DNA of 64,000 nucleotides from Polaromonas sp. (GTDB lineage: Bacteria; Pseudomonadota; Gammaproteobacteria; Burkholderiales; Burkholderiaceae_C). The first letter of the stretch is position 1. Every line of letters begins with the position of its first letter. The translations under genes were made by a program, and so were the position numbers. Below, piece after piece: positions 1 through 64,000 of the stretch. Below the pieces are notes generated by a model. The model had not been told where the DNA came from and did not search any database. It saw only the letters and a program-made list of their open reading frames with translations. The stretch lies in NCBI GenBank assembly GCA_028291985.1, contig JAQGNE010000070.1, positions 62,001-126,000 on the forward strand. The letters are read 5' to 3'.

Positions 1-407
1 TCACCGGATATGTCGAGGAAAACGGCGTGATGGCCGCTGTGCAGGTCATGGATGTAGAAGGTCAAACCCGACCAATGCCTGTCGATGCCGTGCTTGTCTT
101 TTTGGGGCTGTCGCCCAGGCTGGGGCCGATCGCCGATTGGGGCCTCGAAATGGAGCGCAAGCAGGTGCCGGTGGATACCGAGAAGTTTTCGACGCGCATT
201 CCTGGCGTATTTGCGGTGGGCGACATCAACACCTACCTGGGCAAGAAAAAACTGATTTTGAGCGCCTTTCATGAATGCGCTCTGGCTGCTTTTGGTGTTG
301 CTGCGCACATCCGTCCAGACAGCAAAATACCGCTGCAATACACGACCACCAGCACCCGCCTGCACACGTTGCTGGGTGTGGCGCCGGTGTCCGCTGCCGG
401 CAACTGA
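1..407 (+). CDS. Ferredoxin/flavodoxin-NADP+ reductase, thioredoxin-reductase-like (C-terminal part)
   Basis: The frame is open from the left edge, so the start lies outside the window; the stop is TGA at 405-407. About 134 C-terminal residues are visible. The motif [11 protein letters not shown] (FAD-binding GD motif of the thioredoxin reductase fold) sits near residue 73, and the [10 protein letters not shown] segment before it is typical of type 2 ferredoxin-NADP reductases, FAD flavoproteins that pass electrons between NADPH and ferredoxin or flavodoxin. The CxxC redox centre of true thioredoxin reductases would lie upstream and cannot be checked, so thioredoxin reductase is the alternative. 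The family call is fairly secure, the exact member less so. Confidence 0.75.
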
Positions 408-552
408 CCCCGGCAGACCGAAAGTCCCTTGCTGTTATCCAGGCAGCACACAGCCCAATAAACGCTAGGGCTTGCGAGCACTTTGACCGGCATCGTTGGG
501 CATTGGCAGGGCAACCTTGCATGCAAGCGCGTCACTCCTTATAGATTTATAT

Positions 553-610
553 AAAAGTGGCTGTAGCCCAGGTTATACAAGGGGTATCAGCTATCGATAG
601 CATAGCAAAT
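553..610 (-). repeat. Dispersed ~65-bp palindrome-plus-TGGGCTA element, copy A
   Basis: Read on the minus strand this has the core GCTAT/ATAGC inverted repeat (the palindrome around ATCGAT), then a ACCCCTTGTATA block, then CTGGGCTA and a T-rich tail. The same order of blocks recurs at eight or more other places in the window. It lies between the reductase gene and the TPP riboswitch. A much more degenerate relative, keeping only TTATTGGGCT, may lie at about 440-487. Confidence 0.75.
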
Positions 611-664
611 GCATTCCAGGCCCCGCCCACCCACCATCGCCTACACTTGCCGCTGCGTACCCCG

Positions 665-775
665 GTGCGCGCCCGCTAGGGGTGTTGCCGGTTTGCTCGG
701 CTCGAGCACTGGCGACTGAGAAAGTCCCTTTGAACCTGATTGAGGTAATCCTCGCGCAGGAAAGCACGTAGACGC
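665..775 (+). promoter_or_regulatory. TPP riboswitch (THI element)
   Basis: The stretch holds the THI-box blocks in order: AGGGGTG near 676, CTGAGA at 716-721, CCCTTTGAACCTGAT at 726-740 and GCGCAGGAAAGC near 755-766. These match the conserved thiamine pyrophosphate aptamer. It stands about 60 bases before the transporter gene on the same strand, so thiamine pyrophosphate probably represses that gene. The outer limits of stem P1 are approximate. No clear terminator hairpin was seen between aptamer and start codon, so control may be at translation initiation. Confidence 0.9.
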
Positions 776-831
776 TGTCCGCCGGACCGGCCGCGCCCAA
801 GCCAACCTGCTGTTAACGACTGGATCTGTTA

Positions 832-2151
832 ATGGCCATTAGCCCGATATCGTCTACTGCTGCCGGTATGCAGCTTGTCACCAACGCTGCGTTGGCGCCT
901 TTGCCCGCGTCCAGCCGGACTTTTGACTTCGGCGACCACGCCGCGCTCTGGCTCAGCTTGGGCGTGGGATTGCTGGTGATGCAGATTGGCGCGTATCTGG
1001 TTCCTGCGCTGGGCGCACAGCAGGCGTTGCTGGTGATCGTGGCAGGCTCCGTTCTGGGGGCGGGGCTCCTGGCGTGGACGGCCCGGCTAGGCTGCGCAAG
1101 CGGGCTGTCCAGCGCCGGACTCATGCACGCCACCTACGGCAGCAGCTTCGCGCGCCTGCCGGTGTTGCTGAACATCGTGCAGCTTGTCGGATGGACCACT
1201 TTCGAACTGGTCGTCATGCGGGACGGTACGGTCGCCATCGCACGCCAGTCGGGCGGGTTCGCCCATGCCGCATGGCCAGTGCTTGCCACGCTGCTGTGGG
1301 GCACTGTCCTACTGGCGCTACTGTCGGGGTCCATGGTGACACTGGTTCGCAAATTCATCGGCCGCTTTGGATTGCCGCTGGTCGTTGTTTCGCTGCTGTG
1401 GCTGACCTGGCAGTTTCTGGCGAAGGCCAACAGCCAGGGATTGGCTGTGCTGTGGAGCCGGCCTGGCGCTGGCGGCATGAGCATGTTGTCGGCGCTTGAC
1501 CTGGTGATCGCCATGCCCGTCTCCTGGCTGCCACTGGTTGCAGACTTTGCACGCCATGGGCGCAGCAGCAGCAGCGCGTTCCGGGGAACCTGGCTGGGCT
1601 ACGCCATTGCCAACATCTGGTGCTATAGCCTGGGTGTGCTGGTCGCTACTACAACACCCAGCACCGATCTGGTTGCTGCCCTGCTGCTGGCCCAAGGTGG
1701 CCTGATCGCACTGGGGCTGATTCTGGTTGATGAGGTAGACAACGCCTACGGCGACCTTTACTCGGGCTCGGTGGCGAGCCACAGCCTGAAGCCCTCATGG
1801 AGCATACGGCGCTGGGGCATGTTGATGTGCGTGGTATGCACCTTGCTGGCACTGGTATTGCCGATACACAGTCTCGAGCCGTTTTTGCTGATGCTCAGCT
1901 CGGTGTTCATACCGCTTTACGGTGTGATCCTGGCACGGCTTTCGGGCGCTCGTCCGCAGATGCTGCTGCAACCGGACGCCGGCCGCCAGGTCAATACCAG
2001 CGCAGTGCTGATCTGGGTAGCAGGCATTGCCTGTTATCACCTGATGGCACAGCTGGCGCCCAGCTGGGGAGCGGCCTTGCCAACCCTGGCGCTAACTTTT
2101 GTTGTCGCGCGCCTCACCAGCCGCAGCACTTTCAAGGCCGTCACTGCCTGA
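832..2151 (+). CDS. cytX: Putative hydroxymethylpyrimidine/thiamine-precursor transporter, CytX type (NCS1 family)
   Basis: A 439-residue inner-membrane protein with about 12 hydrophobic segments, related to cytosine permeases. The N-terminal part has the DFGDHAALWLSLGVG block seen in CytX proteins, which import the pyrimidine moiety of thiamine. The TPP riboswitch directly upstream strongly supports a thiamine-related substrate. The ATG at 832 has no good Shine-Dalgarno sequence in front of it. Its last 60 bases overlap the end of convergent thiD, the kinase that would use the imported pyrimidine. Substrate specificity is inferred from the riboswitch and the family. Confidence 0.82.
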   Translation: MAISPISSTAAGMQLVTNAALAPLPASSRTFDFGDHAALWLSLGVGLLVMQIGAYLVPALGAQQALLVIVAGSVLGAGLLAWTARLGCASGLSSAGLMHATYGSSFARLPVLLNIVQLVGWTTFELVVMRDGTVAIARQSGGFAHAAWPVLATLLWGTVLLALLSGSMVTLVRKFIGRFGLPLVVVSLLWLTWQFLAKANSQGLAVLWSRPGAGGMSMLSALDLVIAMPVSWLPLVADFARHGRSSSSAFRGTWLGYAIANIWCYSLGVLVATTTPSTDLVAALLLAQGGLIALGLILVDEVDNAYGDLYSGSVASHSLKPSWSIRRWGMLMCVVCTLLALVLPIHSLEPFLLMLSSVFIPLYGVILARLSGARPQMLLQPDAGRQVNTSAVLIWVAGIACYHLMAQLAPSWGAALPTLALTFVVARLTSRSTFKAVTA

Positions 2152-2997
2152 GGCATCAACAGGCTTCAGCACCATGGGTAACGGGGCGAAGCCGTGGTTG
2201 AGCGGACCGCTGCCCGCGCCAGTGCGAACTGAAGCGCCTGCCCGAAGCGCGCTGCGGATAAAACCACGGGCTGCCTGTACCGCATCAGCCAGTTGGAGTC
2301 CGAGCGCTATGTACGCAGCAATGGCTGACGACAAGGTGCATCCGGTGCCGTGGGTGTTGGCGCTGGCAATGCGGGGCGCGCGCATCCAGACCGCTTGGGT
2401 GCCACGCTGCAGCAGGAGGTCGCTGACTGTGTCGCCCGCCAAGTGGCCCCCCTTGATCAACACGGCCTGCGCGCCCATGGCCAGCAGTTGATGTGCGGCG
2501 CGTTCCATATCCGCTTCACTGGTCATGGGCCGACCAACCAGCAGGCTGGTCTCGTCCAGGTTGGGCGTTACCAGCAGCGCGCGCGAAAAGAGCTTCTGCA
2601 CCAGTTCGGCAATGGCGGGCTGGTCGATCAGCACCGCGCCACTGGTTGCTACCATGACCGGATCGAGCACAACCTTCATGAGCGAGTGGCGGTCTATAGC
2701 GTCCGCAACCGTTTTGACAATTTCCGGCGAATGCAGCATGCCGATCTTGACTGCGTCCACGCCGATATCTTCGACTACCGCATCAATCTGGGCTGCCAGC
2801 ATCTGCGGCGGCAGGCCATGTATTGCGCGCACGCCGGTCGTGTTTTGCGCAGTGACCGCGGTGATGGCTGTCATGCCGTAGCATCCGAGCGCAACAAAGG
2901 TTTTGATATCGGCCTGAATGCCTGCACCGCCGCCGCTGTCCGAGCCTGCAATGCTCAGAACACGTGGATATGCATATTCGAAAGACGGGTTGAGCAT
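2092..2997 (-). CDS. thiD: Hydroxymethylpyrimidine/phosphomethylpyrimidine kinase
   Basis: A 301-residue ribokinase-fold enzyme that phosphorylates HMP and HMP-phosphate to HMP-PP in cytoplasmic thiamine synthesis. Visible hallmarks are SIAGSDSGGGAGIQAD at residues 15-30 and the anion-hole motif HGTGCTLS around 216-223. Length is slightly above the usual ~266-285, through a C-terminal tail. It converges on and overlaps the transporter gene, giving a two-gene thiamine salvage locus. The region upstream of its start carries an array of four palindromic operators (3075-3199), but whether these serve thiD is unknown. Confidence 0.93.
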   Translation of the reverse strand: MLNPSFEYAYPRVLSIAGSDSGGGAGIQADIKTFVALGCYGMTAITAVTAQNTTGVRAIHGLPPQMLAAQIDAVVEDIGVDAVKIGMLHSPEIVKTVADAIDRHSLMKVVLDPVMVATSGAVLIDQPAIAELVQKLFSRALLVTPNLDETSLLVGRPMTSEADMERAAHQLLAMGAQAVLIKGGHLAGDTVSDLLLQRGTQAVWMRAPRIASANTHGTGCTLSSAIAAYIALGLQLADAVQAARGFIRSALRAGASVRTGAGSGPLNHGFAPLPMVLKPVDASGSDGLESAAAGEARDNKS

Positions 2998-3073
2998 GGA
3001 AGCCTTTGGAAACAGCTGCGTGCGCCGTTAGCGAGCAAAAAAAGCACCTGCGGCTTACGCGGCAAAAACTGTT

Positions 3074-3200
3074 ATTCCGGCACGCGGAACAGGAGAAGCC
3101 GCGATTGTTCCGGCGCGCGGAATAGAGGAGATTGATGTTGTTCCGTTTAACAGAACAATATCACCATTTTTTGAACTGGCCCTATTCCGTTAGACGGAAC
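3074..3200. promoter_or_regulatory. Array of four phased palindromic operators, TTCCG-N5-CGGAA
   Basis: Four 15-bp palindromes lie at 3075-3089, 3108-3122, 3141-3155 and 3185-3199. Three are perfect TTCCG-N5-CGGAA; the third has CAGAA in the right arm. Start-to-start distances are 33, 33 and 44 bases, all multiples of 11, so all sites would face the same side of the helix, as expected for cooperative binding of a dimer or tetramer. The half-sites resemble those of IclR-family regulators such as GenR (ATTCC/GGAAT type). Flanking genes are thiD (divergent) and a 28-codon remnant at 3254. The regulator is not identified; the IclR protein at 8849 is a candidate only by family. Confidence 0.6.
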
Positions 3201-3253
3201 CTATCTAGAGATGCCATCTGATGCTGCATTTTCAGTTCACTAGGAACCAGACC

Positions 3254-3340
3254 ATGACCACCACAAGCACCACCAAGGAACCTGTCACTAACAGTTGGAG
3301 CACATACGGGTACAACGGCGGCGTGGGGAGGGCGGGTTGA
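3254..3340 (+). pseudogene. Short ORF, probably the 5' remnant of a lost gene
   Basis: ATG at 3254 is preceded by AGGAA at 3242-3246, a reasonable ribosome binding site, 54 bases after the last operator. It encodes 28 residues beginning MTTTSTTKEPVTNSW and stops at 3338-3340. The Thr-rich start looks like an ordinary N-terminus cut short. With the operator array in front, the simplest reading is that a regulated operon once started here and was mostly deleted. A genuine small protein or a leader peptide cannot be excluded. The product is not recognised. Confidence 0.3.
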
Positions 3341-3466
3341 AAGTTCAGATGAATGATTTGAGGAAACCGACTTGTTCTCTTCTCTTTAATGCTAATACCC
3401 AGTTTGCCGTTGAATTTTCGTTGTGAGCGCGCGCCCGCGCGCTCGCGCGAGTAATAACTTTTAATC

Positions 3467-3712
3467 TTGCTACACAAACACTCACGTGAGCCCCTCTATG
3501 GGCCATTCAAGTCACGGATCAATAAGCTGGCACATAGGATGGCCGTTGACCATGAAGCAGGCTCAAAGGCCGCTCTTCTCGAGCAGGTCCTTGCAGCGCG
3601 TGATGCAGGCGCGCCATTCGCCGAGCTGGACAATTTGATTACTGAGTTAGAGACTGTGCCGCCCGAAGGGCAAGTCCTTAAGACCCTCTTCGCAAAGACG
3701 GAAGCGGGCTAA
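3467..3712 (+). CDS. Hypothetical small protein
   Basis: An 81-residue ORF from a TTG at 3467; a shorter form could start at ATG 3539 (57 residues). The C-terminal half, with LLEQVLAARDAGAPFAEL, is helical and acidic-basic mixed like a real cytoplasmic protein. No family was recognised and no clear ribosome binding site precedes the TTG. A GC-rich 9-bp inverted repeat at 3425-3444 lies just upstream. It may be a fragment of a larger gene, as this region seems rearranged. Confidence 0.3.
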   Translation: MLHKHSREPLYGPFKSRINKLAHRMAVDHEAGSKAALLEQVLAARDAGAPFAELDNLITELETVPPEGQVLKTLFAKTEAG

Positions 3713-4012
3713 TGTTGCGCGGTAGTCGGTACTCCAGCAGGCGCCCCATTACCTGAGCCAGACCGACCAGCGAGGCTATGGCATGGCAGCGGCCAGACTT
3801 ATGCCTCTGGCCTGCAGCAGGCGCGGCAAATGGGCGGCCATCGGTTACTGACGAACCATGTCGGGCCGAACACAAAGGCCAACAATATTGTTTTGGCTGG
3901 TGGCGCTACCCATGCCGCAGCTGGGGCATGTGCTGTTTCCTGCCCTGCTAGGTCCGCTTTCGCCGAGGGCCACGTTGATGGCACTTATCTGCCCGTCTTG
4001 TAGAATTACCGG
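3713..4012. other. Intergenic stretch without a supported gene
   Basis: No reading frame here resembles a known protein. A 61-residue ORF on the minus strand (3799-3984) and hydrophobic plus-strand readings near 3850-3990 have no recognisable motif. TAGAAT at 4001-4006 could be a -10 box for the next gene; if so the transcript would start close to its ATG at 4013. Confidence 0.4.
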
Positions 4013-4357
4013 ATGGTGCGAAAGCTGATGCTTCTCCTGGCGTTTTTGGCCGTTTTTGGCCAGGCGTTAGCGAGTTCCTCCCTTCCTAGATTGGGCTTCG
4101 GGGAACTCGGCCACGTGCTGGCGCATGCGCAGGAGGACGGCCACCATCACCATGACGACGGCGACATGCACGCCGATGACGCGGACGAGGGAGGTTTTCA
4201 CGTTCACCTGGACGGCGCGAACTCTGCTGCCCTCCCAGCTGCCACGGCAGCACGCCCTGCTCCGACCCAGCCGAAAGGTCAGCCTCGGTGGGAGCCGCGT
4301 TTGCATCTATCTCCAACGATTGATGGCCTCCTAAAACCTCCAAAGTTAGCGTCCTGA
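4013..4357 (+). CDS. Secreted histidine-rich protein, CzcI/metal-resistance type
   Basis: A 114-residue protein with a signal peptide (MVRKLMLLLAFLAVFGQALAS, cut near residue 21) and a histidine/aspartate cluster EDGHHHHDDGDMHADDAD at about 41-58, followed by HVHLDG. The C-terminus is Pro-rich, ending near DGLLKPPKLAS. This layout resembles periplasmic CzcI-like proteins found beside cobalt-zinc-cadmium efflux genes; that match is from memory and tentative. It likely binds divalent metal in the periplasm. The start could also be ATG 4028. A terminator follows at 4359-4384, so it may be expressed separately from the next three genes. Confidence 0.55.
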   Translation: MVRKLMLLLAFLAVFGQALASSSLPRLGFGELGHVLAHAQEDGHHHHDDGDMHADDADEGGFHVHLDGANSAALPAATAARPAPTQPKGQPRWEPRLHLSPTIDGLLKPPKLAS

Positions 4358-4358
4358 A

Positions 4359-4384
4359 CCGCGGGGTTTTGCCCCGCGTTTCTA
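4359..4384 (+). terminator. Intrinsic terminator
   Basis: The stem CGCGGGG (4360-4366) pairs with CCCCGCG (4372-4378) around a five-base loop and is followed by TTTCT. It stands directly after the His-rich gene and before the HupE/UreJ-like gene. Confidence 0.75.
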
Positions 4385-4456
4385 TCCCCGTGTTAGCGCG
4401 GAATGGCGGTGCAAGCCGCTCTTGCCCGCGGCCCTGGACGCATCTTTTGGAAAACT

Positions 4457-5233
4457 ATGAACCTTCTTTCTCGCGTGGCGGTGCTCGCTACGTTCCTTGC
4501 ACCATCAATAGCGCTCGCCCACGGCATCTCTGAGGCCGACAAGCAAGCGATGCTGGCTGGTGGCTATTGGCAATACGTTTCGCTCGGCGCCAAGCACATG
4601 CTCACCGGCTACGACCACTTGCTCTTTCTCTTCGGGGTGGTCTTTTTCCTGACCAATTTCCGCGACGTCGCCAAGTTCGTCACCGCCTTCACTCTAGGGC
4701 ACTGCATCACACTGATCTTCGCTACGTTCCTGGGCATTACCTGGAACTACTGGTTGGTTGACGCGGTGATCGCCCTGACCGTGATCTATAAGGGCTTCGA
4801 CAACAACGGCGGCTTCCAGCGCCACTTTGACGTGAAGTCGCCGAACCTCGTGGCCGCTGTGTTTATTTTTGGTCTCATTCACGGTTTCGGCTTGTCAACG
4901 AGGCTGCAGCAGTTGCCGTTGGGCGAAGACAAGATGGGCATGCTGGGGCGAATCCTGAGCTTCAACGTGGGCGTCGAGGTCGGCCAAATCGCGGCACTGT
5001 CCGCGATGCTCGTTGTCCTTGCTGCCTGGCGCCGACGCCCCAGTTTCCCCAAACTGGCGGTTGCTGCCAACACCGCTCTTATGTTCGTTGGAGGCCTGTT
5101 GCTGCTTATGCAGCTGCATGGCTACACCCATGACGCCGACCCCGGCGGGTTCCGTTTCCCGGAGGAGGAGCACAAGCACCTCCACGAGGACCTGGACTTG
5201 GCCAAACCTGATCCCACTCGCGACAACCTCTAA
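4457..5233 (+). CDS. HupE/UreJ-family membrane protein
   Basis: A 258-residue protein with an N-terminal signal or first helix ending ALAHGISEADKQ, followed by about six transmembrane segments. Conserved HupE/UreJ features are GAKHMLTGYDHLLFL near residue 45, the helix with FTLGHCITL near 80, and GLIHGFGLS near 139. His and Asp inside these helices are the likely metal ligands; characterised relatives are nickel/cobalt permeases. The tail is His/Glu-rich (EEEHKHLHEDLD). ATG 4457 is chosen because GGA lies 6 bases upstream and the signal sequence starts cleanly there; an upstream in-frame ATG at 4403 gives an unlikely extension. It is first of a run with the DUF6488 gene and the DMT exporter. 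Confidence 0.75.
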   Translation: MNLLSRVAVLATFLAPSIALAHGISEADKQAMLAGGYWQYVSLGAKHMLTGYDHLLFLFGVVFFLTNFRDVAKFVTAFTLGHCITLIFATFLGITWNYWLVDAVIALTVIYKGFDNNGGFQRHFDVKSPNLVAAVFIFGLIHGFGLSTRLQQLPLGEDKMGMLGRILSFNVGVEVGQIAALSAMLVVLAAWRRRPSFPKLAVAANTALMFVGGLLLLMQLHGYTHDADPGGFRFPEEEHKHLHEDLDLAKPDPTRDNL

Positions 5234-5243
5234 AGGCATCACT

Positions 5244-5594
5244 ATGAAACGCATCGCAATCGCCATCTCTTCCTTCGCAGCTCTCACGATGAGCGCTCCG
5301 GTCCTGGCGGACCAAGGCAGTTCCTGCCACTTCCACGGATCGACTCCGGCTAAGGAGGAAACGGTTCTCAACTGCGCTGCGCAGCGCAAAGACGCATTGG
5401 TCTCTAGCGGCAAGCTCGACGCCACCTGGAAGGGCGTGAAACAAGATAAAGCCGAGCAGGTCGACGGCAGGAAGGGCAAGGAGTGGAAAGTCACCTTCAA
5501 GAACCCTGTCGCTGCCGACAAGGACAAGCAGACGCTATACGTCTTCTTGAGCCTGCCGGGCAACGTCATTGCGGCGAACCACACCGGGAAGTGA
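5244..5594 (+). CDS. Periplasmic DUF6488-type protein
   Basis: A 116-residue protein with a signal peptide (cleavage after VLADQ, about residue 22) and the pattern SSCHFHGSTPAKEETV, a CAAQRKDAL block, EWKVTFKNP and a C-terminal GNVIAANHTGK. These match a small family of unknown function (DUF6488) that I recall near metal transport genes; this is from memory. Two cysteines and a CHFH motif could bind metal. It begins 10 bases after the HupE/UreJ-like gene and the next gene starts 4 bases after its stop, so the three form an operon. Confidence 0.65.
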   Translation: MKRIAIAISSFAALTMSAPVLADQGSSCHFHGSTPAKEETVLNCAAQRKDALVSSGKLDATWKGVKQDKAEQVDGRKGKEWKVTFKNPVAADKDKQTLYVFLSLPGNVIAANHTGK

Positions 5595-5598
5595 CCCG

Positions 5599-6657
5599 GT
5601 GAAGCTCGCAGCAGCCGGAATTGGGCCAGCCGCTGCGGGCGGGCTACTTGCTCTGCTCGCGGCGGCACTGTTTGGCCTTTCGACGCCGCTGCTCCAACTT
5701 CTTGGCAGAGGGCTTGGGCCTTTCTCCACCGCCAGCCTGCTCTATACCGGGGCTGCGCTGGTGGGTGCCCTTCTTCGCCGAGGCGCTGAGCGGGAAGCGG
5801 CGCTCACGCGAACCGATGTGCCCAGGCTTGCCCTGGTCGCCTTCCTCGGTGCGGTGATCGGGCCGGTTGCGCTCGCCTGGGGGCTGCAACGTGCCAGTGG
5901 TGCTGGCGCTTCCCTCATGCTCACGCTGGAAGCGCTCTTCACAGCCGTCCTTGCCAGGCTGCTGTATCGGGAGACGATGGACTTGCGGGTGTGGGCCGCC
6001 ATGGTGTTGCTTCTCGGTGGAGGCGCTTTGCTCGGGCTCGACCAGGCGTCGGCGGGCTCTGCCCAGCTTGCTGGGCTCTTGGCAGTCCTGGTGGCGACAG
6101 CGGCCTGGGGCGCGGACAATGCCGCATCGCGAGCGTTGGCCGAGCGCGACCCGGGGCAGGTGGTGTTTGCCAAATGCAGTCTCGGGGCATGCGCAACTTT
6201 TGTCCTGGCACTCGCCGCTGGCGAGCCTCTACCTAGCCTGCCGGCTGCGCTTGGCCTGCTAGCCGTGGGCGCCACCGGTTACGGGCTTTCTCTTCGCTTC
6301 TACCTGCTTGCCCAGCGCGGTTTTGGCGCCGCGCGGACGGGTTCAGTCTTTGCCTGCGCTCCGTTCATTGGCGCTATGGGCGCGTTGGTTCTGGGTGATC
6401 GCTCTGGAGGATATCTGATGGCGGGAGCGGGGCTTCTGATGGCTCTGGGGGTATTTCTGCACCTGTTCGAGCGGCATGTCCACGAACACCAGCACGAACG
6501 AACGGACCATGAGCACGCCCATGACCACTCAGACGGTCACCACGACCACGTACATGACCCGATGCCAGTAGGTCCACACAGCCACAGGCACGCTCATGAG
6601 CCTGCTCGGCATGCACATCCCCATACGCCGGATGCGCATCACCAGCATCGTCACTGA
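5599..6657 (+). CDS. DMT-superfamily (EamA) exporter with a His-rich C-terminal tail
   Basis: A 352-residue protein with about ten transmembrane helices in two EamA repeats (roughly 12-145 and 160-290). The tail from about residue 293 contains more than 20 histidines in HxH and HxHxH patterns, a likely cytoplasmic metal-binding region. The GTG at 5599 is chosen because GGGAAG at 5586-5591 is correctly spaced, although a longer frame from ATG 5569 overlaps the upstream gene. Position after the HupE/UreJ and DUF6488 genes suggests metal export; the cation is not known. No intact partner pump lies nearby. Confidence 0.72.
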   Translation: MKLAAAGIGPAAAGGLLALLAAALFGLSTPLLQLLGRGLGPFSTASLLYTGAALVGALLRRGAEREAALTRTDVPRLALVAFLGAVIGPVALAWGLQRASGAGASLMLTLEALFTAVLARLLYRETMDLRVWAAMVLLLGGGALLGLDQASAGSAQLAGLLAVLVATAAWGADNAASRALAERDPGQVVFAKCSLGACATFVLALAAGEPLPSLPAALGLLAVGATGYGLSLRFYLLAQRGFGAARTGSVFACAPFIGAMGALVLGDRSGGYLMAGAGLLMALGVFLHLFERHVHEHQHERTDHEHAHDHSDGHHDHVHDPMPVGPHSHRHAHEPARHAHPHTPDAHHQHRH

Positions 6658-6868
6658 CTTTGGCACCAAAGCCTTCAGCCTGTAACCCCAACAAAGCACT
6701 TAAAGGCAAAAGACCGCACGCTTGGATGCAAAATCGCCGCTTATCCTTGTCAAAAAGTGCAAGCTTGCCGCGCTCACTACGAAAACATCAGGCACATGAA
6801 AGCTCTAAGAGCGGTAAGGTCAAAGTTAGGTATCAGTCTGGCAAAAACTGACAACGGCAAAACCATAA

Positions 6869-6906
6869 AAAAAGCCCGCTACTTTTTTAGTAGCGGGCTT
6901 TTTTTT
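6869..6906. terminator. Bidirectional intrinsic terminator
   Basis: The stem AGCCCGCTAC pairs with GTAGCGGGCT, flanked by A7 on the left and T8 on the right, so it can stop transcription both from the metal cluster (plus) and from tRNA-Asn (minus). Between 6658 and this hairpin nothing gene-like is seen. Confidence 0.85.
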
Positions 6907-6923
6907 GCCAGTGCGGCTTATCT

Positions 6924-6999
6924 TGGCTCCTCAACCTGGGCTCGAACCAGGGACCTACGGATTAACAGTCCGGCGCTCTACCAACTGAGCTATTGAGGA
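6924..6999 (-). tRNA. tRNA-Asn (GTT)
   Basis: The minus strand folds as a full cloverleaf: acceptor TCCTCAA pairing with TTGAGGA, D-arm GCTCAGTTGGTAGAGC, anticodon loop CTGTTAA with anticodon GTT, T-arm around GGTTCGAGCC, discriminator G, and an encoded CCA at 6924-6926. It is 76 bases long. A TATAAT -10 box lies on the minus strand at 7012-7017, seven bases before the likely transcript start; the -35 box is poor. Confidence 0.97.
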
Positions 7000-7240
7000 A
7001 TGCAGCCTCAGATTATAGCTCGCTTTTCAGCCCCTTCCGTGCGAATGACTCTTGAAAACAACTTAGTCTGTGCCGTAGGATCATGAGCCAACCAGGACGC
7101 TAACCTGTGTGCAGTCTTGCCGGCCGTGTTACGCATGAGAGCCGCTATTCAACGACAGGTTTCGCTGGTGTGGAGAAGAAACTTCTCAACCCACAAAGCA
7201 GGCAACCCGGCAACTCAACCCCGTCTCAGATAAATATCGT

Positions 7241-8002
7241 ATGCAACGACATCTTCCATGGCTGGCAACCGGTGACCGGTTTCCTCTTCCCGAGACCGCC
7301 TGGGGAGCGGGAGATCCCGCACCCGGCCTGTTGGCTGCTGGCGGGTCACTGGATTTGCAAAGCCTTCTTCGCGCCTATTCCAGTGGAATTTTCCCTTGGT
7401 TCAGCGAGGGCCAGCCCATCCTCTGGTGGAACCCAGACCCCAGAATGGTCCTATGGACGGACCGGTTCAAGATTCACCGGTCGATGCAAAAGACTCTGAA
7501 ACAGTTCATCGGCGACCCTGGCCACCAGCTAAAAATTGACAGCGACTTCGAGCAGGTGATCACGGCCTGTTCAACGAAGCCACGGGAAGGCCAATCAGGA
7601 ACTTGGATACTTCCGGCAATGGTCAAAGCGTACCTGAGCCTTCATGAAGCCGGGTACGCGCACAGCGTTGAAATATGGCAGGGCGTGAGCCTGATCGGTG
7701 GCTTGTATTGCGTCAACCTGGGCGCTATGGTCTTTGGCGAGTCGATGTTTTCGCACCAGAGCAATACGTCGAAAATCGCATTGGCAGCACTGGTGGCGTT
7801 TTGCCGTTCGAAGGATATTTCCATGATCGACTGCCAGCAGAACACGGGGCACCTTGCCTCGCTGGGCGCAGGCGAAATAAGCCGGAACGAATTCATGCAG
7901 CATCTGGTCGACAATGTGTCAAAGCCCTCACCGACTTGGGAATTCGACCCCCTATACTGGGAGCGATTATTGCCCCCCTGCACCGGTCCTATGCTGCCGT
8001 GA
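7241..8002 (+). CDS. aat: Leucyl/phenylalanyl-tRNA--protein transferase
   Basis: A 253-residue enzyme that adds Leu or Phe from aminoacyl-tRNA to proteins with N-terminal Arg or Lys, marking them for ClpS/ClpAP. The N-terminal [18 protein letters not shown] and [23 protein letters not shown] blocks and the later [18 protein letters not shown] and [15 protein letters not shown] blocks are diagnostic. Its stop overlaps the GTG start of bpt by four bases, so the two N-degron genes are translationally coupled. Confidence 0.95.
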
Positions 8003-8739
8003 CCCATCTCACAGACCTGCCGCTGCAAACCCTGCAGTTTTACGCAACAGCACCCTACCCGTGCAGCTATCTGCCGGGCCGCCAGGCGCGATCACAGGTT
8101 GCAACGCCCAGCCACCTGATTCACAACCTCGCTTACTCGGAACTGGTGGCGAACGGTTTCAGGCGAAGTGGCATGTTCACCTATCGGCCGTATTGCGATG
8201 GGTGCCAGGCCTGCATACCCTTGCGCGTGCCCGTCAGCGGGTTCAAGCCCGACAGAAGTCAGCGCAGAGCGTGGAAAAAACATGGCCTCCTGCAGGCGCG
8301 TGTGCTCAAACTCTGCTTCATGTCAGAGCACTATGAGCTCTACCTGCGCTACCAGACCGGCCGCCATTCCGGCGGTGGCATGGACCATGACAGCATCGAC
8401 CAGTACACGCAGTTCCTCTTGCAGAGCCGCGTCAATTCCCGTCTGGTTGAGTTTCGTGAGGCTGGCGCAGACGGAACGCCAGGCCTTTTGAAAATGGTTT
8501 CAATCCTGGATGTGCTCGAAGACGGTATCTCTGCGGTTTATACGTTTTACGAGCCGGATGCCGGAGCCAGTTACGGCAACTACGGCATTCTGTGGCAAAT
8601 TGAGCAAGCAGGGCACCTTCGACTGCCGTATGTCTACCTCGGCTACATGATTGCCGAGAGTCCGAAAATGAACTACAAGGGAGGGTTTCGGCCCTACGAG
8701 GCGCTTGTCGACGGCAAGTGGCAGCTTGCGAACGGTTGA
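7999..8739 (+). CDS. bpt: Aspartate/glutamate leucyltransferase (arginyltransferase family)
   Basis: A 246-residue enzyme of the bacterial N-degron pathway that transfers Leu to N-terminal Asp or Glu. It carries the conserved motif [13 protein letters not shown] near residue 66-78 and the C-terminal [17 protein letters not shown] block. The reading frame extends far upstream (to 7675) inside aat; GTG 7999 is preferred because it overlaps the aat stop as GTGA and gives the usual family length. It works with aat and the ClpS adaptor, which is not in this window. Confidence 0.93.
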
Positions 8740-8848
8740 TGACGCTTTGACCCACCAAGCGGGTTTCTCATCTGCTGCGGTTTCATTTGGGCAGCCCTAC
8801 CAGCGTTAAGCCGTTTCATAGCGTAAAATTTCTTGTAGAAAGTGGGCT

Positions 8849-9628
8849 ATGAAAAAGTTCGATAGTGCAATTGCTGCAACACCTACCGTTCAGGTGCTCG
8901 AACGCATGTTCACCCTGCTAGAAATTCTCGCCAATCGCGAAGACGCGATGTCGTTGAAGGAAATCAGCGAAAAATCGGGCTTGCATCCTTCCACTGCCCA
9001 TCGCATCCTGAACGATTTGGCTACCGGCCGGTTTGTGGACCGGCCTGCGGCGGGCAACTACAGACTGGGCATGCGTTTACTCGAACTGGGTAACCTCGTC
9101 AAGGCGCGTCTTAGTGTGCGGGATGCAGCACTTGCTCCGATGCGGGAGCTACATAAGCTAACCCAGCAACCTGTCAACCTCAGCATGCGGCAAGGTGATG
9201 AAATCGTCTATGTAGAACGCGCCTTCAGCGAACGCTCAGGCATGCAGGTGGTGCGGGCTATCGGCGGCCGTGCGCCCTTGCACCTCACATCTGTTGGCAA
9301 ATTGTTTCTGGCGTTCGACGAACCTCAGCGCCTGCGCACTTATGTCACGCGAACCGGTCTGCCCGGGCAAACCAGAAACAGCATTACCCAGTTGCCAGTG
9401 TTGGAGCGCGAGCTTGCGAAAGCTCGCCAGTATGGTTTGGCCAGAGACAATGAAGAACTGGAACTGGGCGTGCGCTGCATGGCAGCCGGCATTTATGACG
9501 ACCAGAACAAGCTAGTAGCCGGGCTCTCGATATCGGCACCAGCGGACCGTCTTGAAGAACACTGGTTACCCAAGTTACAGGCGACTGCTAACGAAATATC
9601 GTCTGCCTTGGGGTATAGGGCCAAATAG
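8849..9628 (+). CDS. IclR-family transcriptional regulator
   Basis: A 259-residue protein with an N-terminal winged helix (about 14-75; MSLKEISEKSGLHPSTAHRIL) and an IclR effector domain (about 90-255; QVVRAIGGRAPLHLTSVGKLFLA, then ELELGVRCMAAGIYD). It is 109 bases after bpt on the same strand and could be its own unit. The effector is unknown. The operator array at 3075-3199 has IclR-like half-sites, but no sequence evidence ties it to this protein, and no such palindrome stands before this gene. Confidence 0.9.
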   Translation: MKKFDSAIAATPTVQVLERMFTLLEILANREDAMSLKEISEKSGLHPSTAHRILNDLATGRFVDRPAAGNYRLGMRLLELGNLVKARLSVRDAALAPMRELHKLTQQPVNLSMRQGDEIVYVERAFSERSGMQVVRAIGGRAPLHLTSVGKLFLAFDEPQRLRTYVTRTGLPGQTRNSITQLPVLERELAKARQYGLARDNEELELGVRCMAAGIYDDQNKLVAGLSISAPADRLEEHWLPKLQATANEISSALGYRAK

Positions 9629-9720
9629 CTCGGAATCGGCCTGCCCGTGGTGGCATTGCATTTGGTATGCCAACCATACTGACCTGGTAGGGTGGGATGG
9701 CAGGCTGGCCGGTTGGCCGC

Positions 9721-10776
9721 TCAACCGCTGGTGTGCTTGATCGAGGCGCTCAGTTTATGGTCAACCGGTGGAATGGACTCCACCCATTTTCTGACACGCT
9801 CGGCATCACCCAGGCGGCTTAGCTTACCGGCTGAATCCAGAAACACCATGATCAATTTGCGACCGGCAATCTTTGTCTGCATGACGAGACATTGGCCTGC
9901 CTCGGTGATATATCCCGTCTTTTGCAAGCCAATATCCCATTCCGGATTTTTCACCAGCCGGTTGGTGTTGTTGTACTGCAAAGTGCGGCTGCCTACGGCA
10001 ACCTGATAGCCGGTGGAGGTCGTCAACTCACGAAGCATTGGATCGGCGTGGGCTGCGTTGACCAGCGTCGCAAGATCATGTGCGCTCGACTGGTTGCGAC
10101 TGGACAGCCCGGTAGGCTCGACATAAACGCTGTCGGCCATGCCCAGCATTTTCGCCTTGGCATTCATCAAACTGACAAAGGTGGAAAGACCGCCAGGATA
10201 GGTGCGGCCAAGCGCATGTGCCGCGCGGTTCTCGCTGGACATCAGGGCAAGATGAAGAAGCTCTGCACGTGTCAATGTGGTGCCGACCTTCAAGCGTGAA
10301 CTGCTGCCTTTTTCGGTATCCACATCATCCTGGGTCACTGTGATCAGTTCATCCATCGGCAACCTGGCACCGCTGATGATGACGCCAGTCATCAACTTGG
10401 TCAGCGATGCAATTGGCAGCACCGCATGGTCATTCTTGCTGAACAGAACTTCCTGCGTGTCCTGATCAATGACCAATGCAACGCTCGACTTCAGATCAAG
10501 TGAATCCTGAGCCGCATGCAATCCGGCGATCTGGCCGAATGACGGCTTGGCAGGCACGATAAGCCGCATGATAGGCTTGTTCTTGGCGCCCATGACGAAC
10601 CGGGCTTTCTTTCTTGCAACTGCCGCCTTGACTGGCGCAGTCTTCGCACTGTGCGACCGTTTGACTACCGTTACTTTTTTGCTGGTGGCCGCATGCCCGA
10701 CCGGAACTCCAAGTGCAGCAAACAGAAATACAAAGCCAGCAACCTTAAACGCACGACTGAAAATGTTGTAAGGCAT
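9721..10776 (-). CDS. pbpG: D-alanyl-D-alanine endopeptidase (PBP7/PbpG-like)
   Basis: A 351-residue periplasmic peptidase of the S11 family acting on peptidoglycan cross-links. After a signal peptide (about 1-30, ending GHAATSKK) there is a Lys/Ala-rich linker and then the penicillin-binding fold with SLTK (S124-K127), SEN (S181-N183) and KTG (286-288). The frame extends 24 codons further upstream, but ATG 10776 gives a normal signal peptide. It stands alone, downstream of leuA. Confidence 0.88.
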   Translation of the reverse strand: MPYNIFSRAFKVAGFVFLFAALGVPVGHAATSKKVTVVKRSHSAKTAPVKAAVARKKARFVMGAKNKPIMRLIVPAKPSFGQIAGLHAAQDSLDLKSSVALVIDQDTQEVLFSKNDHAVLPIASLTKLMTGVIISGARLPMDELITVTQDDVDTEKGSSSRLKVGTTLTRAELLHLALMSSENRAAHALGRTYPGGLSTFVSLMNAKAKMLGMADSVYVEPTGLSSRNQSSAHDLATLVNAAHADPMLRELTTSTGYQVAVGSRTLQYNNTNRLVKNPEWDIGLQKTGYITEAGQCLVMQTKIAGRKLIMVFLDSAGKLSRLGDAERVRKWVESIPPVDHKLSASIKHTSG

Positions 10777-10968
10777 GGTATTTTTTTGTATAAGGTCGAA
10801 TGAACGTGACCAGAGTTTATACAAATAGAAAAAGTCATGCAATATCAAAAACTTGCAGGATGATCTTCAGAAAGTGGAAAAGCTTAGCGCAACCGCTGAA
10901 ACCACACAGTTGATCGATTCCAGACCTGGCAAACCGATGATCGAGCGATTGCTGAAGACGCTAACTCG

Positions 10969-12507
10969 CTAACCTTGCGCCGCCACCCGATCAGCCTTGC
11001 TGTGCAGTTTGTTTAGCGCACTCAGATAAGCTTTGGCCGACGCCACAACAATGTCTGGATCAGCGCCTACGCCGTTGACCACCCGACCGCTGTTCTGCAA
11101 GCGAACCGTAACCTCACCCTGGCTTTCGGTCGAACCACTGATGGCATTGACGGAATAAAGGACCATTTCCGCACCGCTCTTCACATGCGATTCGATTGCT
11201 TTCAAAGAAGCATCTACCGGCCCGTTGCCGTCAGATTGCCCCCTAACCTCGAGTCCCTCCACGCTGAAGACCACACTGGCATGCGGGCGCTCACCTGTTT
11301 CGCTGTGCTGAGACAGTGATATGAAGCCGTACTGCTCATTGCCGTGACTCACGCATTCATCGCTGACGAGAGCCAGGATGTCCTCATCAAATATTTCACT
11401 CTTGCGATCCGCGAGGTCCTTGAAGCGAGCGAACGCTTGGTTGATGTCAGCCTCGCTCTGAATTGCAACGCCCAGTTCCTGCAGCCTTTGCTTGAAGGCG
11501 TTCCGCCCGCTCAATTTTCCGAGCACTATCTTATTCGCGCTCCAGCCAACGTCTTCCGCACGCATGATCTCGTAGGTGTCGCGCGCCTTCAATACGCCGT
11601 CCTGATGAATTCCAGATGCATGTGCGAAGGCATTGGCGCCGACGACAGCCTTGTTCGGCTGCACAACAAAACCAGTCGTCTGGCTGACCATGCGGCTTGT
11701 TGCAAGAATATGCTTGGCATCTATGCCAAGCTCAAGGCCGAAGTAATCCTTGCGTGTCTTGACTGCCATGACAATCTCTTCCAAAGAGCAATTGCCAGCC
11801 CGCTCCCCCAAGCCATTGATCGTGCATTCGACCTGCCGTGCTCCGCCGATTTTGACGCCGGCCAAAGAATTGGCGACCGCCATTCCCAAGTCATTGTGGC
11901 AATGCACTGACCACACGGCCTTGTCGCTATTGGGTACGCGGCTGCGGAGGTCCTTGATGAAATTTCCGTACAACTCCGGAATGGCATATCCAACTGTATC
12001 GGGGACATTGATGGTGGTGGCGCCTTCGGCGATCACAGCTTCCAGCACCCGGCATAAAAAATCGGGATCGGATCGATAACCGTCTTCAGGGCTGAATTCA
12101 ATATCAGCCATTAGGTTACGGGCGAACCGGACCGAGAGTCTGGCCTGCTCGAACACCTGATCTGGTGTCATGCGCAGTTTCTTTTCCATGTGCAACGCGC
12201 TGGTTGCCAGAAAGAGATGCAGTCGACCTGACTGTGCCGGCTTTAGCGCTTCTGCAGCCCGCGCAATATCGCGGTCATTGGCACGAGCCAGCGAGCAAAT
12301 CGTGGAGTCCCGCACTGATTCGGCAATCGCTTTGACGCACTCAAAATCCCCATTTGAACTGGCTGCGAATCCGGCTTCAATGACATCCACCTTCAGGCGC
12401 TCAAGCTGACGCGCAATACGCAGTTTTTCATCACGCGTCATGGATGCGCCTGGTGACTGTTCTCCGTCACGCAGAGTGGTGTCAAAAATAATCAGTTTGT
12501 CGGACAT
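10969..12507 (-). CDS. leuA: 2-isopropylmalate synthase, type 1 (second copy in tandem)
   Basis: A 512-residue enzyme of the bacterial LeuA type (usual length ~510-523). It condenses acetyl-CoA with 2-oxoisovalerate in the first committed step of leucine synthesis. The N-terminal [14 protein letters not shown] (residues 9-22) and [15 protein letters not shown] motifs are clear, and the C-terminal allosteric domain is complete. Its start overlaps by 16 bases the end of another, distantly related leuA, so both are co-translated from the leucine-attenuated transcript. A citramalate synthase role is possible, but the motifs favour LeuA. Confidence 0.88.
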
Positions 12508-14198
12508 GTTTTTTCCTTTGAGCTGTTGTAAGCATCAGACCGCTGCAGAGCTGAAACGATTGCCTTGAGCGATGCCGAAACGATATTGTTGTCCTGCCCC
12601 ACGCCGAAAAGCGTTTGTTGCCCGACCCGCACCTCAAGATAGGCCATCGCTTGAGCATCGGCACCCGCCCCGACCGCGTGTTCGTGGTAATCAAGCACCC
12701 GCAGCGTCTGCCCGGTAATTCTGCCAATGCCCTCAACAAAAGCATCGATGGGGCCGGTACCGGCTCCACGCACGTTCACAAGGTGACCATTCAGATGTAT
12801 GTCAGCACTCAATACCACCGATTCTTGAGAGCCTTCAGTGCATGCAGAGGTCTGTTCAATAGTCACATGCTGCGGCGCCGCGATCTCGTTCAACGCATAT
12901 TCATCGGCGAACAGATCGTAAATGTCTCTGGCGGTTAGCTCTTTCCCGGAGATGTCCATCTGCGACTGCACCGCCCTGCTGAATTCGATCTGCAGCCTGC
13001 GCGGCAGTTCCAGACCATATTCGGCTTCCAGCAGGTAAGCGATCCCGCCTTTTCCCGACTGGCTGTTCACGCGGATAACCGCTTCGTAAGTGCGGCCCAG
13101 ATCCTTGGGGTCTACCGGGAGATAGGGCATATCCCAGATATCTCCGTCGCTTCTTGCGGCAAAAGCTTTCTTTATCGCATCCTGATGGGAGCCTGAGAAC
13201 GAGGTGTAGACAAGATCGCCAGCATAAGGGTGACGTGCATGTACCGGCAATTGGTTGCAATGCTCGACCACCCGCCTTATATCGTCGATGTCAGAAAAAT
13301 CCAGTCCCGGATCAACGCCCTGGCTGTACAGGTTGATGGCCACGTTGACAAGATCAAGGTTGCCCGTTCTTTCGCCGTTGCCAAACAGACAGCCTTCCAG
13401 GCGGTCAGCTCCGGCCATCACGGCGAATTCACCTGCAGCGGTGCCCGTTCCCCTGTCGTTATGCGGGTGTACCGACAGCACGATCGCGTCCCGCCTAGCG
13501 ACATTGCGATGCATCCACTCGATCATGTCGGCGAATATATTGGGTGTCGAATGCTCGACGGTGGACGGAAGGTTGATGATGCACTTGCGCTCTGGTGTGG
13601 GTTCCCATACCTCGGTCACGGCATCGACAACACGCTTCGAAAACGCCAGCTCGGTTCCCGAAAACATTTCGGGCGAGTATTGAAAGGTCCAGTCAGTATC
13701 GGATTGCGCCAGCGCCAACCGTTTGAATAGCCGGGCCTGGCTGGTCGCCAACTCCACGATGCCGTCTTCATCCAGCCCAAGTACGACCCTGCGCATAATA
13801 GGCGCGGTGGCGTTGTACAGATGAACGATGGCTTTTTTAGCGCCGGTCAAAGCCTCGAAGGTGCGGCGTATCAGCGGCTCGCGCGCCGGCGTCAACACCT
13901 GAATGGTCACACCATCAGGCACGAGATTCCCATCAATCAGTTGACGCAGAAAATCGAATTCAACCTGCGATGCAGACGGAAAACCCACTTCAATCTCTTT
14001 GAAACCGATGTCGACAAGCTTTTGAAACAGCTTCAGCTTGCGCGCGATGTCCATCGGTTCGATCAATGCCTGGTTGCCATCCCGCAGGTCAACGCTGCAC
14101 CAGATGGGCGGGCCCGTCAGCGTCTGGTCGGGCCATGTGCGATTGTCCAGTCGCACTGGAGGAAAGGCGCGGTATTTGGTGGCGGGGGTTTTCAGCAT
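12492..14198 (-). CDS. leuA: 2-isopropylmalate synthase, type 2 (long form)
   Basis: A 568-residue enzyme of the longer LeuA form also found in actinobacteria. Diagnostic features are [18 protein letters not shown] near residue 33-50, [17 protein letters not shown] in the barrel, [13 protein letters not shown] and a C-terminal regulatory domain. It follows the leucine leader peptide and attenuator directly, so leucine availability likely controls it. Having two dissimilar isopropylmalate synthases in one overlapping tandem is unusual; different feedback sensitivity is one possible reason. Confidence 0.9.
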
Positions 14199-14248
14199 GG
14201 TCAGGGTCGCTCTTCAATGGGGGTTGAAAGTCATACCAGCAACCCAAA

Positions 14249-14283
14249 TAAAAACGGCCCGTTGCTGATGCAAACGGGCCGTG
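14249..14283 (-). terminator. Leucine attenuator terminator
   Basis: On the minus strand ACGGCCCGTT (14283-14274) pairs with AACGGGCCGT (14263-14254) around a nine-base loop, followed by TTTTTATTT. It lies between the leader peptide and leuA, the position expected for a transcription attenuator. When ribosomes stall on the leader's Leu codons an alternative fold should prevent this hairpin. Confidence 0.85.
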
Positions 14284-14301
14284 ATCGGGTTAACGCGTGC
14301 G

Positions 14302-14355
14302 CTACCGTCTCCGCCCGTCGGCGAATAGCAGTAGTGCTAGCGAGATATTTTTCAT
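14302..14355 (-). CDS. leuL: leu operon leader peptide
   Basis: A 17-residue ORF, MKNISLALLLFADGRRR, from ATG at 14355 to TAG at 14302-14304. Four Leu codons (CTA, CTA, CTG, CTA) fall within five positions, and three are CTA, usually rare in GC-rich genomes, so charged tRNA-Leu supply should strongly affect ribosome movement. An intrinsic terminator follows 19 bases after the stop. This is the standard arrangement of leucine attenuation control of leuA. It starts only 17 bases after the pssA stop, so its promoter lies within pssA or further up. Confidence 0.85.
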   Translation of the reverse strand: MKNISLALLLFADGRRR

Positions 14356-14372
14356 AACTGGAATCTACCACA

Positions 14373-15185
14373 TTACTTGTGCAGTCCTCGCTCTTCCGGC
14401 TCTTCGGTCGATGTCGAAATCACGCTGGTTTGCAATCCCTTGGCCTTGCGCCAGCCGTAAACGGCGTAACCGGAAAACCCGTAAACAATAAACAGGGCAA
14501 ACATCACGATGGGTGGGTGAATGTTGATCACCGCAATCGCCAATGCAATCAGAACAATGACGGCAAATGGCACGCTTCGCTTCATACTGACATCCTTGAA
14601 GCTGTAAAACGGAACGTTGGTCACCATGGTGAGCCCCGCGTAAAGCATCAGCGCAAAGGTCACCCAGCGTACTTCGAGTCCGGAAACACCGGCATCGGTC
14701 ATGAGCCATATGAAGCCGGCCACCAGGGCGGCAGCTGCCGGCGACGGCAAGCCCTGAAAGAAACGCTTGTCGACCACAGCGGTGTTGACGTTGAATCGGG
14801 CAAGTCGAAGTGCCGCGCAGGCGCAATAGACAAAAGCGCCGATCCAACCCCACCGGCCAAGGCTGGTCAAGGCCCACACGTAAGCAATCAAGGCGGGTGC
14901 GGCACCGAAAGACACCATGTCCGACAATGAGTCCATCTGCTCGCCAAATGCGCTTTGCGTATTGGTCATGCGTGCAACCCGGCCATCGAGGCTGTCCAGG
15001 ATCATCGCGCAGAAGACGCCAATGGCAGCCTGATCGAAGCGGCCGTTCATCGCCATGACGATGGCGTAGAACCCGCCAAAAAGTGCGGCCAGCGTAAAGA
15101 GGTTTGGCAGTATGTAAATACCCTTGCGGCGCTTTCGAACGACTGCTTCTTCGGTCACCGACGAGGTTTCGTCGCCATCATGCAT
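14373..15185 (-). CDS. pssA: CDP-diacylglycerol--serine O-phosphatidyltransferase
   Basis: A 270-residue inner-membrane enzyme making phosphatidylserine, the precursor of phosphatidylethanolamine. The CDP-alcohol phosphotransferase signature appears as LDSLDGRVARMTNTQSAFGEQMDSLSD (D..DG..AR.....G...D...D) near residue 64-90, with about seven further hydrophobic segments. ATG 15185 is preferred over an upstream frame start at 15221 because AGGAG stands just before it. It sits between the ilv and leu blocks, as is common in this order. Confidence 0.93.
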   Translation of the reverse strand: MHDGDETSSVTEEAVVRKRRKGIYILPNLFTLAALFGGFYAIVMAMNGRFDQAAIGVFCAMILDSLDGRVARMTNTQSAFGEQMDSLSDMVSFGAAPALIAYVWALTSLGRWGWIGAFVYCACAALRLARFNVNTAVVDKRFFQGLPSPAAAALVAGFIWLMTDAGVSGLEVRWVTFALMLYAGLTMVTNVPFYSFKDVSMKRSVPFAVIVLIALAIAVINIHPPIVMFALFIVYGFSGYAVYGWRKAKGLQTSVISTSTEEPEERGLHK

Positions 15186-15312
15186 AAAGTACTCCTGAGT
15201 CGGCAGTGCAATAAACAGCACATTGCCCGATAGATAGCGAAATCAAGCCTATGAGAAAGGACGGCGGCCAGACGCTTCAGCTATGAGAATAGCAAACTGC
15301 GGCGCGGGCCAA

Positions 15313-15346
15313 AATGAAAAGCCGCGCAGGTCAGGCGCGGCTTTTC
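15313..15346 (-). terminator. Intrinsic terminator after ilvC
   Basis: GAAAAGCCGCGC and GCGCGGCTTTTC form a strong stem with a seven-base loop ending in a T-run in the minus reading. It is placed between ilvC and the downstream pssA gene, so it ends the ilvB-ilvH-ilvC transcript. Confidence 0.75.
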
Positions 15347-15385
15347 GGCGCTGAACAACCAGGTTCAGCCATCAGGTCTTAAGGC

Positions 15386-16411
<1,026 letters not shown>

Positions 16412-16445
16412 CTAGGATGGTTGCTATGGGGTGCTGGCGAAATGC

Positions 16446-16520
16446 CCTTTGACAGGCTCAGGGCGAACGATGGAAACCTTGTCGCCACTTCAAGTCCGTT
16501 CGCGTTGAGCCTGTCGAAAC
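16446..16520. repeat. REP-like inverted repeat of the GACAGGCTCA...GAGCCTGTC type
   Basis: The left arm at 16448-16470 reads TTTGACAGGCTCAGGGCGAA and the right arm at 16495-16519 reads TCCGTTCGCGTTGAGCCTGT followed by CGAAA. The two arms are imperfect complements of about 22 bases with a 24-base loop. Repeats of this wording are widespread in proteobacterial intergenic regions (family knowledge). It fills most of the ilvH-ilvC spacer and could affect mRNA stability inside the operon. Confidence 0.7.
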
Positions 16521-16541
16521 GCGCGCACGGACGGATGAGAA

Positions 16542-17033
16542 TCAGACTCTCAAAACCCTCTCGCCACGGCCAATGCCGCTGGAGCCGGTACGCACGGTTT
16601 CAAGGATGGCGCTACGGTCAATGGCTTCCAGAAACGCATCGTTTTTTGACTGGTCACCGGTCAGCTCGATCGTGTAGCTCTTCTCGGTGACATCAATGAT
16701 CCTGCCGCGAAAAATGTCGGCCATGCGCTTCATCTCTTCCCGCTCCTTACCGACAGCGCGCACCTTCACCATCATGAGCTCACGCTCGGTGTAGGCACCT
16801 TCAGTCAGGTCGACGACCTTGACGACCTCGATCAGGCGGTTGAGGTGTTTGGTAATCTGCTCAATCACGTCGTCCGACCCCCGGGTCTGGATCGTCATGC
16901 GCGACAGGCTGGGGTCTTCCGTCGGGGCGACGGTCAGGCTTTCGATGTTGTAGCCGCGGGCTGAAAAAAGCCCGACGACGCGAGAAAGAGCGCCAGGCTC
17001 GTTTTCCAGCAAAACCGCAATGATGTGTTTCAT
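16542..17033 (-). CDS. ilvH: Acetolactate synthase, small (regulatory) subunit
   Basis: A 163-residue subunit that binds valine and activates IlvB. It has the N-terminal ACT domain (MKHIIAVLLENEPGALSRVVGLF, 1-23, and RGYNIESLTV) and a C-terminal domain with VDVTEKSYTIELTG-like wording. ATG 17033 follows AGGAG and gives the standard length; an in-frame extension to 17072 is unlikely. It follows ilvB after a 150-base gap occupied by a dispersed repeat. Confidence 0.95.
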   Translation of the reverse strand: MKHIIAVLLENEPGALSRVVGLFSARGYNIESLTVAPTEDPSLSRMTIQTRGSDDVIEQITKHLNRLIEVVKVVDLTEGAYTERELMMVKVRAVGKEREEMKRMADIFRGRIIDVTEKSYTIELTGDQSKNDAFLEAIDRSAILETVRTGSSGIGRGERVLRV

Positions 17034-17122
17034 GTGAGAAGACTCCTCTTTTCGCTGCCCTCCCCTGCGCACGGTAATGCGCAGGCTCGGCAGGCAATAG
17101 ATTCGTCGGTAAAGGTTAAAGT

Positions 17123-17190
17123 CGATGCTACTGAATCAGTAGCTACCAGCCCACACAACTATTGGGCTAGAGGCCTATTCTGCTTATAAA
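17123..17190 (+). repeat. Dispersed ~65-bp element, copy B
   Basis: The core GCTACTGAATCAGTAGC (perfect 6-bp arms) is followed by ATTGGGCTAGAGGCCTATTC and TGCTTATAAA. It fills the ilvB-ilvH spacer. Its right end overlaps ilvB: the TTA at 17184-17186 inside the element is the ilvB stop codon on the minus strand. Confidence 0.85.
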
Positions 17191-18977
17191 TCTTCTGAAC
17201 CAAGCAACATTTCGTTGATGCCCTTGCCAGCCTGGACCATCGGAAAGACGTTCTCGGTCGGGTCGGTTCGGAAATCCATGAACACGGTTCGGTCTTTCAG
17301 CTTGCGGGCTTCGCGCAACGCAGGCTCTACATCCTGCGGTTTCTCGATCAGCATGCCCACATGGCCATAGGCTTCTGCGAGCTTGACGAAATTCGGCAAC
17401 GCATCCATGTAGCTGCTGCTGTAGCGGCCAGCGTATTCGATTTCCTGCCACTGCCGCACCATGCCGAGATAGCGGTTGTTCAGCGAGACGATCTTGATCG
17501 GCGTGTTGTACTGCAGGCAAGTTGACAGCTCCTGAATGCACATCTGTACCGAGCCCTCACCGGTGACGCAATACACCTCGGCCTCTGGCTTGGCCAGCTT
17601 GATACCCATCGCGTAAGGGATGCCGACGCCCATCGTTCCGAGGCCGCCCGAGTTGATCCAGCGCCGTGGTTCGTCAAACTTGTAGTACTGCGCGGCCCAC
17701 ATCTGGTGCTGGCCGACGTCTGATGTGATGTAGGTGTCGGCATCCTTGGTCATGTTCCAGAGCGTCTCGACCACATATTGCGGCTTGATGACGTCACCCT
17801 TGCCCAGGCTGTATTTCATGCAGTCCCGCTTGCGCCACGCATCCACAGTTTCCCACCAGCCACCCAATGCGCTGGCATCAGGCTTAAGGCCGGATTCCCT
17901 GATCATGCTGATCAGTTCGGTCAATACGTCTTTCACGTCGCCAACGATCGGAATGTCAACCTTGACCCGTTTTGAAATGCTCGACGGGTCGATATCGATA
18001 TGGATGATCTTGCGTTCGTTCTGTGCAAAATGCTTGGGGTTGCCGATGACACGGTCATCAAAACGCGCACCCACAGCCAGCAGCACGTCGCAGTTTTGCA
18101 TCGCATTGTTCGCCTCAAGCGTGCCGTGCATGCCCAGCATTCCCAGAAATTTGGCATCGCTGGCAGGATAGGCGCCAAGCCCCATCAGGGTGCTGGTGCA
18201 GGGGTAGCCCAGCATGTCCACCAGCGTGCGCAGCTCTTGCGACGCATTGCTGAGCAGAACGCCGCCACCCGTATAGATATAGGGCCGCTTGGCCGACATC
18301 AGCAACTGCAGCGCCTTGCGAATCTGCCCGCCGTGACCCTTGCGCACGGGGTTGTATGAGCGCATTTCGACGCTCTGCGGATAGCCTGCGTAATGCGTCT
18401 TGTTGAAAGACACGTCCTTAGGTATGTCCACAACCACCGGGCCCGGACGGCCACTGCGTGCGATGTGAAAAGCTTTTTTCAGCGTGTCGGCCATATGCCG
18501 GACGTCTTTGACCAGAAAATTATGTTTGACGATAGGCCGGGTGATGCCCACTGTGTCGCATTCCTGAAAAGCGTCCAGTCCGATCGCATGGGTCGGAACC
18601 TGCCCGGTGATGATGACCATCGGGATGCTATCCATGTAGGCAGTTGCAATACCTGTAATCGCATTGGTCACGCCAGGGCCGGAAGTGACCAGCGCGACGC
18701 CAACGTCACCCGTGGCGCGTGCATAGCCATCAGCCGCATGTACAGCAGCCTGCTCATGGCGCACCAGCACATGCTGAATCGTGTCCTGCTTGTAGAAAGC
18801 ATCGTAGATATGAAGCACCGCACCGCCGGGATAACCCCAGATGTACTTGACCTGTTCGGCCTGAAGGCACTTGACCAGAATTTCAGCGCCGCGCAGATCC
18901 TGCGCGTCCGATGCTGATGTCATTGAGCTGGCGGACGCAGTTGCCGCGGAAGCGATTTCCGCTTTGGAGATTTCCAT
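17184..18977 (-). CDS. ilvB: Acetolactate synthase, large (catalytic) subunit
   Basis: A 597-residue ThDP- and FAD-dependent enzyme forming acetolactate and acetohydroxybutyrate. It shows the catalytic glutamate in VRHEQAAVHAADGYAR (about residue 73-88), the FAD region, the ThDP/Mg site beginning TSDVGQHQMWAAQYY and a GEGSVQMCIQEL block. The N-terminus carries an extra low-complexity Ala/Ser stretch of about 25 residues before ILVKCLQAE, longer than in E. coli. The stop codon lies inside a dispersed repeat. First gene of ilvB-ilvH-ilvC. Confidence 0.96.
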   Translation of the reverse strand: MEISKAEIASAATASASSMTSASDAQDLRGAEILVKCLQAEQVKYIWGYPGGAVLHIYDAFYKQDTIQHVLVRHEQAAVHAADGYARATGDVGVALVTSGPGVTNAITGIATAYMDSIPMVIITGQVPTHAIGLDAFQECDTVGITRPIVKHNFLVKDVRHMADTLKKAFHIARSGRPGPVVVDIPKDVSFNKTHYAGYPQSVEMRSYNPVRKGHGGQIRKALQLLMSAKRPYIYTGGGVLLSNASQELRTLVDMLGYPCTSTLMGLGAYPASDAKFLGMLGMHGTLEANNAMQNCDVLLAVGARFDDRVIGNPKHFAQNERKIIHIDIDPSSISKRVKVDIPIVGDVKDVLTELISMIRESGLKPDASALGGWWETVDAWRKRDCMKYSLGKGDVIKPQYVVETLWNMTKDADTYITSDVGQHQMWAAQYYKFDEPRRWINSGGLGTMGVGIPYAMGIKLAKPEAEVYCVTGEGSVQMCIQELSTCLQYNTPIKIVSLNNRYLGMVRQWQEIEYAGRYSSSYMDALPNFVKLAEAYGHVGMLIEKPQDVEPALREARKLKDRTVFMDFRTDPTENVFPMVQAGKGINEMLLGSEDL

Positions 18978-19254
18978 GATGAACCTTTGTGAATTTCTCT
19001 AACGAAATACCTTGGGTGCCTCTTTGCCCGCTCTTGTGAAGCAGCGTCGAGACTTAAGACCAAAGCCAGCAGCAAAAACATACTTTGCCAAGCCATGACC
19101 CGTTTGCCTTTTGATAGCAGCCCGCATTATGGCATTGTCAGCTGTTCTGTAGTAGCCGCGTGATATCGCTGCAATGGACTCTGCAGCGATGCGATAATTT
19201 TGCGGGGCAACACAACAACTATTACAGCGCCGGCTAACACCGGAACCGACACCG

Positions 19255-19821
19255 TTGGCAACTGAACAAGAACTCGCGGAGTTTCTCAAAAGCGTCGAAA
19301 AGCGGGCCTTCAAAAGAAGCGCGTACCACGTTCGCGACAACGAAGCCGCACTGGACATCGTGCAGGACAGCATGATGAAGCTGGCGCAATCCTACGGTGA
19401 CAGACCTGCTGCAGAGCTGCCCATGCTTTTTCAGCGGATATTGACTAACACCACGCTGGACTGGTTCAGAAGGCGCAAATCGCGCAACGCTCTTTTTTCA
19501 AATCTCAGTGACTTCGAATCTGCTGGCGACGATGGCGATTTCGATCTTCTGGAAACTCTTGAGAGTCTGACCGACTCCAACGGAACAGAGAGCGCGCAGG
19601 ACGCCACTGAGCGAGCGCAGATATTGCAAGCAATTGAGCTTGAGGTAAAACTGCTTCCTGCGCGTCAACGGGAAGCCTTTCTGATGCGTTACTGGGAGGA
19701 GCTGGATGTGGCCGAAACCGCTGCAGCGATGGGTTGCTCCGAAGGCAGCGTCAAGACACATTGTTCCAGAGCAGTTCATGCGCTGAGCCGCGCGCTGAGC
19801 GCCAAGGGTATAAAAGTATGA
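19255..19821 (+). CDS. ECF-type RNA polymerase sigma factor
   Basis: A 188-residue protein with a region 2 segment (AYHVRDNEAALDIVQDSMMKLAQSYG, about 23-48) and a region 4 helix-turn-helix (about 130-180, LPARQREAFLMRYWEELDVAETAAAMGCSEGSVKTH). A TTG start at 19255 is used. The stop overlaps the ATG of the DUF3619 gene (ATGA), and that gene overlaps the DUF3106 gene in the same way. The linked membrane protein may act as anti-sigma or sensor; that is inference from gene coupling. Its target regulon is unknown. Confidence 0.88.
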   Translation: MATEQELAEFLKSVEKRAFKRSAYHVRDNEAALDIVQDSMMKLAQSYGDRPAAELPMLFQRILTNTTLDWFRRRKSRNALFSNLSDFESAGDDGDFDLLETLESLTDSNGTESAQDATERAQILQAIELEVKLLPARQREAFLMRYWEELDVAETAAAMGCSEGSVKTHCSRAVHALSRALSAKGIKV

Positions 19822-20261
19822 TCAATTCACAACAAAACCGCGTTGACATTCTCCAGGACCGGTTCGGCTTGAAAGTCGCGTCCTGCCTTACCGCTACCAC
19901 GTCTGATTTGCCTTATGACATTGCCGAGCGCCTTCGTGCAGCTCGCGAACAGGCGGTTTCCCAGCGAAGGATCGCGAGCGCCCGCACGGTATCCAGCGTG
20001 GTCAGTTTGGGCCGAAGCGCGGCCCTGACTGCAGACTCAGACGAGGGACTCAGCTGGTGGGCGCGTATTGGAACCGCAATACCGCTGCTAGTGCTGCTGG
20101 TCGGCCTGATCGCGATTCATACGGTTCAAAGCGACAACCGCGCCCAGGAGCTGGCAGAAGTCGATGCCGCGCTGCTGACTGACGTGCTGCCGCCTGCGGC
20201 TTTTGCTGATCCGGGCTTTGTGCAGTTTCTCAAAGCAAACCTGCAGGCTCGCGCGTCATGA
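19818..20261 (+). CDS. DUF3619 family membrane protein
   Basis: A 147-residue protein with a single transmembrane segment at about 82-103 (IGTAIPLLVLLVGLIAI) and a soluble N-terminal part carrying an Arg/Gln-rich helix (ERLRAAREQAVSQRR). ATG 19818 overlaps the sigma-factor stop; a longer frame to 19734 lies wholly inside the sigma gene. The one-TM layout and coupling to an ECF sigma gene suggest an anti-sigma-like role, but no known zinc-binding anti-sigma motif is visible. Confidence 0.8.
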   Translation: MINSQQNRVDILQDRFGLKVASCLTATTSDLPYDIAERLRAAREQAVSQRRIASARTVSSVVSLGRSAALTADSDEGLSWWARIGTAIPLLVLLVGLIAIHTVQSDNRAQELAEVDAALLTDVLPPAAFADPGFVQFLKANLQARAS

Positions 20262-21073
20262 CGCATGGACTGCTCTTGTCGCTCATCCCGCTATCGTCGG
20301 GTCGGCTTTTTCCTGCTGAAGCAACTCAACAGCTTGCTTCAAAACCAGGGTGCCGGACGGGCGCCAAACCGCGCGTGATGTGCGCTTCTAGCGCACTTCT
20401 GGCGCTGGCGCTACTGCCGCCTTGCTTGATGCTTGTGCCCTTTTCGGGCTGGGCGCAGGCGGTGCCGCTGGCACCAACATTCTCCGGCACTGCGGTAGTC
20501 ACCGCACCCAAAACCACGACCACGGTTGGGGCCTTAAAAAGCGCATCGCCGCCCGGGCAGAAATCCGCGGCGAATGCTGGTAAGGCACTGGCTTCGCGGC
20601 CATTGTGGTCAGAACTTACCGACACACAACAGCAGGCCTTGAAACCTCTGGCCGCGAGCTGGGACACCATTCGTGAGGCCCAGAAACGGAAGTGGCTGGA
20701 AGTCTCCAAAAACTACCGGACGCTGACACCTGATGGTCAGGCTGTGCTGCACAGCCGGATGAACGAATGGGTAACGCTCAGCCCCGACCAACGGGCACAG
20801 GCCAGGCTTAATTTCGCCAAGACCACCGAGCTCTCGCGGGAACTGACGCCCGATGAGAAAAAGGCCAAATGGCAGGCTTACCAAGCCTTGGATGCCGACG
20901 AAAAAGCCAGACTTGCCGCCAATGCTGCGCCGCGCCCGGCAGGTGCTGCCACAGCGGTCAAGCCTGTCGCACCTCAAAAGCTGGCCATCCTGCCCGCCCG
21001 TCCCGGCCAGCACGGCAGCCCGCCGGCAGGCGCAGCGTCCACGCCTAAAATACCCGCTCCGGCCGGTAACTGA
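20258..21073 (+). CDS. DUF3106 domain protein
   Basis: A 271-residue protein with an N-terminal hydrophobic segment around residues 45-65, an Ala/Pro/Thr-rich linker and a DUF3106 domain at about 105-215 (LWSELTDTQQQALKPLAASWD and WVTLSPDQRAQARLNFAKT, repeated short helical units). The C-terminus is Pro/Ala-rich. Function is unknown; the helical repeats recall periplasmic LTXXQ-type stress proteins. Four-base overlap with the DUF3619 gene shows tight coupling to the sigma factor. Confidence 0.78.
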   Translation: MTHGLLLSLIPLSSGRLFPAEATQQLASKPGCRTGAKPRVMCASSALLALALLPPCLMLVPFSGWAQAVPLAPTFSGTAVVTAPKTTTTVGALKSASPPGQKSAANAGKALASRPLWSELTDTQQQALKPLAASWDTIREAQKRKWLEVSKNYRTLTPDGQAVLHSRMNEWVTLSPDQRAQARLNFAKTTELSRELTPDEKKAKWQAYQALDADEKARLAANAAPRPAGAATAVKPVAPQKLAILPARPGQHGSPPAGAASTPKIPAPAGN

Positions 21074-21157
21074 GCGCCCCGGAAAGGGGCGACGCCTGTC
21101 GTTGACCAGGTCATTACAAGAGCCTGACTACCACCCACGCGATCCGCTAAAGGTTGT

Positions 21158-21183
21158 AATGCCGCTTTTATGCGGCATTTTGG
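21158..21183 (+). terminator. Intrinsic terminator
   Basis: AATGCCGC (21159-21166) pairs with GCGGCATT (21172-21179) around a short T-rich loop, followed by TTGG. It ends the sigma-DUF3619-DUF3106 unit; the T-tract is short. Confidence 0.6.
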
Positions 21184-21211
21184 TCAAACCACTAAACTGC
21201 GAAACCTGCCG

Positions 21212-21280
21212 CGCTTTTGCATCAAAAGCGGTGGGTAGCCCAATAAATAAAAGCAGAGATTGCTTCTAAATTGATAGTAA
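21212..21280 (-). repeat. Dispersed ~65-bp element, copy C
   Basis: On the minus strand: CTATCAATTTAGAAGC core, then TGCTTTTATTTATTGGGCTA and a CGCTTTTGATGCAAAAG tail. It lies directly before the RDD gene, and the TTG at 21271 that could serve as that gene's start is inside it. Confidence 0.75.
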
Positions 21281-21807
21281 ATCCAGACCCTGTTCCTTCC
21301 ATCCCCAGGCGAATGGCCTGCTGGATGTATGAGGGCCTGCTGATGTTCGGCGTGGTTTTCATTACCGGATACCTTTTTGGCACCTTAAGCCAGACGCGGC
21401 ACGCGCTCGACAACCGCCACGCCCTGCAGGCCTTTGTTTTTGTGGTGTTCGGCATTTACTTTGCCTGGTTCTGGGCCAAAGGTCAGACGCTTGCCATGAA
21501 AACCTGGAACATCAGGGTAGTCGGTCTTGACGGCAGGGCGATCAGCCAGAAACGGGCACTTCTGCGTTATGTGCTGAGCTGGTTGTGGTTTCTGCCGCCC
21601 TTGGGCGCCAGCTGGTTGTTCGACCTGAGCGGCGCGGAAGGCGGCGTCCTGACGATGGGCTGGGTAGCGGTGTGGGCGGTCCTGGCCCGGTTCCATCCGC
21701 AGCGGCAGTTCTGGCACGACGCCCTGGCCGGCACGCGGCTCGTGACCTGGGTTGCGCCGGAAGGCCCAAAACGCGCTGCCCGCATGGCTGGAAACCGCAA
21801 GGCCTGA
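21271..21807 (+). CDS. RDD family membrane protein
   Basis: A protein of up to 178 residues with three to four transmembrane segments and the RDD wording PRRMACWMYEGLLMFGVVF near the start and GQTLAMKTWNIRVVGLDGR in the middle. The start is uncertain: TTG 21271 lies inside a dispersed repeat, while ATG 21313 gives 164 residues beginning at the conserved RDD helix. Function of the family is poorly known (small-molecule or ion transport has been proposed). Confidence 0.82.
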   Translation: MIVNPDPVPSIPRRMACWMYEGLLMFGVVFITGYLFGTLSQTRHALDNRHALQAFVFVVFGIYFAWFWAKGQTLAMKTWNIRVVGLDGRAISQKRALLRYVLSWLWFLPPLGASWLFDLSGAEGGVLTMGWVAVWAVLARFHPQRQFWHDALAGTRLVTWVAPEGPKRAARMAGNRKA

Positions 21808-21857
21808 AACTTCTGATGGGCAACCGGCCCAGCGGTTGCCCTCAACAACCACAAAAC

Positions 21858-22460
21858 ATGTCTGAACCACAGCAAGCTCCTGCCTTTTCAATCTGCGTCT
21901 ATTGCGGGTCCCGTCCGGGAACCGAGCCCGCTTTTGCCACGCTCGCCCAGGAAGTTGGCCAATGGATAGGCGCAAACCGTGGGCAACTGGTTTATGGCGG
22001 AGGGCGCAATGGCCTGATGGGCATCCTGGCCGACGCCACGCTGGCTGCCGGGGGCCGCGTGATCGGCGTGATTCCGCATGCCCTGGTTGAAAAAGAATGG
22101 GCGCACCACGGGTGTACCGAGCTCTTCGTGGTTGACACCATGCACGACCGTAAACGTATCATGGCAGAGCATGCCGACGCGTTTTTGGCCCTGCCGGGCG
22201 GCATCGGAACGCTGGAAGAATTCTTCGAGGTCTGGACCTGGCGCCAGCTGGGCTACCACAGCAAGCCGGTCGGGCTGCTCAACAGCCGGGGCTACTACGA
22301 CAGCCTGCTGACATTTTTAGGCGGCGCGGTCGACAGCGGCTTCATGAACAATGGTCAGCTGGACCTGATTCGCTCGGGCACGCAAGCTGTTGACTTGCTG
22401 CAGGCACTTGTGCGTGACGCTGCAAAGGCGTCGCCGGTGCTTAGTCTGGACGATATCTAA
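21858..22460 (+). CDS. LOG-family protein (cytokinin riboside 5'-monophosphate phosphoribohydrolase type, TIGR00730)
   Basis: A 200-residue Rossmann-like protein with YGGGRNGLMG (about 46-55) and PGGIGTLEEFFEVWTW (about 112-127), the two LOG signatures. Members hydrolyse nucleotide 5'-monophosphates such as cytokinin ribotides or AMP. ATG 21858 is chosen as the start nearest to the conserved SICVYCGS; the frame runs back to 21585 within the RDD gene. It follows the RDD gene by 50 bases and may share its transcript. Confidence 0.88.
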   Translation: MSEPQQAPAFSICVYCGSRPGTEPAFATLAQEVGQWIGANRGQLVYGGGRNGLMGILADATLAAGGRVIGVIPHALVEKEWAHHGCTELFVVDTMHDRKRIMAEHADAFLALPGGIGTLEEFFEVWTWRQLGYHSKPVGLLNSRGYYDSLLTFLGGAVDSGFMNNGQLDLIRSGTQAVDLLQALVRDAAKASPVLSLDDI

Positions 22461-22511
22461 GCGTTCTGCCCCAACGAATCGCGCCCGGCCATTAGGCGGG
22501 GGCACGCGCGG

Positions 22512-22895
<384 letters not shown>

Positions 22896-22949
22896 TTACG
22901 CTGACGCCGCTTCAGCGCAAGACATCGACAAGTTTGACAGACGATGTGC

Positions 22950-24656
22950 TCAGGCCCTGAACCGGCTAGTGATAGGGTAGCGCCAGTCCTTGCCAAAACT
23001 GCGGTGCGTGACGCGAATGCCGACCGGCGACTGGCGCCGCTTGTATTCGTTGATCTTGATGAGACGGGTGACACGCTCCACCACCGCCGCATCAAAACCG
23101 GCTGCCACGATGGTGGCTATGCTCTGGTCGTTTTCCATGTAGCGCTCCAGAATCGCGTCCAGCACCTCGTAGGGCGGCAGGCTGTCCTGGTCCGTCTGGT
23201 CGGCGCGCAGCTCGGCGCTCGGCGGGCGTGTGATGATGCGCTCGGGAATCGGCTGGCTGCCAGTGCCGTACGGATCATTCAGGTTACGCCAGCGCACCAG
23301 CTCGAACACCGTCGTCTTGAGCAGGTCCTTGATGACCGCAAAGCCGCCTGCCATGTCCCCATACAGCGTGCAATAACCGGTGGCCATCTCGCTTTTGTTG
23401 CCGGTCGTCAGCACGATGGAGCCGAACTTGTTTGACAGCGCCATCAGCAGCACGCCGCGGATGCGCGCCTGTATGTTTTCCTCGGTGGTGTCTTCCGGCA
23501 GTCCGGCAAATTCCCTGCTGAGCGACGCCTTGAAGGCGTTGAATTGCGGCACGATAGAAATTTCGTCATAGCGCACCTTCAGCCGCTCGGCCATGTCGCG
23601 CGCATCCAGCCAGGAGATGTCAGCCGTGTAGGGCGACGGCATCATGACAGCGCGCACATTGTCGGCGCCGAGCGCATCCACCGCTATCGCCAGCACCAGG
23701 GCCGAGTCAATGCCGCCCGACAAGCCCAGAATGGCACCTGGAAAACCGTTTTTGCCCAGGTAGTCGCGTACACCCAGCACCAGCGCGTCCCACAGATCAG
23801 CTTCAGGTGCGCGCTCAGGTTCGGTTTTTGCTGCTATTTCGATAGCTGCCCGCCCTTTATTTATCTGGGCTAGAAACAGATTTTCCTTGAAACTTTCGGC
23901 GCGGCCAGCCACCGATCCATCGGCCTGCAGCGCAAACGAGCAACCTTCGAAAACAATCTCATCCTGACCGCCGACCAGATGCGCGTAAACCAGCGGCAGA
24001 CCGGTGGCCAGCACGCGCATGCGCATCATCTGCTCGCGCTCGCCGTGCTTGCCCACATGAAACGGCGACGCGTTGATCACCACCAGCAGTTCGGCGCCTG
24101 CCTCTTTGGCCAGCCGGCCAGGCTCTTCAAACCAGGCGTCCTCGCAGATGAGCAGCCCGATGCTGACCGCATCAGCGCCCTCGCCCGCCTGAAAAACGCA
24201 GATGCCTTGACCCGGCGTGAAGTAGCGGCGCTCGTCAAACACCTGGTAATTGGGCAGCTCGCGCTTGGCATACGTGTCGATGACCTGGCCTTCGCGCAGC
24301 ACACGGGCGGCGTTGTGGCGCTGTTGCACCGATATGCTTTTGGTGCGCACCCCGTGCACTGCTTCGTCACCGGGGCTGCTATTGCCGCGCGTCGGTGTGC
24401 CCACCACCGCCGTCAGGCCTTTCAGGTCAGCCAGCTCGCGGGCCACCAGATTCACGGCATCATCACAGGCCTGGATGAACGATGAGCGCAGGAACAGGTC
24501 TTCAGCCGCGTAACCGCAAATCGCAAGCTCAGGCGTGACGAGCAGCCTGCAGCCGTCTGCATAGGCACTGCGGGCAGCGTCGATGATTTTCTGCGCGTTC
24601 CCCCGCATGTCGCCCACGCAGTAGTTCAATTGGGCAATGCAGATTTTGAGTGACAT
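22950..24656 (-). CDS. nadE: Glutamine-dependent NAD+ synthetase
   Basis: A 568-residue two-domain enzyme. The N-terminal nitrilase-type glutaminase has E43 (TPELAICGY), K131 (TYAKRELPNY) and C171 (LLICEDAW); the C-terminal synthetase has the P-loop LSGGIDSAL at 312-320. It amidates deamido-NAD using glutamine. The interdomain linker, about residues 257-278, is encoded by a copy of the dispersed repeat (23825-23889) that keeps the frame open. The divergent next gene begins within 25 bases of its start. Confidence 0.96.
   Translation of the reverse strand: MSLKICIAQLNYCVGDMRGNAQKIIDAARSAYADGCRLLVTPELAICGYAAEDLFLRSSFIQACDDAVNLVARELADLKGLTAVVGTPTRGNSSPGDEAVHGVRTKSISVQQRHNAARVLREGQVIDTYAKRELPNYQVFDERRYFTPGQGICVFQAGEGADAVSIGLLICEDAWFEEPGRLAKEAGAELLVVINASPFHVGKHGEREQMMRMRVLATGLPLVYAHLVGGQDEIVFEGCSFALQADGSVAGRAESFKENLFLAQINKGRAAIEIAAKTEPERAPEADLWDALVLGVRDYLGKNGFPGAILGLSGGIDSALVLAIAVDALGADNVRAVMMPSPYTADISWLDARDMAERLKVRYDEISIVPQFNAFKASLSREFAGLPEDTTEENIQARIRGVLLMALSNKFGSIVLTTGNKSEMATGYCTLYGDMAGGFAVIKDLLKTTVFELVRWRNLNDPYGTGSQPIPERIITRPPSAELRADQTDQDSLPPYEVLDAILERYMENDQSIATIVAAGFDAAVVERVTRLIKINEYKRRQSPVGIRVTHRSFGKDWRYPITSRFRA
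23825..23889 (+). repeat. Dispersed ~65-bp element, copy D (inside nadE)
   Basis: TTTTTGCTGCTATTTCGATA followed by GC, then CCCTTTATTTATCTGGGCTA and a GATTTTCCTTGAAA tail. It is wholly within nadE and is translated on the opposite strand as about 22 residues around FKENLFLAQINKGRAAIEIA, in the linker between glutaminase and synthetase domains. Confidence 0.85.
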
Positions 24657-24680
24657 GGATTGAATTCAGGCCAAAAAAAC

Positions 24681-26087
24681 GTGAAAAAAAGCTCAAACGA
24701 TTATGTCATCCGCATCCTCGACAGTCCGGTGGATATTGGCGCTGCCGAGTGGAACGCGCTGCTGGCAACGCAGGGATGCGATGGGATTTTTAACCCCTTC
24801 ATGCGGCATGAGTATCTGGCCGCACTGCACCTGAGCGGCAGTGCCACGCCCAAGACCGGCTGGACGCCCCGTTTTGTGACCTTGTGGCACGGCAAGGCGC
24901 TGGCCGGAGCCTGCGCGCTGTATATCAAGACGCATTCTTATGGCGAGTATGTCTTTGACCATGCCTGGGCCCATGCCTATGAACGGCATGGCGTGCCCTA
25001 CTACCCCAAGGCGCTGGTGGCCTCGCCCTTTACCCCGGTGCCCGGTGCGCGATTGCTGGCGCGCAATGCTGACGAACGCCTGCTGCTCATCAAGTCGCTG
25101 GTGGCCTGGTGTGACGAACAAAAGCTGTCGTCGCTGCACCTTCTGTTTGCCGATGCGCAGGACACCGCAGCCTGTGAAGAAGCGGGCCTGATGCTGCGGC
25201 ACACGGTTCAGTTTCACTGGACCGACCGACTCCCCTCCCCGGGTGCTTCGAATGCTGCAGTACTGGCGGGCGAAAGTGTTGACGCCGCCTCAGCCTTGAA
25301 TCTGCCGGCTGCTACGCATGCGACCGAAGACACGCAGGTTACAGAATCCAGCGGCTTTGCCGATTTCGACGACTTCCTGCAATCGCTCAGCCAGGAAAAA
25401 CGCAAGAAGATCCGACAGGAAAGGCGCAAGGTCGCCGAAGCGGGTGTCACCTTCCGCTGGTCCCTGGGCCGCGATATCAGCAACGCCGACTGGGACTTTT
25501 TCTACAGCTGCTATGAGCGTACCTATTTCGAGCACGGCAACGCACCCTACCTGAGCCGCGATTTTTTCCAGCGCATGCAGGACACCATGCCCGAGAACTG
25601 GCTCATGTTTGTGGCCGAATATGCCTCTGGCGCCGTGTCAGCGCCTGTCGAACCGGTGGCCATTGCCACCAGCCTGGTAGCCATCAGCGCAGCACCTGAC
25701 GTAACTGCAGGCACAAGAGCATCCCCGGCGGCCGATGCCGTCGATGGCCAAACGACCCCCTTGCCATTGGCCGCACAGCTGGCCGGCCAGGTCGCCTACG
25801 GCCGCTACTGGGGCGCCGTCGCCCGGGTCGACTGCCTGCATTTTGAAGCCTGCTATTACCAGCCGCTGGAGTGGTGCATCGCGCACGGCCTGCAGCGTTT
25901 TGAAGGCGGCGCGCAGGGCGAGCACAAGATGGCGCGGGCGCTGCTACCCGTCAAGACATCCAGTGCGCATTGGCTCGCGCATCCGTCGTTTGCCGATGCG
26001 GTCGAGCGTTTTCTGGAACGTGAAGGCGAAGGCATCGATCACTACATGGACCATCTGGAACGGCGCAACCCATTCAGGCGCAGCTGA
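24681..26087 (+). CDS. FemAB-like / GNAT-fold protein (PF04339, 'peptidoglycan biosynthesis/recognition' family)
   Basis: A protein of about 468 residues. The N-terminal part (FNPFMRHEYLAALHLSGSA) and the later blocks KRKKIRQERRKVAEAGVTF, DWDFFYSCYERTYFEHGNAPYLSRDFF and the C-terminal HLYMDHLERRNPF-like ending are typical of PF04339, whose members resemble FemAB acyltransferases. Two extra Ala/Pro-rich inserts (about 195-225 and 330-370) make it longer than usual. GTG 24681 is chosen; TTG 24660 in the same frame is possible. It is divergent from nadE. Confidence 0.75.
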   Translation: MKKSSNDYVIRILDSPVDIGAAEWNALLATQGCDGIFNPFMRHEYLAALHLSGSATPKTGWTPRFVTLWHGKALAGACALYIKTHSYGEYVFDHAWAHAYERHGVPYYPKALVASPFTPVPGARLLARNADERLLLIKSLVAWCDEQKLSSLHLLFADAQDTAACEEAGLMLRHTVQFHWTDRLPSPGASNAAVLAGESVDAASALNLPAATHATEDTQVTESSGFADFDDFLQSLSQEKRKKIRQERRKVAEAGVTFRWSLGRDISNADWDFFYSCYERTYFEHGNAPYLSRDFFQRMQDTMPENWLMFVAEYASGAVSAPVEPVAIATSLVAISAAPDVTAGTRASPAADAVDGQTTPLPLAAQLAGQVAYGRYWGAVARVDCLHFEACYYQPLEWCIAHGLQRFEGGAQGEHKMARALLPVKTSSAHWLAHPSFADAVERFLEREGEGIDHYMDHLERRNPFRRS

Positions 26088-26135
26088 TACCGCGAATTTC
26101 CGCGAATGCCCTGACGCCACAGGGGGGAAACGCCC

Positions 26136-26203
26136 TTTTGCTATATTTTGTATAGCTATCATCCCTTTTACTATCTGGGCTGTAACCACTTTTTACTATA
26201 AAC
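26136..26203 (+). repeat. Dispersed ~65-bp element, copy E
   Basis: TTTTGCTATATTTTGTATAG then CTATCATCCCTTTTACTATC and TGGGCTGTAACC with a T-rich tail. It occupies the spacer between the FemAB-like gene and the next gene. The core arms GCTATA/TATAGC are perfect. Confidence 0.85.
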
Positions 26204-26268
26204 CACGGTTTTGAAAGCCAGTTCCGGCTCTGCCTTTGTCGGCTGGCCCGACATTTTCAAGTTCATTC

Positions 26269-27141
26269 ATGCCAGACACCCTCGGCGCCACAGCCGACAC
26301 ATCATGCGAGACGCCGGCCGACATTTCCGAGGTCGCCAGAGGCCCTGCCGCCGCAACGCCCACGACCGACGCAGCTGCGCCTTCATCCGTTATCGCCGCT
26401 GCAACTTGCCTGCTCACCCGTGCCCATGCGCGGCGGCTGCGCGAGGTCTACCGCTCCGCCGGCTGGCCTTGCCAGGACGCGCTGGAAATCGACCTGCTGG
26501 CCGCCGGCCTGCTGCAGCGCATGGCCGGCAGCACCGGCTGCGAAACCCTGCGTGTCACCGATGCCGGCCTAACCTACCTGGCCACCACGCTTCAGCGCAA
26601 CCGCGCGGCGCTTTCCAAACATGAAGCACTGGTCGAGCACGTCGCCTGCCAGATGGTGCGCGCCGGCCGCATCGCGTGGCGCGGCCTGAGCCTGCGCGCG
26701 CAGCTGCCGCCCGTTGCCGAAGGCGCGCCGCACCGCTGGTGCATGGTGCGGCCCGATGTGTTCTCGATTCGCAATACCTCGGTGCAGGCGTATGTCGATC
26801 CGGTCGTGCATGAGATCAAGGTTCACCGGTCTGATCTGCTGGGCGATCTGCGGCGGCCCGAAAAGCGTGCAGCCTACCTCGACCTGGGCGGCGAGTGCTG
26901 GTACGTGCTGGGGGCTGACGCCAAAGGCAGGCCGATTGGCGCGGCCGACGAGGTGCCCGCTGAATGCGGCGTGATGGTGATGGACCAGCAACGCCTGGTG
27001 GTTGCCCGCCCGGCCCCGAGCCGTCCGCGGCATGACCTACCCTTTGGCGTCTGGCTGGCGCTGGCCAAGGCAACGCCGATAGCAGGCCTCACGGACGACG
27101 ATCAGGGCCTCTTGGGTAGCCAGGAAGCTGCATGCGGATAG
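26269..27141 (+). CDS. Putative winged-helix plus PD-(D/E)XK nuclease-like protein
   Basis: A 290-residue protein of no firmly recognised family. After an Ala/Pro/Thr-rich start, residues ~44-105 (TRAHARRLREVYRSAGWPC, later LLAAGLLQRM and LRVTDAGLTYLA) look like a winged helix. The second half has RPDVFSI near residue 161 and HEIKVHRSDLLGDLRRPEKR at 181-200, then ECWYVLG. A core Asp followed by an E-x-K strand, a helix with D/R residues and a hydrophobic strand is the arrangement of PD-(D/E)XK nucleases, similar to MmcB-like repair proteins. The assignment is inference. ATG 26269 is used; a frame start at 26236 is possible. Confidence 0.5.
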   Translation: MPDTLGATADTSCETPADISEVARGPAAATPTTDAAAPSSVIAAATCLLTRAHARRLREVYRSAGWPCQDALEIDLLAAGLLQRMAGSTGCETLRVTDAGLTYLATTLQRNRAALSKHEALVEHVACQMVRAGRIAWRGLSLRAQLPPVAEGAPHRWCMVRPDVFSIRNTSVQAYVDPVVHEIKVHRSDLLGDLRRPEKRAAYLDLGGECWYVLGADAKGRPIGAADEVPAECGVMVMDQQRLVVARPAPSRPRHDLPFGVWLALAKATPIAGLTDDDQGLLGSQEAACG

Positions 27142-27575
27142 CGCAGTTCGACTGGGCCGGCCTTGCCCGGTATCCGACTTCGCATCGATGCGTGGCAGGG
27201 GTCTGCGCGCTGGCCGTTATCCAGCCGCACCAATGCTTCGTGCTATGTTTGATATAGCTGACTTTGGCATCGTTGGGGGCGACAAGGCGCTGCCACATGC
27301 GGCCGACCTGGCCGGCGCCATTGAGGCCGCTTTCCAGGAGGCAAAAACCCTGCTGGCAGTGGCGGCTCCAGGCACCGGTATGGCTACGGCCGTCTCTGTG
27401 GACACCACCAAGCCGTTTGCCACGACAACCACCCAGAAGCTAGCCGGCAAAGCGACTCAGGGTAATGGAGCAGTTGCATTAGGCAAGCCTCTCTCACGCA
27501 AGCTCATCAGCAAGGCTGATACTGAACTTCGACTTCCCAGCACCCGACAAACCAGGCCCACTCCAACAGCATCCG
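27142..27575. other. Intergenic region with a partial repeat copy
   Basis: A 167-residue plus-strand ORF (27188-27691) crosses this stretch but is Thr/Ala/Pro-rich, has no recognisable motif and runs into the next gene in another frame, so it is not called. A partial dispersed-repeat core GCTATGTTTGATATAGC lies at 27242-27258 (copy F, right half poorly kept). Confidence 0.45.
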
Positions 27576-28460
27576 ATGCATCACGACATGGCAAGACCGT
27601 TTCCCCAGCAACCAGAGCAGCCGCCACAGCAACTGGCCCGGAAAAAACCCCGCATCGCGCCGAGGCCAGGCCCCGCCCGGCCAGCGTCTGACGTCGCGCC
27701 ACCGGCCGTCTGGCTGCTGGCCCTGGAGCTGCGGGCCTTCTGGGAATTCGGCTCGCTGCTTCCCGCCTGGCCTCTGTTGGTGAATGCACCGCGCGGTGAC
27801 GGCCACTCGGTGATAGTGTTCCCGGGTCTTTCAGCCAACGACGTGTCGACCGTGCCGCTGCGCCATTACCTGCTGGCGCTCGGTTACCGCTCACGGGGCT
27901 GGGAGCAAGGCTTCAATTTTGGCCCCCGTGCCGGCGTGCTGGACGAGGTCAAAAGCCAACTGGTACGCACCTTCGAGGCCACAGGTCGCAAGGTCAGCCT
28001 GATTGGCTGGAGCCTGGGCGGTGTGTACGCCCGCGAGCTGGCCAAGGAAATGCCGCATATGGTGCGCGGCGTCATCACCCTCGGCACCCCTTTTGCAGGC
28101 TCCCACAAATCAACCAATGCCTGGCGCATCTATGAGCTGGCCAGTGGCCGCAAGATTGAGCGCGAGGCTGAAAACTATGACCTGCCCGGCGCGCCGCCGT
28201 TGCCCACCACCAGCCTCTATTCGCGCAGCGACGGCGTCGTGGCCTGGCAGGCGAGTCTGCAGGTGCCAGACGCGTCGCAGCCCCACACCGAAAACATTGA
28301 AGTCAGGGCCAGCCATATCGGCCTGGTTTTCAACCCGAGCGCCTGGTGGGCGATTGCTGACCGCCTGGCGCAACCTGATGGCGACTGGAAGCCGTTCAGT
28401 GCGCCTGCCGCCGGGCTGAAAGCCAGGCTGCATGGCGTGGTCTACCCCGACCGCGACTGA
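27576..28460 (+). CDS. Alpha/beta hydrolase (lipase/PGAP1-like)
   Basis: A 294-residue protein; after a Pro-rich N-terminus the fold starts at VIVFPGLSANDVSTVPLRHYL. The nucleophile elbow is GWSLGG near residue 143-148, the acid is probably in SLYSRSDGVVAW, and the histidine is in VRASHIGLVFNP. TLGTPFAGSHKSTNAWRIYE resembles PGAP1-like and triacylglycerol-lipase relatives. No signal peptide, so a cytoplasmic esterase is likely; substrate unknown. Start may be ATG 27576 or 27588. Confidence 0.8.
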   Translation: MHHDMARPFPQQPEQPPQQLARKKPRIAPRPGPARPASDVAPPAVWLLALELRAFWEFGSLLPAWPLLVNAPRGDGHSVIVFPGLSANDVSTVPLRHYLLALGYRSRGWEQGFNFGPRAGVLDEVKSQLVRTFEATGRKVSLIGWSLGGVYARELAKEMPHMVRGVITLGTPFAGSHKSTNAWRIYELASGRKIEREAENYDLPGAPPLPTTSLYSRSDGVVAWQASLQVPDASQPHTENIEVRASHIGLVFNPSAWWAIADRLAQPDGDWKPFSAPAAGLKARLHGVVYPDRD

Positions 28461-28530
28461 CAAAAAGCCTTTTCAAGCTGACCCCGGGCAGGGCTGTGCG
28501 GTAAGGTCATTGCGCAGCAGCGTGGCCTGG

Positions 28531-29235
28531 CTACAAAGGCCGTGAAGGCTCCATTGCAAAGCTCATGCTCACCCCGTCTTCCAGCAAACGCAGCGCCACA
28601 TCCTGTACAGCGGCAATCGCGCGCAGGTCATTCCAGAGCAATTTGCGGTAACCGTCGTCATAAGGCTCGCAGTGCGCACGGTCCGATGACTTGATCTGGA
28701 TCAGCAACGCAAAATGATCGGTGTCCAGGTAACTGTCCATGACGACGTCCGAAGGCTGCGTCAGCTCATCGGTCAACACCAGCAAGGCGGCAGCCAGTGT
28801 GCTTCTCAAGGCGTCATGGCGCAACTGGACATCCGTGCGCTGCACATTGTTGATGAGGTGAAAGCCCTTGAAATTGAGATACCCCCCCATCAGGCTCATG
28901 CATTCCTGCACCCCTTGTGTTGCCGAGACCAGCGAATCACCCATGGGTGCAAGCCAGTTGCTGATGTCCATGCATTGCGCCATCGCAGCCTTGGCAAACT
29001 TGTTGATGTTGCTGGCATCCTGCTGCAGCGTCGGTAAGCTGGGATGCGGCGTTGAAAGCCGGTGGTCCATCACACCGTAGATCATGTTGATGGGCTGCAG
29101 GTAACGCACCAGCTGATGCCTGAGCACCGGCGAAAGCCGTCTGATCAGTGCATATCGGGCGGCTTCGGCCTCCTGCACGGTAGCCGAAGGCGCAGCAGTG
29201 GCACTGCGCAAAAATTCGCTGAATTTGATGTTCAT
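28531..29235 (-). CDS. Kinase-like protein with a degenerate histidine phosphotransfer/ATPase layout
   Basis: A 234-residue protein of no firm family. Residues ~25-60 (RYALIRRLSPVLRHQLVRYL, then QPINMIYGVMDHRL) look like the first helix of a histidine kinase dimerisation domain, with His near position 39; the part around 145-215 resembles a degenerate HATPase or ChpT-type domain without N and G boxes. It is on the same strand as, and 209 bases downstream of, the large CheB/CheR hybrid kinase, which ends in a receiver that could pass phosphate to it. This is inference. Confidence 0.45.
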   Translation of the reverse strand: MNIKFSEFLRSATAAPSATVQEAEAARYALIRRLSPVLRHQLVRYLQPINMIYGVMDHRLSTPHPSLPTLQQDASNINKFAKAAMAQCMDISNWLAPMGDSLVSATQGVQECMSLMGGYLNFKGFHLINNVQRTDVQLRHDALRSTLAAALLVLTDELTQPSDVVMDSYLDTDHFALLIQIKSSDRAHCEPYDDGYRKLLWNDLRAIAAVQDVALRLLEDGVSMSFAMEPSRPL

Positions 29236-29444
29236 GCCGCCCTCTACTAGGTCTTTATCACGCTTGCTTTTTTGCGTTTGCCAGGCGCATGGCCGGTGGC
29301 GCTAACCGGTAAGCGCCGCCGAAGATCAGAAACCGCGTTGCAAAGTTTGCATGAAATTCATCTGGTTTTTCCTACAAGCCCGCCAGTGTTTCGTAACCAA
29401 CTGCAAGGGGATTTACTCCAGGGCAGAGATGGGCGCGCAGGGCA

Positions 29445-32400
29445 TCAGGGCGAGGCGGGCTGGTCAGGGCGATCAGGAAATGTAAGGCCCGCAACCGCCT
29501 GCAGGATGTCCTCTACCGAGGCGGGTTTGGACACATGGGCATTGAAGCCGCTTTGCAGTGCACGGTCGACATCGACCTGGCGGCCATATCCGCTGAGGGC
29601 AATTGCCTGCAATCGCAACAACTCCGGCCGTTGCCTGACGCGGCGGATCAGCTCAAACCCGTCCATGGCCTCCATGCCGATGTCTGAAATGAGCAGGTCA
29701 TAGCCGCCTGATTTCAGCTTGTCGAGCGCAGCTGCCCCCGAGGTTGCGACATCCACCTTGGCCCCCGCAAGGCCCAGTAACTCTGCGAAGGGCTCCACCA
29801 CCTCCGCCATATCGTCGACAGCAAGTATCCGCAGACCCTGAATGCTTGCGCGGTGCGATGTTTCGGCCGCCGTACTTTCGGCGTTGGCAGACACCAGCGG
29901 TAGCCATACATTGAAAACCGAGCCCTGATTGACGCCCGCTGATTCAGCCTGAACCCTGCCGCCCTGGGCCAGGGTCAGCTGCTGGACCAGCGCCAGGCCG
30001 ACGCCAAGGCCGCCGTCAAAGGCCTTGGTCAGTGGGGTGGCACTGGTGGGCGCCTGGCTGAACATATCAAAGACACCGGGTAAAAATTCAGGCGGAATAC
30101 CTTGCCCTGTGTCGGTCACGGTAAAACGTGCAAAACCGTCCTCCTGGTTGAGCTCCAGCTTCATCTTCTGCCCGGGCGGCGTGAACTTGATGGCGTTATT
30201 GGTCAGGTTCCAGAAAATTTGCTCGGTCCGTACCCGGTCGCACAGTGCAACGATGCCCCGCGTCTTGCATTCCATATCCACCACCAGCCCCTTTTGATGG
30301 CCCGCGTCGTACGCCGCGGCGGCTACCGACATCACCAGGTCATTGAGGTTGACGGCCTCCAGGTTCAGGGCCAGCTTGCCGGTGCGGGCGCGGGACAAAT
30401 CCAGCAGGTCATCGATGATCTTGACCTGATGCGCCACCGCGCGCTGTATGGCCTCACCGGCACGCACCACCGGCGGCAGGTTTTTAAGCGAAGGCTGGCT
30501 GATCAGCAGCTCGGTGTTAACCTGAATCAGGTTTAGCGGGTGCTTCAGCTCATGCGACATGACGGCCAGGAACTGGTCCTTGGATTCGTTGGCCGCCTGC
30601 TGGCGCGCCAGCAGCTCGCCGCGGGTCTCCAGCTCGCGCTCGTTTTCAGTCAGGTCGCGCGCAATTTTTGCAAAGCCCTTATAGGGCGGCTGCAGCGGCG
30701 TGGTAACCCCGCTGCAGTAAATCGGGTTGCCATCCTTGCGATGGTGCCAGCGCTCATCCAGCGCGCGGCCTTCGGCAAGCGCGTTTTCCAGTTCCTGGTC
30801 GGGAACACCAGCTGCCTTGTCATTGGGCGTAAAGATGATCGCAAATGACTTGCCGACGATCTCGCCTTCGGTGTAGCCGAACATGCGTTCCGCACCCACG
30901 TTCCAGGTGGTGATGACGCCGTGCTCGTCGGTTGTCAAGATGGCGTAGTCCTTGGTAGTTTCGGCCACAAAACGCAGACGCTCATTACCCGCCTGCACCT
31001 CGTTCTGCGCCTTGCGCAACGCCGTCACATCCACAAAAGTCAGCACCGCGCCATCAATACGGTCGTCCATGGTTCGGTACGGCCGGATTCTGGACAGGAA
31101 ATGCTGGCCGTCGATGCTGTCGATTTCGCGCTCGACAACCCGCAGGCTGCTGAACACCTCATTGACATCGGCCGACAGCTGGTCGTAGTCCAGCCTGTGC
31201 GTGATGTCCAGCAGCGAACGGTTGATATCCGACGCGATGAGATTAAAGATAGCGCCGGCATGCGGCGTGTAACGCTTGATGCGCAGACCCCGGTCGATGA
31301 AGATGGTCGCAATATCGGAGGCGGCAATCAGGTTGAGCAGATCGTCATTGATTTTTGATGTCTCGTCGACCTTGGTCTTGAGCTCGAAGTTGACGGTGCT
31401 CAACTCTTCGTTCATCGACTGCAACTCTTCCTTGCTGGTTTCCAGCTCTTCCGTGGCCGAACGAAGCTCTTCGTTGATGGCCTGCAGTTCCTCGTTGGAC
31501 GCCTTGAGCTCTTCGGTCGAGGTTTCGGTCTGCTCGATGGTTTCCTGCAGATGCTCCTTGAGCTGGCGAATCTCCTTGTCCAGCTGCTCGATGACCAGCG
31601 GACTCGCAGAGCCCCCCGGCAGACTTGCGTCGCCCTGCAGGTCTTTGATGACCTCCTCAAAAGTCACCAGCGTCAACCGGGGCTGGTCCAGGCTATCCTG
31701 AAAAGACCTGACCGTCATCTTCACAAATGTTGGCTTGCCAGCCCATTCGATGGCGACCGGATGTGTGTCAACCACCTTGCCAGGCTCGTTGGCCTGATAC
31801 AGCGCCGTGCGTAACTCGGTGCGGAGCTCGCTTTGCAGGTTGGCCAGCAGGTTCAGCGATGGCGCACCGCCGCCATGGTTCATGAACTTGCCGACGCTCT
31901 CAGACAGGTGCAGGACATTGTGCTTGTCGTCAATCAATACGCTGGGCGCCATCGCCTGTTCAATGCAGCGGCGGTGCAATTCGGCGAAGCTAGGCGCCAG
32001 CGACTCGCGCCGCGGCTGGGCCAGACGCAGGGCGCCTGACTGCTCAAGTGGGCCGGTGACTGGCAGCGATAAATGCCTCGAAGCATGCGCATGCGGGTTG
32101 GAGCGAAAGATCCGGTTTTTTTTGTCAACCGGAATGAAGAGACCAGGCACCGCATCTGCAGACTCGGAGCTTCCCAAAAAGAGATAGCCGTTTGGCTTGA
32201 GCGCAAAGCGAAACATCTCCAGCACACTGGTTTGCGCCTCGCGGTCCAGATAGATCAGGAGGTTGCGGCAGCAGATCAGGTCCAGCCGTGAAAACGGCGG
32301 ATCACGCAGCACGTTGTGCGGCGCAAACAACACCTTTTCGCGTACATATTTCACTACCCGCAGCTGGCCCTGCTCTTTGGTGAAAAACTGGCGCAGCCGC

Positions 32401-33596
32401 CCTGGCGAAACATCGGTAATGATGGACGGGGGGTAAAGCCCCGCGCGCGCAATGCCAATGGCGCGCTCGTCAATATCAGTGGCAAAAATCTGCAGGTCGG
32501 GCGGCGAGGTCCTACGCTCGGTCTGCTCGCGCAGCAGCATCGCCAGCGAGTACGCCTCTTCGCCGGTGGCGCAGCCGGCTGCCCATACCCTGATGGGCTC
32601 GTCGGCGCTTCGGCCTTCCATCAGGGTGGGCAGCACGTCACGCTCCAACGCCTCAAAGGCTTCGCGATCCCGAAAAAAATTGGTGACGCTGATCAGCATG
32701 TCCTGCAGCAAGGGCTTGGCCTCGGCCGGGTTTTCGCGCAGGTAGTCGCGGTAAGCGGGAAGGTCTGGCAATGACCGAACCTGCAGGCGGCGCTCTATCC
32801 GGCGCAGCACGGTAGCCCGTTTGTAGTGGCGAAAGTCATTGCGTGAATGGCTGCGCAGCAGCGCCATGATGTCGCGCAAGGCCTCTTCCGCCATCTTGGT
32901 CGACTCGATGCCAGCGGGCGGCGTAACCTTCATCGAAGGGTCAGCGTCGTTGGGCATGGAGATGCGGCTTGCATTGGCCCACAGGTCCATCAGACGCTGC
33001 GGCATCTCGACCGCGCTCAGCACAAAGTCGACCGTGCCGGTGGCGATGGCCGCTTTGGGCATGCCGTCATATTCGGCATCGTCCGGCGATTGCACCAGGG
33101 TCACGCCGCCTTGCTCCTTGACCCGCGCCAGGCCCACGGAGCCGTCGGCTCCGGTGCCGGACAGCACGATAGCCACGGCGCGCTCACGGTGGACCTGCCC
33201 CAGTGAGCGGAAGAACAGGTCTATCGACACATGACTGCCGCCCTGCTTTGCCGACGCCACCAGGCGCAGAAAACCGTCGTTCATCGACAGGCTCTTGCTG
33301 GGCGGAATCACATACACATGATCTGCCTCGATAGGTGTCGGTTGCTGCACCTGCTTGACCGGCATATTGGTAACGCGCTGCAATATCGCGGCCGCACTGC
33401 TTTCATGGTCGGGCGACAGGTGGAGAATCACGACAAATGCCATGCCGTTGCCGGCCGGCATGTTCTCAAAAAACCGTAGCAAAGCAGTCAGGCCGCCGGC
33501 GGATGCGCCTATGCCCACCACCGGAAAATTGAGCGAGCCCTGTATCAGATCCGTAAGCTCTTCAGGATCTTGTCGGGTATCAGGAAGAGTGGACAT
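29445..33596 (-). CDS. CheB-CheR-PAS hybrid histidine kinase with receiver
   Basis: A 1383-residue cytoplasmic signalling protein. Domains in order: CheB methylesterase (~20-205, GASAGG near 30, GTGADGS later), CheR N-terminal and methyltransferase parts (~235-510, AAGCATGEEAYSLA near 344), a long coiled coil rich in ELETS/EELQS (~660-752), two PAS domains (~770-1000), HisKA with HELKHPLN (~1015), HATPase (N box NAIKFTP ~1135, DTGQGIP) and receiver (~1262-1380, ISDIGM aspartate). ATG 33596 is chosen as the start nearest the CheB domain; the frame extends 77 codons further. Such fusions act outside the main chemotaxis cluster; the stimulus is unknown. Confidence 0.9.
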   Translation of the reverse strand: MSTLPDTRQDPEELTDLIQGSLNFPVVGIGASAGGLTALLRFFENMPAGNGMAFVVILHLSPDHESSAAAILQRVTNMPVKQVQQPTPIEADHVYVIPPSKSLSMNDGFLRLVASAKQGGSHVSIDLFFRSLGQVHRERAVAIVLSGTGADGSVGLARVKEQGGVTLVQSPDDAEYDGMPKAAIATGTVDFVLSAVEMPQRLMDLWANASRISMPNDADPSMKVTPPAGIESTKMAEEALRDIMALLRSHSRNDFRHYKRATVLRRIERRLQVRSLPDLPAYRDYLRENPAEAKPLLQDMLISVTNFFRDREAFEALERDVLPTLMEGRSADEPIRVWAAGCATGEEAYSLAMLLREQTERRTSPPDLQIFATDIDERAIGIARAGLYPPSIITDVSPGRLRQFFTKEQGQLRVVKYVREKVLFAPHNVLRDPPFSRLDLICCRNLLIYLDREAQTSVLEMFRFALKPNGYLFLGSSESADAVPGLFIPVDKKNRIFRSNPHAHASRHLSLPVTGPLEQSGALRLAQPRRESLAPSFAELHRRCIEQAMAPSVLIDDKHNVLHLSESVGKFMNHGGGAPSLNLLANLQSELRTELRTALYQANEPGKVVDTHPVAIEWAGKPTFVKMTVRSFQDSLDQPRLTLVTFEEVIKDLQGDASLPGGSASPLVIEQLDKEIRQLKEHLQETIEQTETSTEELKASNEELQAINEELRSATEELETSKEELQSMNEELSTVNFELKTKVDETSKINDDLLNLIAASDIATIFIDRGLRIKRYTPHAGAIFNLIASDINRSLLDITHRLDYDQLSADVNEVFSSLRVVEREIDSIDGQHFLSRIRPYRTMDDRIDGAVLTFVDVTALRKAQNEVQAGNERLRFVAETTKDYAILTTDEHGVITTWNVGAERMFGYTEGEIVGKSFAIIFTPNDKAAGVPDQELENALAEGRALDERWHHRKDGNPIYCSGVTTPLQPPYKGFAKIARDLTENERELETRGELLARQQAANESKDQFLAVMSHELKHPLNLIQVNTELLISQPSLKNLPPVVRAGEAIQRAVAHQVKIIDDLLDLSRARTGKLALNLEAVNLNDLVMSVAAAAYDAGHQKGLVVDMECKTRGIVALCDRVRTEQIFWNLTNNAIKFTPPGQKMKLELNQEDGFARFTVTDTGQGIPPEFLPGVFDMFSQAPTSATPLTKAFDGGLGVGLALVQQLTLAQGGRVQAESAGVNQGSVFNVWLPLVSANAESTAAETSHRASIQGLRILAVDDMAEVVEPFAELLGLAGAKVDVATSGAAALDKLKSGGYDLLISDIGMEAMDGFELIRRVRQRPELLRLQAIALSGYGRQVDVDRALQSGFNAHVSKPASVEDILQAVAGLTFPDRPDQPASP

Positions 33597-34083
33597 GGCG
33601 TGTGGTGAGGGATGAGGACGATGGGTGAATGGTAGCGTTGGCACAGGGCGACGGCTGCCGCGCCGGCTGGCACGCACCCTGCGCGGCTGAGCTGCCGGAA
33701 AGCCCGGCCGGGGCCTAAGCGTAAGGATCAGGCTGCATGCAAAATCGGCTTGCGCAGGACAAATGACCGGCACAAGGCTCACATCGGACACCATGACAAG
33801 TGAAGTAGATGCTCCGCTTGCCGGCAATGCACGGCTGTAGTCCAGAGCCGTTGCCGACAGTCAGCAGTGGTTTCTTGCAGTCGATGTCCTGTAGATCAGG
33901 CCCGGAGATGCGCTGCGCCTTTGCCCACTACTGCCCTGAAATGCTGGGCCGTGGGACACGGTACACAACCCCTGTCGCAGCAGGCCTACATCAGCTGCGC
34001 GCATCAATGCGAATGATGCAGGTTGCTATTTGTCCAGGCGAAGGACGGGCAACAGCCATCCACATGGTTTTACAGGAGCACAC
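33597..34083. other. Intergenic region, nothing recognised
   Basis: The 487 bases upstream of the hybrid kinase contain no supported gene, repeat copy or RNA. Reading frames here are out-of-frame or the unlikely upstream extension of the kinase gene. Confidence 0.5.
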
Positions 34084-34299
34084 ATGAACGAGAGCGGCAT
34101 CACCAACACCAGCGGCGACGGCAGCAGGCCAACCACCAGTGGCGGCACAGACAATATCGGCGCTGCCGATGGCTTCGTACCCGGCAAGGCAAAACCGGCC
34201 GGGACAGGCACGCCCGCAGCAGCCGAAAAAATGAGCGACAAGCGACAGGACGGCGACGCACCGCAGGCGAACCACCCCGCCCCACATGACCTGAGTTGA
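34084..34299 (+). CDS. Small hydrophilic, probably disordered protein
   Basis: A 71-residue ORF from ATG 34084 with a good ribosome binding site (AGGAG at 34074-34078). It begins MNESGITNTSGDGSRPTTSG and is dominated by Gly, Ser, Thr, Asp, Ala and Pro, with no hydrophobic core or cysteine. Such composition suggests a disordered stress or hydration-type protein, but no family is recognised. A dispersed repeat follows at 34381. Confidence 0.5.
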   Translation: MNESGITNTSGDGSRPTTSGGTDNIGAADGFVPGKAKPAGTGTPAAAEKMSDKRQDGDAPQANHPAPHDLS

Positions 34300-34380
34300 G
34301 AGGCGCTGCCGTGAGGGGGAACAGCTGCGGACCGTAGTCATCAGCCGGTTATTGACAAGCAAAAGCCCCGGTTCAACCGG

Positions 34381-34450
34381 ATCTTTTGCTATACTTTAAA
34401 TAGCTATAACCCCTGGTAGAACCTGGGCTAGCGCACTAAAAATCTTAAAT
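34381..34450 (+). repeat. Dispersed ~65-bp element, copy G
   Basis: TTTTGCTATACTTTAAATAG then CTATAACCCCTGGTAGAACC and TGGGCTAGCGCAC with a CTTAAATTTT tail. It lies in the spacer before ppa (minus strand). The first 17 bases are nearly identical to copy J inside dnaX. Confidence 0.85.
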
Positions 34451-34486
34451 TTTCATTCTCAGGCCACCTGACGGGCCGCGCGTCGC

Positions 34487-35026
34487 TCAGGAGGGGTTGG
34501 CCGCCAGGTAATTGGCCACGCCGTCAGAAATTTCCTTCTTGGCAGCTTCCGGGCCTTCCCAGCCGTTGATCTTGACCCACTTGCCTTCCTCAAGGTCCTT
34601 GTAGTGCTCGAAAAAGTGAGAGATTGTCTTCAGGCGCAGGGGGTTCATGTCTTCCGGCTTTTGCCACTGGGTATAAAGCGAGCATTTCTTGTCGATGGGC
34701 ACGGCCAGCACTTTGCCATCTTCACCTGCCTCGTCGGTCATCTTTAAGATGCCGATCACACGGCAGGTGACCACCACGCCAGACATCAGGGGCACCGGTG
34801 TAATCACCAGCACATCAACCGGGTCGCCGTCACCACTGAGCGTTTTAGGCACATAGCCATAGTTGGTGGGGTAGTGCATCGATGTGCTCATAAAGCGGTC
34901 GACAAATATGGCGCCCGATTCCTTGTCCACCTCGTACTTCACCGGGTCTGCATTCATCGGAATTTCGATGATGACGTTAAAGGACTCGGGGTAGTTTTTT
35001 CCGGGAGAAACTTTATCAAGAGACAT
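34487..35026 (-). CDS. ppa: Inorganic pyrophosphatase, family I (soluble)
   Basis: A 179-residue enzyme hydrolysing pyrophosphate in the cytoplasm. The signature DGDPVDVLV with its metal-binding aspartates is at about 67-75, preceded by [15 protein letters not shown]; later VKINGWEG is typical. It is divergent from the membrane pyrophosphatase gene across a 363-base spacer. Confidence 0.97.
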
Positions 35027-35389
35027 GGCGGGTTTTCAGGTTGAGGATGGAGAGTAAAGAGAAACGAAAAAGAGAAATGAAAACGAAACCTGTATGGACG
35101 CCAGCGCAGCGAGAACCATCAACAAGCCACAAAGACGCTGCGAAACCGATGACAGATGGCGGCCACAAGTTCAACATCCGAGCTGCCCGATGCATCGGTG
35201 TATACCCTCATTTTACTGATTCGGCCTTGATGCCTATTCAACGCGACGGTTTTTGGCGTTAAATTTCAGACGTTGGCCAATCGTCTCCACGTCTGTGGGC
35301 AGGTTCGAGGAAGCAACGCAGCGGGGGCATCGCTAGCGTTACGCCTTGCACCCTGACCCCAGGCGAAAACAACACAGGAGATTTTCGAT
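35027..35389. other. Divergent promoter region between ppa and hppA
   Basis: No gene is supported here. A Lys/Thr-rich 73-residue ORF at 35041-35262 looks like chance. The hppA side ends with AGGAGAT at 35375-35381, a good ribosome binding site. No clear operator was seen. Confidence 0.45.
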
Positions 35390-37714
35390 ATGGCAACCAT
35401 GACAGGCAACTCGGCGCTATTTCTGGCGCTGGCGTGCGGGCTTATAGCCGTGGCATACGGCTTTTGGGCGCGAAGCTGGATTCTTTCGCAGGACGCAGGC
35501 AACGCCCGCATGCAGGAGATTGCAGCGGCCATACAAACCGGCGCTGCAGCGTATCTGGCACGGCAATACAAGACGATTGCCATCGTTGGCGTCATCCTGG
35601 CCATTCTGATCGGCGTGTTCCTTGACGGTAAAACCGCTGTCGGCTTTGTGGTGGGCGCGCTGCTGTCAGGCGCTTGCGGCTTTATTGGCATGAATGTTTC
35701 GGTGCGTGCGAATGTGCGCACCGCGCAGGCCGCGACGCGCGGCATTGGCCCCGCACTGGATGTTGCCTTTCGCGGCGGCGCGATCACCGGAATGCTGGTG
35801 GTGGGCCTGGGCCTTCTGGGCGTCACCGGTTTTTTCTGGTTTCTGACGGGCAATGGCAACTACACGCCCAACATCAAGCTGGCCGACCTGCTCAACCCGT
35901 TGATCGGTTTTGCCTTTGGCTCGTCACTGATTTCCATTTTTGCCCGCCTGGGGGGCGGCATCTTCACGAAAGGCGCAGACGTTGGCGCTGACCTGGTGGG
36001 CAAGGTCGAGGCCGGCATTCCGGAAGACGACCCGCGCAACCCCGCCGTCATTGCAGACAACGTGGGCGACAACGTGGGCGACTGCGCCGGCATGGCAGCA
36101 GACCTGTTTGAAACCTATGCGGTAACGCTGATCGCCACCATGGTGCTCGGCGCGCTGCTGGTCACCTCGGCACCCCTGAATGCGGTGATGTATCCGCTGG
36201 CATTGGGTGCGGTGTCTATCGTGGCGTCCATCATTGGCTGCTTTTTTGTCAAGGCCTCGCCCGGCATGCGCAATGTGATGCCGGCGCTTTATAAAGGCCT
36301 GGCGATTGCGGGCGTGCTGTCACTGGTAGCTTTTTACTTTGTCACCGCGTGGCTGATACCCGACAACGCGATCACCGCCAGTGGTAGCCAGATGCGCCTT
36401 TTTGGCGCCTGCGCTGTTGGGCTGGTGCTGACTGCTGCGCTGGTCTGGGTAACCGAGTACTACACCGGTACGCAATATGCGCCCGTCAAGCACATCGCAC
36501 AGGCTTCCACAACCGGGCACGGCACCAACATCATTGCCGGTCTGGGTGTGTCGATGCGCTCTACTGCCTGGCCGGTGGTTTTTGTGTGTGTTGCGATTCT
36601 GGTGTCGTACAAGCTGGCGGGGCTGTTCGGCATCGCGATTGCCGCCACTGCCATGCTGAGCATGGCCGGCATCGTGGTGGCGCTTGATGCCTACGGCCCG
36701 ATCACGGACAACGCCGGCGGTATCGCCGAAATGGCCGACATGCCGCCAGAGGTGCGCGCTGTCACCGACCCGCTTGATGCAGTGGGCAACACCACCAAGG
36801 CCGTGACCAAAGGTTATGCCATCGGTTCAGCGGGGCTTGCAGCGCTGGTGCTGTTTGCCGACTACACCCACAAGCTGGAGAGTTACGGCCGAGCGATCAG
36901 TTTTGACCTGAGCGATCCGATGGTGATCGTCGGCCTCTTCATCGGCGGGCTGATTCCTTACCTCTTTGGCGCCATGGCCATGGAAGCGGTTGGCCGCGCA
37001 GCCGGGTCCGTGGTGGTCGAGGTGCGACGCCAGTTTTCCGACGGCCAGATCATGTCCGGCCAGCGCAAGCCCGACTACAGTGCAGCGGTGGACATGCTGA
37101 CAACTTCGGCGATCAAGGAAATGATCATTCCATCACTGCTGCCAGTCATCGTGCCGATTCTGGTCGGCCTGCTGCTGGGTCCGAAGGCACTTGGCGGCCT
37201 GCTGATGGGCACTATCGTGACGGGTCTGTTTGTAGCCATCTCGATGTGCACCGGTGGCGGTGCCTGGGACAACGCCAAGAAATACATCGAAGATGGCCAC
37301 CATGGCGGCAAGGGCTCTGACGCGCACAAGGCTGCCGTCACCGGCGACACAGTGGGCGACCCCTACAAGGACACCGCCGGTCCTGCCATCAACCCGCTGA
37401 TCAAGATCATCAACATCGTGGCGCTGCTGATCGTGCCCCTCGTGGTGCAATTTCATGGTGGCGACGCGGTCCAGGCTTCCGCGCCAGCAGTCACAGCGCC
37501 AGTGACAGCGCCCGCAACGGCGGTTGCACCTACTCCCGCAACGGCAACTACCCCGGCAGCTGCAGCGGCGCCGCTAGGCGTTCCGGCGAATCCCTCTACC
37601 CCGGTAGCGCCGGGGGGAATGCCGGCCCCGGTTCCGACCCAGGCACCCGATGCGGCCGCGGTTCCTACCCCGAGTGGCTCGGCCGCGCCTGCGGCAGCGC
37701 CGGCAAGCCGCTAG
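35390..37714 (+). CDS. hppA: Proton-translocating membrane pyrophosphatase, K+-independent type
   Basis: A 774-residue protein with about 16 transmembrane helices. The catalytic loop [19 protein letters not shown] (from residue ~223) and the [12 protein letters not shown] block just before it are diagnostic. The motif [10 protein letters not shown] (~466) has Lys where K+-dependent enzymes carry Ala, which marks the K+-independent H+-pumping class. The normal protein ends near VVQFHGG (~690); the last ~85 residues are an Ala/Pro/Thr/Val-rich tail, unusual for the family. Terminator at 37795. Confidence 0.94.
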
Positions 37715-37794
37715 GCTTTGATGAGAATCGCTGACTGAACCGATCCTGGACGCACGTTTTAACGTCCGGCTGATCGGATCAGCGCCTTATCACC

Positions 37795-37831
37795 GCAAAA
37801 AAAGCCCTGCATTGCAGGGCTTTTTTTGCGG
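37795..37831. terminator. Bidirectional intrinsic terminator
   Basis: AAAAAAAGCCCTGCA pairs with TGCAGGGCTTTTTTT with a very short loop, flanked by GC and T/A runs on both sides. It separates the convergent hppA (plus) and FtsH-like (minus) genes. Confidence 0.88.
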
Positions 37832-37874
37832 CGGGGATCAATCGTTTACCGCTCGCCATCCAGTCATCCGGCAA

Positions 37875-40034
37875 TCAGGCAGCCAGCTGTTCTGCGGAAA
37901 GCGCCAATTCCAGCGGGGACGGTCTTTCAGCCCTTGCCCGCATGCGTTCAAAGCGCCGGATCTCGTCGAAGGCCTGACTCAAGGTCATCTCGCCCGCTTT
38001 CAACAGGCAGCCGGTCAGGTGTTCTGTCAGCTCGACATGCTGGGCAAGCGTGGCCTTGGTCTCGCTGAACAGGCGTTCGCTTTGCGCTTCCATGATGCTG
38101 CGCGTTTCCTCGTCCGGCAACGCGCCGCTACCGTCCTTGACCAGCGCGGCATAGTTCAGCCTCGTCTTGCGGTACATGCCCATTTCAGCCACTGCATGGT
38201 GCAGGAGCCGGGTCACGCGGGTAATGTCGTTGTGGGCGCCGCTGGTGGTGCCCTCCTCCCCAAAAAACAGCTCCTCATTGGCCATGCCACCGAGCAGGAC
38301 GCGCACTTCCTGCTCCATGTCGGCCTTGGTCTTGAGCAGATTGCTGTCCTGCTTGTTCAGCACAAAGCCCAGCGCGTTGTTGCGCGGATTCGCCTTCAGT
38401 GAAATCTTGATCGTGCGCATGTCACCCAACATCAGCTCCCAGTCACCCTTGGCTGCCTTGCGGCGCTGCTGAAAGTCCATCAAAAAATGGCCCCATTCAT
38501 GGACCGCAATGATGCGGCGGTCACGGGTGCGCTCTTTGGTGGTGTTGTCGTTGACATTGCCCACCAACACCCGCTCGGCGGCCTGCATCAGGGTGTGCGC
38601 GTCGATCATGTCGCCAGCCTTGACGGCAATAATGCCCGCCTGGTTCACGATGGTTTCAAGGTCAGCGGGACTGCAGCCTTCCGTCAGTTCAGCGACATGG
38701 CGCAGATCAGGATCGGGCGACACCTTGCCTGAGCGCTGCTGCAGATAGTGCCTAACAATGGCCAGGCGCTCACTCTTGTTGGGCATGCGGAAGTCCACCT
38801 TCATCTGAAAACGACGCAGCATGGCTTCATCCATCTGCAGGTTCTCAGCATTGAAGTTCGACGCCACGATCCAGATGATTTCGGTATCGGTCTTGCTGCG
38901 CACACCATCAAGCACCGCGAGCAGCATGTTCTGCGTGTCGTCGTCGTATTTGCGGTTACCGCCCCGCTTCATGAACAGATCCTGCGCCTCGTCAAGAAAC
39001 ACAATGCATCGCTTGCGCCGCTTGGCCAGCGCCAGGATTCGCGACAGCGTATTCGAACCGCCGCCGACAAAACCGGTCTCCAGATTGGCGGCCGAATGAA
39101 ACAGGATCGGCAAATTCAGCTCTTTGGCAAGGTAGCTGGCCAGCTTGGTCTTACCGGTGCCGGCGGGGCCGCTGAACATCACGTTGAACGGCTTCTTCAC
39201 CCCATATTCAGCGTATTCAACCCGTCTTTCATACTGGTCGCGAATCTGGGCAACTTCGGCCTTGATATCGTCCATGCCGATCAGATCGCGCAGGTCTCCG
39301 ACGACCTGGCCCGGCGCAATGAACTTGAGCGACTTGCGTTGGCCGCCCATCTGAAACCACAGAAAGGCCAGCAGGCCGGCGGTAAGCGTTGCCGACACCA
39401 GCGCACTGGCGCCAGCCTTCCAGGCGTCCTGCTCCGACTGCGGGCGCGCCTCGGCAAAGCGCTGCTCAAGACGCGCAAAAACCTCGGCACTTTCGCCTTG
39501 CAGCGAGGCTTTGGGCACGAAGGTCAGCTTGGCGCCCCAGGGAGCGGTGACCGCCTTGTCGGTCAGGATCTTGGTTTCCATGTCTGACGGGTAGTAGGCG
39601 TATTGCTTGCCCTGCGACTCGATCAGCACAAAGCGCTCGGACACCGTCCAGAGAATTGGCCGGTAAATGACCGTGATACGCGTGACCGGATTGGCTTCCA
39701 GAAAGCTCAGGATCGAACCTGCACCAAACACCACCGGAAGCGCCGTGTTGTACGTCCACAGTGCTTCGGCGCCGCGCTCGGCACTGGCCATGGCCTTGAC
39801 CTCAAGCGCCATTTTTTCCTGTCGCTCCATCAGCGTCCAGGCGTAAAAAGCGCTTGCAGGAATCATCAGCATGACTGCGCAGAGCGCCAGCTTCGATGCG
39901 ATACCCTGCGCGTCAAGCCAGCATTTGAAGCGAGACCAAAACGCCTTGAGCCAGGCGACGGGCTGAAACGATGTTTTTGCCACACTGCCGTCCGGCGGGC
40001 TGTCGCTGCTGCTAAGGGGTGTCAAATCGGTCAT
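37875..40034 (-). CDS. FtsH-like AAA+ membrane protease
   Basis: A 719-residue protein: two transmembrane segments (~45-66 and ~207-229) flank a periplasmic domain of about 140 residues; then AAA+ with Walker A GPAGTGKT (289-296), Walker B CIVFLDEAQD (343-352) and an arginine-finger region MLRRFQ (405-410); then a metalloprotease domain with HEWGH (512-516) and a likely third zinc ligand Asp603 (GAHNDITRV). Canonical FtsH has HEAGH and a smaller periplasmic loop, so this is a divergent paralogue, not the housekeeping FtsH. Its substrates are unknown. It stands alone. Confidence 0.8.
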   Translation of the reverse strand: MTDLTPLSSSDSPPDGSVAKTSFQPVAWLKAFWSRFKCWLDAQGIASKLALCAVMLMIPASAFYAWTLMERQEKMALEVKAMASAERGAEALWTYNTALPVVFGAGSILSFLEANPVTRITVIYRPILWTVSERFVLIESQGKQYAYYPSDMETKILTDKAVTAPWGAKLTFVPKASLQGESAEVFARLEQRFAEARPQSEQDAWKAGASALVSATLTAGLLAFLWFQMGGQRKSLKFIAPGQVVGDLRDLIGMDDIKAEVAQIRDQYERRVEYAEYGVKKPFNVMFSGPAGTGKTKLASYLAKELNLPILFHSAANLETGFVGGGSNTLSRILALAKRRKRCIVFLDEAQDLFMKRGGNRKYDDDTQNMLLAVLDGVRSKTDTEIIWIVASNFNAENLQMDEAMLRRFQMKVDFRMPNKSERLAIVRHYLQQRSGKVSPDPDLRHVAELTEGCSPADLETIVNQAGIIAVKAGDMIDAHTLMQAAERVLVGNVNDNTTKERTRDRRIIAVHEWGHFLMDFQQRRKAAKGDWELMLGDMRTIKISLKANPRNNALGFVLNKQDSNLLKTKADMEQEVRVLLGGMANEELFFGEEGTTSGAHNDITRVTRLLHHAVAEMGMYRKTRLNYAALVKDGSGALPDEETRSIMEAQSERLFSETKATLAQHVELTEHLTGCLLKAGEMTLSQAFDEIRRFERMRARAERPSPLELALSAEQLAA

Positions 40035-40356
40035 GTTTGTCAGGCGGGTTGATCTGTACGGGTGGCGGCTGGCCCGGGTCAGGCAATCGATGGAACTTGG
40101 GCAGTGACCGGCATCGAGCTTTGCCGGACCGCCGCGTGATGAAGCGCTTAGCCCCTGGAAAGTGCAGGGAACGCAATGTAGGCTCCATCCTACAGAGTGA
40201 GCGGTGATCCGGGTGTTAACTTGGGTAAAGAGCCGTGAATTTCAGGGTCATCCCGTGACATATGCACAGCGCATGCGGCCGGAAAACAACCGGCGTCACG
40301 GCTAAGGATGAGCTTGTCGTCATGACACCGTCGCGTATCCTGTTCACAATATCGCC
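40035..40356. other. Intergenic region, nothing recognised
   Basis: The 322 bases between the divergent FtsH-like and aldehyde dehydrogenase genes contain no supported gene, RNA or repeat copy. Both genes must have promoters here. Confidence 0.45.
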
Positions 40357-41790
40357 ATGCAACTTAACTACATCGCCAACGCCTTTGTTCCATCGTCATC
40401 CGGTAAGACCATTGCCATGATCGACCCGTCCGACGGACAGGTTTTTGAAGACATCCAGCGCAGCAATGCGCACGACATCGATACCGCTGTCGTTGCTGCC
40501 CAGGACTGCTTTGAGCTGGTGTGGCGGCGCATCAGCGCGGCCGAACGCGGCAGGCTGCTGATGAAGCTGGCTACCAAAGTGGCAGCGCATGCCGACGAGC
40601 TGGCCTTGATCGAGCAGCGTGATTGCGGCAAGCCGGTCAAACAGGCGAAAGCCGATGCCGCTGCACTGGCTCGCTACTTTGAGTTTTACGCCGGCGCCTG
40701 CGACAAGCTGATGGGTGAAACCATTCCTTACCTCGACGGCTATAGCGTGATGACATGGCGCGAACCGCACGGTGTGACCGGACACATCATTCCATGGAAC
40801 TATCCCATGCAGATTTTCGGTCGCAGTGTTGGCGGCGCATTGGCGGCGGGCAATGTATGCGTGGTCAAGCCCGCGGAGGATGCCTGCCTGTCCCTGTTGC
40901 GCGTGGCCGAGCTTGCCGCCGAAGCGGGCTTTCCCGCAGGGGCTGTCAATATCGTCACCGGCTATGGGCACGAGGTGGGTGACGCATTGGCCCGCCATCC
41001 TGGGATAGACCATATCAGCTTCACCGGGAGCCCATCGGTGGGCACGCTGATTCAGCAGGTTGCCGCTGAGCGGCATTGCCCGGTCACGCTGGAGCTGGGC
41101 GGCAAAAGCCCCCAGATCGTTTTTGCCGATGCGGATCTGGACGCTGCAATACCCACCATCATCAACGCCATTGTGCAAAACGCAGGCCAGACCTGCTCCG
41201 CTGGGTCACGCCTGCTGGTCGAGCAGGCCGTCTATGAACCGCTGCTCGAGCGGCTTGGCAAGGCTTTTGAAAGCCTGCAGGTAGGCCCGGCAGCGATGGA
41301 CCTGGATGTCGGCCCGTTAATTCGCCAGAGCCAGCAGCAACGGGTATGGGATTTTTTAAGTGATGCTCAGGTAGCCAATATTCCCATGGTGGCGCAGGGT
41401 CAGATTGTTGACGCGGCTCCGGACACCGGTTTTTACCAGGCTCCGACACTGCTGCGCGACGTGCCGCCGCAGCACCGGCTTGCGCAAGAGGAAGTGTTTG
41501 GACCGGTGCTTTGCGCCATGAGCTTCAAAAGCGAAGACCATGCGGTGGAGCTGGCGAATTCAACCCGGTTCGGCCTGGTCACCGGCATCTGGACTCGCGA
41601 CGGTGCCCGGCAATTCCGGATGGCCAAGCGGGTCAAAGCCGGGCAGGTTTTCATCAACAACTACGGCGCGGGCGGCGGTGTCGAGTTGCCCTTTGGGGGC
41701 GTCAAATCCTCAGGCTATGGGCGCGAAAAAGGTTTTGAGGCGCTGTACGGCTTCACAACGCTCAAGACGCTGGCGGTACGCCATGGATGA
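40357..41790 (+). CDS. Aldehyde dehydrogenase family protein
   Basis: A 477-residue NAD(P)+-dependent dehydrogenase. It has PWNYPMQIF (~146-154), SFTGSPSVG (cofactor loop), the catalytic glutamate in LELGGKSPQ (~245-253) and the catalytic cysteine in NAGQTCSAGSRL (~275-286). The C-terminal KSSGYGREKGFEALYGFT is typical of betaine- and other aliphatic-aldehyde dehydrogenases. An SDR gene follows 198 bases on, suggesting a shared catabolic route; the substrate cannot be told. Confidence 0.9.
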   Translation: MQLNYIANAFVPSSSGKTIAMIDPSDGQVFEDIQRSNAHDIDTAVVAAQDCFELVWRRISAAERGRLLMKLATKVAAHADELALIEQRDCGKPVKQAKADAAALARYFEFYAGACDKLMGETIPYLDGYSVMTWREPHGVTGHIIPWNYPMQIFGRSVGGALAAGNVCVVKPAEDACLSLLRVAELAAEAGFPAGAVNIVTGYGHEVGDALARHPGIDHISFTGSPSVGTLIQQVAAERHCPVTLELGGKSPQIVFADADLDAAIPTIINAIVQNAGQTCSAGSRLLVEQAVYEPLLERLGKAFESLQVGPAAMDLDVGPLIRQSQQQRVWDFLSDAQVANIPMVAQGQIVDAAPDTGFYQAPTLLRDVPPQHRLAQEEVFGPVLCAMSFKSEDHAVELANSTRFGLVTGIWTRDGARQFRMAKRVKAGQVFINNYGAGGGVELPFGGVKSSGYGREKGFEALYGFTTLKTLAVRHG

Positions 41791-41988
41791 ACGACGGCGC
41801 TGGCGGTTGCGCTTGCATCTGCACGCGTGGTGTGGCGCCGTCGCGATCATGGGCGTTCACGCGCATTCGCAATGCACGGGGATATGGGGCCACGATTCAT
41901 AAGTGCACACACTATGCCTAAACTAGGCCTATCCGTTAACCCCGGTGCGCCATCCCGGTGTGCCGCCACCTTATAAAGAAACCAGCTC

Positions 41989-42750
41989 ATGCGCCTGAAA
42001 GACAAATCCATCATCGTGACCGGAGCCGGCGGCGGCATCGGTGAAGGCATTGCGAAACGCCTGGCAGCCGAGGGCGCGCAGGTCATCGTCAACGACATCC
42101 AGGAAGACCTGGGCCATCAGGTGGTGGCCAGCATCCGGGATGCAGGCGGGTCTGCATCGTTTTTCAGGGCTGATGTCACACGCTCGGACGACGTGAGGCA
42201 GCTTGTCGCTGCTGCAGTGCAGCGCCATGGCCGGCTCGACGTGATGGTCAACAACGCGGGCTGGACGCATCGCAACCAGCCGGCGCTTGACGTGAGCGAG
42301 GACGACTTTGATCGCTGCTACGCCATCAACGTCAAAAGCATTTACTTGTCGACAATTCACGCCACCCCGGTTTTCAGGTCTCAAGGCGGCGGCTCGTTCA
42401 TCAATATTGCTTCGACCGCCGGCATCCGGCCTCGTCCGGGCCTTACCTGGTACAACGGCTCCAAGGGGGCGGTTATCACCACATCGAAATCACTGGCGGC
42501 TGAACTGGGCGGCGACAACATCCGGGTGAACTGCATCAACCCGGTCTTCAACCCGGATACCGGCCTGTCGGCAGACTTTGCAGGCGGACCGGTGGACGAA
42601 GAACGCAAGGCCAGGTTTCGCGCGAGTATTCCGCTGGGCCGCTTTTCGACAGCGCTCGACGTAGCCAACGCAGCGCTCTACCTGGCCAGCGACGAGGCTG
42701 CGTTTATCAGCGGGGTGTGCATCGAAGTTGACGGCGCCCGCTGCGTCTGA
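41989..42750 (+). CDS. SDR-family oxidoreductase
   Basis: A 253-residue classical short-chain dehydrogenase. The cofactor motif TGAGGGIGEG (11-20) with an Asp at the end of the second strand (VNDI) suggests NAD(H) preference; NNAGW, the catalytic Ser in NIASTAG and YNGSK (Y..xxK) follow. Length and the C-terminal GVCIEVDGARCV are standard. Substrate unknown; likely acts with the upstream aldehyde dehydrogenase. Confidence 0.9.
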   Translation: MRLKDKSIIVTGAGGGIGEGIAKRLAAEGAQVIVNDIQEDLGHQVVASIRDAGGSASFFRADVTRSDDVRQLVAAAVQRHGRLDVMVNNAGWTHRNQPALDVSEDDFDRCYAINVKSIYLSTIHATPVFRSQGGGSFINIASTAGIRPRPGLTWYNGSKGAVITTSKSLAAELGGDNIRVNCINPVFNPDTGLSADFAGGPVDEERKARFRASIPLGRFSTALDVANAALYLASDEAAFISGVCIEVDGARCV

Positions 42751-42862
42751 GCAGCATGGCACGAGGCGAAGGTGTTGACAACCCTTCAGGGCCTGTCAAA
42801 AATCAAGCTCGACAGCATGGCTTTGCCATCAATGTCGCACTTGCGCTTTTTGCACGAAAAAG

Positions 42863-43277
42863 CTGATACGACATACCTATGCCAGCAGGACATCGCGCAT
42901 GCCGGGCGCACTTGACGTCAAGGACATACCGTCTGCCTTCCCTGCGCAACAGCAGGCTGGGCATTACCGGCGCGCTTTGCCTTGACAACGGCATCTTCCT
43001 GCAGCAGTTGGAAGGAGATAAGGCTGTCGTGAATGCGCTGTATCACCGGTCCCTGCTGGACAGACGGCATCGCGAGACCGCGGTGCTCGATTTTTCGGAA
43101 ATCATGTCCCGACGTTTTGTTTCGTGGTCGATGGCCTCATTGCCTCTATCGAGGAAAAATCGCCAAGTATTCCTGAAGTATTCGAGTTCCCCTGAATTCG
43201 ACCCGTACAACATGACTTGCACCACACTGCGTGCCTTTTTTGATGAAATCCAGACCAATGTGCGCTGGCTGGGTTAA
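42863..43277 (+). pseudogene. BLUF photoreceptor domain gene, frameshifted
   Basis: From 42863 one frame reads LIRHTYASRTSRMPGALDVKD, the normal BLUF start with its flavin-contacting Tyr. The match then jumps to another frame: NSRLGITGALCLDNGIFLQQ, LEGDKAVVNALYHRSLLDRRH and SWSMAS, with the key Asn and Gln and a full BLUF C-terminus to 43277. Removing one C from the CCC at 42940-42942 restores a single frame across the join. The 5' part also lacks an ATG, GTG or TTG in the right frame. So the gene is probably inactive, unless there is a sequencing error. BLUF proteins sense blue light through FAD. Confidence 0.75.
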
Positions 43278-43320
43278 GGTCTGAGACGTACAGGCGCCAC
43301 ACATCAGGCCACCGTTTTTC

Positions 43321-44445
43321 ATGCTCGACAAAATCATTCCGCTAGCCGATATCCGTTATGCCAGCCGCCTGCCGGTCATTCCGGCCAGCGTGGCCGCGCC
43401 AATCGGCCTGCTCAGCGACACCCTGGGCCGCCCGCTGCGCGATCTACGCATCAGCGTCACAGACCGCTGCAACTTTCGCTGCAGCTACTGCATGCCGCGC
43501 GAGGTGTTCGACAAGGACTATGCCTTTTTGCCGCAAGGATCCCTGCTGAGTTTTGAGGAAATCGAGCGCCTCGCCCGCATTTTTGTAGCGCACGGTGTCG
43601 AGAAGATCCGGCTGACAGGCGGCGAACCCCTGCTGCGCAAAAACCTGGAAGTGCTGATCGAGAAGCTGGCGCGGCTACGGACACCCGCGGGCGCACCGCT
43701 GGACATCACGCTGACCACCAACGCCTCGTTGCTTGCCAAAAAAGCCCAATCCCTGAAGGACGCGGGCCTGCAGCGGGTAACCGTAAGCCTGGATGGCCTG
43801 GACGATGCCACCTTCCGGCGCATGAACGATGTGGATTTTCCGGTCGGCGATGTGCTCAAAGGGATTGAAGCAGCCCAGCGCGCGGGGCTTGCGCCGATCA
43901 AGATCAACATGGTCGTCAAACGGGGCACCAACGACAGCGAGATTCTGCCGATGGCGCGTTATTTTCGTAACACCGGCAGCGTCCTGCGTTTTATTGAGTA
44001 CATGGATGTTGGCGCCACCAACGGATGGCGCATGGATGAAGTCATGCCTTCTGCACAAGTGGTGGCGCTTGTCCATGATGCGTTTCCGCTAACTGCCGTC
44101 GACGCCAATTACACCGGTGAAACCGCAGAACGCTGGCGCTACGGCGACGGCGGCGGAGAAATCGGCGTGATCAGCAGTGTGACCCAGGCTTTTTGCAGCG
44201 ACTGCAACCGGGCACGCCTGTCGACCGAAGGCAAGCTTTTCCTGTGCCTGTTTGCCCACCAGGGACACGATTTGCGTGCCCTGCTGCGCGGCAGTTATGC
44301 GGACGAGCAGATCGCCGCAGCCGTCGGCCTGATCTGGCAGTCCCGCAGCGACCGTTATTCCGAGCTCAGAGCCGGTTTGCCCAGTGACGACGGCTCTGTC
44401 GCAGCTGGCCCCAAGCGGGTCGAGATGAGCTATATCGGCGGTTAG
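43321..44445 (+). CDS. moaA: GTP 3',8-cyclase (molybdopterin synthesis)
   Basis: A 374-residue radical-SAM enzyme. The N-terminal cluster motif CNFRCSYC (~50-57) and the C-terminal cluster [18 protein letters not shown] are complete, and the essential C-terminal Gly-Gly (YIGG) is present. It converts GTP to the cyclic dehydro precursor of molybdopterin. It heads moaA-mobA-moeA. Confidence 0.97.
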
Positions 44446-44612
44446 GCTCCGGCTGCCAGAGCTGGCGCCTGGCGCAAGTCTGCCAGCTTTTGACCACCAT
44501 AATCCATGGTAGCGATTCGATTTGCGCAGACTTTCCCCTCAATCCATCCGCACGTGAACCGCCTGCAGATTACGATTTGGCGACAGCTTTGATTCCTTTG
44601 AACACACCACAC

Positions 44613-45269
44613 ATGAACACAGAAACTCACGCTTCCCTGCATGCCGAAAATATCACCGGTGTCATCCTTGCCGGCGGACGCGGATCGCGCATGGGTGGCG
44701 CCGACAAGGGCCAGCAAAACTTCAATGGCGTTCCGCTGGCCTTGCACACCCTGCTGCGACTGAGCCCGCAAGTGGGCGAGACGATGATCAATGCCAACCG
44801 CAACCTGGCAGCTTACGAGGCATTCGGCGCACCGGTGTGGCCAGACAGCACAGCCATGGGTGACTTCGCAGGCCCGCTGGCGGGCTTCCTGACCGCGCTT
44901 GAGCGCTGCGAAACCGCCTACTTGCTCACGGTTCCGTGTGACACGCCGCTCTTTCCGGCGGATCTGGCAGAACGCCTGGCCGAGGCACTTGCGGCTGGAG
45001 GCGCAGACTTTGCGGTCGCTGCAGCGCCAGAGTTGACAGAAACCGGCCTGACCGAGCTTCGTCCACAGCCTGTTTTTTGCCTGATGCATATCGACATGAT
45101 GGAAAGCCTGGTGCGGTTCACCAAAAATGGCGGGCGAAAAATCGATGCCTGGACGGCGCTCCATAAAACAGTGGCGGTGCCCTTCAACCTTCCCGGCGAT
45201 GACCCGCGTGCTTTTTGCAATGCGAACACGCTCGCCGAACTGCATCAGCTTGAATCACGCCAGTCCTGA
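44613..45269 (+). CDS. mobA: Molybdenum cofactor guanylyltransferase
   Basis: A 218-residue nucleotidyltransferase adding GMP to molybdopterin. The N-terminal motif [18 protein letters not shown] (~15-32) and PCDTPLFP are diagnostic. ATG 44613 gives the standard start; an in-frame extension from 44490 is Pro-rich and unlikely. It lies between moaA and moeA with short gaps. Confidence 0.94.
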
Positions 45270-45299
45270 ACCGCCCCAACCCCATAAACCTGCCGCCCC

Positions 45300-46664
45300 G
45301 TGAAAACACTTGAACAAATTGCCGCGCAACTGGAAGGTTACGACCCGAATGCGCTGCCTGCCAGCGATGCGCTTGCGTTTCTATCGCTTCTGGTTGTGCC
45401 GGTGCGCGACGTCCAGCAGGTGCCCCTGCTGGAGGCCCTGGGCCGGGTACTGGCAGCAGACATCATCTCGCCTGTCGATGTGCCGCCGCATGACAACTCG
45501 GCCATGGACGGTTTTGCTTTTGACAGCCGCCAGCTGGTGGCCGGGCAGGCGCTCAGGCTGAGAAGCACCGGGACCGCGCTGGCTGGCCAGGCGTGGCGTG
45601 GTCATGCAGGCATGGGTGATTGCGTGAAGATCATGACCGGTGCGATCATGCCTGCCGGACTCGACACCGTGGTGCCGCAAGAATTCGTCACCGTTGATGG
45701 CGACAGCATCGTGATTCCATCGGGTTTGCTTCAGCCTGGCGACAACCGCCGGCTGCGCGGGGAAGACCTTGCCACCGGCAAGCCCGCGCTATTCAAAGGT
45801 GAGCTGGTGACCCCTGCACGCCTGGGACTGGCGGCCTCCTTGGGCCTTGCTTCCCTCCCTGTGTTACGCCGTCTTCGTGTGGCCTACTTCTCGACCGGCG
45901 ATGAAATTTTGTCACTGGGAGAGCCGCCACGGGAAGGCGCGGTGTATGACAGCAACCGCTACACCGTTTTCGGCATGCTGACGCGCATGGGTTGTGAGGT
46001 GATTGACATGGGTGTGGTGCGCGACGACCCTGCTCTGCTGGAGGCAGCCTTTCTTGATGCGGCCACGCGGGCCGATGCGGTCATTACCTCGGGCGGCGTC
46101 AGCGTTGGCGAGGCAGACCACACCAAGGCCATGATGAAGAAGCTGGGCGACGTTGCCTTCTGGCGCATCGCCATGCGACCCGGGCGGCCCATGGCTGTTG
46201 GGCGCATCATGTCCGCCAAATTATGCATCAAATCGGCCTCCAGCCCAGCAGATACCAAGAGTATCAGCTATCTTAGTGATAGCATTTATCTGCAGAGCAG
46301 CAACGCCAATGGGGCCATCCTCTTCGGACTGCCGGGCAATCCGGTGGCGGTCATGGTCACGTTTCTGGCCTTTGTACGCCCGGCCCTGCTGCAGATGATG
46401 GGCGCGATTCCGGTGCCTCAGCCGTTGCTCAAGGCAACCAGCCTGGAAGACATTCGTAAAAAACCGGGGCGAACCGAATACCAGCGCTGCCATGTATCGA
46501 CCAGCAGCAGCGGCGCGCTACAGGTCAAAACCACCGGCAGCCAGGGGTCTGGCGTCTTGCGCTCAATGGCCGAGGCGAACGGGCTGATGGTGCTGCATCA
46601 CAGCCAGGGCAATGTGGCCGTCGGAGGCGAGGTTGACGTGCTGATGTTTGACGGGTGCATATAG
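45300..46664 (+). CDS. moeA: Molybdopterin molybdotransferase
   Basis: A 454-residue enzyme inserting molybdate into adenylated molybdopterin. It shows VDVPPHDNSAMDGFA, the central YDSNRYTVFGML/TSGGVSVGEADHTK blocks and FGLPGNPVAVMVTF. A GTG at 45300 is used. Between MAVGRI and GAILFGLPGNP there is an extra stretch, residues ~308-332, encoded by a dispersed repeat copy (46221-46294) that stays in frame; normal MoeA has only a short loop here. The loop is near the active-site region, so the enzyme's activity deserves a check. Confidence 0.93.
   Translation: MKTLEQIAAQLEGYDPNALPASDALAFLSLLVVPVRDVQQVPLLEALGRVLAADIISPVDVPPHDNSAMDGFAFDSRQLVAGQALRLRSTGTALAGQAWRGHAGMGDCVKIMTGAIMPAGLDTVVPQEFVTVDGDSIVIPSGLLQPGDNRRLRGEDLATGKPALFKGELVTPARLGLAASLGLASLPVLRRLRVAYFSTGDEILSLGEPPREGAVYDSNRYTVFGMLTRMGCEVIDMGVVRDDPALLEAAFLDAATRADAVITSGGVSVGEADHTKAMMKKLGDVAFWRIAMRPGRPMAVGRIMSAKLCIKSASSPADTKSISYLSDSIYLQSSNANGAILFGLPGNPVAVMVTFLAFVRPALLQMMGAIPVPQPLLKATSLEDIRKKPGRTEYQRCHVSTSSSGALQVKTTGSQGSGVLRSMAEANGLMVLHHSQGNVAVGGEVDVLMFDGCI
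46221..46294 (-). repeat. Dispersed ~65-bp element, copy H (inside moeA)
   Basis: On the minus strand: GCTATCACTAAGATAGC core, then ACTCTTGGTATCTGCTGGGC followed by TGGAGGCCGATTTGATGCAT. It lies within moeA and is translated as a stretch containing KSASSPADTKSISYLSDSIY. Relative to copies D and J it is read in a different frame. Confidence 0.85.
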
Positions 46665-46670
46665 CACCCA

Positions 46671-46728
46671 CGGTCGCTTTAACAGGGTTAGCGTAGTGAG
46701 CGACCGTGAGGGGCTCTTCTTTTTTAAG
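46671..46728 (+). terminator. Probable terminator after moeA
   Basis: ACGGTCGCT (46671-46679) pairs with AGCGACCGT (46699-46707), and GAGGGGCTCTTCTTTTTT follows. The loop is long (about 19 bases). AGTGAGCGACCGTG occurs again at 46798-46811, just before the RND gene's end, so the spacer contains a direct repeat. Confidence 0.45.
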
Positions 46729-46819
46729 CAGGGGCCGCGTAACTGGCGTCGCCAGGGCGCAGGCGCAGCGGCGCCCTCGGGGGAGGAAGTGACACGAAGT
46801 GAGCGACCGTGGAGTCGTT

Positions 46820-49800
46820 TTATTTCGCGATGTATTCCGGCTCGCCGTGATGAACTGCTTGTGGTTCTTCTTTAACCAGCGCGGTATTGGCGCCTGGAAC
46901 CTTTTGCCGAGCGAACAGTGCATACATCGTGGGCACAACAAACACCGTCAGCAAAGTACCCAGCGACATGCCGCCCACAATCACCCAGCCGATCTGCGAG
47001 CGGCTTTCAGCGCCAGCACCTGAAGCCAGCGCCAGCGGCAAAGCACCCAGCACCATGGCGCCGGTTGTCATCAAAATTGGCCGCAGGCGTTGCGCCGACG
47101 CCTTGACGAGCGCATCAACCATCTCCAGGCCTTGTCCGCGCAGCTGGTTGGTGAACTCCACGATCAGGATACCGTGCTTGGTGATCAGCCCGACCAGCGT
47201 GATCAGCCCGATCTGGGAATAGACGTTGAGCGATCCGCCGGCCCATTTCAGTGCCAGCAAGGCGCCGATCATCGACAGCGGCACCGAGAGCATGATGACC
47301 AGGGGGTCGACAAAACTTTCAAACTGCGCAGCAAGCACCAGGAAAATGAACACCAGCGCCAGCACAAACACGACACCCAGCGCACCCTGCGAATTGCGGA
47401 ACTCGCGCGACGTGCCATTCAAGTCGGTGCTGTAACCGGTCTTCAGCACCTTGGCGGCGGTCTGGTTCATGAAAGTGATCGCATCGCCCAGCGAATAGTC
47501 GCTGGCCAGCGTGGCAGTTATCGACACCGAACGGCGCTGGCCGAAATGGTTCAACTCGCGCGGCGATACGCTCTCCTGCACCTTTACCAGGGCAGACAGC
47601 GGAATCATCGCGTCGTTTCGGCCCCTGACATAAATACGATCGATGTCGTCAGGTGTCGAGCGGCCGCCGGCTTCAAGCTGCACGATCACGTCGTACTGCT
47701 CCGCATCGCGCTTGTAGCGGGTCACGTTCCGGCCGCCCAGCAGGGTTTCAATTGCCTTGGCAACCGCCTCGACGCTGACACCCAGGTCAGCCGCTTTGTC
47801 CCGCTCCACTTCGATGCGTAGCTCGGGCTTGTTCAGCCGCAAGTCAACGTCTGGCGACACAATGCCCGGGTTTTTGGCGATTTCATCCAGCATCTGCCTG
47901 ACCACCAGGTTCAGGTTCTGGTAGCTGTCTGAGGTCTGAATCACAAAATTGAGCGGCCGCTCGCGAAAGCCCTGGCCGAGAGAAGGCGGCGTGATCGGAA
48001 AGGCCGTCACGCCAGCCAGTGCATTGAACTTGGGCTGCAGCTCCCGCGCCATGTCCATGGTGGAGCGCTTGCGTTCATCCCAGTCGACCGTCCGGTACAC
48101 CACGCTGGCCTGCGCAACCGTCGGGTTGCCGACGTTTGCAAATATCCGGTCGAATTCCTTGAAGGGCTCGCCAAGTTTCTCAAGCTGTTTGGCGTACCTG
48201 TCGGTGTAGTCCAGCGTAGAGCCGTCGGGCGCGTTGACGTTGGCCAGGATCACGCCTCGGTCTTCCATGGGCGAAAGCTCCTGCTTCATGGTGGGGAATA
48301 CCAGCGCAATCGCCAGGGCGCTGGCCAGCATCACCGCCACAACGATCCAGCGTGCCTGAAACAGCCACGCCCGTGCTTTTTGCCCCGCACTGGCGTTGTG
48401 TTGCGGCGCCTTGTAGCCCCCGCTGATAACCCAGCGCAGCAACGATGCGTAACGGTCGGATATCGATGTCAGGACACGCTCCATCGTGCGGTCAAATACA
48501 TTGGGCTTGGGGTTGTGGCGCAGCAGTTGGGCGCACAGCATGGGCGTGAGAGTGAGCGCAACAAAACCCGATACCACCACCGCACCCGCGAGTGCCAGCG
48601 CAAATTCAACAAAAAGCCGTCCGGTACGGCCTGGCGTAAAGGCCAGCGGCGCGTACACCGCCACCAGCGTGGCCGTCATGGTGATCACTGCGAACCCGAT
48701 TTCACGGGCGCCCTTGATACTGGCCGAAAACGGATCCATGCCCTCTTCGATGTGCCGGAAAATGTTCTCCAGCATGACGATGGCATCGTCAACCACCAGG
48801 CCGATGGCCAGTACCAGCGCCAGCAGCGTGAGGGTGTTGATAGTGAAGCCCGCCAGCGCCATCAGGGCAAAGGTGCCCACCAGGCTGACCGGGATGGTGA
48901 CAATCGGAATGATGGAAGCGCGAAACGTGCGCAGGAAAACAAAGATGACCAAAGCCACCAGCACCACCGCCTCGGCAATCGTCGAATAGACATTTTTCAC
49001 CGAGCGGTCGATGAAAACAGAGTTGTCGTTCGCAATGTCGATCAGCACATCAGCGGGTAAGTCAGCCTTCAATTTGGGAATCGATTCCCTGACGCCTTTC
49101 GACAGGTCAAGCGGATTGGCCGTGGCCTGCCGGATCACGCCAACCGCCACGGCTGAGCGCCCGTTCAGTCGTACCCGGGTACGTTCATCCGCCGCGGCTT
49201 CCTCGATACGGGCCACGTCCTTCACCCTGACCGAAAAGCCGTTTACGTTCTTGATGGCGATGTCGCCAAACTGCGACGGCCTGACCAGATCGGTCTGGGA
49301 GGTGACGCTGAATTCGCGTTGCTGCGACTCGATGCGACCCGCTGGCAGCTCCAGGTTGCTGCGGCGTATCGCGTCTTCCACATCCTGCGTGGTCAGGCGG
49401 TACGATGCCAGCCGGTCGGTATCCAGCCATACCCGCATGGCGTATTTGCGCTCGCCAAAAATCCTGACATCTGCGACGCCGGTCACGGTTTGCAGCCGAG
49501 GCTTGACGATACGGTTGACGAGATCATTGATCTGAAGCTGCGTCAGGGATTCGCTTGAAAACCCGAGCTGGATCACCGGAAAGGCGTCAGCCTCCACCTT
49601 GGCAATCACCGGCTCATCAATGGCCTGCGGCAAGCGGTTGCGCACGCGCGAGGTACGGTCTCTCACTTCCGCGGCGGCCGAATCAGCGTCTTTTTCAAGG
49701 CGAAAGCGCACGCTGATCTGGCCCTGGTCCGCCCGGCTGATAGACGTGATGACGTCGACGCCGTCAATACCCGCGATCGAATCTTCCAGCGGTTTGGTGA

Positions 49801-49987
49801 CCTGCGACTCGATGACTTCGGCAGACGCGCCGGCGTAACGCACGCTGACCGTCACCACCGGTTCGTCGATCTTGGGATATTCGCGCACGGTCAGCCGGTT
49901 GAAGCTGACAGCGCCAATCAGCACGATCAGCAGCGACAGCACGGTGGCAAAGACCGGGCGGCGTATGGAGATTTCAGCGAGTTGCAT
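46820..49987 (-). CDS. RND multidrug efflux permease (HAE1 type)
   Basis: A 1055-residue inner-membrane pump with 12 transmembrane helices and two large periplasmic loops. The start MQLAEISIRRPVFATVLSLL, the TM4 pair in LVVDDAIVMLEN and the C-terminal GTLLTVFVVPTMYALF are typical of AcrB/MexB relatives, though it is closer to the shorter-linker group. It follows the adaptor gene after 65 bases. No outer-membrane channel gene is in the window, so it must borrow one. The substrate is unknown. Confidence 0.93.
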   Translation of the reverse strand: MQLAEISIRRPVFATVLSLLIVLIGAVSFNRLTVREYPKIDEPVVTVSVRYAGASAEVIESQVTKPLEDSIAGIDGVDVITSISRADQGQISVRFRLEKDADSAAAEVRDRTSRVRNRLPQAIDEPVIAKVEADAFPVIQLGFSSESLTQLQINDLVNRIVKPRLQTVTGVADVRIFGERKYAMRVWLDTDRLASYRLTTQDVEDAIRRSNLELPAGRIESQQREFSVTSQTDLVRPSQFGDIAIKNVNGFSVRVKDVARIEEAAADERTRVRLNGRSAVAVGVIRQATANPLDLSKGVRESIPKLKADLPADVLIDIANDNSVFIDRSVKNVYSTIAEAVVLVALVIFVFLRTFRASIIPIVTIPVSLVGTFALMALAGFTINTLTLLALVLAIGLVVDDAIVMLENIFRHIEEGMDPFSASIKGAREIGFAVITMTATLVAVYAPLAFTPGRTGRLFVEFALALAGAVVVSGFVALTLTPMLCAQLLRHNPKPNVFDRTMERVLTSISDRYASLLRWVISGGYKAPQHNASAGQKARAWLFQARWIVVAVMLASALAIALVFPTMKQELSPMEDRGVILANVNAPDGSTLDYTDRYAKQLEKLGEPFKEFDRIFANVGNPTVAQASVVYRTVDWDERKRSTMDMARELQPKFNALAGVTAFPITPPSLGQGFRERPLNFVIQTSDSYQNLNLVVRQMLDEIAKNPGIVSPDVDLRLNKPELRIEVERDKAADLGVSVEAVAKAIETLLGGRNVTRYKRDAEQYDVIVQLEAGGRSTPDDIDRIYVRGRNDAMIPLSALVKVQESVSPRELNHFGQRRSVSITATLASDYSLGDAITFMNQTAAKVLKTGYSTDLNGTSREFRNSQGALGVVFVLALVFIFLVLAAQFESFVDPLVIMLSVPLSMIGALLALKWAGGSLNVYSQIGLITLVGLITKHGILIVEFTNQLRGQGLEMVDALVKASAQRLRPILMTTGAMVLGALPLALASGAGAESRSQIGWVIVGGMSLGTLLTVFVVPTMYALFARQKVPGANTALVKEEPQAVHHGEPEYIAK

Positions 49988-50052
49988 ATAGGCTCTGGTT
50001 CACCGGTTCAGGTCGTTCTTGAAGTAAGGAGCGATGCAATTGCAACTGGCGC

Positions 50053-51489
50053 TCAGGCCGGATTGCGCGGTGCAGGCGGTGCCGGAAAGCGGCGCTCAGG
50101 CGAAGCTGCGGGCACGGCGGGTACAGGCGACACGCCGGCTTCCGCGATTACATTGCCGCAGGGATTCGGCCCCGGCAAAGCCGCCGCCGATGCCGGTTTC
50201 GGTGCTGCGGATGCCGCTACAGCCGGGGCCTGCACGCTGGTTGTAGAAACTGGCGAGCCATCGGAAGCAGGCGCTGCTACCTGAGAAGCACCGGCTGCCG
50301 CAAGCTGTGGCCCGGCGGGCTTTACCGGTGCTGGCGCAGTGGCGTCCTGCGGCACGCCGCGAGCGGCCTGCGCGTTGACGATTGACACCACCGTGCCGTC
50401 GCGAGGCACACGCTGCTGTCCGGCAGTGACCACCATATCGCCGACCTCAAGGCCTTCAACAATTTCAACTCTTCCGGGAGAGCGTATGCCAACCTTCACC
50501 TCGACGCGCTTGCTGATACGGCTTTGGGCGTCGGGGCCTTCGAGCAGCTTGATCACAAACTGACGCATGCCCTGCGGCAGCATCGCTTCCTCGGGGATCA
50601 CACGGGCGTTGTCACGCACACCAAAAACCGTGTTGACCCGTGCAAACATGCCGGGACGCAGCTGCAGCTGGCGGTTGTCCACGCATCCGCGTAGTCCCAC
50701 CGATCGGCCATTCGCGTCAATCAGCGGGTCTATTGCCTGGATCTGCGCGTTGTAGCGCCGGCCGGGCAAGGCGTCGATGTCCAGCACCGCTGCCTGCCCA
50801 CGCCTCACCTTGCTTTGAAAACGCTCAGGCAACCTGAAGTCGACATAGATGGCGTCGATGTCCTCGATGTTGACAATATCTGCGCCGTCCTTGAGGTAGT
50901 CGCCCACATTGACGAGCCGGATACCAGCGATGCCGTCAAAAGGCGCGATGATTTTCAGGCGCGCAGCCGTTGCTTTGGCCAATGACAGCTTGGCTTGTGC
51001 AACCTGCAGATTCGCCGCGCTTTCATCCAGCGAGCGCTGGCTGATGAAGTTTTGCGCCACCAGTTCCTGATTTCGCTTCTGGTTGGCCCGGGCAATCGAC
51101 AGCTCTGCCTCGCTCTGCTGGATCTGGGCACGCGGCAAATCGTCGTCCAGCTGAACCAGCACCTGGCCTTTGCGCACCCGTTGGCCATCGGTGAAATTGA
51201 GCTGGGTGATGCGCCCGCTGACCTCGGGTCGCAACACCACGCTGCGGCGTGAGCGCAGGCTGCCAACGGCTTGCGTGTCGTCGATCAGGCGCGCAAGCTG
51301 CACGCTTGCAACCTCGACCGCTGGAGGACGCCCGGCCGGTGCACTGGCCGCCCCTTGTGCCGCAGGAGCAGCCCCTGAGGTCGAGGCACTGGAGGCGGTG
51401 CGTACCGGCTGCTGGTACCACCAGGCGGCGCCGGATGCAGCGGCAATACCGCAAACCGCAACCACTACATACACTGCTTTTGAAGCCAT
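50053..51489 (-). CDS. RND efflux periplasmic adaptor subunit
   Basis: A 478-residue membrane-fusion protein: N-terminal anchor (AVYVVVAVCGIAAASGAAWW), a barrel-sandwich and alpha-hairpin (VRKGQVLVQLDDDLPRAQIQ and SIARANQKRNQELVAQNF), then IKIIAPFDGIAGIRLVNVGDYL and beta-barrel parts. The last ~100 residues are a Pro/Ala/Val-rich tail, longer than usual for the family. Paired with the permease downstream. Confidence 0.9.
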   Translation of the reverse strand: MASKAVYVVVAVCGIAAASGAAWWYQQPVRTASSASTSGAAPAAQGAASAPAGRPPAVEVASVQLARLIDDTQAVGSLRSRRSVVLRPEVSGRITQLNFTDGQRVRKGQVLVQLDDDLPRAQIQQSEAELSIARANQKRNQELVAQNFISQRSLDESAANLQVAQAKLSLAKATAARLKIIAPFDGIAGIRLVNVGDYLKDGADIVNIEDIDAIYVDFRLPERFQSKVRRGQAAVLDIDALPGRRYNAQIQAIDPLIDANGRSVGLRGCVDNRQLQLRPGMFARVNTVFGVRDNARVIPEEAMLPQGMRQFVIKLLEGPDAQSRISKRVEVKVGIRSPGRVEIVEGLEVGDMVVTAGQQRVPRDGTVVSIVNAQAARGVPQDATAPAPVKPAGPQLAAAGASQVAAPASDGSPVSTTSVQAPAVAASAAPKPASAAALPGPNPCGNVIAEAGVSPVPAVPAASPERRFPAPPAPRNPA

Positions 51490-51755
51490 TTAGAAAGCGC
51501 CAGTTGAAAGATACACAAACTTTCAATGTAGCAGCACGTCCGGTGTTTTGTCCGGGACAAGGGCATTGCAAGCGTCGACTTTTGCAGCTTTACCGGCCGT
51601 TTACGCAATTACTGGGTTCATGCGCGGCAATGTCGCAATACCAGCTGTTATGCCTTCTGACCGGGTAGCGCGCCAGCGTGCCTGCTCATCAGTCAGCCAA
51701 ACCCAGATTCATTCTGGGACAGCTTCAATTGATACGCAGATATTCCCGGGACGGG

Positions 51756-52241
51756 CTACAAACGCCCTAGGGCGCGCTCGACGCCCTTGTTGGCGAGGCC
51801 GTCGGCTCGCTCATTGCCGGGATCGCCCGCATGCCCCTTGACCCATCGCCAGTCGATCTGATGCCCACTGGCGGCCACGAGTGCGTCGAGTTTTTGCCAT
51901 AGATCGACATTCTTGACCGGGGCCTTGGCCGCCGTGCGCCAGCCTCTGGCTTTCCAGCCCTGAATCCATTCGGTGATGCCCTTGCGCACATACTCGCTGT
52001 CCAGGTACAGCGTGACCCTGCAGGGGCGTTTCAGTGCAGTCAGCGCTTCAATGACAGCCGTCATTTCCATGCGGTTGTTGGTCGTGCCCAATTCGCCACC
52101 AAACAGCTCTTTCTCAAGGCCTTCGGCCGCAAGTACCGCACCCCAGCCGCCAGGACCGGGGTTGCCCTTGCAGGCACCGTCGGTGTAGATCACAACCTGC
52201 TGCAGCGCTGGCGCTGTGTTTTTGCTCAATGACTCGATCAT
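51756..52241 (-). CDS. rnhA: Ribonuclease HI
   Basis: A 161-residue nuclease cleaving RNA in RNA-DNA hybrids. The four catalytic carboxylates are in [32 protein letters not shown] and [10 protein letters not shown]; the KGHAGDPG loop holds the flexible histidine. Its ATG overlaps the methyltransferase stop by four bases. Confidence 0.97.
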
Positions 52242-53110
52242 GTAATGTGTAACTCTTGATTAACCTGTTGCGAAGCCACGGCAGCTGGCGACGACGCGGA
52301 TGCCGCGTCCTTGTTGGCCACTGCAGCAGGTGCGCCCACCGCCGCCTTGCGCGGCCGACGGACCGGCTCCAGAAGACGCATTCCCCTGACGCGCTTGACC
52401 GCCACCACAAAGTAGACCGCACCAAAAATCGGCCACCAGCGTCGGCCGGCCTTGTCCATCCATTCAAATCGGCCCAGCCACCTGTGGCTTGTCATGGCGG
52501 GCCGGTAACAGCCAAAGCGGGCCGATTCCACCTCAAAACTCAAAAGCCGAAGCCAGTCACGCAAGCGCCAATAACCCATAAGTTCAGCCGACTCCGGAAG
52601 AAACTGGTCATCCAGTCCGAGGCGCTTGTAAAAGCGCACCCGCCGCTGCCGCATGCCCCATAAGCTGGCCGGATTCAGGCCGACGATCACGACCTTGCCC
52701 TCTGGAACGAGCACCCGCTCGACCTCGCGCAGCGTAGCGTGCGGATCTCGGCTCAGCTCAAGCGTATGGGGCAGAACGACCATATCCAGGCTTGCCGCAG
52801 CAAACGGCAGCGCGCCGGGGTCCGTCGCCAGCGCCGCGCGCGGACGGGAACTTGCTGCTGCGCCAGCGGTCCGATCATCCCGGTCGGCATCGTCGGTGGC
52901 TGAGGTGTCTGGTAATCCGGTGGCGGCCAGCCATCGGTGCGGCATGCGGTTGGCCCGCAACGCATCAAGTCTGGACATCCCAAGCTGAAGGGCGTGGTAT
53001 CCAAAGATATCGCTGACAGCCTGATCACATTGCTCGCGTTCCCAGTCCAGCAGGTAGTTGCCCGCAGGGGTTTCCAGCCAGTCTGCCAAACCTATAATTT
53101 CAGAGTTCAT
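52238..53110 (-). CDS. Class I SAM-dependent methyltransferase
   Basis: A 290-residue protein of the methyltransferase-11 type. The N-terminal [20 protein letters not shown] and the core [40 protein letters not shown] are visible; an Arg/Asp/Ala-rich insert lies in the SAM-binding region and an Ala/Pro-rich tail at the end. It is co-translated with rnhA and divergent from gloB, a common arrangement in proteobacteria. ATG 53110 is chosen over a longer frame; substrate unknown. Confidence 0.82.
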
Positions 53111-53122
53111 CAGGACCTGTGC

Positions 53123-53896
53123 ATGTTGACATTGATACCCCTGCCCGCCTTTACCGACAATTATCTGTGGGTGCTGCATGACGGCATGCATGCGCTGGTA
53201 GTAGATCCCGGCGATGCAGCGCCTGTGCTTCGCTGGCTTCAGGAAAACGCGCTGCAGTTGCAAACGATTTTAGTCACGCACCATCATGCGGACCATACCG
53301 GCGGCGTTAACGAACTGCGTGAAGCAACAGGTGCACAGGTGTTTGGTCCGGCGCGCGAAAACATTCCCCCGCCGTTGACGGCGCTACAGGAAGACGATGT
53401 GGTCGAGACCTTGGGCCTGACGTTCAAGGTGTTGGAAGTGGCGGGTCATACCGCCGGCCACATCGCCTTTTTATGCGGCGATGTGGCCGGCCGCCCGCTG
53501 CTGTTTTGCGGCGACACGCTGTTCTCGGGCGGATGCGGGCGCCTTTTTGAAGGAACGCCCGGCCAGATGCTGGACTCGCTGGACAAACTGGCCGCACTGC
53601 CGCCCGACACCCAGGTTTGCTGCGCTCATGAATACACACTGGCCAATCTGCGTTTCGCCACAGCGGTCGAGCCTGGCAATGCTGACCTGACAGCCTACGA
53701 GACGCAGTGCGTAAAATTGCGCGCTGCCGGGCTGCCAACCCTGCCGACCTCGATAGCGCAGGAAATGCTGGTCAACCCATTTCTGCGCACGCGCACGGCA
53801 CCGGTCAGGGCAGCGGCGCTGCGCGTCGATCCTTCAGCGCTGGACGACGTTTCTGTATTCACCGCTATCAGGCAATGGAAAAACCAGTTCAAATGA
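53123..53896 (+). CDS. gloB: Hydroxyacylglutathione hydrolase (glyoxalase II)
   Basis: A 257-residue metallo-beta-lactamase-fold enzyme completing methylglyoxal detoxification. The metal motif THHHADHTGG (~52-61), GHTAGHIAF, CGDTLFSGGCGRLFEG and CAHEYTLANLRFA are diagnostic. ATG 53123 is only 12 bases from the start of the divergent methyltransferase gene. The stop overlaps the start of mltD (ATGA). Confidence 0.96.
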   Translation: MLTLIPLPAFTDNYLWVLHDGMHALVVDPGDAAPVLRWLQENALQLQTILVTHHHADHTGGVNELREATGAQVFGPARENIPPPLTALQEDDVVETLGLTFKVLEVAGHTAGHIAFLCGDVAGRPLLFCGDTLFSGGCGRLFEGTPGQMLDSLDKLAALPPDTQVCCAHEYTLANLRFATAVEPGNADLTAYETQCVKLRAAGLPTLPTSIAQEMLVNPFLRTRTAPVRAAALRVDPSALDDVSVFTAIRQWKNQFK

Positions 53897-55533
53897 TTTC
53901 ATCAAAAGCCCTGAGCAGCAACCCAACTCCAGTTGACCCCTTCCCTGCCCCTGCATTCACGCGCCTCCCTCTGATGGCCCTCCTGACCTGGATGCGATTG
54001 CGCATCGCGTCACTCGCCGTGGGCGTTGTGGTTCTTGCAGGCTGCGCAGGCCCCACCAAAGATGGCAGCGCAACGCTGCCTGCGGACCCAGTGCTGACAA
54101 CGCAGTCTGCGGCTGGCAAGACCGTGCCGACGGTGGTTGACCCCTTGTTTCCTGCAGGGCCGCTGCAAACCATCACGCCGGGCGACATACCTTCGCGGCC
54201 GATTTCGTCTACGGTTCCGCCGAAAGAATTGTGGGAACGTATTCGCATGGGCTTTGCGATGCCCGATCTGCAAAGCGAACTCGTCACCGACCGTGAGCAG
54301 TGGTATGCGAGTCGTCCTGACTATATTCAGCGCATGACCGAGCGCTCCAGCAAATATCTTTTTCATATTGTTGAAGAGCTCGAACGCCGCCAGATGCCGA
54401 CCGAGCTTGCGCTGCTTCCATATATCGAAAGTGCCTTCAACCCGCAGGCAGTGTCAAGCGCAAAGGCTGCCGGCATGTGGCAGTTCATGCCGGCCACCGG
54501 CAAAGACTTTGACCTGAAGCAAAACGCATTTCGGGATGACCGGCGGGATGTACTGGCATCAACGCGGGCCGCGCTGGATTACCTGCAAAAGCTTTATGGC
54601 ATGTTCGGCGACTGGCATCTGGCGCTGGCCGCCTACAACTGGGGTGAAGGCAGTGTTGCGCGAGCCATCGCGCGCAACCAGAAGCTTGGCTTGGGCACCG
54701 GTTACCTTGACCTGACCATGCCAGCTGAGACACGGCTTTACGTGCCCAAGCTGCAGGCCGTCAAGAATATCGTGGCCAACCCGATGGGCTTTCGTACCGA
54801 GTTGCCGCTGATCGAGAACCATCCTTACTTCCAGCAGGTCAGAATCACCCGCGACATCGATGTGACCCTTGCGGCAAAACTTGCCGACGTGAAGCTTGAG
54901 GACTTCAAGGCGCTCAACCCGTCGGCGCATCGTCCGGTGATATTGGCATCTGGCACACCCCAAATTCTTCTGCCCTGGGACAACGCGGTGGTGTTTCAGC
55001 GAAATTTTGACGCGTACACCCAAGGCCAGTACGCCAGCTGGACCGCCTGGACCGCGCCGTCCACCATGCCGGTTTCGGATGCCGCCAGGCGTGTGGGCAT
55101 GAGCGAGAACGACCTGCGCGCGATCAACAATATCCCGCCGCGCATGCTGATCCGGGGCGGCTCGACCCTGCTGGTGCCACGCAGCGCCAAGAGCGACGCC
55201 GATGTGACCGGCAACGTGGCCGACAATGCGCAAATTCTGCTGGCGCCAGAAATCGTCACCCGCCGCACAACGGTGAAGGCACGCAAGGGCGAAACGGTGG
55301 CCACACTGGCCCGCCGGTACGGCCTGAGCGCCAGTAGCGTCGCCGAATGGAACAGCGTCGGCGCTTCAAGCGCTTTCAAGATCGGGCATGCTGTGGTGCT
55401 TTTTCTGCCGGTGAAGCAAGCCAGAAGCGTTTCACGTGCAGCGGTGCGGCCCGCTGTCAAGTCGGCTGGCGGCAAGGTCACGGCTGTCAAACGCAGCAGC
55501 AGCCGAAGCGTGGTGAAGTCGAAAAAACGATAA
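53893..55533 (+). CDS. mltD: Membrane-bound lytic murein transglycosylase D
   Basis: A 546-residue (or ~519 from ATG 53974) lipoprotein. Signal LAVGVVVLAGCAGP has the lipobox LAGC. The SLT domain has the catalytic glutamate in PYIESAFNPQA (~178) and AKAAGMWQFMPATG; two LysM domains lie at ~389-435 and ~459-509 and a basic Ser/Lys-rich tail follows. It cleaves glycan strands with formation of 1,6-anhydro ends. ATG 53893 overlaps the gloB stop. Confidence 0.9.
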   Translation: MISSKALSSNPTPVDPFPAPAFTRLPLMALLTWMRLRIASLAVGVVVLAGCAGPTKDGSATLPADPVLTTQSAAGKTVPTVVDPLFPAGPLQTITPGDIPSRPISSTVPPKELWERIRMGFAMPDLQSELVTDREQWYASRPDYIQRMTERSSKYLFHIVEELERRQMPTELALLPYIESAFNPQAVSSAKAAGMWQFMPATGKDFDLKQNAFRDDRRDVLASTRAALDYLQKLYGMFGDWHLALAAYNWGEGSVARAIARNQKLGLGTGYLDLTMPAETRLYVPKLQAVKNIVANPMGFRTELPLIENHPYFQQVRITRDIDVTLAAKLADVKLEDFKALNPSAHRPVILASGTPQILLPWDNAVVFQRNFDAYTQGQYASWTAWTAPSTMPVSDAARRVGMSENDLRAINNIPPRMLIRGGSTLLVPRSAKSDADVTGNVADNAQILLAPEIVTRRTTVKARKGETVATLARRYGLSASSVAEWNSVGASSAFKIGHAVVLFLPVKQARSVSRAAVRPAVKSAGGKVTAVKRSSSRSVVKSKKR

Positions 55534-55670
55534 GCCGGAAATGGCAGCTGAGCGCGGGCCTGCAGCAAATATCAAGCCGCTCGCAGCTGGCTATCTGCAG
55601 CTCGCAGCATCGGGAGCCGTTTGCACTGGTGCCGGTGCCGCGTCATCACGGCGCATCTGTGACCGTAAAT

Positions 55671-55736
55671 TTAAGTCAAATCAGCCGGTAGCCCAAATAA
55701 ATCGAGGCTCGTCCGCTATCATTTAAGTAGCAATCC
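55671..55736 (-). repeat. Dispersed ~65-bp element, copy I
   Basis: On the minus strand: GCTACTTAAATGATAGC core, then CTCGATTTATTTGGGCTACC and GGCTGATTTGACTTAAA. It lies in the 284-base spacer between mltD and the DUF3096 gene, with no other feature there. Confidence 0.8.
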
Positions 55737-55817
55737 GATACAAGGGCATTGGCAAGGCGCTGCGTTTGCGCAAACTGCCGGTTGCATGGGAGCGCCGGTT
55801 TGAAAGGTGGCGATGGG

Positions 55818-55970
55818 TTACAAGCGCATGGAGCCCAGGCCAAAGAGCCCGACCAGACCGATCACGATCAGGTAAAGCGCCACAATGAAATTGAGCAGCT
55901 TGGGCATGAGCAAAATCAGAATGCCCGCGATAAGCGATACCAGTGGGCCAATGCTAAGTGTGAGGTTCAT
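55818..55970 (-). CDS. DUF3096 family small membrane protein
   Basis: A 50-residue protein, MNLTLSIGPLVSLIAG followed by a second hydrophobic stretch (NFIVALYLIVIGLVGLFG), with two transmembrane segments. The length and wording match DUF3096. ATG 55970 is the natural start; the frame extends far upstream without sense. Function is unknown. Confidence 0.85.
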   Translation of the reverse strand: MNLTLSIGPLVSLIAGILILLMPKLLNFIVALYLIVIGLVGLFGLGSMRL

Positions 55971-56229
55971 GAAAAACTTTCTTGATGAAGAGGTGCAAAA
56001 GTGATGCTGGCGATAGTGAGACGGCAAAACCGGATTGGCAACAGCGAGACGGCAACGGCAGCTGCGTGACAGGCAGGCATCGCAGCAGGTAACACCATCG
56101 ACGGACTCTAAATGACCGGTGCGGGCCAAGCTGTAAGACACCGGTTGCACAGAGCGCCTTGTGCCCGCCTCGACATGATTCACACCTGCGCGAAGGGTTG
56201 CATGGTAGCGTGACGCCGCGCCACTGTCA

Positions 56230-57056
56230 TCACAACTTTTCGGTTTCGCCGGTCTTGAGCTGCCACTTCAACAGCTTCTTCTCGATGCGCCCTACCAGGC
56301 CGTTCAGCATCAATGCAAACGCGGTCAGCACAACGATCCCGGCAAACACGGTGTTGACATCGAATGTGCCCTCGGCCTGCAGGATCAGATATCCGACCCC
56401 GCGCGCGGAGCCCGGATACTCACCCACCACCGCGCCCACAAAGGCCAGGCCCACCGATGTATGCAGGCTGGAGAACACCTAGCTGGTGGCGCTGGCAGGT
56501 ACACCGTGCGCAGCAGGCTGGCGCTGGTTGGCACCGAACATGCGCGCGTTGGCCAGCACCACCGGACTGACTTCCTTCACGCCCTGGTACACATTGAAAA
56601 ACACGATAAAAAACACCAGCGTGACAGCAAGTGCGACCTTGCTGCAGATGCCTCGGCCAAACAGAGCGCAAATATCGGTGCCAGAATCACGCGCGGCATC
56701 GAATTGGCGGCCTTGATGTAAGGGTCAAGAATGGCGCCCGCCGTTGGCGCAAGCGCCAGCCAGAGACCACAGCCCAAGCCCAGCACGGTACCGATCCCGA
56801 AAGCAAGCACGGGTTCCCGCAGCGTGGTGCCGAGATGCATGTAGATATCGGCCCGTCCCGGCAAACCGTCTGGAAACAAGGCACTGGCCTCAAAACCGAA
56901 CGGCATGAACCAGCTCCGGATCCGGCCAGCAACCTTGATGGGCTCGCCCATGAAAAATGCGACCTGCAGGTCACGCGATGGCAGCTGCCAGAACACCAGC
57001 ATGAACACCAGCAGTCCGATCTGGCAGACGCGCAGCCTGGCAGGAGACAACTTCAT
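56230..57056 (-). pseudogene. ABC transporter permease (SsuC/TauC/nitrate type), broken
   Basis: The N-terminal half from ATG 57056 (MKLSPARLRVCQIGLLVF, ending LAPIFALC) and the C-terminal half (FSSLHTSVGLAFVGAVVGEY) are clear permease parts, but the reading frame is broken. One shift lies near 56650; two opposite shifts near 56515 and 56490 nearly cancel; and a TAG at 56479-56481 replaces the Trp expected before VFSSLHTS. The normal product would be about 270 residues. It starts with a one-base overlap after the ATPase pseudogene. Confidence 0.8.
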
Positions 57057-57883
57057 CAGGCGACCTTCGTCAGTTGCTGCGCATAGCCTTTGAGAACCTC
57101 GTCGCGCAGCACATTCCAGATCTCGGTATGCAGCTCGACGAAACGCGGATTGCTGCGCACCTCCGCCACATCGCGCGGCCGGGCCAGGTCGATCACGAAT
57201 TCGCCTATCGGGTAGGTGGCGGGACCGGCAGAAAGCACCACGACGCAATCGCTCATGGCAATTGCCTCGTCAAGGTCATGGGTGATGAAAAGCACTGCTT
57301 TTTTCTTGGCTGCCCACAGGTCGAGCACGTCGTTTTCCATGAGCTGGCGGGTCTGGATGTCGAGCGCACTGAAGGGCTCGTCCATCAGGATGGTGTCCGG
57401 GTCCAGCGCAAGCACCTGCGCCATAGCTGTGCGTTTGCGCATGCCGCCTGAAAGCTCATGCCGGTAGCGGTCGCCTAAACCGGCAAGCCCGACCCGGTCA
57501 AGCCAAGCCTGCGCCTGTGGGCGTGCCTGGCTATCGGGTAGGCCGCGATACTTCAGGCCCATCATGACGTTGTCAATGGCGCTGGCCTAGGGCATCAAGG
57601 CCTCGGTCTGAAACATGTAGCCCGCGCGCTTGTTGATACCTTCCAGCAGCTCGCCAAACACTCTGACGCTGCCCAATGAAGGCGCCAGCAGGCCCGCGCC
57701 GATATTGAGCAGGGTTGATTTTCCGCAGCCGGTAGGTCCGGCCACCGAAACAAATTCCCCGGCGCGAATGCGCAGCGTGGCGTTGCCAACAGCGGTGTAG
57801 CCCTGGGCCGGCTTGCCAGCCGCGCCATCCGATGAGCGAAAAGTGCAGGTGATGTCCTGCAGCTCCAGCGCGAATTCAGTCAT
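57056..57883 (-). pseudogene. ABC transporter ATPase (SsuB/TauB/nitrate type), nonsense-mutated
   Basis: From ATG 57883 the protein reads MTEFALELQDITCTF with Walker A GPTGCGKS, up to GYMFQTEALMP; then TAG at 57587-57589; then in the same frame ASAIDNVMMGLKYRG with ABC signature LSGGMRKR and Walker B TILMDEPFSALD. Family proteins carry Trp at the stop position, so TGG became TAG. Otherwise it is intact, so a single base change would restore it. Suppression or a sequencing error cannot be ruled out. Confidence 0.8.
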
Positions 57884-57965
57884 TGAGATGACCGTCTGCG
57901 CAGTGGCATCCATCTGGCCGGACGCGTCGGCACGCAAGGTCACACAAGAACGCCTGCACTGCTGA

Positions 57966-59042
57966 TCAGGCCTTGAAGCGCTCTTTTGCGCGGCGCGCAA
58001 ACTCGTTGGTATATGTTTTTGACAGGTCGATCTTGTCCGCCTTGATCGCTGGATCAAAACTGGCAAGCGCCTTGAGTGCGGTGCGCGCACCGTCTTCGGG
58101 AATGATGCCGTCCAGCGATATGGATTCGCGCACCTTGTTGAACGACGCCAGGTAAAGCGCCCTGTCGCCCAGCAGGTAGTTTTCAGGCACGGTCTTGATG
58201 ATGTCGCCCGGGCCTGCGGTTTGCAGCCACTTGAGCCCATGGACAATCGCATTGGCCATCGCCTGGCAGGTGTTCGGGTTTTTCTGAATGAAGTCTTGCG
58301 ACGCATACAGACAAGCGGCCGGCATGGCGCCGCCAAAAACTTCAGATGTACCCTTGAGCGTGCGGGTGTCGCTGATGATCTTGACCTCGCCCCTTTGCTC
58401 CAGCATGGTCATGACCGGGTCGGTATTGCTCATCGCATCGATCTGACCGGAACGCAATGCCGACAATGCGCCTGCTGCCGTGCCGACGCCAATAAAGCTG
58501 ACATCGCTGGCCTGCAGGCCGCCACGCGACAGCACCAGATTGGCCATCATGTTGGTGGAGGAGCCTGGCGCCGACACGCCGATTTTCTTGCCCTTGAGGT
58601 CTGCAATTGACTTGTAGTTGGGCAGCGTCCTGGTAGACACGCCAAAGGCGATCTGCGGCGCTCTGCCCTGCAGTACGAAAGCGCGAAACATCTGGTTTTT
58701 GGCCTGCAGGTTGATCGTGTGCTCGAAAGCCCCAGAGCACACATCAGCAGAGCCACCCACCACCGCCTGCAAGGCGCGGGAGCCACCGGCGAAGTCGCTG
58801 ATTTCAATGTCCAGGCCTTCAGCCTTGAAGTAACCAAGCTGCTCGGAGATGGTCAGCGGCAGGTAATAGAAGGCAGCCTTTCCCCCCACGGCGATCGACA
58901 CCCTGGTTTTTTCCAGCTTGGTTTGCGCCTTCAGCGCGGGCCACGCAAGGGACACAGCGCCCAGGGCTGCGACGCTGGCAAATGTGCGCCGCGAAAGAGT
59001 CGACGACGCGGGCAGGCGTGGTGTCGTGAATCGGGTAGTCAT
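57966..59042 (-). CDS. ABC transporter substrate-binding protein (SsuA/TauA/NMT1 type)
   Basis: A 358-residue periplasmic binding protein. The N-terminus LSRRTFASVAALGAVSLAW has an RR motif and hydrophobic stretch, consistent with Tat or Sec export. The body has VGGKAAFYYLPLTISEQLGYF and IGVSAPGSSTNMMANLVL, like binding proteins for nitrate, aliphatic sulfonates or thiamine precursors. ATG 59042 is chosen; longer frames start at 59072 and 59111. The gene is intact although its ATPase and permease genes are broken. Confidence 0.85.
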   Translation of the reverse strand: MTTRFTTPRLPASSTLSRRTFASVAALGAVSLAWPALKAQTKLEKTRVSIAVGGKAAFYYLPLTISEQLGYFKAEGLDIEISDFAGGSRALQAVVGGSADVCSGAFEHTINLQAKNQMFRAFVLQGRAPQIAFGVSTRTLPNYKSIADLKGKKIGVSAPGSSTNMMANLVLSRGGLQASDVSFIGVGTAAGALSALRSGQIDAMSNTDPVMTMLEQRGEVKIISDTRTLKGTSEVFGGAMPAACLYASQDFIQKNPNTCQAMANAIVHGLKWLQTAGPGDIIKTVPENYLLGDRALYLASFNKVRESISLDGIIPEDGARTALKALASFDPAIKADKIDLSKTYTNEFARRAKERFKA

Positions 59043-59284
59043 GAGGGAGAGCTCATTGTTTTGGATGGCCATGAGCTTATCAAGCGGCAACCAAAATTGC
59101 ATCGGGGTCATCCCCTGCGGGTTTGTACCGAACGCTGTGCAAGCATCTTTGAATACGGCCCCGGTAGCCTGTGCGGCACGCTTTGCGCAGAGCTGCAGCT
59201 CGTCAAATGTTCAATGACAGGGCTGGGGCTGAAGGGTTGCAAGTCGTATGACGGCACAGCGCCGATGGGAAATCCGGCGGTCGG

Positions 59285-59319
59285 CATCAGCGATCAGCGA
59301 TCAGCGATCAGCGATCAGG
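59285..59319. repeat. Short tandem repeat, 7-bp unit GATCAGC x ~5
   Basis: Five units lie head to tail from 59285 (first CATCAGC, last GATCAGG), between the binding-protein and MAPEG genes. Length may vary between strains. Confidence 0.9.
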
Positions 59320-59340
59320 CGATCTGCCAGCCTGACAGGC

Positions 59341-59754
59341 CTAGCGGTAGCCGATGAAGAGTATGGCCACATTCACCGCCAATGCCAGCGTCCAGATCGC
59401 GCTCCGCGTTTTGGCCATGTCGGCCACATACATCGTGACATAGGCCATGCGCAGCACTACAAACAGGAAGGCCAGGATGTCCAGCAGGGCTTGGCGTGCG
59501 TGCAGCTGATGCGCAATGATGACGGCAGCAAAGAAGAACGGCAGGGCTTCAAAGGTATTGGCCTGCGCCGCGTTGGCACGAGCCCGCCAGTCGGTCTGGC
59601 GGGCCAGCCAGGCTCGCGGGTTGTTGTTGTCAAACCCGCCCCTGCCAGGTGATTTTCCAAAGGCTCCGTACTTGGCAATACTGGCGCAGGCGATTGGCAG
59701 GAAGGCTGCGACCAGAACGCACCAGTAAGCTATCGTGAAATAGGGCAATGTCAT
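59341..59754 (-). CDS. MAPEG-family membrane protein
   Basis: A 137-residue protein with four transmembrane helices; TLPYFTIAYWCVLVAAFLP opens it, and the middle RANAAQANTFEALPFFFAAV and RMAYVTMYVADMAKTRS are the MAPEG signature. Eukaryotic members are glutathione transferases; the bacterial role is unknown. ATG 59754 is chosen over 59787. Confidence 0.88.
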   Translation of the reverse strand: MTLPYFTIAYWCVLVAAFLPIACASIAKYGAFGKSPGRGGFDNNNPRAWLARQTDWRARANAAQANTFEALPFFFAAVIIAHQLHARQALLDILAFLFVVLRMAYVTMYVADMAKTRSAIWTLALAVNVAILFIGYR

Positions 59755-59920
59755 TTTTCTTATCCCGGGCCTGGGCCGCTTACGCAACTTGAATATCCAA
59801 CTACCAGCTGAGTAGTATCCGGCACGGCAGCGATGATGCGTATCCGCCTTTCGACCTCATCGTCAGCAGCTGACAGCCAACATGGCCTGGTTCAGACCAT
59901 TGAATTGGCGCACACGTTTG

Positions 59921-60547
59921 CTAGCGCCTGTCTACCAGCGCATGCGCGATCGTGCCCAGGTCAACATACTCGAGCTCGCTTCCCACCGGCACGCCACGGG
60001 CAAGCCGGGTAACCTGCACGCCGCGGCTTTTCAGTGCCTGGCCGATCACGTGCGCTGTCGCTTCACCCTCAGCGGTGAAATTGGTCGCCAGAATCACTTC
60101 CTGCACCTCACGCGAGTCCTCGGACAGTGGCTCGCCCTGCTCGTCTCTTGGCACCACGCGGTCAAAAAGCTTTTGCAGCCCTATATCACGGGGGCCAATG
60201 CCGTCGAGTGGACTGAGCTTGCCCATCAGCACGAAGTAAAGACCCTTGTAGGCGCGGGTGCGTTCCATCGCATGCTGGTCGGCCGGGGTTTCAACCACGC
60301 AGAGCTTGCTGCGGTCACGCTGGCCGCTGCTGCATACGTTGCAGATCTCCATCTCACTGAGCGTGTTGCACATCGCGCAGTGCCGGATGCTGCCCACCGC
60401 ATGCTCCAGCGCGCTGGCGATCTGCAATGCAGCGGGCCGGTCATGCTGTAACAGATGAAAAGCCATGCGCGCCGCCGACTTTGCGCCTACGCCGGGAAGT
60501 TTGCGCAAGGCCTGGGTCAGGCCGTCCAGCGCGTTTGAGGATGACAT
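59921..60547 (-). CDS. recR: Recombination protein RecR
   Basis: A 208-residue DNA repair protein of the RecFOR path. The helix-hairpin-helix [16 protein letters not shown] (~16-31), four-cysteine zinc finger ([16 protein letters not shown], ~57-72) and Toprim domain ([15 protein letters not shown] on) are complete. It follows ebfC and dnaX, the usual gene order. Confidence 0.96.
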
Positions 60548-60636
60548 GGCTTAAAGATGCGTCAGCAAGCCGGGCGGTACGGCAGGAATAGCGCGCACAA
60601 CGTCGGAAGGCTCAAAAGCTTTGTACCACGGTATGT

Positions 60637-60969
60637 TCAAAATGGAAGTTTCATGCCACCTGGCAGGCCCGGCATGCCAGCGGTCAGTTTGCCCATCTTT
60701 TCCTGGCTCAGGTCTTCAGCCTTGCGCACCGCCGCATTGAAAGCGGCCGCCACCAGGTCTTCCAGCATGTCCTTGTCGTCAGCCAGCAGGCTGGGGTCGA
60801 TCTCGATGCGCTTCACATCATGCTTGCAGGTCATCGTGACCTTGACCAGGCCGTTGCCGGACTCGGCAGTCACCTCGATGAAGGCCAGCTCGTCCTGCGC
60901 CTTCTTCAGGTTGTCCTGCATGGTCTGCGCCTGCTTCATCAGGCCCGCCAGTTGTCCTTTGTTGAACAT
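60637..60969 (-). CDS. ebfC: YbaB/EbfC nucleoid-associated protein
   Basis: A 110-residue dimeric DNA-binding protein: [20 protein letters not shown] with a coiled N-terminal helix, [17 protein letters not shown] in the middle, and a Gly/Pro/Met-rich end. It lies between dnaX and recR, as in most proteobacteria. Confidence 0.95.
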
Positions 60970-61060
60970 GGTGTTGCTTTCTAAATGGTTCTGAAAAGGG
61001 TGTTCGGGGCCGGCATCGCAGCCCCAGGGAAAGTCTTGCCGCGCTGGTCTGGCGCCCTGC

Positions 61061-63091
61061 TCACGGGCTGCCGCGCGACTGTGGTTTCACGCTGCCATCA
61101 AGTATAGGTTTGATGCCGCCGGGAGCGAGCCGGGCACCCCAGTTTTGCATCAGGTGCTGCACCAGCGGGTCTTTCTCAACCGTTTCCTCGGCATGCCGCT
61201 GCCGCTCCTGCTGGGCTGCAGCGTTGCGGCGAGCCGGTGTATCGGTTACCGCCCCGACTTCAACCTTCAAGGTGACTGGCGGTTCCGCAGGCCGCAGGGA
61301 TTGCAGGGCAGTCTGCAGTTTCTGGCAGGCGGAAGGCTGGTTCAGGGACTGGCGCTCTACACGCAGCAGCCATTGCGCCCCGTCCTGTGCGCACAGTTGC
61401 GACTGCAGCGCCAGCTCGCGCACCATGGCCGCAATAAGCTCGGCAGCCATCAGCTGACGCACGAGAGAACTCCAGGTATCGCCCAGTTCAGCAAGCCCGG
61501 CATCGGCCACAAGCGGCTCATCATGGCCGCCCGGAGGTATGTCGGCATCCAGGTCATCAGCAGCTACTTGAGTGTTCGGTTGACCCGCATCGGCCAGACC
61601 GCCCGAATATTTCAAGGGCTCAGCATCCATAGGCATTGCGGCAGGCGTTTTAGTCGAAATCGCCGGCACATCCCCCAGTGCCGGAGACGCGGCATCCATC
61701 CAGGGCGGCGGGACGGCTGCGGCGCTGTCGATGACCGCCGCAGTTGCGGCCGGGCTGGCAGCGACTGGCGCGGCTGCTGGCGGCGAAAGCTGTTTTGCTA
61801 TACTTTCAGTAGCGACAACCCTTTGTATTTGCTGGGCTACGGGCCTATTTTGCTTAAAATCATCGGCTGCTGCACGCGCCGGTTCAGGCAAGGGCTTTTT
61901 TGCAGGCTCGGCGGCACTCCTGGCCTGCATGGCCATGGAAGGTGCAGGTGCAGAAAGCGTCGTGGTAACCGCCGGCTTGAAAGCCAGCAATCGGAGCAAT
62001 ACCATCGTCAACGCTGCATATTCGTCGGGCGCGAGACCGAGTTCGCCCCGACCGTGCAGGCAAAGGCTGTAGAGGAGCTGGGTTTCGTCGGCAGGCATCA
62101 GCTGCGCCAGCCGGGCGGTTTCCGAAGCCTCGGGATCCGCGTCATCGCTTGCGTTACCGGACGCTGGGGCCAGCATGTCAGGCACTGCCTGCAGAACCGC
62201 CATACGCTGCAGGACCGTTGTCATTTCTTCAAGCGTGGACCCAGCGCTCAGGCCATGCAGGCGCAGAGCTTCGGAGGTCTCCACAACCGTTTTTCCATCG
62301 CCCCGCGCCAGTGCATCAAGCAGCCTGAAGACATAGCTGCGGTCAACACTGCCCAGCATCAGCCGCACGCTGGCTTCCAGCAGCTCTCCGGAGCCGAAAG
62401 CTATCGCCTGATCGGTCAATGACAGCGCATCGCGCATCGACCCGCGGGCCGCCCGTGCCAGCAAGCGAAGTGCCTGCGGCTCGGCGGGGACGCTTTCAAC
62501 CGCCAGCACCTGCTTCAGGTGCTCCATGACGGTTTCGGGTGCCATGGGGCGGAGGTTGAACTGCAGGCAACGCGACAGGACCGTGGCAGGCACCTTCTGC
62601 GGATCGGTGGTGGCCAGGACAAACTTAAGGTATTCCGGCGGCTCTTCTAGCGTCTTGAGCATGGCGTTGAAAGCCGTGTTCGTGAGCATGTGGACCTCAT
62701 CAATCATGAAGACCTTGAACCGCCCCACCACCGGCTTGTAGACCGCTTGCTCGAGCAACTGCGCAATTTCATCCACGCCGCGGTTGGAGGCGGCGTCGAG
62801 CTCGGTGTAGTCAACGAAACGGCCGCTGTCGATATCGGTGCAGGCCTGACACACGCCGCAGGGCGCTGCCGTGATGCCGCCCTGCCCGTCAATGCCCACG
62901 CAGTTGAGTGATTTGGCAAGAATGCGCGATATCGTCGTCTTGCCTACACCGCGCGTTCCGGTAAACAGGTACGCATGGTGCAAACGCTGCGTCGTCAAGG
63001 CGTTACCCAGAGCCTGCACCACATGCGACTGGCCCACCATTTCAGCGAAATTTCGAGGGCGGTATTTGCGGGCTAGGACAAGGTAGGACAT
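61061..63091 (-). CDS. dnaX: DNA polymerase III subunits tau (and possibly gamma)
   Basis: A 676-residue clamp-loader ATPase. Walker A GTRGVGKT at 45-52, zinc-binding cysteines in [32 protein letters not shown] and [11 protein letters not shown] are clear. Residues ~365 on are the tau-specific linker and C-terminal domain. At codons 397-399 (61903-61895) the sequence GCA AAA AAG forms an A-AAA-AAG heptamer; a -1 shift would end after GCC CTT GCC TGA, giving a ~402-residue gamma-like protein. A dispersed repeat encodes residues ~411-434. Confidence 0.96.
61790..61860 (+). repeat. Dispersed ~65-bp element, copy J (inside dnaX)
   Basis: TTTTGCTATACTTTCAGTAG then CGACAACCCTTTGTATTTGC and TGGGCTACGGGCCTATTTTG. 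It lies in dnaX in the tau linker and is translated on the opposite strand as a run with [19 protein letters not shown], the same frame as in nadE. It starts 34 bases downstream (in dnaX sense) of the slippery heptamer. Confidence 0.88.
61895..61921 (-). promoter_or_regulatory. Possible -1 ribosomal frameshift site in dnaX
   Basis: In dnaX sense an AGGAG (61921-61917) lies 15 bases before A-AAA-AAG (61901-61895). The heptamer is in the zero frame as GCA AAA AAG, identical to that of E. coli dnaX. In the -1 frame a TGA comes after three codons. A weak CGGC/GCCG stem follows about 13 bases downstream. Confidence 0.55.
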
Positions 63092-63160
63092 CGAATGATT
63101 TTAGATTGAGGAGGAATGCGCAAATGCCGTCGGGCTGGTCGGCAGACTGCCGCGGCCGGT

Positions 63161-63512
63161 TTACCGTGCCGGCCGATCGGCATCCCAGAGAATGTCCTTC
63201 GTTGAGTCGATGACCTTGCAATGCATGTCGGTCATGCCGATCCAGGCATGGTAAGGATAGGTACGCTGCAGCGCATCAAGTTCTCGCCGATGCGGATCCC
63301 CCCAGTTGCTCAGGCTGGTCGGATGTGCTGATTGGTTCGGCCATCAGTTGCGCTTTCTGGTAACGCACCGGTACCGACATGTCCAGCCAGTTGGACATGG
63401 TGGCAGCCAGCAGCAAGGTTTTTGCCGATGCCCGCCGGGTCTGTCCGGCGACTGACAGTTCCACGATTCGCAGCACGATAATTGTGGGCAAGATGGACGC
63501 GAGCATAAGCAC
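63161..63512 (-). pseudogene. Remnant of a membrane sensor (dCACHE/GGDEF- or kinase-type N-terminus)
   Basis: From ATG 63512 a transmembrane helix (LMLASILPTIIVLRIVEL) and a helix with LAATMSNWLDMSVPV are read up to about 63315. The match continues in another frame as SNWGDPHRRELDALQRTYPY and HAWIGMTDMHCKVIDSTKD, typical of periplasmic Cache sensor domains, and stops at 63161-63163. So the gene has a frameshift near 63310 and has lost everything after the first part of the sensor domain. Confidence 0.55.
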
Positions 63513-63662
63513 AGAACGAGATAGGGCTCAGGCTTCTTCCAGCGTACAGGTGTTATCAAGTTCATATAGGCCCAGGGTAGCTCATCATCAACCTGTTACA
63601 TCGACCGATGATGAATCCTCCTCCAGGCTGGCTTGCTTCCTGAGGGTCGGTGACAAGTCTCG

Positions 63663-63668
63663 TACAAT
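63663..63668 (+). promoter_or_regulatory. -10 box of ffs
   Basis: TACAAT six bases before the predicted RNA start; no good -35 box is seen at 16-18 bases spacing. Confidence 0.5.
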
Positions 63669-63672
63669 CGCA

Positions 63673-63772
63673 GGTGACGGGCCTTCCCGCATGGTGAAGC
63701 GGCCAACCGGGTCAGGTGGGGAACCAAGCAGCCCTAACTGTGGAGCCAGTGCCGGGGTCAAGGCTCGTCACC
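63673..63772 (+). ncRNA. ffs: Signal recognition particle 4.5S RNA
   Basis: A 100-base hairpin RNA: GGTGACGGGCCTT at 63673 pairs with AAGGCTCGTCACC ending at 63772. The apical domain has GTCAGGTGGGGAACCAAGCA followed by GCC, the conserved SRP core in its Burkholderiales form. With Ffh it targets membrane proteins. A -10 box TACAAT lies at 63663-63668, placing the start at the first bases of the stem. Confidence 0.94.
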
Positions 63773-63877
63773 TTATCTTTAAACATTCGGAACTGCAGTT
63801 CGCCTGCACCATGGTTTCAAGCAACCAATGCTTGGCGACCTTTCCATGTTCAGCTTGTTACCGCATACGTACGACGA

Positions 63878-64000
63878 CTACGCCAATAAAAGCGACTGCT
63901 GGGCATCGGGCTGAGGCTCCGGCGTGGCCAGCAGTTTCTCGGCTGGAAACTGACGCATGAAATCCATGCTCTCGTGGGGCGTGGCGTCAAGCCAGGCTTG
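63878..64000 (-). CDS. SOS response-associated peptidase (SRAP/YedK-HMCES) C-terminal part
   Basis: The last 40 codons of a minus-strand gene that enters from the right edge; stop TAG at 63878-63880. The visible end reads QAWLDATPHESMDFMRQFPA and EKLLATPEPQPDA, like the C-terminus of SRAP proteins, which cross-link to abasic sites in single-stranded DNA. The catalytic N-terminus is outside the window, so the call rests on the tail alone. Confidence 0.5.
   Translation of the reverse strand, partial: QAWLDATPHESMDFMRQFPAEKLLATPEPQPDAQQSLLLA

Follow-up and report, generated by a model that had tools for sequence, protein, structure and literature searches.

A genome-wide composite DNA motif in Polaromonas and its relatives: a candidate recognition signal spelled in part by synonymous codons

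A 67–68-nt element dispersed through the chromosome of a Polaromonas strain is probably a sequence-specific signal in double-stranded DNA that is read by a putative protein or machine of some lineages. In motif-bearing genomes rare codons spell the motif at rarA and nadE without added length, and beside this in-place motif insertion also occurs, as at moeA. The driver may be molecular drive by sequence-biased DNA uptake and recombination, an assignment made by analogy and with less than even confidence. If this reading is right, a large environmental bacterial group possesses a genome-wide DNA signal strong enough to dictate synonymous codons in rarA, nadE and femAB, and this signal would be new either as part of a self-DNA uptake system or as a chromosome-organising site. 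Comparison of motif-rich with motif-free Polaromonas species could then reveal the reader, and element sites would have to be masked when codon use and dS are analysed in these genera. A more general caution would be that a “palindromic repeat” of high copy number need not be a mobile element.

Nine copies had been predicted in the 64-kb window (the whole stretch of DNA that was analysed), and all nine are found where they had been placed (Table 1), with partly circular scores of 54.1–74.5 bits under a model derived from the same nine. Below these, the highest-scoring window match reaches 13.6 bits (E 0.95), and a strict pattern that occurs three times in the window is found in none of 100 shuffled sequences. 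Two lesser copies did not hold up: that at 27242 is the palindrome GCTATGTTTGATATAGC by itself, and a degenerate copy near 440 scores a non-significant 12.5 bits (E 1.8). Of the nine, those in nadE, moeA and dnaX fall within the protein-coding sequence and are read in its frame, and one more overlaps a gene 3′ end. Gene names in the window are from Pfam and NCBIfam; genes elsewhere in the genome were recognised by eye.

Table 1. Copies of the element in the 64-kb window, with strand, gene context and score under the nine-copy model
Feature	Position	Strand	Context	Score (bits)
Copy 1	543..609	-	Intergenic	66.4
Copy 2	17124..17190	+	Overlaps 3′ end (stop 17184-17186) of acetolactate synthase gene (17184-18977, minus)	60.4
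Copy 3	21215..21281	-	Intergenic	54.1
Copy 4	23827..23892	+	Within nadE (NAD+ synthase, 22950-24656, minus), in frame, reads SFKENLFLAQINKGRAAIEIAAK	65.4
Copy 5	26137..26202	+	49 nt past stop of FemAB-like gene (24660-26087)	64.0
Copy 6	34385..34451	+	35 nt off 3′ end of inorganic pyrophosphatase gene (34487-35026, minus)	62.0
Copy 7	46220..46286	-	Within moeA (45300-46664, plus), in frame, reads KLCIKSASSPADTKSISYLSDSIY, loop ahead of GAILFGLPGNP	58.9
Copy 8	55668..55734	-	134 nt past stop of lytic transglycosylase gene (53707-55533)	59.1
Copy 9	61794..61860	+	Within dnaX (tau/gamma, 61061-63091, minus), in frame, residues 411-433	74.5
Half element	27242..27258	+	Palindrome GCTAT-N7-ATAGC only; no copy by model	

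Across 101 copies from the strain’s own genome, conservation ends at the borders of the unit. Its parts are a dyad of 17 bp (GCTAY-N7-RTAGC), a tail and two arms, of which the right is strongly conserved and the left weaker. In this genome the right arm reads (T)GGGCTA, lies some three helical turns (about 31 bp) away from the centre of the dyad, and is followed by (A)GGC and then an A/T-run. The half-sites stand at fixed spacing (GCTAY-N7-RTAGC, 20 nt, GGGCTA), and the gap from TAGC to GGGCT is exactly 20 nt in 83 of the 86 copies where it is measurable, with 15 of the 101 unmeasurable. The palindrome loop, given as 5–6 nt in the original prediction, is in fact 7 nt (9 nt from CTA to TAGC in 88 of 101 copies). 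GC content lies between 30 and 48 percent in 100 of the 101 matches and is 54 percent in one weak match. By eye, the consensus has no clear inverted repeat at its ends. The absence of target duplications noted earlier is borne out in these copies, with 28 of 101 at 3 nt (32.8 in shuffled sequence) and none at 6 nt, at or below the shuffled level. Across genomes the right arm occurs in the dialects GGGCTA, CCGGCTA, AAGCGCTA and TGCGCTA; the dyad is kept, but the search pattern itself fixes the dyad.

The element is very numerous genome-wide, as had been anticipated. Its core pattern, with one mismatch allowed, has 340 matches in the 3.58-Mb genome against 2 for the reversed control, almost evenly divided between the two orientations (177/163) and at a density of about one copy per 10 kb; the same comparison gives 390 against 1 in genome G159 and 533 against 0 in G095. 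A profile scan of the own genome found at least 141 further places (the best 150 of 1154 candidates were scored), and extension to relatives gave model matches in 48 of 160 genomes of the Polaromonas family. Among 120 genomes drawn from across the order there were two model matches, both from the Polaromonas family. Within the genus, 61 genomes were counted: 35 reach 10 or more pattern matches and 22 have no more than one. Many model-positive family genomes have just 3–50 pattern matches, which is partly a dialect effect: the core pattern represents one dialect (GGGCTA, one mismatch), and low counts may reflect another. Genome G128 is negative by the model, yet has 20 pattern matches and the rarA dyad. 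The strict pattern, likewise of one dialect, is present in no viral contig of the collection, the contigs having been taken irrespective of host.

With respect to genes, 15 of the 101 own copies fall within coding sequence by a rough codon-score gene call, and these are mostly antisense (12 of 15 as scored, p 0.035; 13 of 15 with the dnaX strand corrected, p 0.007). Copies outside genes favour gene 3′ ends, many lying shortly past stop codons, and their flanking genes are convergent in 32 cases and divergent in 8 (p 0.0002; 83 of 86 copies outside genes classifiable). Such placement, with convergent pairs enriched and a slight pairing excess, would suit an RNA element, that is a bidirectional terminator, mRNA stabiliser or RNase site at gene 3′ ends. 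Against this reading, copies also occur inside rarA, nadE, dnaX and other genes, mostly antisense, and there is almost no pair-level coupling in the own genome. Facing bases 8 and 16 are TA in 53, CA in 29, TG in 10 and CG in 7 of the 101 copies, with two others, approximately the product of their frequencies; in a test on 96 of these copies, 13 of 14 pairs are uncoupled and one (26/38) is coupled (p 0.0075). From this near-independent variation of facing bases, what is conserved would seem to be duplex DNA. On alignment A4, which was fitted by the model, each of the five measures of whole structure lies above its shuffled values, with 1–3 of 500 shuffles reaching them (for example, 7 pairs changed on both sides against 3.1, and 84.7 against 83.4 percent paired). 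The other pairing sets (25 of 32 matches from G145, 10 of 41 from G185, and 23 from G064 (9) and G202 (14), without G063) say little beyond the 5/13 pair, as the selecting pattern fixes most of the tested bases. Rfam matches in the window are limited to ilvH, tRNA and SRP RNA, with none on any copy, and four matches near 11 other loci are all sub-threshold. A hairpin or other RNA structure is disfavoured as the conserved feature, its slight excess appearing on an alignment fitted to the structure. An RNA element of the kind described is quite improbable.

The rarA site was read in 29 of 30 genomes (it was not found in one) and is 108 nt long in all 10 negatives and in 17 of the 19 positives; the full dyad is present in 14 of the 19 positives and in a single negative, which is G128. 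By a codon-usage-corrected score, which was adopted after the data had been seen in place of plain synonymous identity, the motif Ala is the most anomalous of 438 columns in the positives (GCT in 17 of 18, background 0.07), and none of the 14 top anomalous columns in the negatives falls inside the motif. Uncorrected synonymous identity at rarA is not higher in the motif (0.49) than outside it (0.565), a failure of the plain measure that arises because GC-rich preferred codons are common everywhere. The nadE site was followed through the best 80 orthologous loci of 586 relatives, and its length is 102 nt in 75, 105 nt in four and 168 nt in one; a hand count gives model matches (E up to 0.1) in 45 of the 80. 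In the 34 independent nadE positives, chosen by matches elsewhere in the locus, the motif Ala codon is GCT in 32, against 15 in the other 29 loci and a background of 262/3133, with 17 of the 80 loci unread. Those others, like the corresponding set for femAB, are not clean negatives, and include some motif genomes without a second match in the locus.

Other sites have gained length. At moeA the site measures 66–123 nt in 33 genomes (156 and 237 nt with a second repeat), typically 72 nt, against 3–48 nt in 17 others. The femAB gene, which has no dyad in the own genome, was read in the window and in 70 of the 80 loci, and in many positives its loop is extended by about 30 nt. In the codon counts, which come from 69 of these loci (one lacks an anchor), femAB positives were chosen by matches elsewhere in the locus, independently of the femAB site; they have ATA for the Ile codon in 38 of 43 (31/364 in the rest of the gene) and GCT for the Ala codon in 38 of 43 (193/2266 in the rest of the gene), and the 26 loci without another match have ATA in 7 and GCT in 9. 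The length gain at moeA and femAB indicates that motif DNA has been inserted or copied as well.

These comparisons bear on the likeness to a MITE or palindromic element that had been proposed from the window, and on the search for empty orthologous sites proposed with it. The likeness has weak support, in the length gains at moeA and femAB, and fails at rarA and nadE, where the element overlies native coding sequence with no added length and the motif is spelled by codons; pairing that is hardly conserved and the copies within genes also count against it. A mobile palindromic repeat (REP-, MITE- or RPE-like), inserting intergenically and in frame, would presumably be mobilised in trans, possibly by a RAYT (REP-associated tyrosine transposase), with constraint reflecting the needs of the mobilising protein. 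Beside the length gains and the slight pairing excess, this account draws on the distribution of Y1_Tnp matches, which occur in 60 of 61 Polaromonas genomes and in 43 of 48 motif-positive family genomes against 77 of 112 others (p 0.005), and on one copy of the own genome that lies about 120 nt before a RAYT-like gene. However, within the genus Y1_Tnp is found in all 22 genomes with at most one pattern match and in 34 of 35 with at least 10, and 21 pattern matches occur in G011 (79 percent complete), the one Polaromonas genome that lacks it. Five motif-positive family genomes lack a Y1_Tnp match, of which G080, G155 and G201 are 99–100 percent complete, and 31 RAYT loci totalling 98 kb contain 7 matches, which is no enrichment. 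Not every Y1_Tnp match marks a RAYT; some are strong matches of the IS200 type. RAYT was rejected as the cognate transposase, since RAYT loci are unenriched and presence does not track the element in Polaromonas. With target duplications also absent, a mobile repeat is unlikely as the overall explanation.

For the recognition signal that is favoured here, the putative reader would occur in part of the family’s lineages and be lacking, or have been lost, in the rest, and copies would accumulate where a biased process keeps favouring better matches site by site. The process known to act like this is uptake-biased molecular drive, as for USS in Pasteurellaceae and DUS in Neisseriaceae. USS are described as arising by point mutation rather than as inserted elements and as able to accumulate by drive (PMC7811141), and DUS as having lineage dialects (PMC3630211). 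As far as these accounts go, both resemble the element in having hundreds of copies in both orientations, intergenic and coding, with in-place base changes at some sites, lineage dialects and whole-genome presence or absence. Like them, it is over-represented against the reversed control, and an origin by base change as in USS is seen at rarA and nadE, partly at femAB and not at moeA. The element differs in being a composite of 43–67 bp rather than a core of 9–12 bp, in being ten times sparser than USS (about one per kb, ~1,000-bp spacing), in having gained length at some sites and in belonging to another bacterial family. Its length gains, low density, extra length and slight pairing excess count against the favoured reading, as do the low pattern counts of many model-positive family genomes, the uncorrected synonymous identity at rarA and the difficulty of building a motif worth about 50 bits through point mutation alone. 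It is proposed only tentatively that this is a third, independently evolved self-DNA uptake system of Polaromonas and relatives, with a long composite signal (dyad and phased second site) that differs in dialect between genera, would have arisen mainly through codon substitution in core genes and would disappear whole along with its putative reader.

A close second to the uptake driver, though likewise at less than even confidence, is a role unconnected with uptake, in which a chromosome-organising or nucleoid-associated protein binds the element and depends on hundreds of such sites. These would be kept by direct selection, as KOPS, matS and parS are, and the composite of a dyad with a fixed second site, the near-independence of the half-sites and the placement at 3′ ends and between convergent genes are all consistent with such a role. 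Selection would nevertheless have to act on each of hundreds of sites strongly enough to outweigh the codon use of essential genes. In 150 of the ~390 copies of G159, with the origin assumed at base 1, no strand bias by replichore is found (Fisher p 0.14–0.62) and spacing is ordinary (gap CV 0.90 against 0.99 +/- 0.08 for random). A replichore polarity suggested by eye in listed G159 places disappeared across these 150 scored places.

Beyond uptake signals, the element shares with REP/BIME and their RAYT a high copy number, palindromic parts, location at gene 3′ ends and Y1_Tnp in most genomes, and differs in its hardly detectable covariation, in copy number untied to Y1_Tnp in the genus and in its longer unit. 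RPE, which a review describes as short elements in frame inside housekeeping genes (PMC10969869), are like the element in this in-frame presence; they are inserted and ~150 bp long, whereas the element shows insertion at moeA and none at rarA and nadE. No description of the element appears among the literature matches listed; the JS666 genome paper (Mattes 2008) is outside these, and a review credits it with a MITE in that genome, which may or may not be the present element.

Identity with the Beta-proteobacterial repeat element BRE (Hot et al. 2011) is very improbable. BRE is reported from Bordetella, Polaromonas JS666, Rhodoferax, Delftia and others (PMC3110155), thus from the same host families, and is mostly intergenic with some copies in coding sequences. 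As characterised there in Bordetella it is 75–91 bp long, 63.7–78.9 percent GC and often tandem, against 67 nt and 30–48 percent GC here, and it is most numerous in JS666 (29), whereas the present element has two pattern matches in G032, taken as JS666. The two are set apart by these differences in description (length, GC content, tandem arrangement and JS666 abundance) rather than by alignment. In some moeA genes a GC-rich repeat, possibly BRE, lies beside the element.

The nine dispersed places named in the original prediction all proved, by a profile model, to be copies of a single 67-nt element. The claim of a high number genome-wide also held, since the core pattern (one mismatch allowed) matches at 177 + 163 places in the Polaromonas genome that contains the window, versus 1 + 1 for a reversed control, and the model built from the nine window copies finds at least 150 places there (the best 150 of 1154 candidates were scored). 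Depending on lineage, the motif is present at hundreds of copies or is nearly absent. Among named relatives of the window's nadE gene, the nearest are from Polaromonas. Pattern matches number 10 or more in 35 of 61 sampled Polaromonas genomes and no more than one in 22, with 4 genomes between. The model matches 48/160 genomes (43/141 genera) of the GTDB family, and 2/120 genomes of an order-level draw, both from that same family. No Rfam family was matched by element copies from the window and 11 other loci. A MITE is on record for Polaromonas JS666, as cited by a review (PMC10969869); JS666 appears nearly free of the element, with 2 pattern matches in the genome that is apparently this strain (G032). 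The BRE repeat, described from Bordetella and JS666, is unlike the element in length, GC content and arrangement (PMC3110155).

Among 101 copies from the window's genome, the strongest positions are GCTAY (4-8), RTAGC(T) (16-21) and (T)GGGCTA (40-46), accompanied by A-N-CCC (25-29), AGGC (48-51), a run of TTT or AAA (55-57) and A-rich sequence at the end; outside the model ends there is weak signal alone, at positions -1, +1, +8 and +14. Spacing is nearly invariant, with a 20-nt gap from TAGC to GGGCT in 83 of 86 measurable copies, and the distance of ~31 bp between the centres of dyad and right arm would correspond to three helical turns. The right arm varies between genomes (CCGGCTA in G091, AAGCGCTA in G145, TGCGCTA in G046). 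Bases facing each other in the palindromes show hardly any covariation: coupling is absent at 13 of 14 would-be base pairs (96 copies), and the facing bases 8/16 are TA in 53 copies, CA in 29, TG in 10, CG in 7 and other pairs in two (101 copies). Although five whole-structure pairing measures slightly exceed shuffles in the model-fitted alignment, the palindromes on balance look like half-sites in duplex DNA.

Orthologs in motif-free genomes provide the decisive comparison: at moeA length increases with the motif, but at rarA and nadE it is unchanged without the motif. At rarA (30 genomes, site not found in 1), the site spans 108 nt in 17/19 genomes with model matches and in 10/10 readable genomes without, over the same conserved protein stretch; the remaining positives, two Polaromonas, have 117 nt. 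The full dyad occurs in 14/19 positives versus 1/10 negatives, and a model match (E up to 1) in 15/19 versus 1/11; the one negative in both cases, G128, is a motif genome by core pattern. Once codon use is corrected for, none of the 438 rarA columns in positives is more anomalous than the motif alanine (GCT 17/18, background 0.07), and the 14 top columns in negatives include none from the motif; the uncorrected comparison does not set the motif apart. At nadE, 75/80 orthologs span the site with 102 nt, four with 105 and one with 168, motif present or not, and GCT is used there in 32/34 independent positives (chosen by another hit in the locus) versus 15/29 others. The 168-nt site belongs to one MAG (L108), and its extra length is possibly a second element or a remnant.

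Most femAB genes spell their native stretch IATSLIA as ATT GCT A.. AGT TTG ATA GCT. Among 43 loci with another hit, 38 use the isoleucine codon ATA, versus 31/364 isoleucine codons elsewhere in the gene, and 38 use the alanine codon GCT, versus 193/2266; the 26 loci that lack such a hit give 7 and 9. The dyad is absent from femAB of the window's genome. The loop of most positives measures 63-75 nt and that of many negatives 27-42 nt; some negatives have a motif-free loop of 63-69 nt, and these (among them L082, L083, L093 and L105, with 69 nt) look like eroded sites. The element is a repeated, phased, sequence-defined DNA motif with nucleotide-level constraint in coding sequence, and it appears to have been built in place at rarA and nadE and partly at femAB.

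In 33 genomes the moeA loop measures 66-123 nt, or 156 and 237 nt where it is followed by a second repeat; another 17 genomes have 3-48 nt. Of the long-loop genomes, 31/33 have 10 or more pattern matches, and of the short-loop genomes, 16/17 have no more than 3 (the exception, G025, has 67); these are counts, not rates, as 20 moeA stretches were picked largely for showing a gap in the search. The second repeat, GC-rich, GGGGGGCAGCGAACCACACGAAGTGGGGAGCGTGGGGG-like, in frame and once tandem, was seen in three loci (L139, L187, L188) and may be a BRE.

These patterns suggest that a reader of the motif exists, and that sites would decay where the reader is lost. Among known drivers, uptake bias with recombination, as described for the uptake signals USS (PMC7811141) and DUS (PMC3630211), would account for sites built in place, for the dialects and for the motif's presence in some lineages and absence from others; counting against it are the element's length, its low density and the insertion at moeA. 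Direct selection for binding by a nucleoid protein is nearly as good an explanation. A REP-transposase as driver fails the genus test, as a Y1_Tnp match is present in 22/22 Polaromonas genomes that have no more than one pattern match, while G011, the sole genome of the genus sample to lack it, has 21.

Positions persist in part between the window's genome and a second genome, G159, in which 6/40 copies, judged by reading, adjoin the same genes as one of the 101 sampled copies (8 candidates, two resting on short matches). About 12 would be expected if all 340 pattern copies were conserved in place, which gives an estimate of perhaps half of the positions persisting. Core-base agreement is 14-17/18 in three equal-length copy pairs (one at moeA), a value biased upward because the model picked both members. 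With base 1 taken as the origin, the 150 scored G159 copies have no strand bias that follows the replichores, and their spacing is ordinary and random-like.

By codon-score script, 15/101 copies lie inside genes, among them nadE, moeA and dnaX in the window and, identified by eye, truB, rarA, gluQ, rsmB, an mltB-like and a uvrD-like gene elsewhere. Thirteen of the 15 are antisense to the host gene with the dnaX strand corrected (p 0.007; 12 as scored, p 0.035); TAG closes one of the dyad's three frames, so that two readings are possible. Gene context could be assigned for 83 of the remaining 86, with 32 copies between convergent, 43 between codirectional and 8 between divergent genes. Convergent and divergent pairs are about equally frequent in a circular genome, and the bias is therefore real (p 0.0002).

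Coordinates of individual features in the window and in sampled loci
Feature	Sequence	Position	Strand	Remark
tRNA	window	6927-6999	minus	
ilvH RNA (RF02993)	window	17040-17107	minus	immediately adjoins copy 2
Element copy 2	window	17124-17190	plus	overlaps 3′ end of acetolactate synthase gene
Small SRP RNA gene (RF00169)	window	63676-63772	plus	
RAYT-like gene (Y1_Tnp)	L031	1275-2163		sole one in the window's genome; below NCBIfam RAYT cut-off; element copy ~120 nt before it
Paired copies	L009	1501 and 2100		~600 bp apart; same place in two Polaromonas species
Paired copies	L325	398 and 1001		counterpart of the L009 pair
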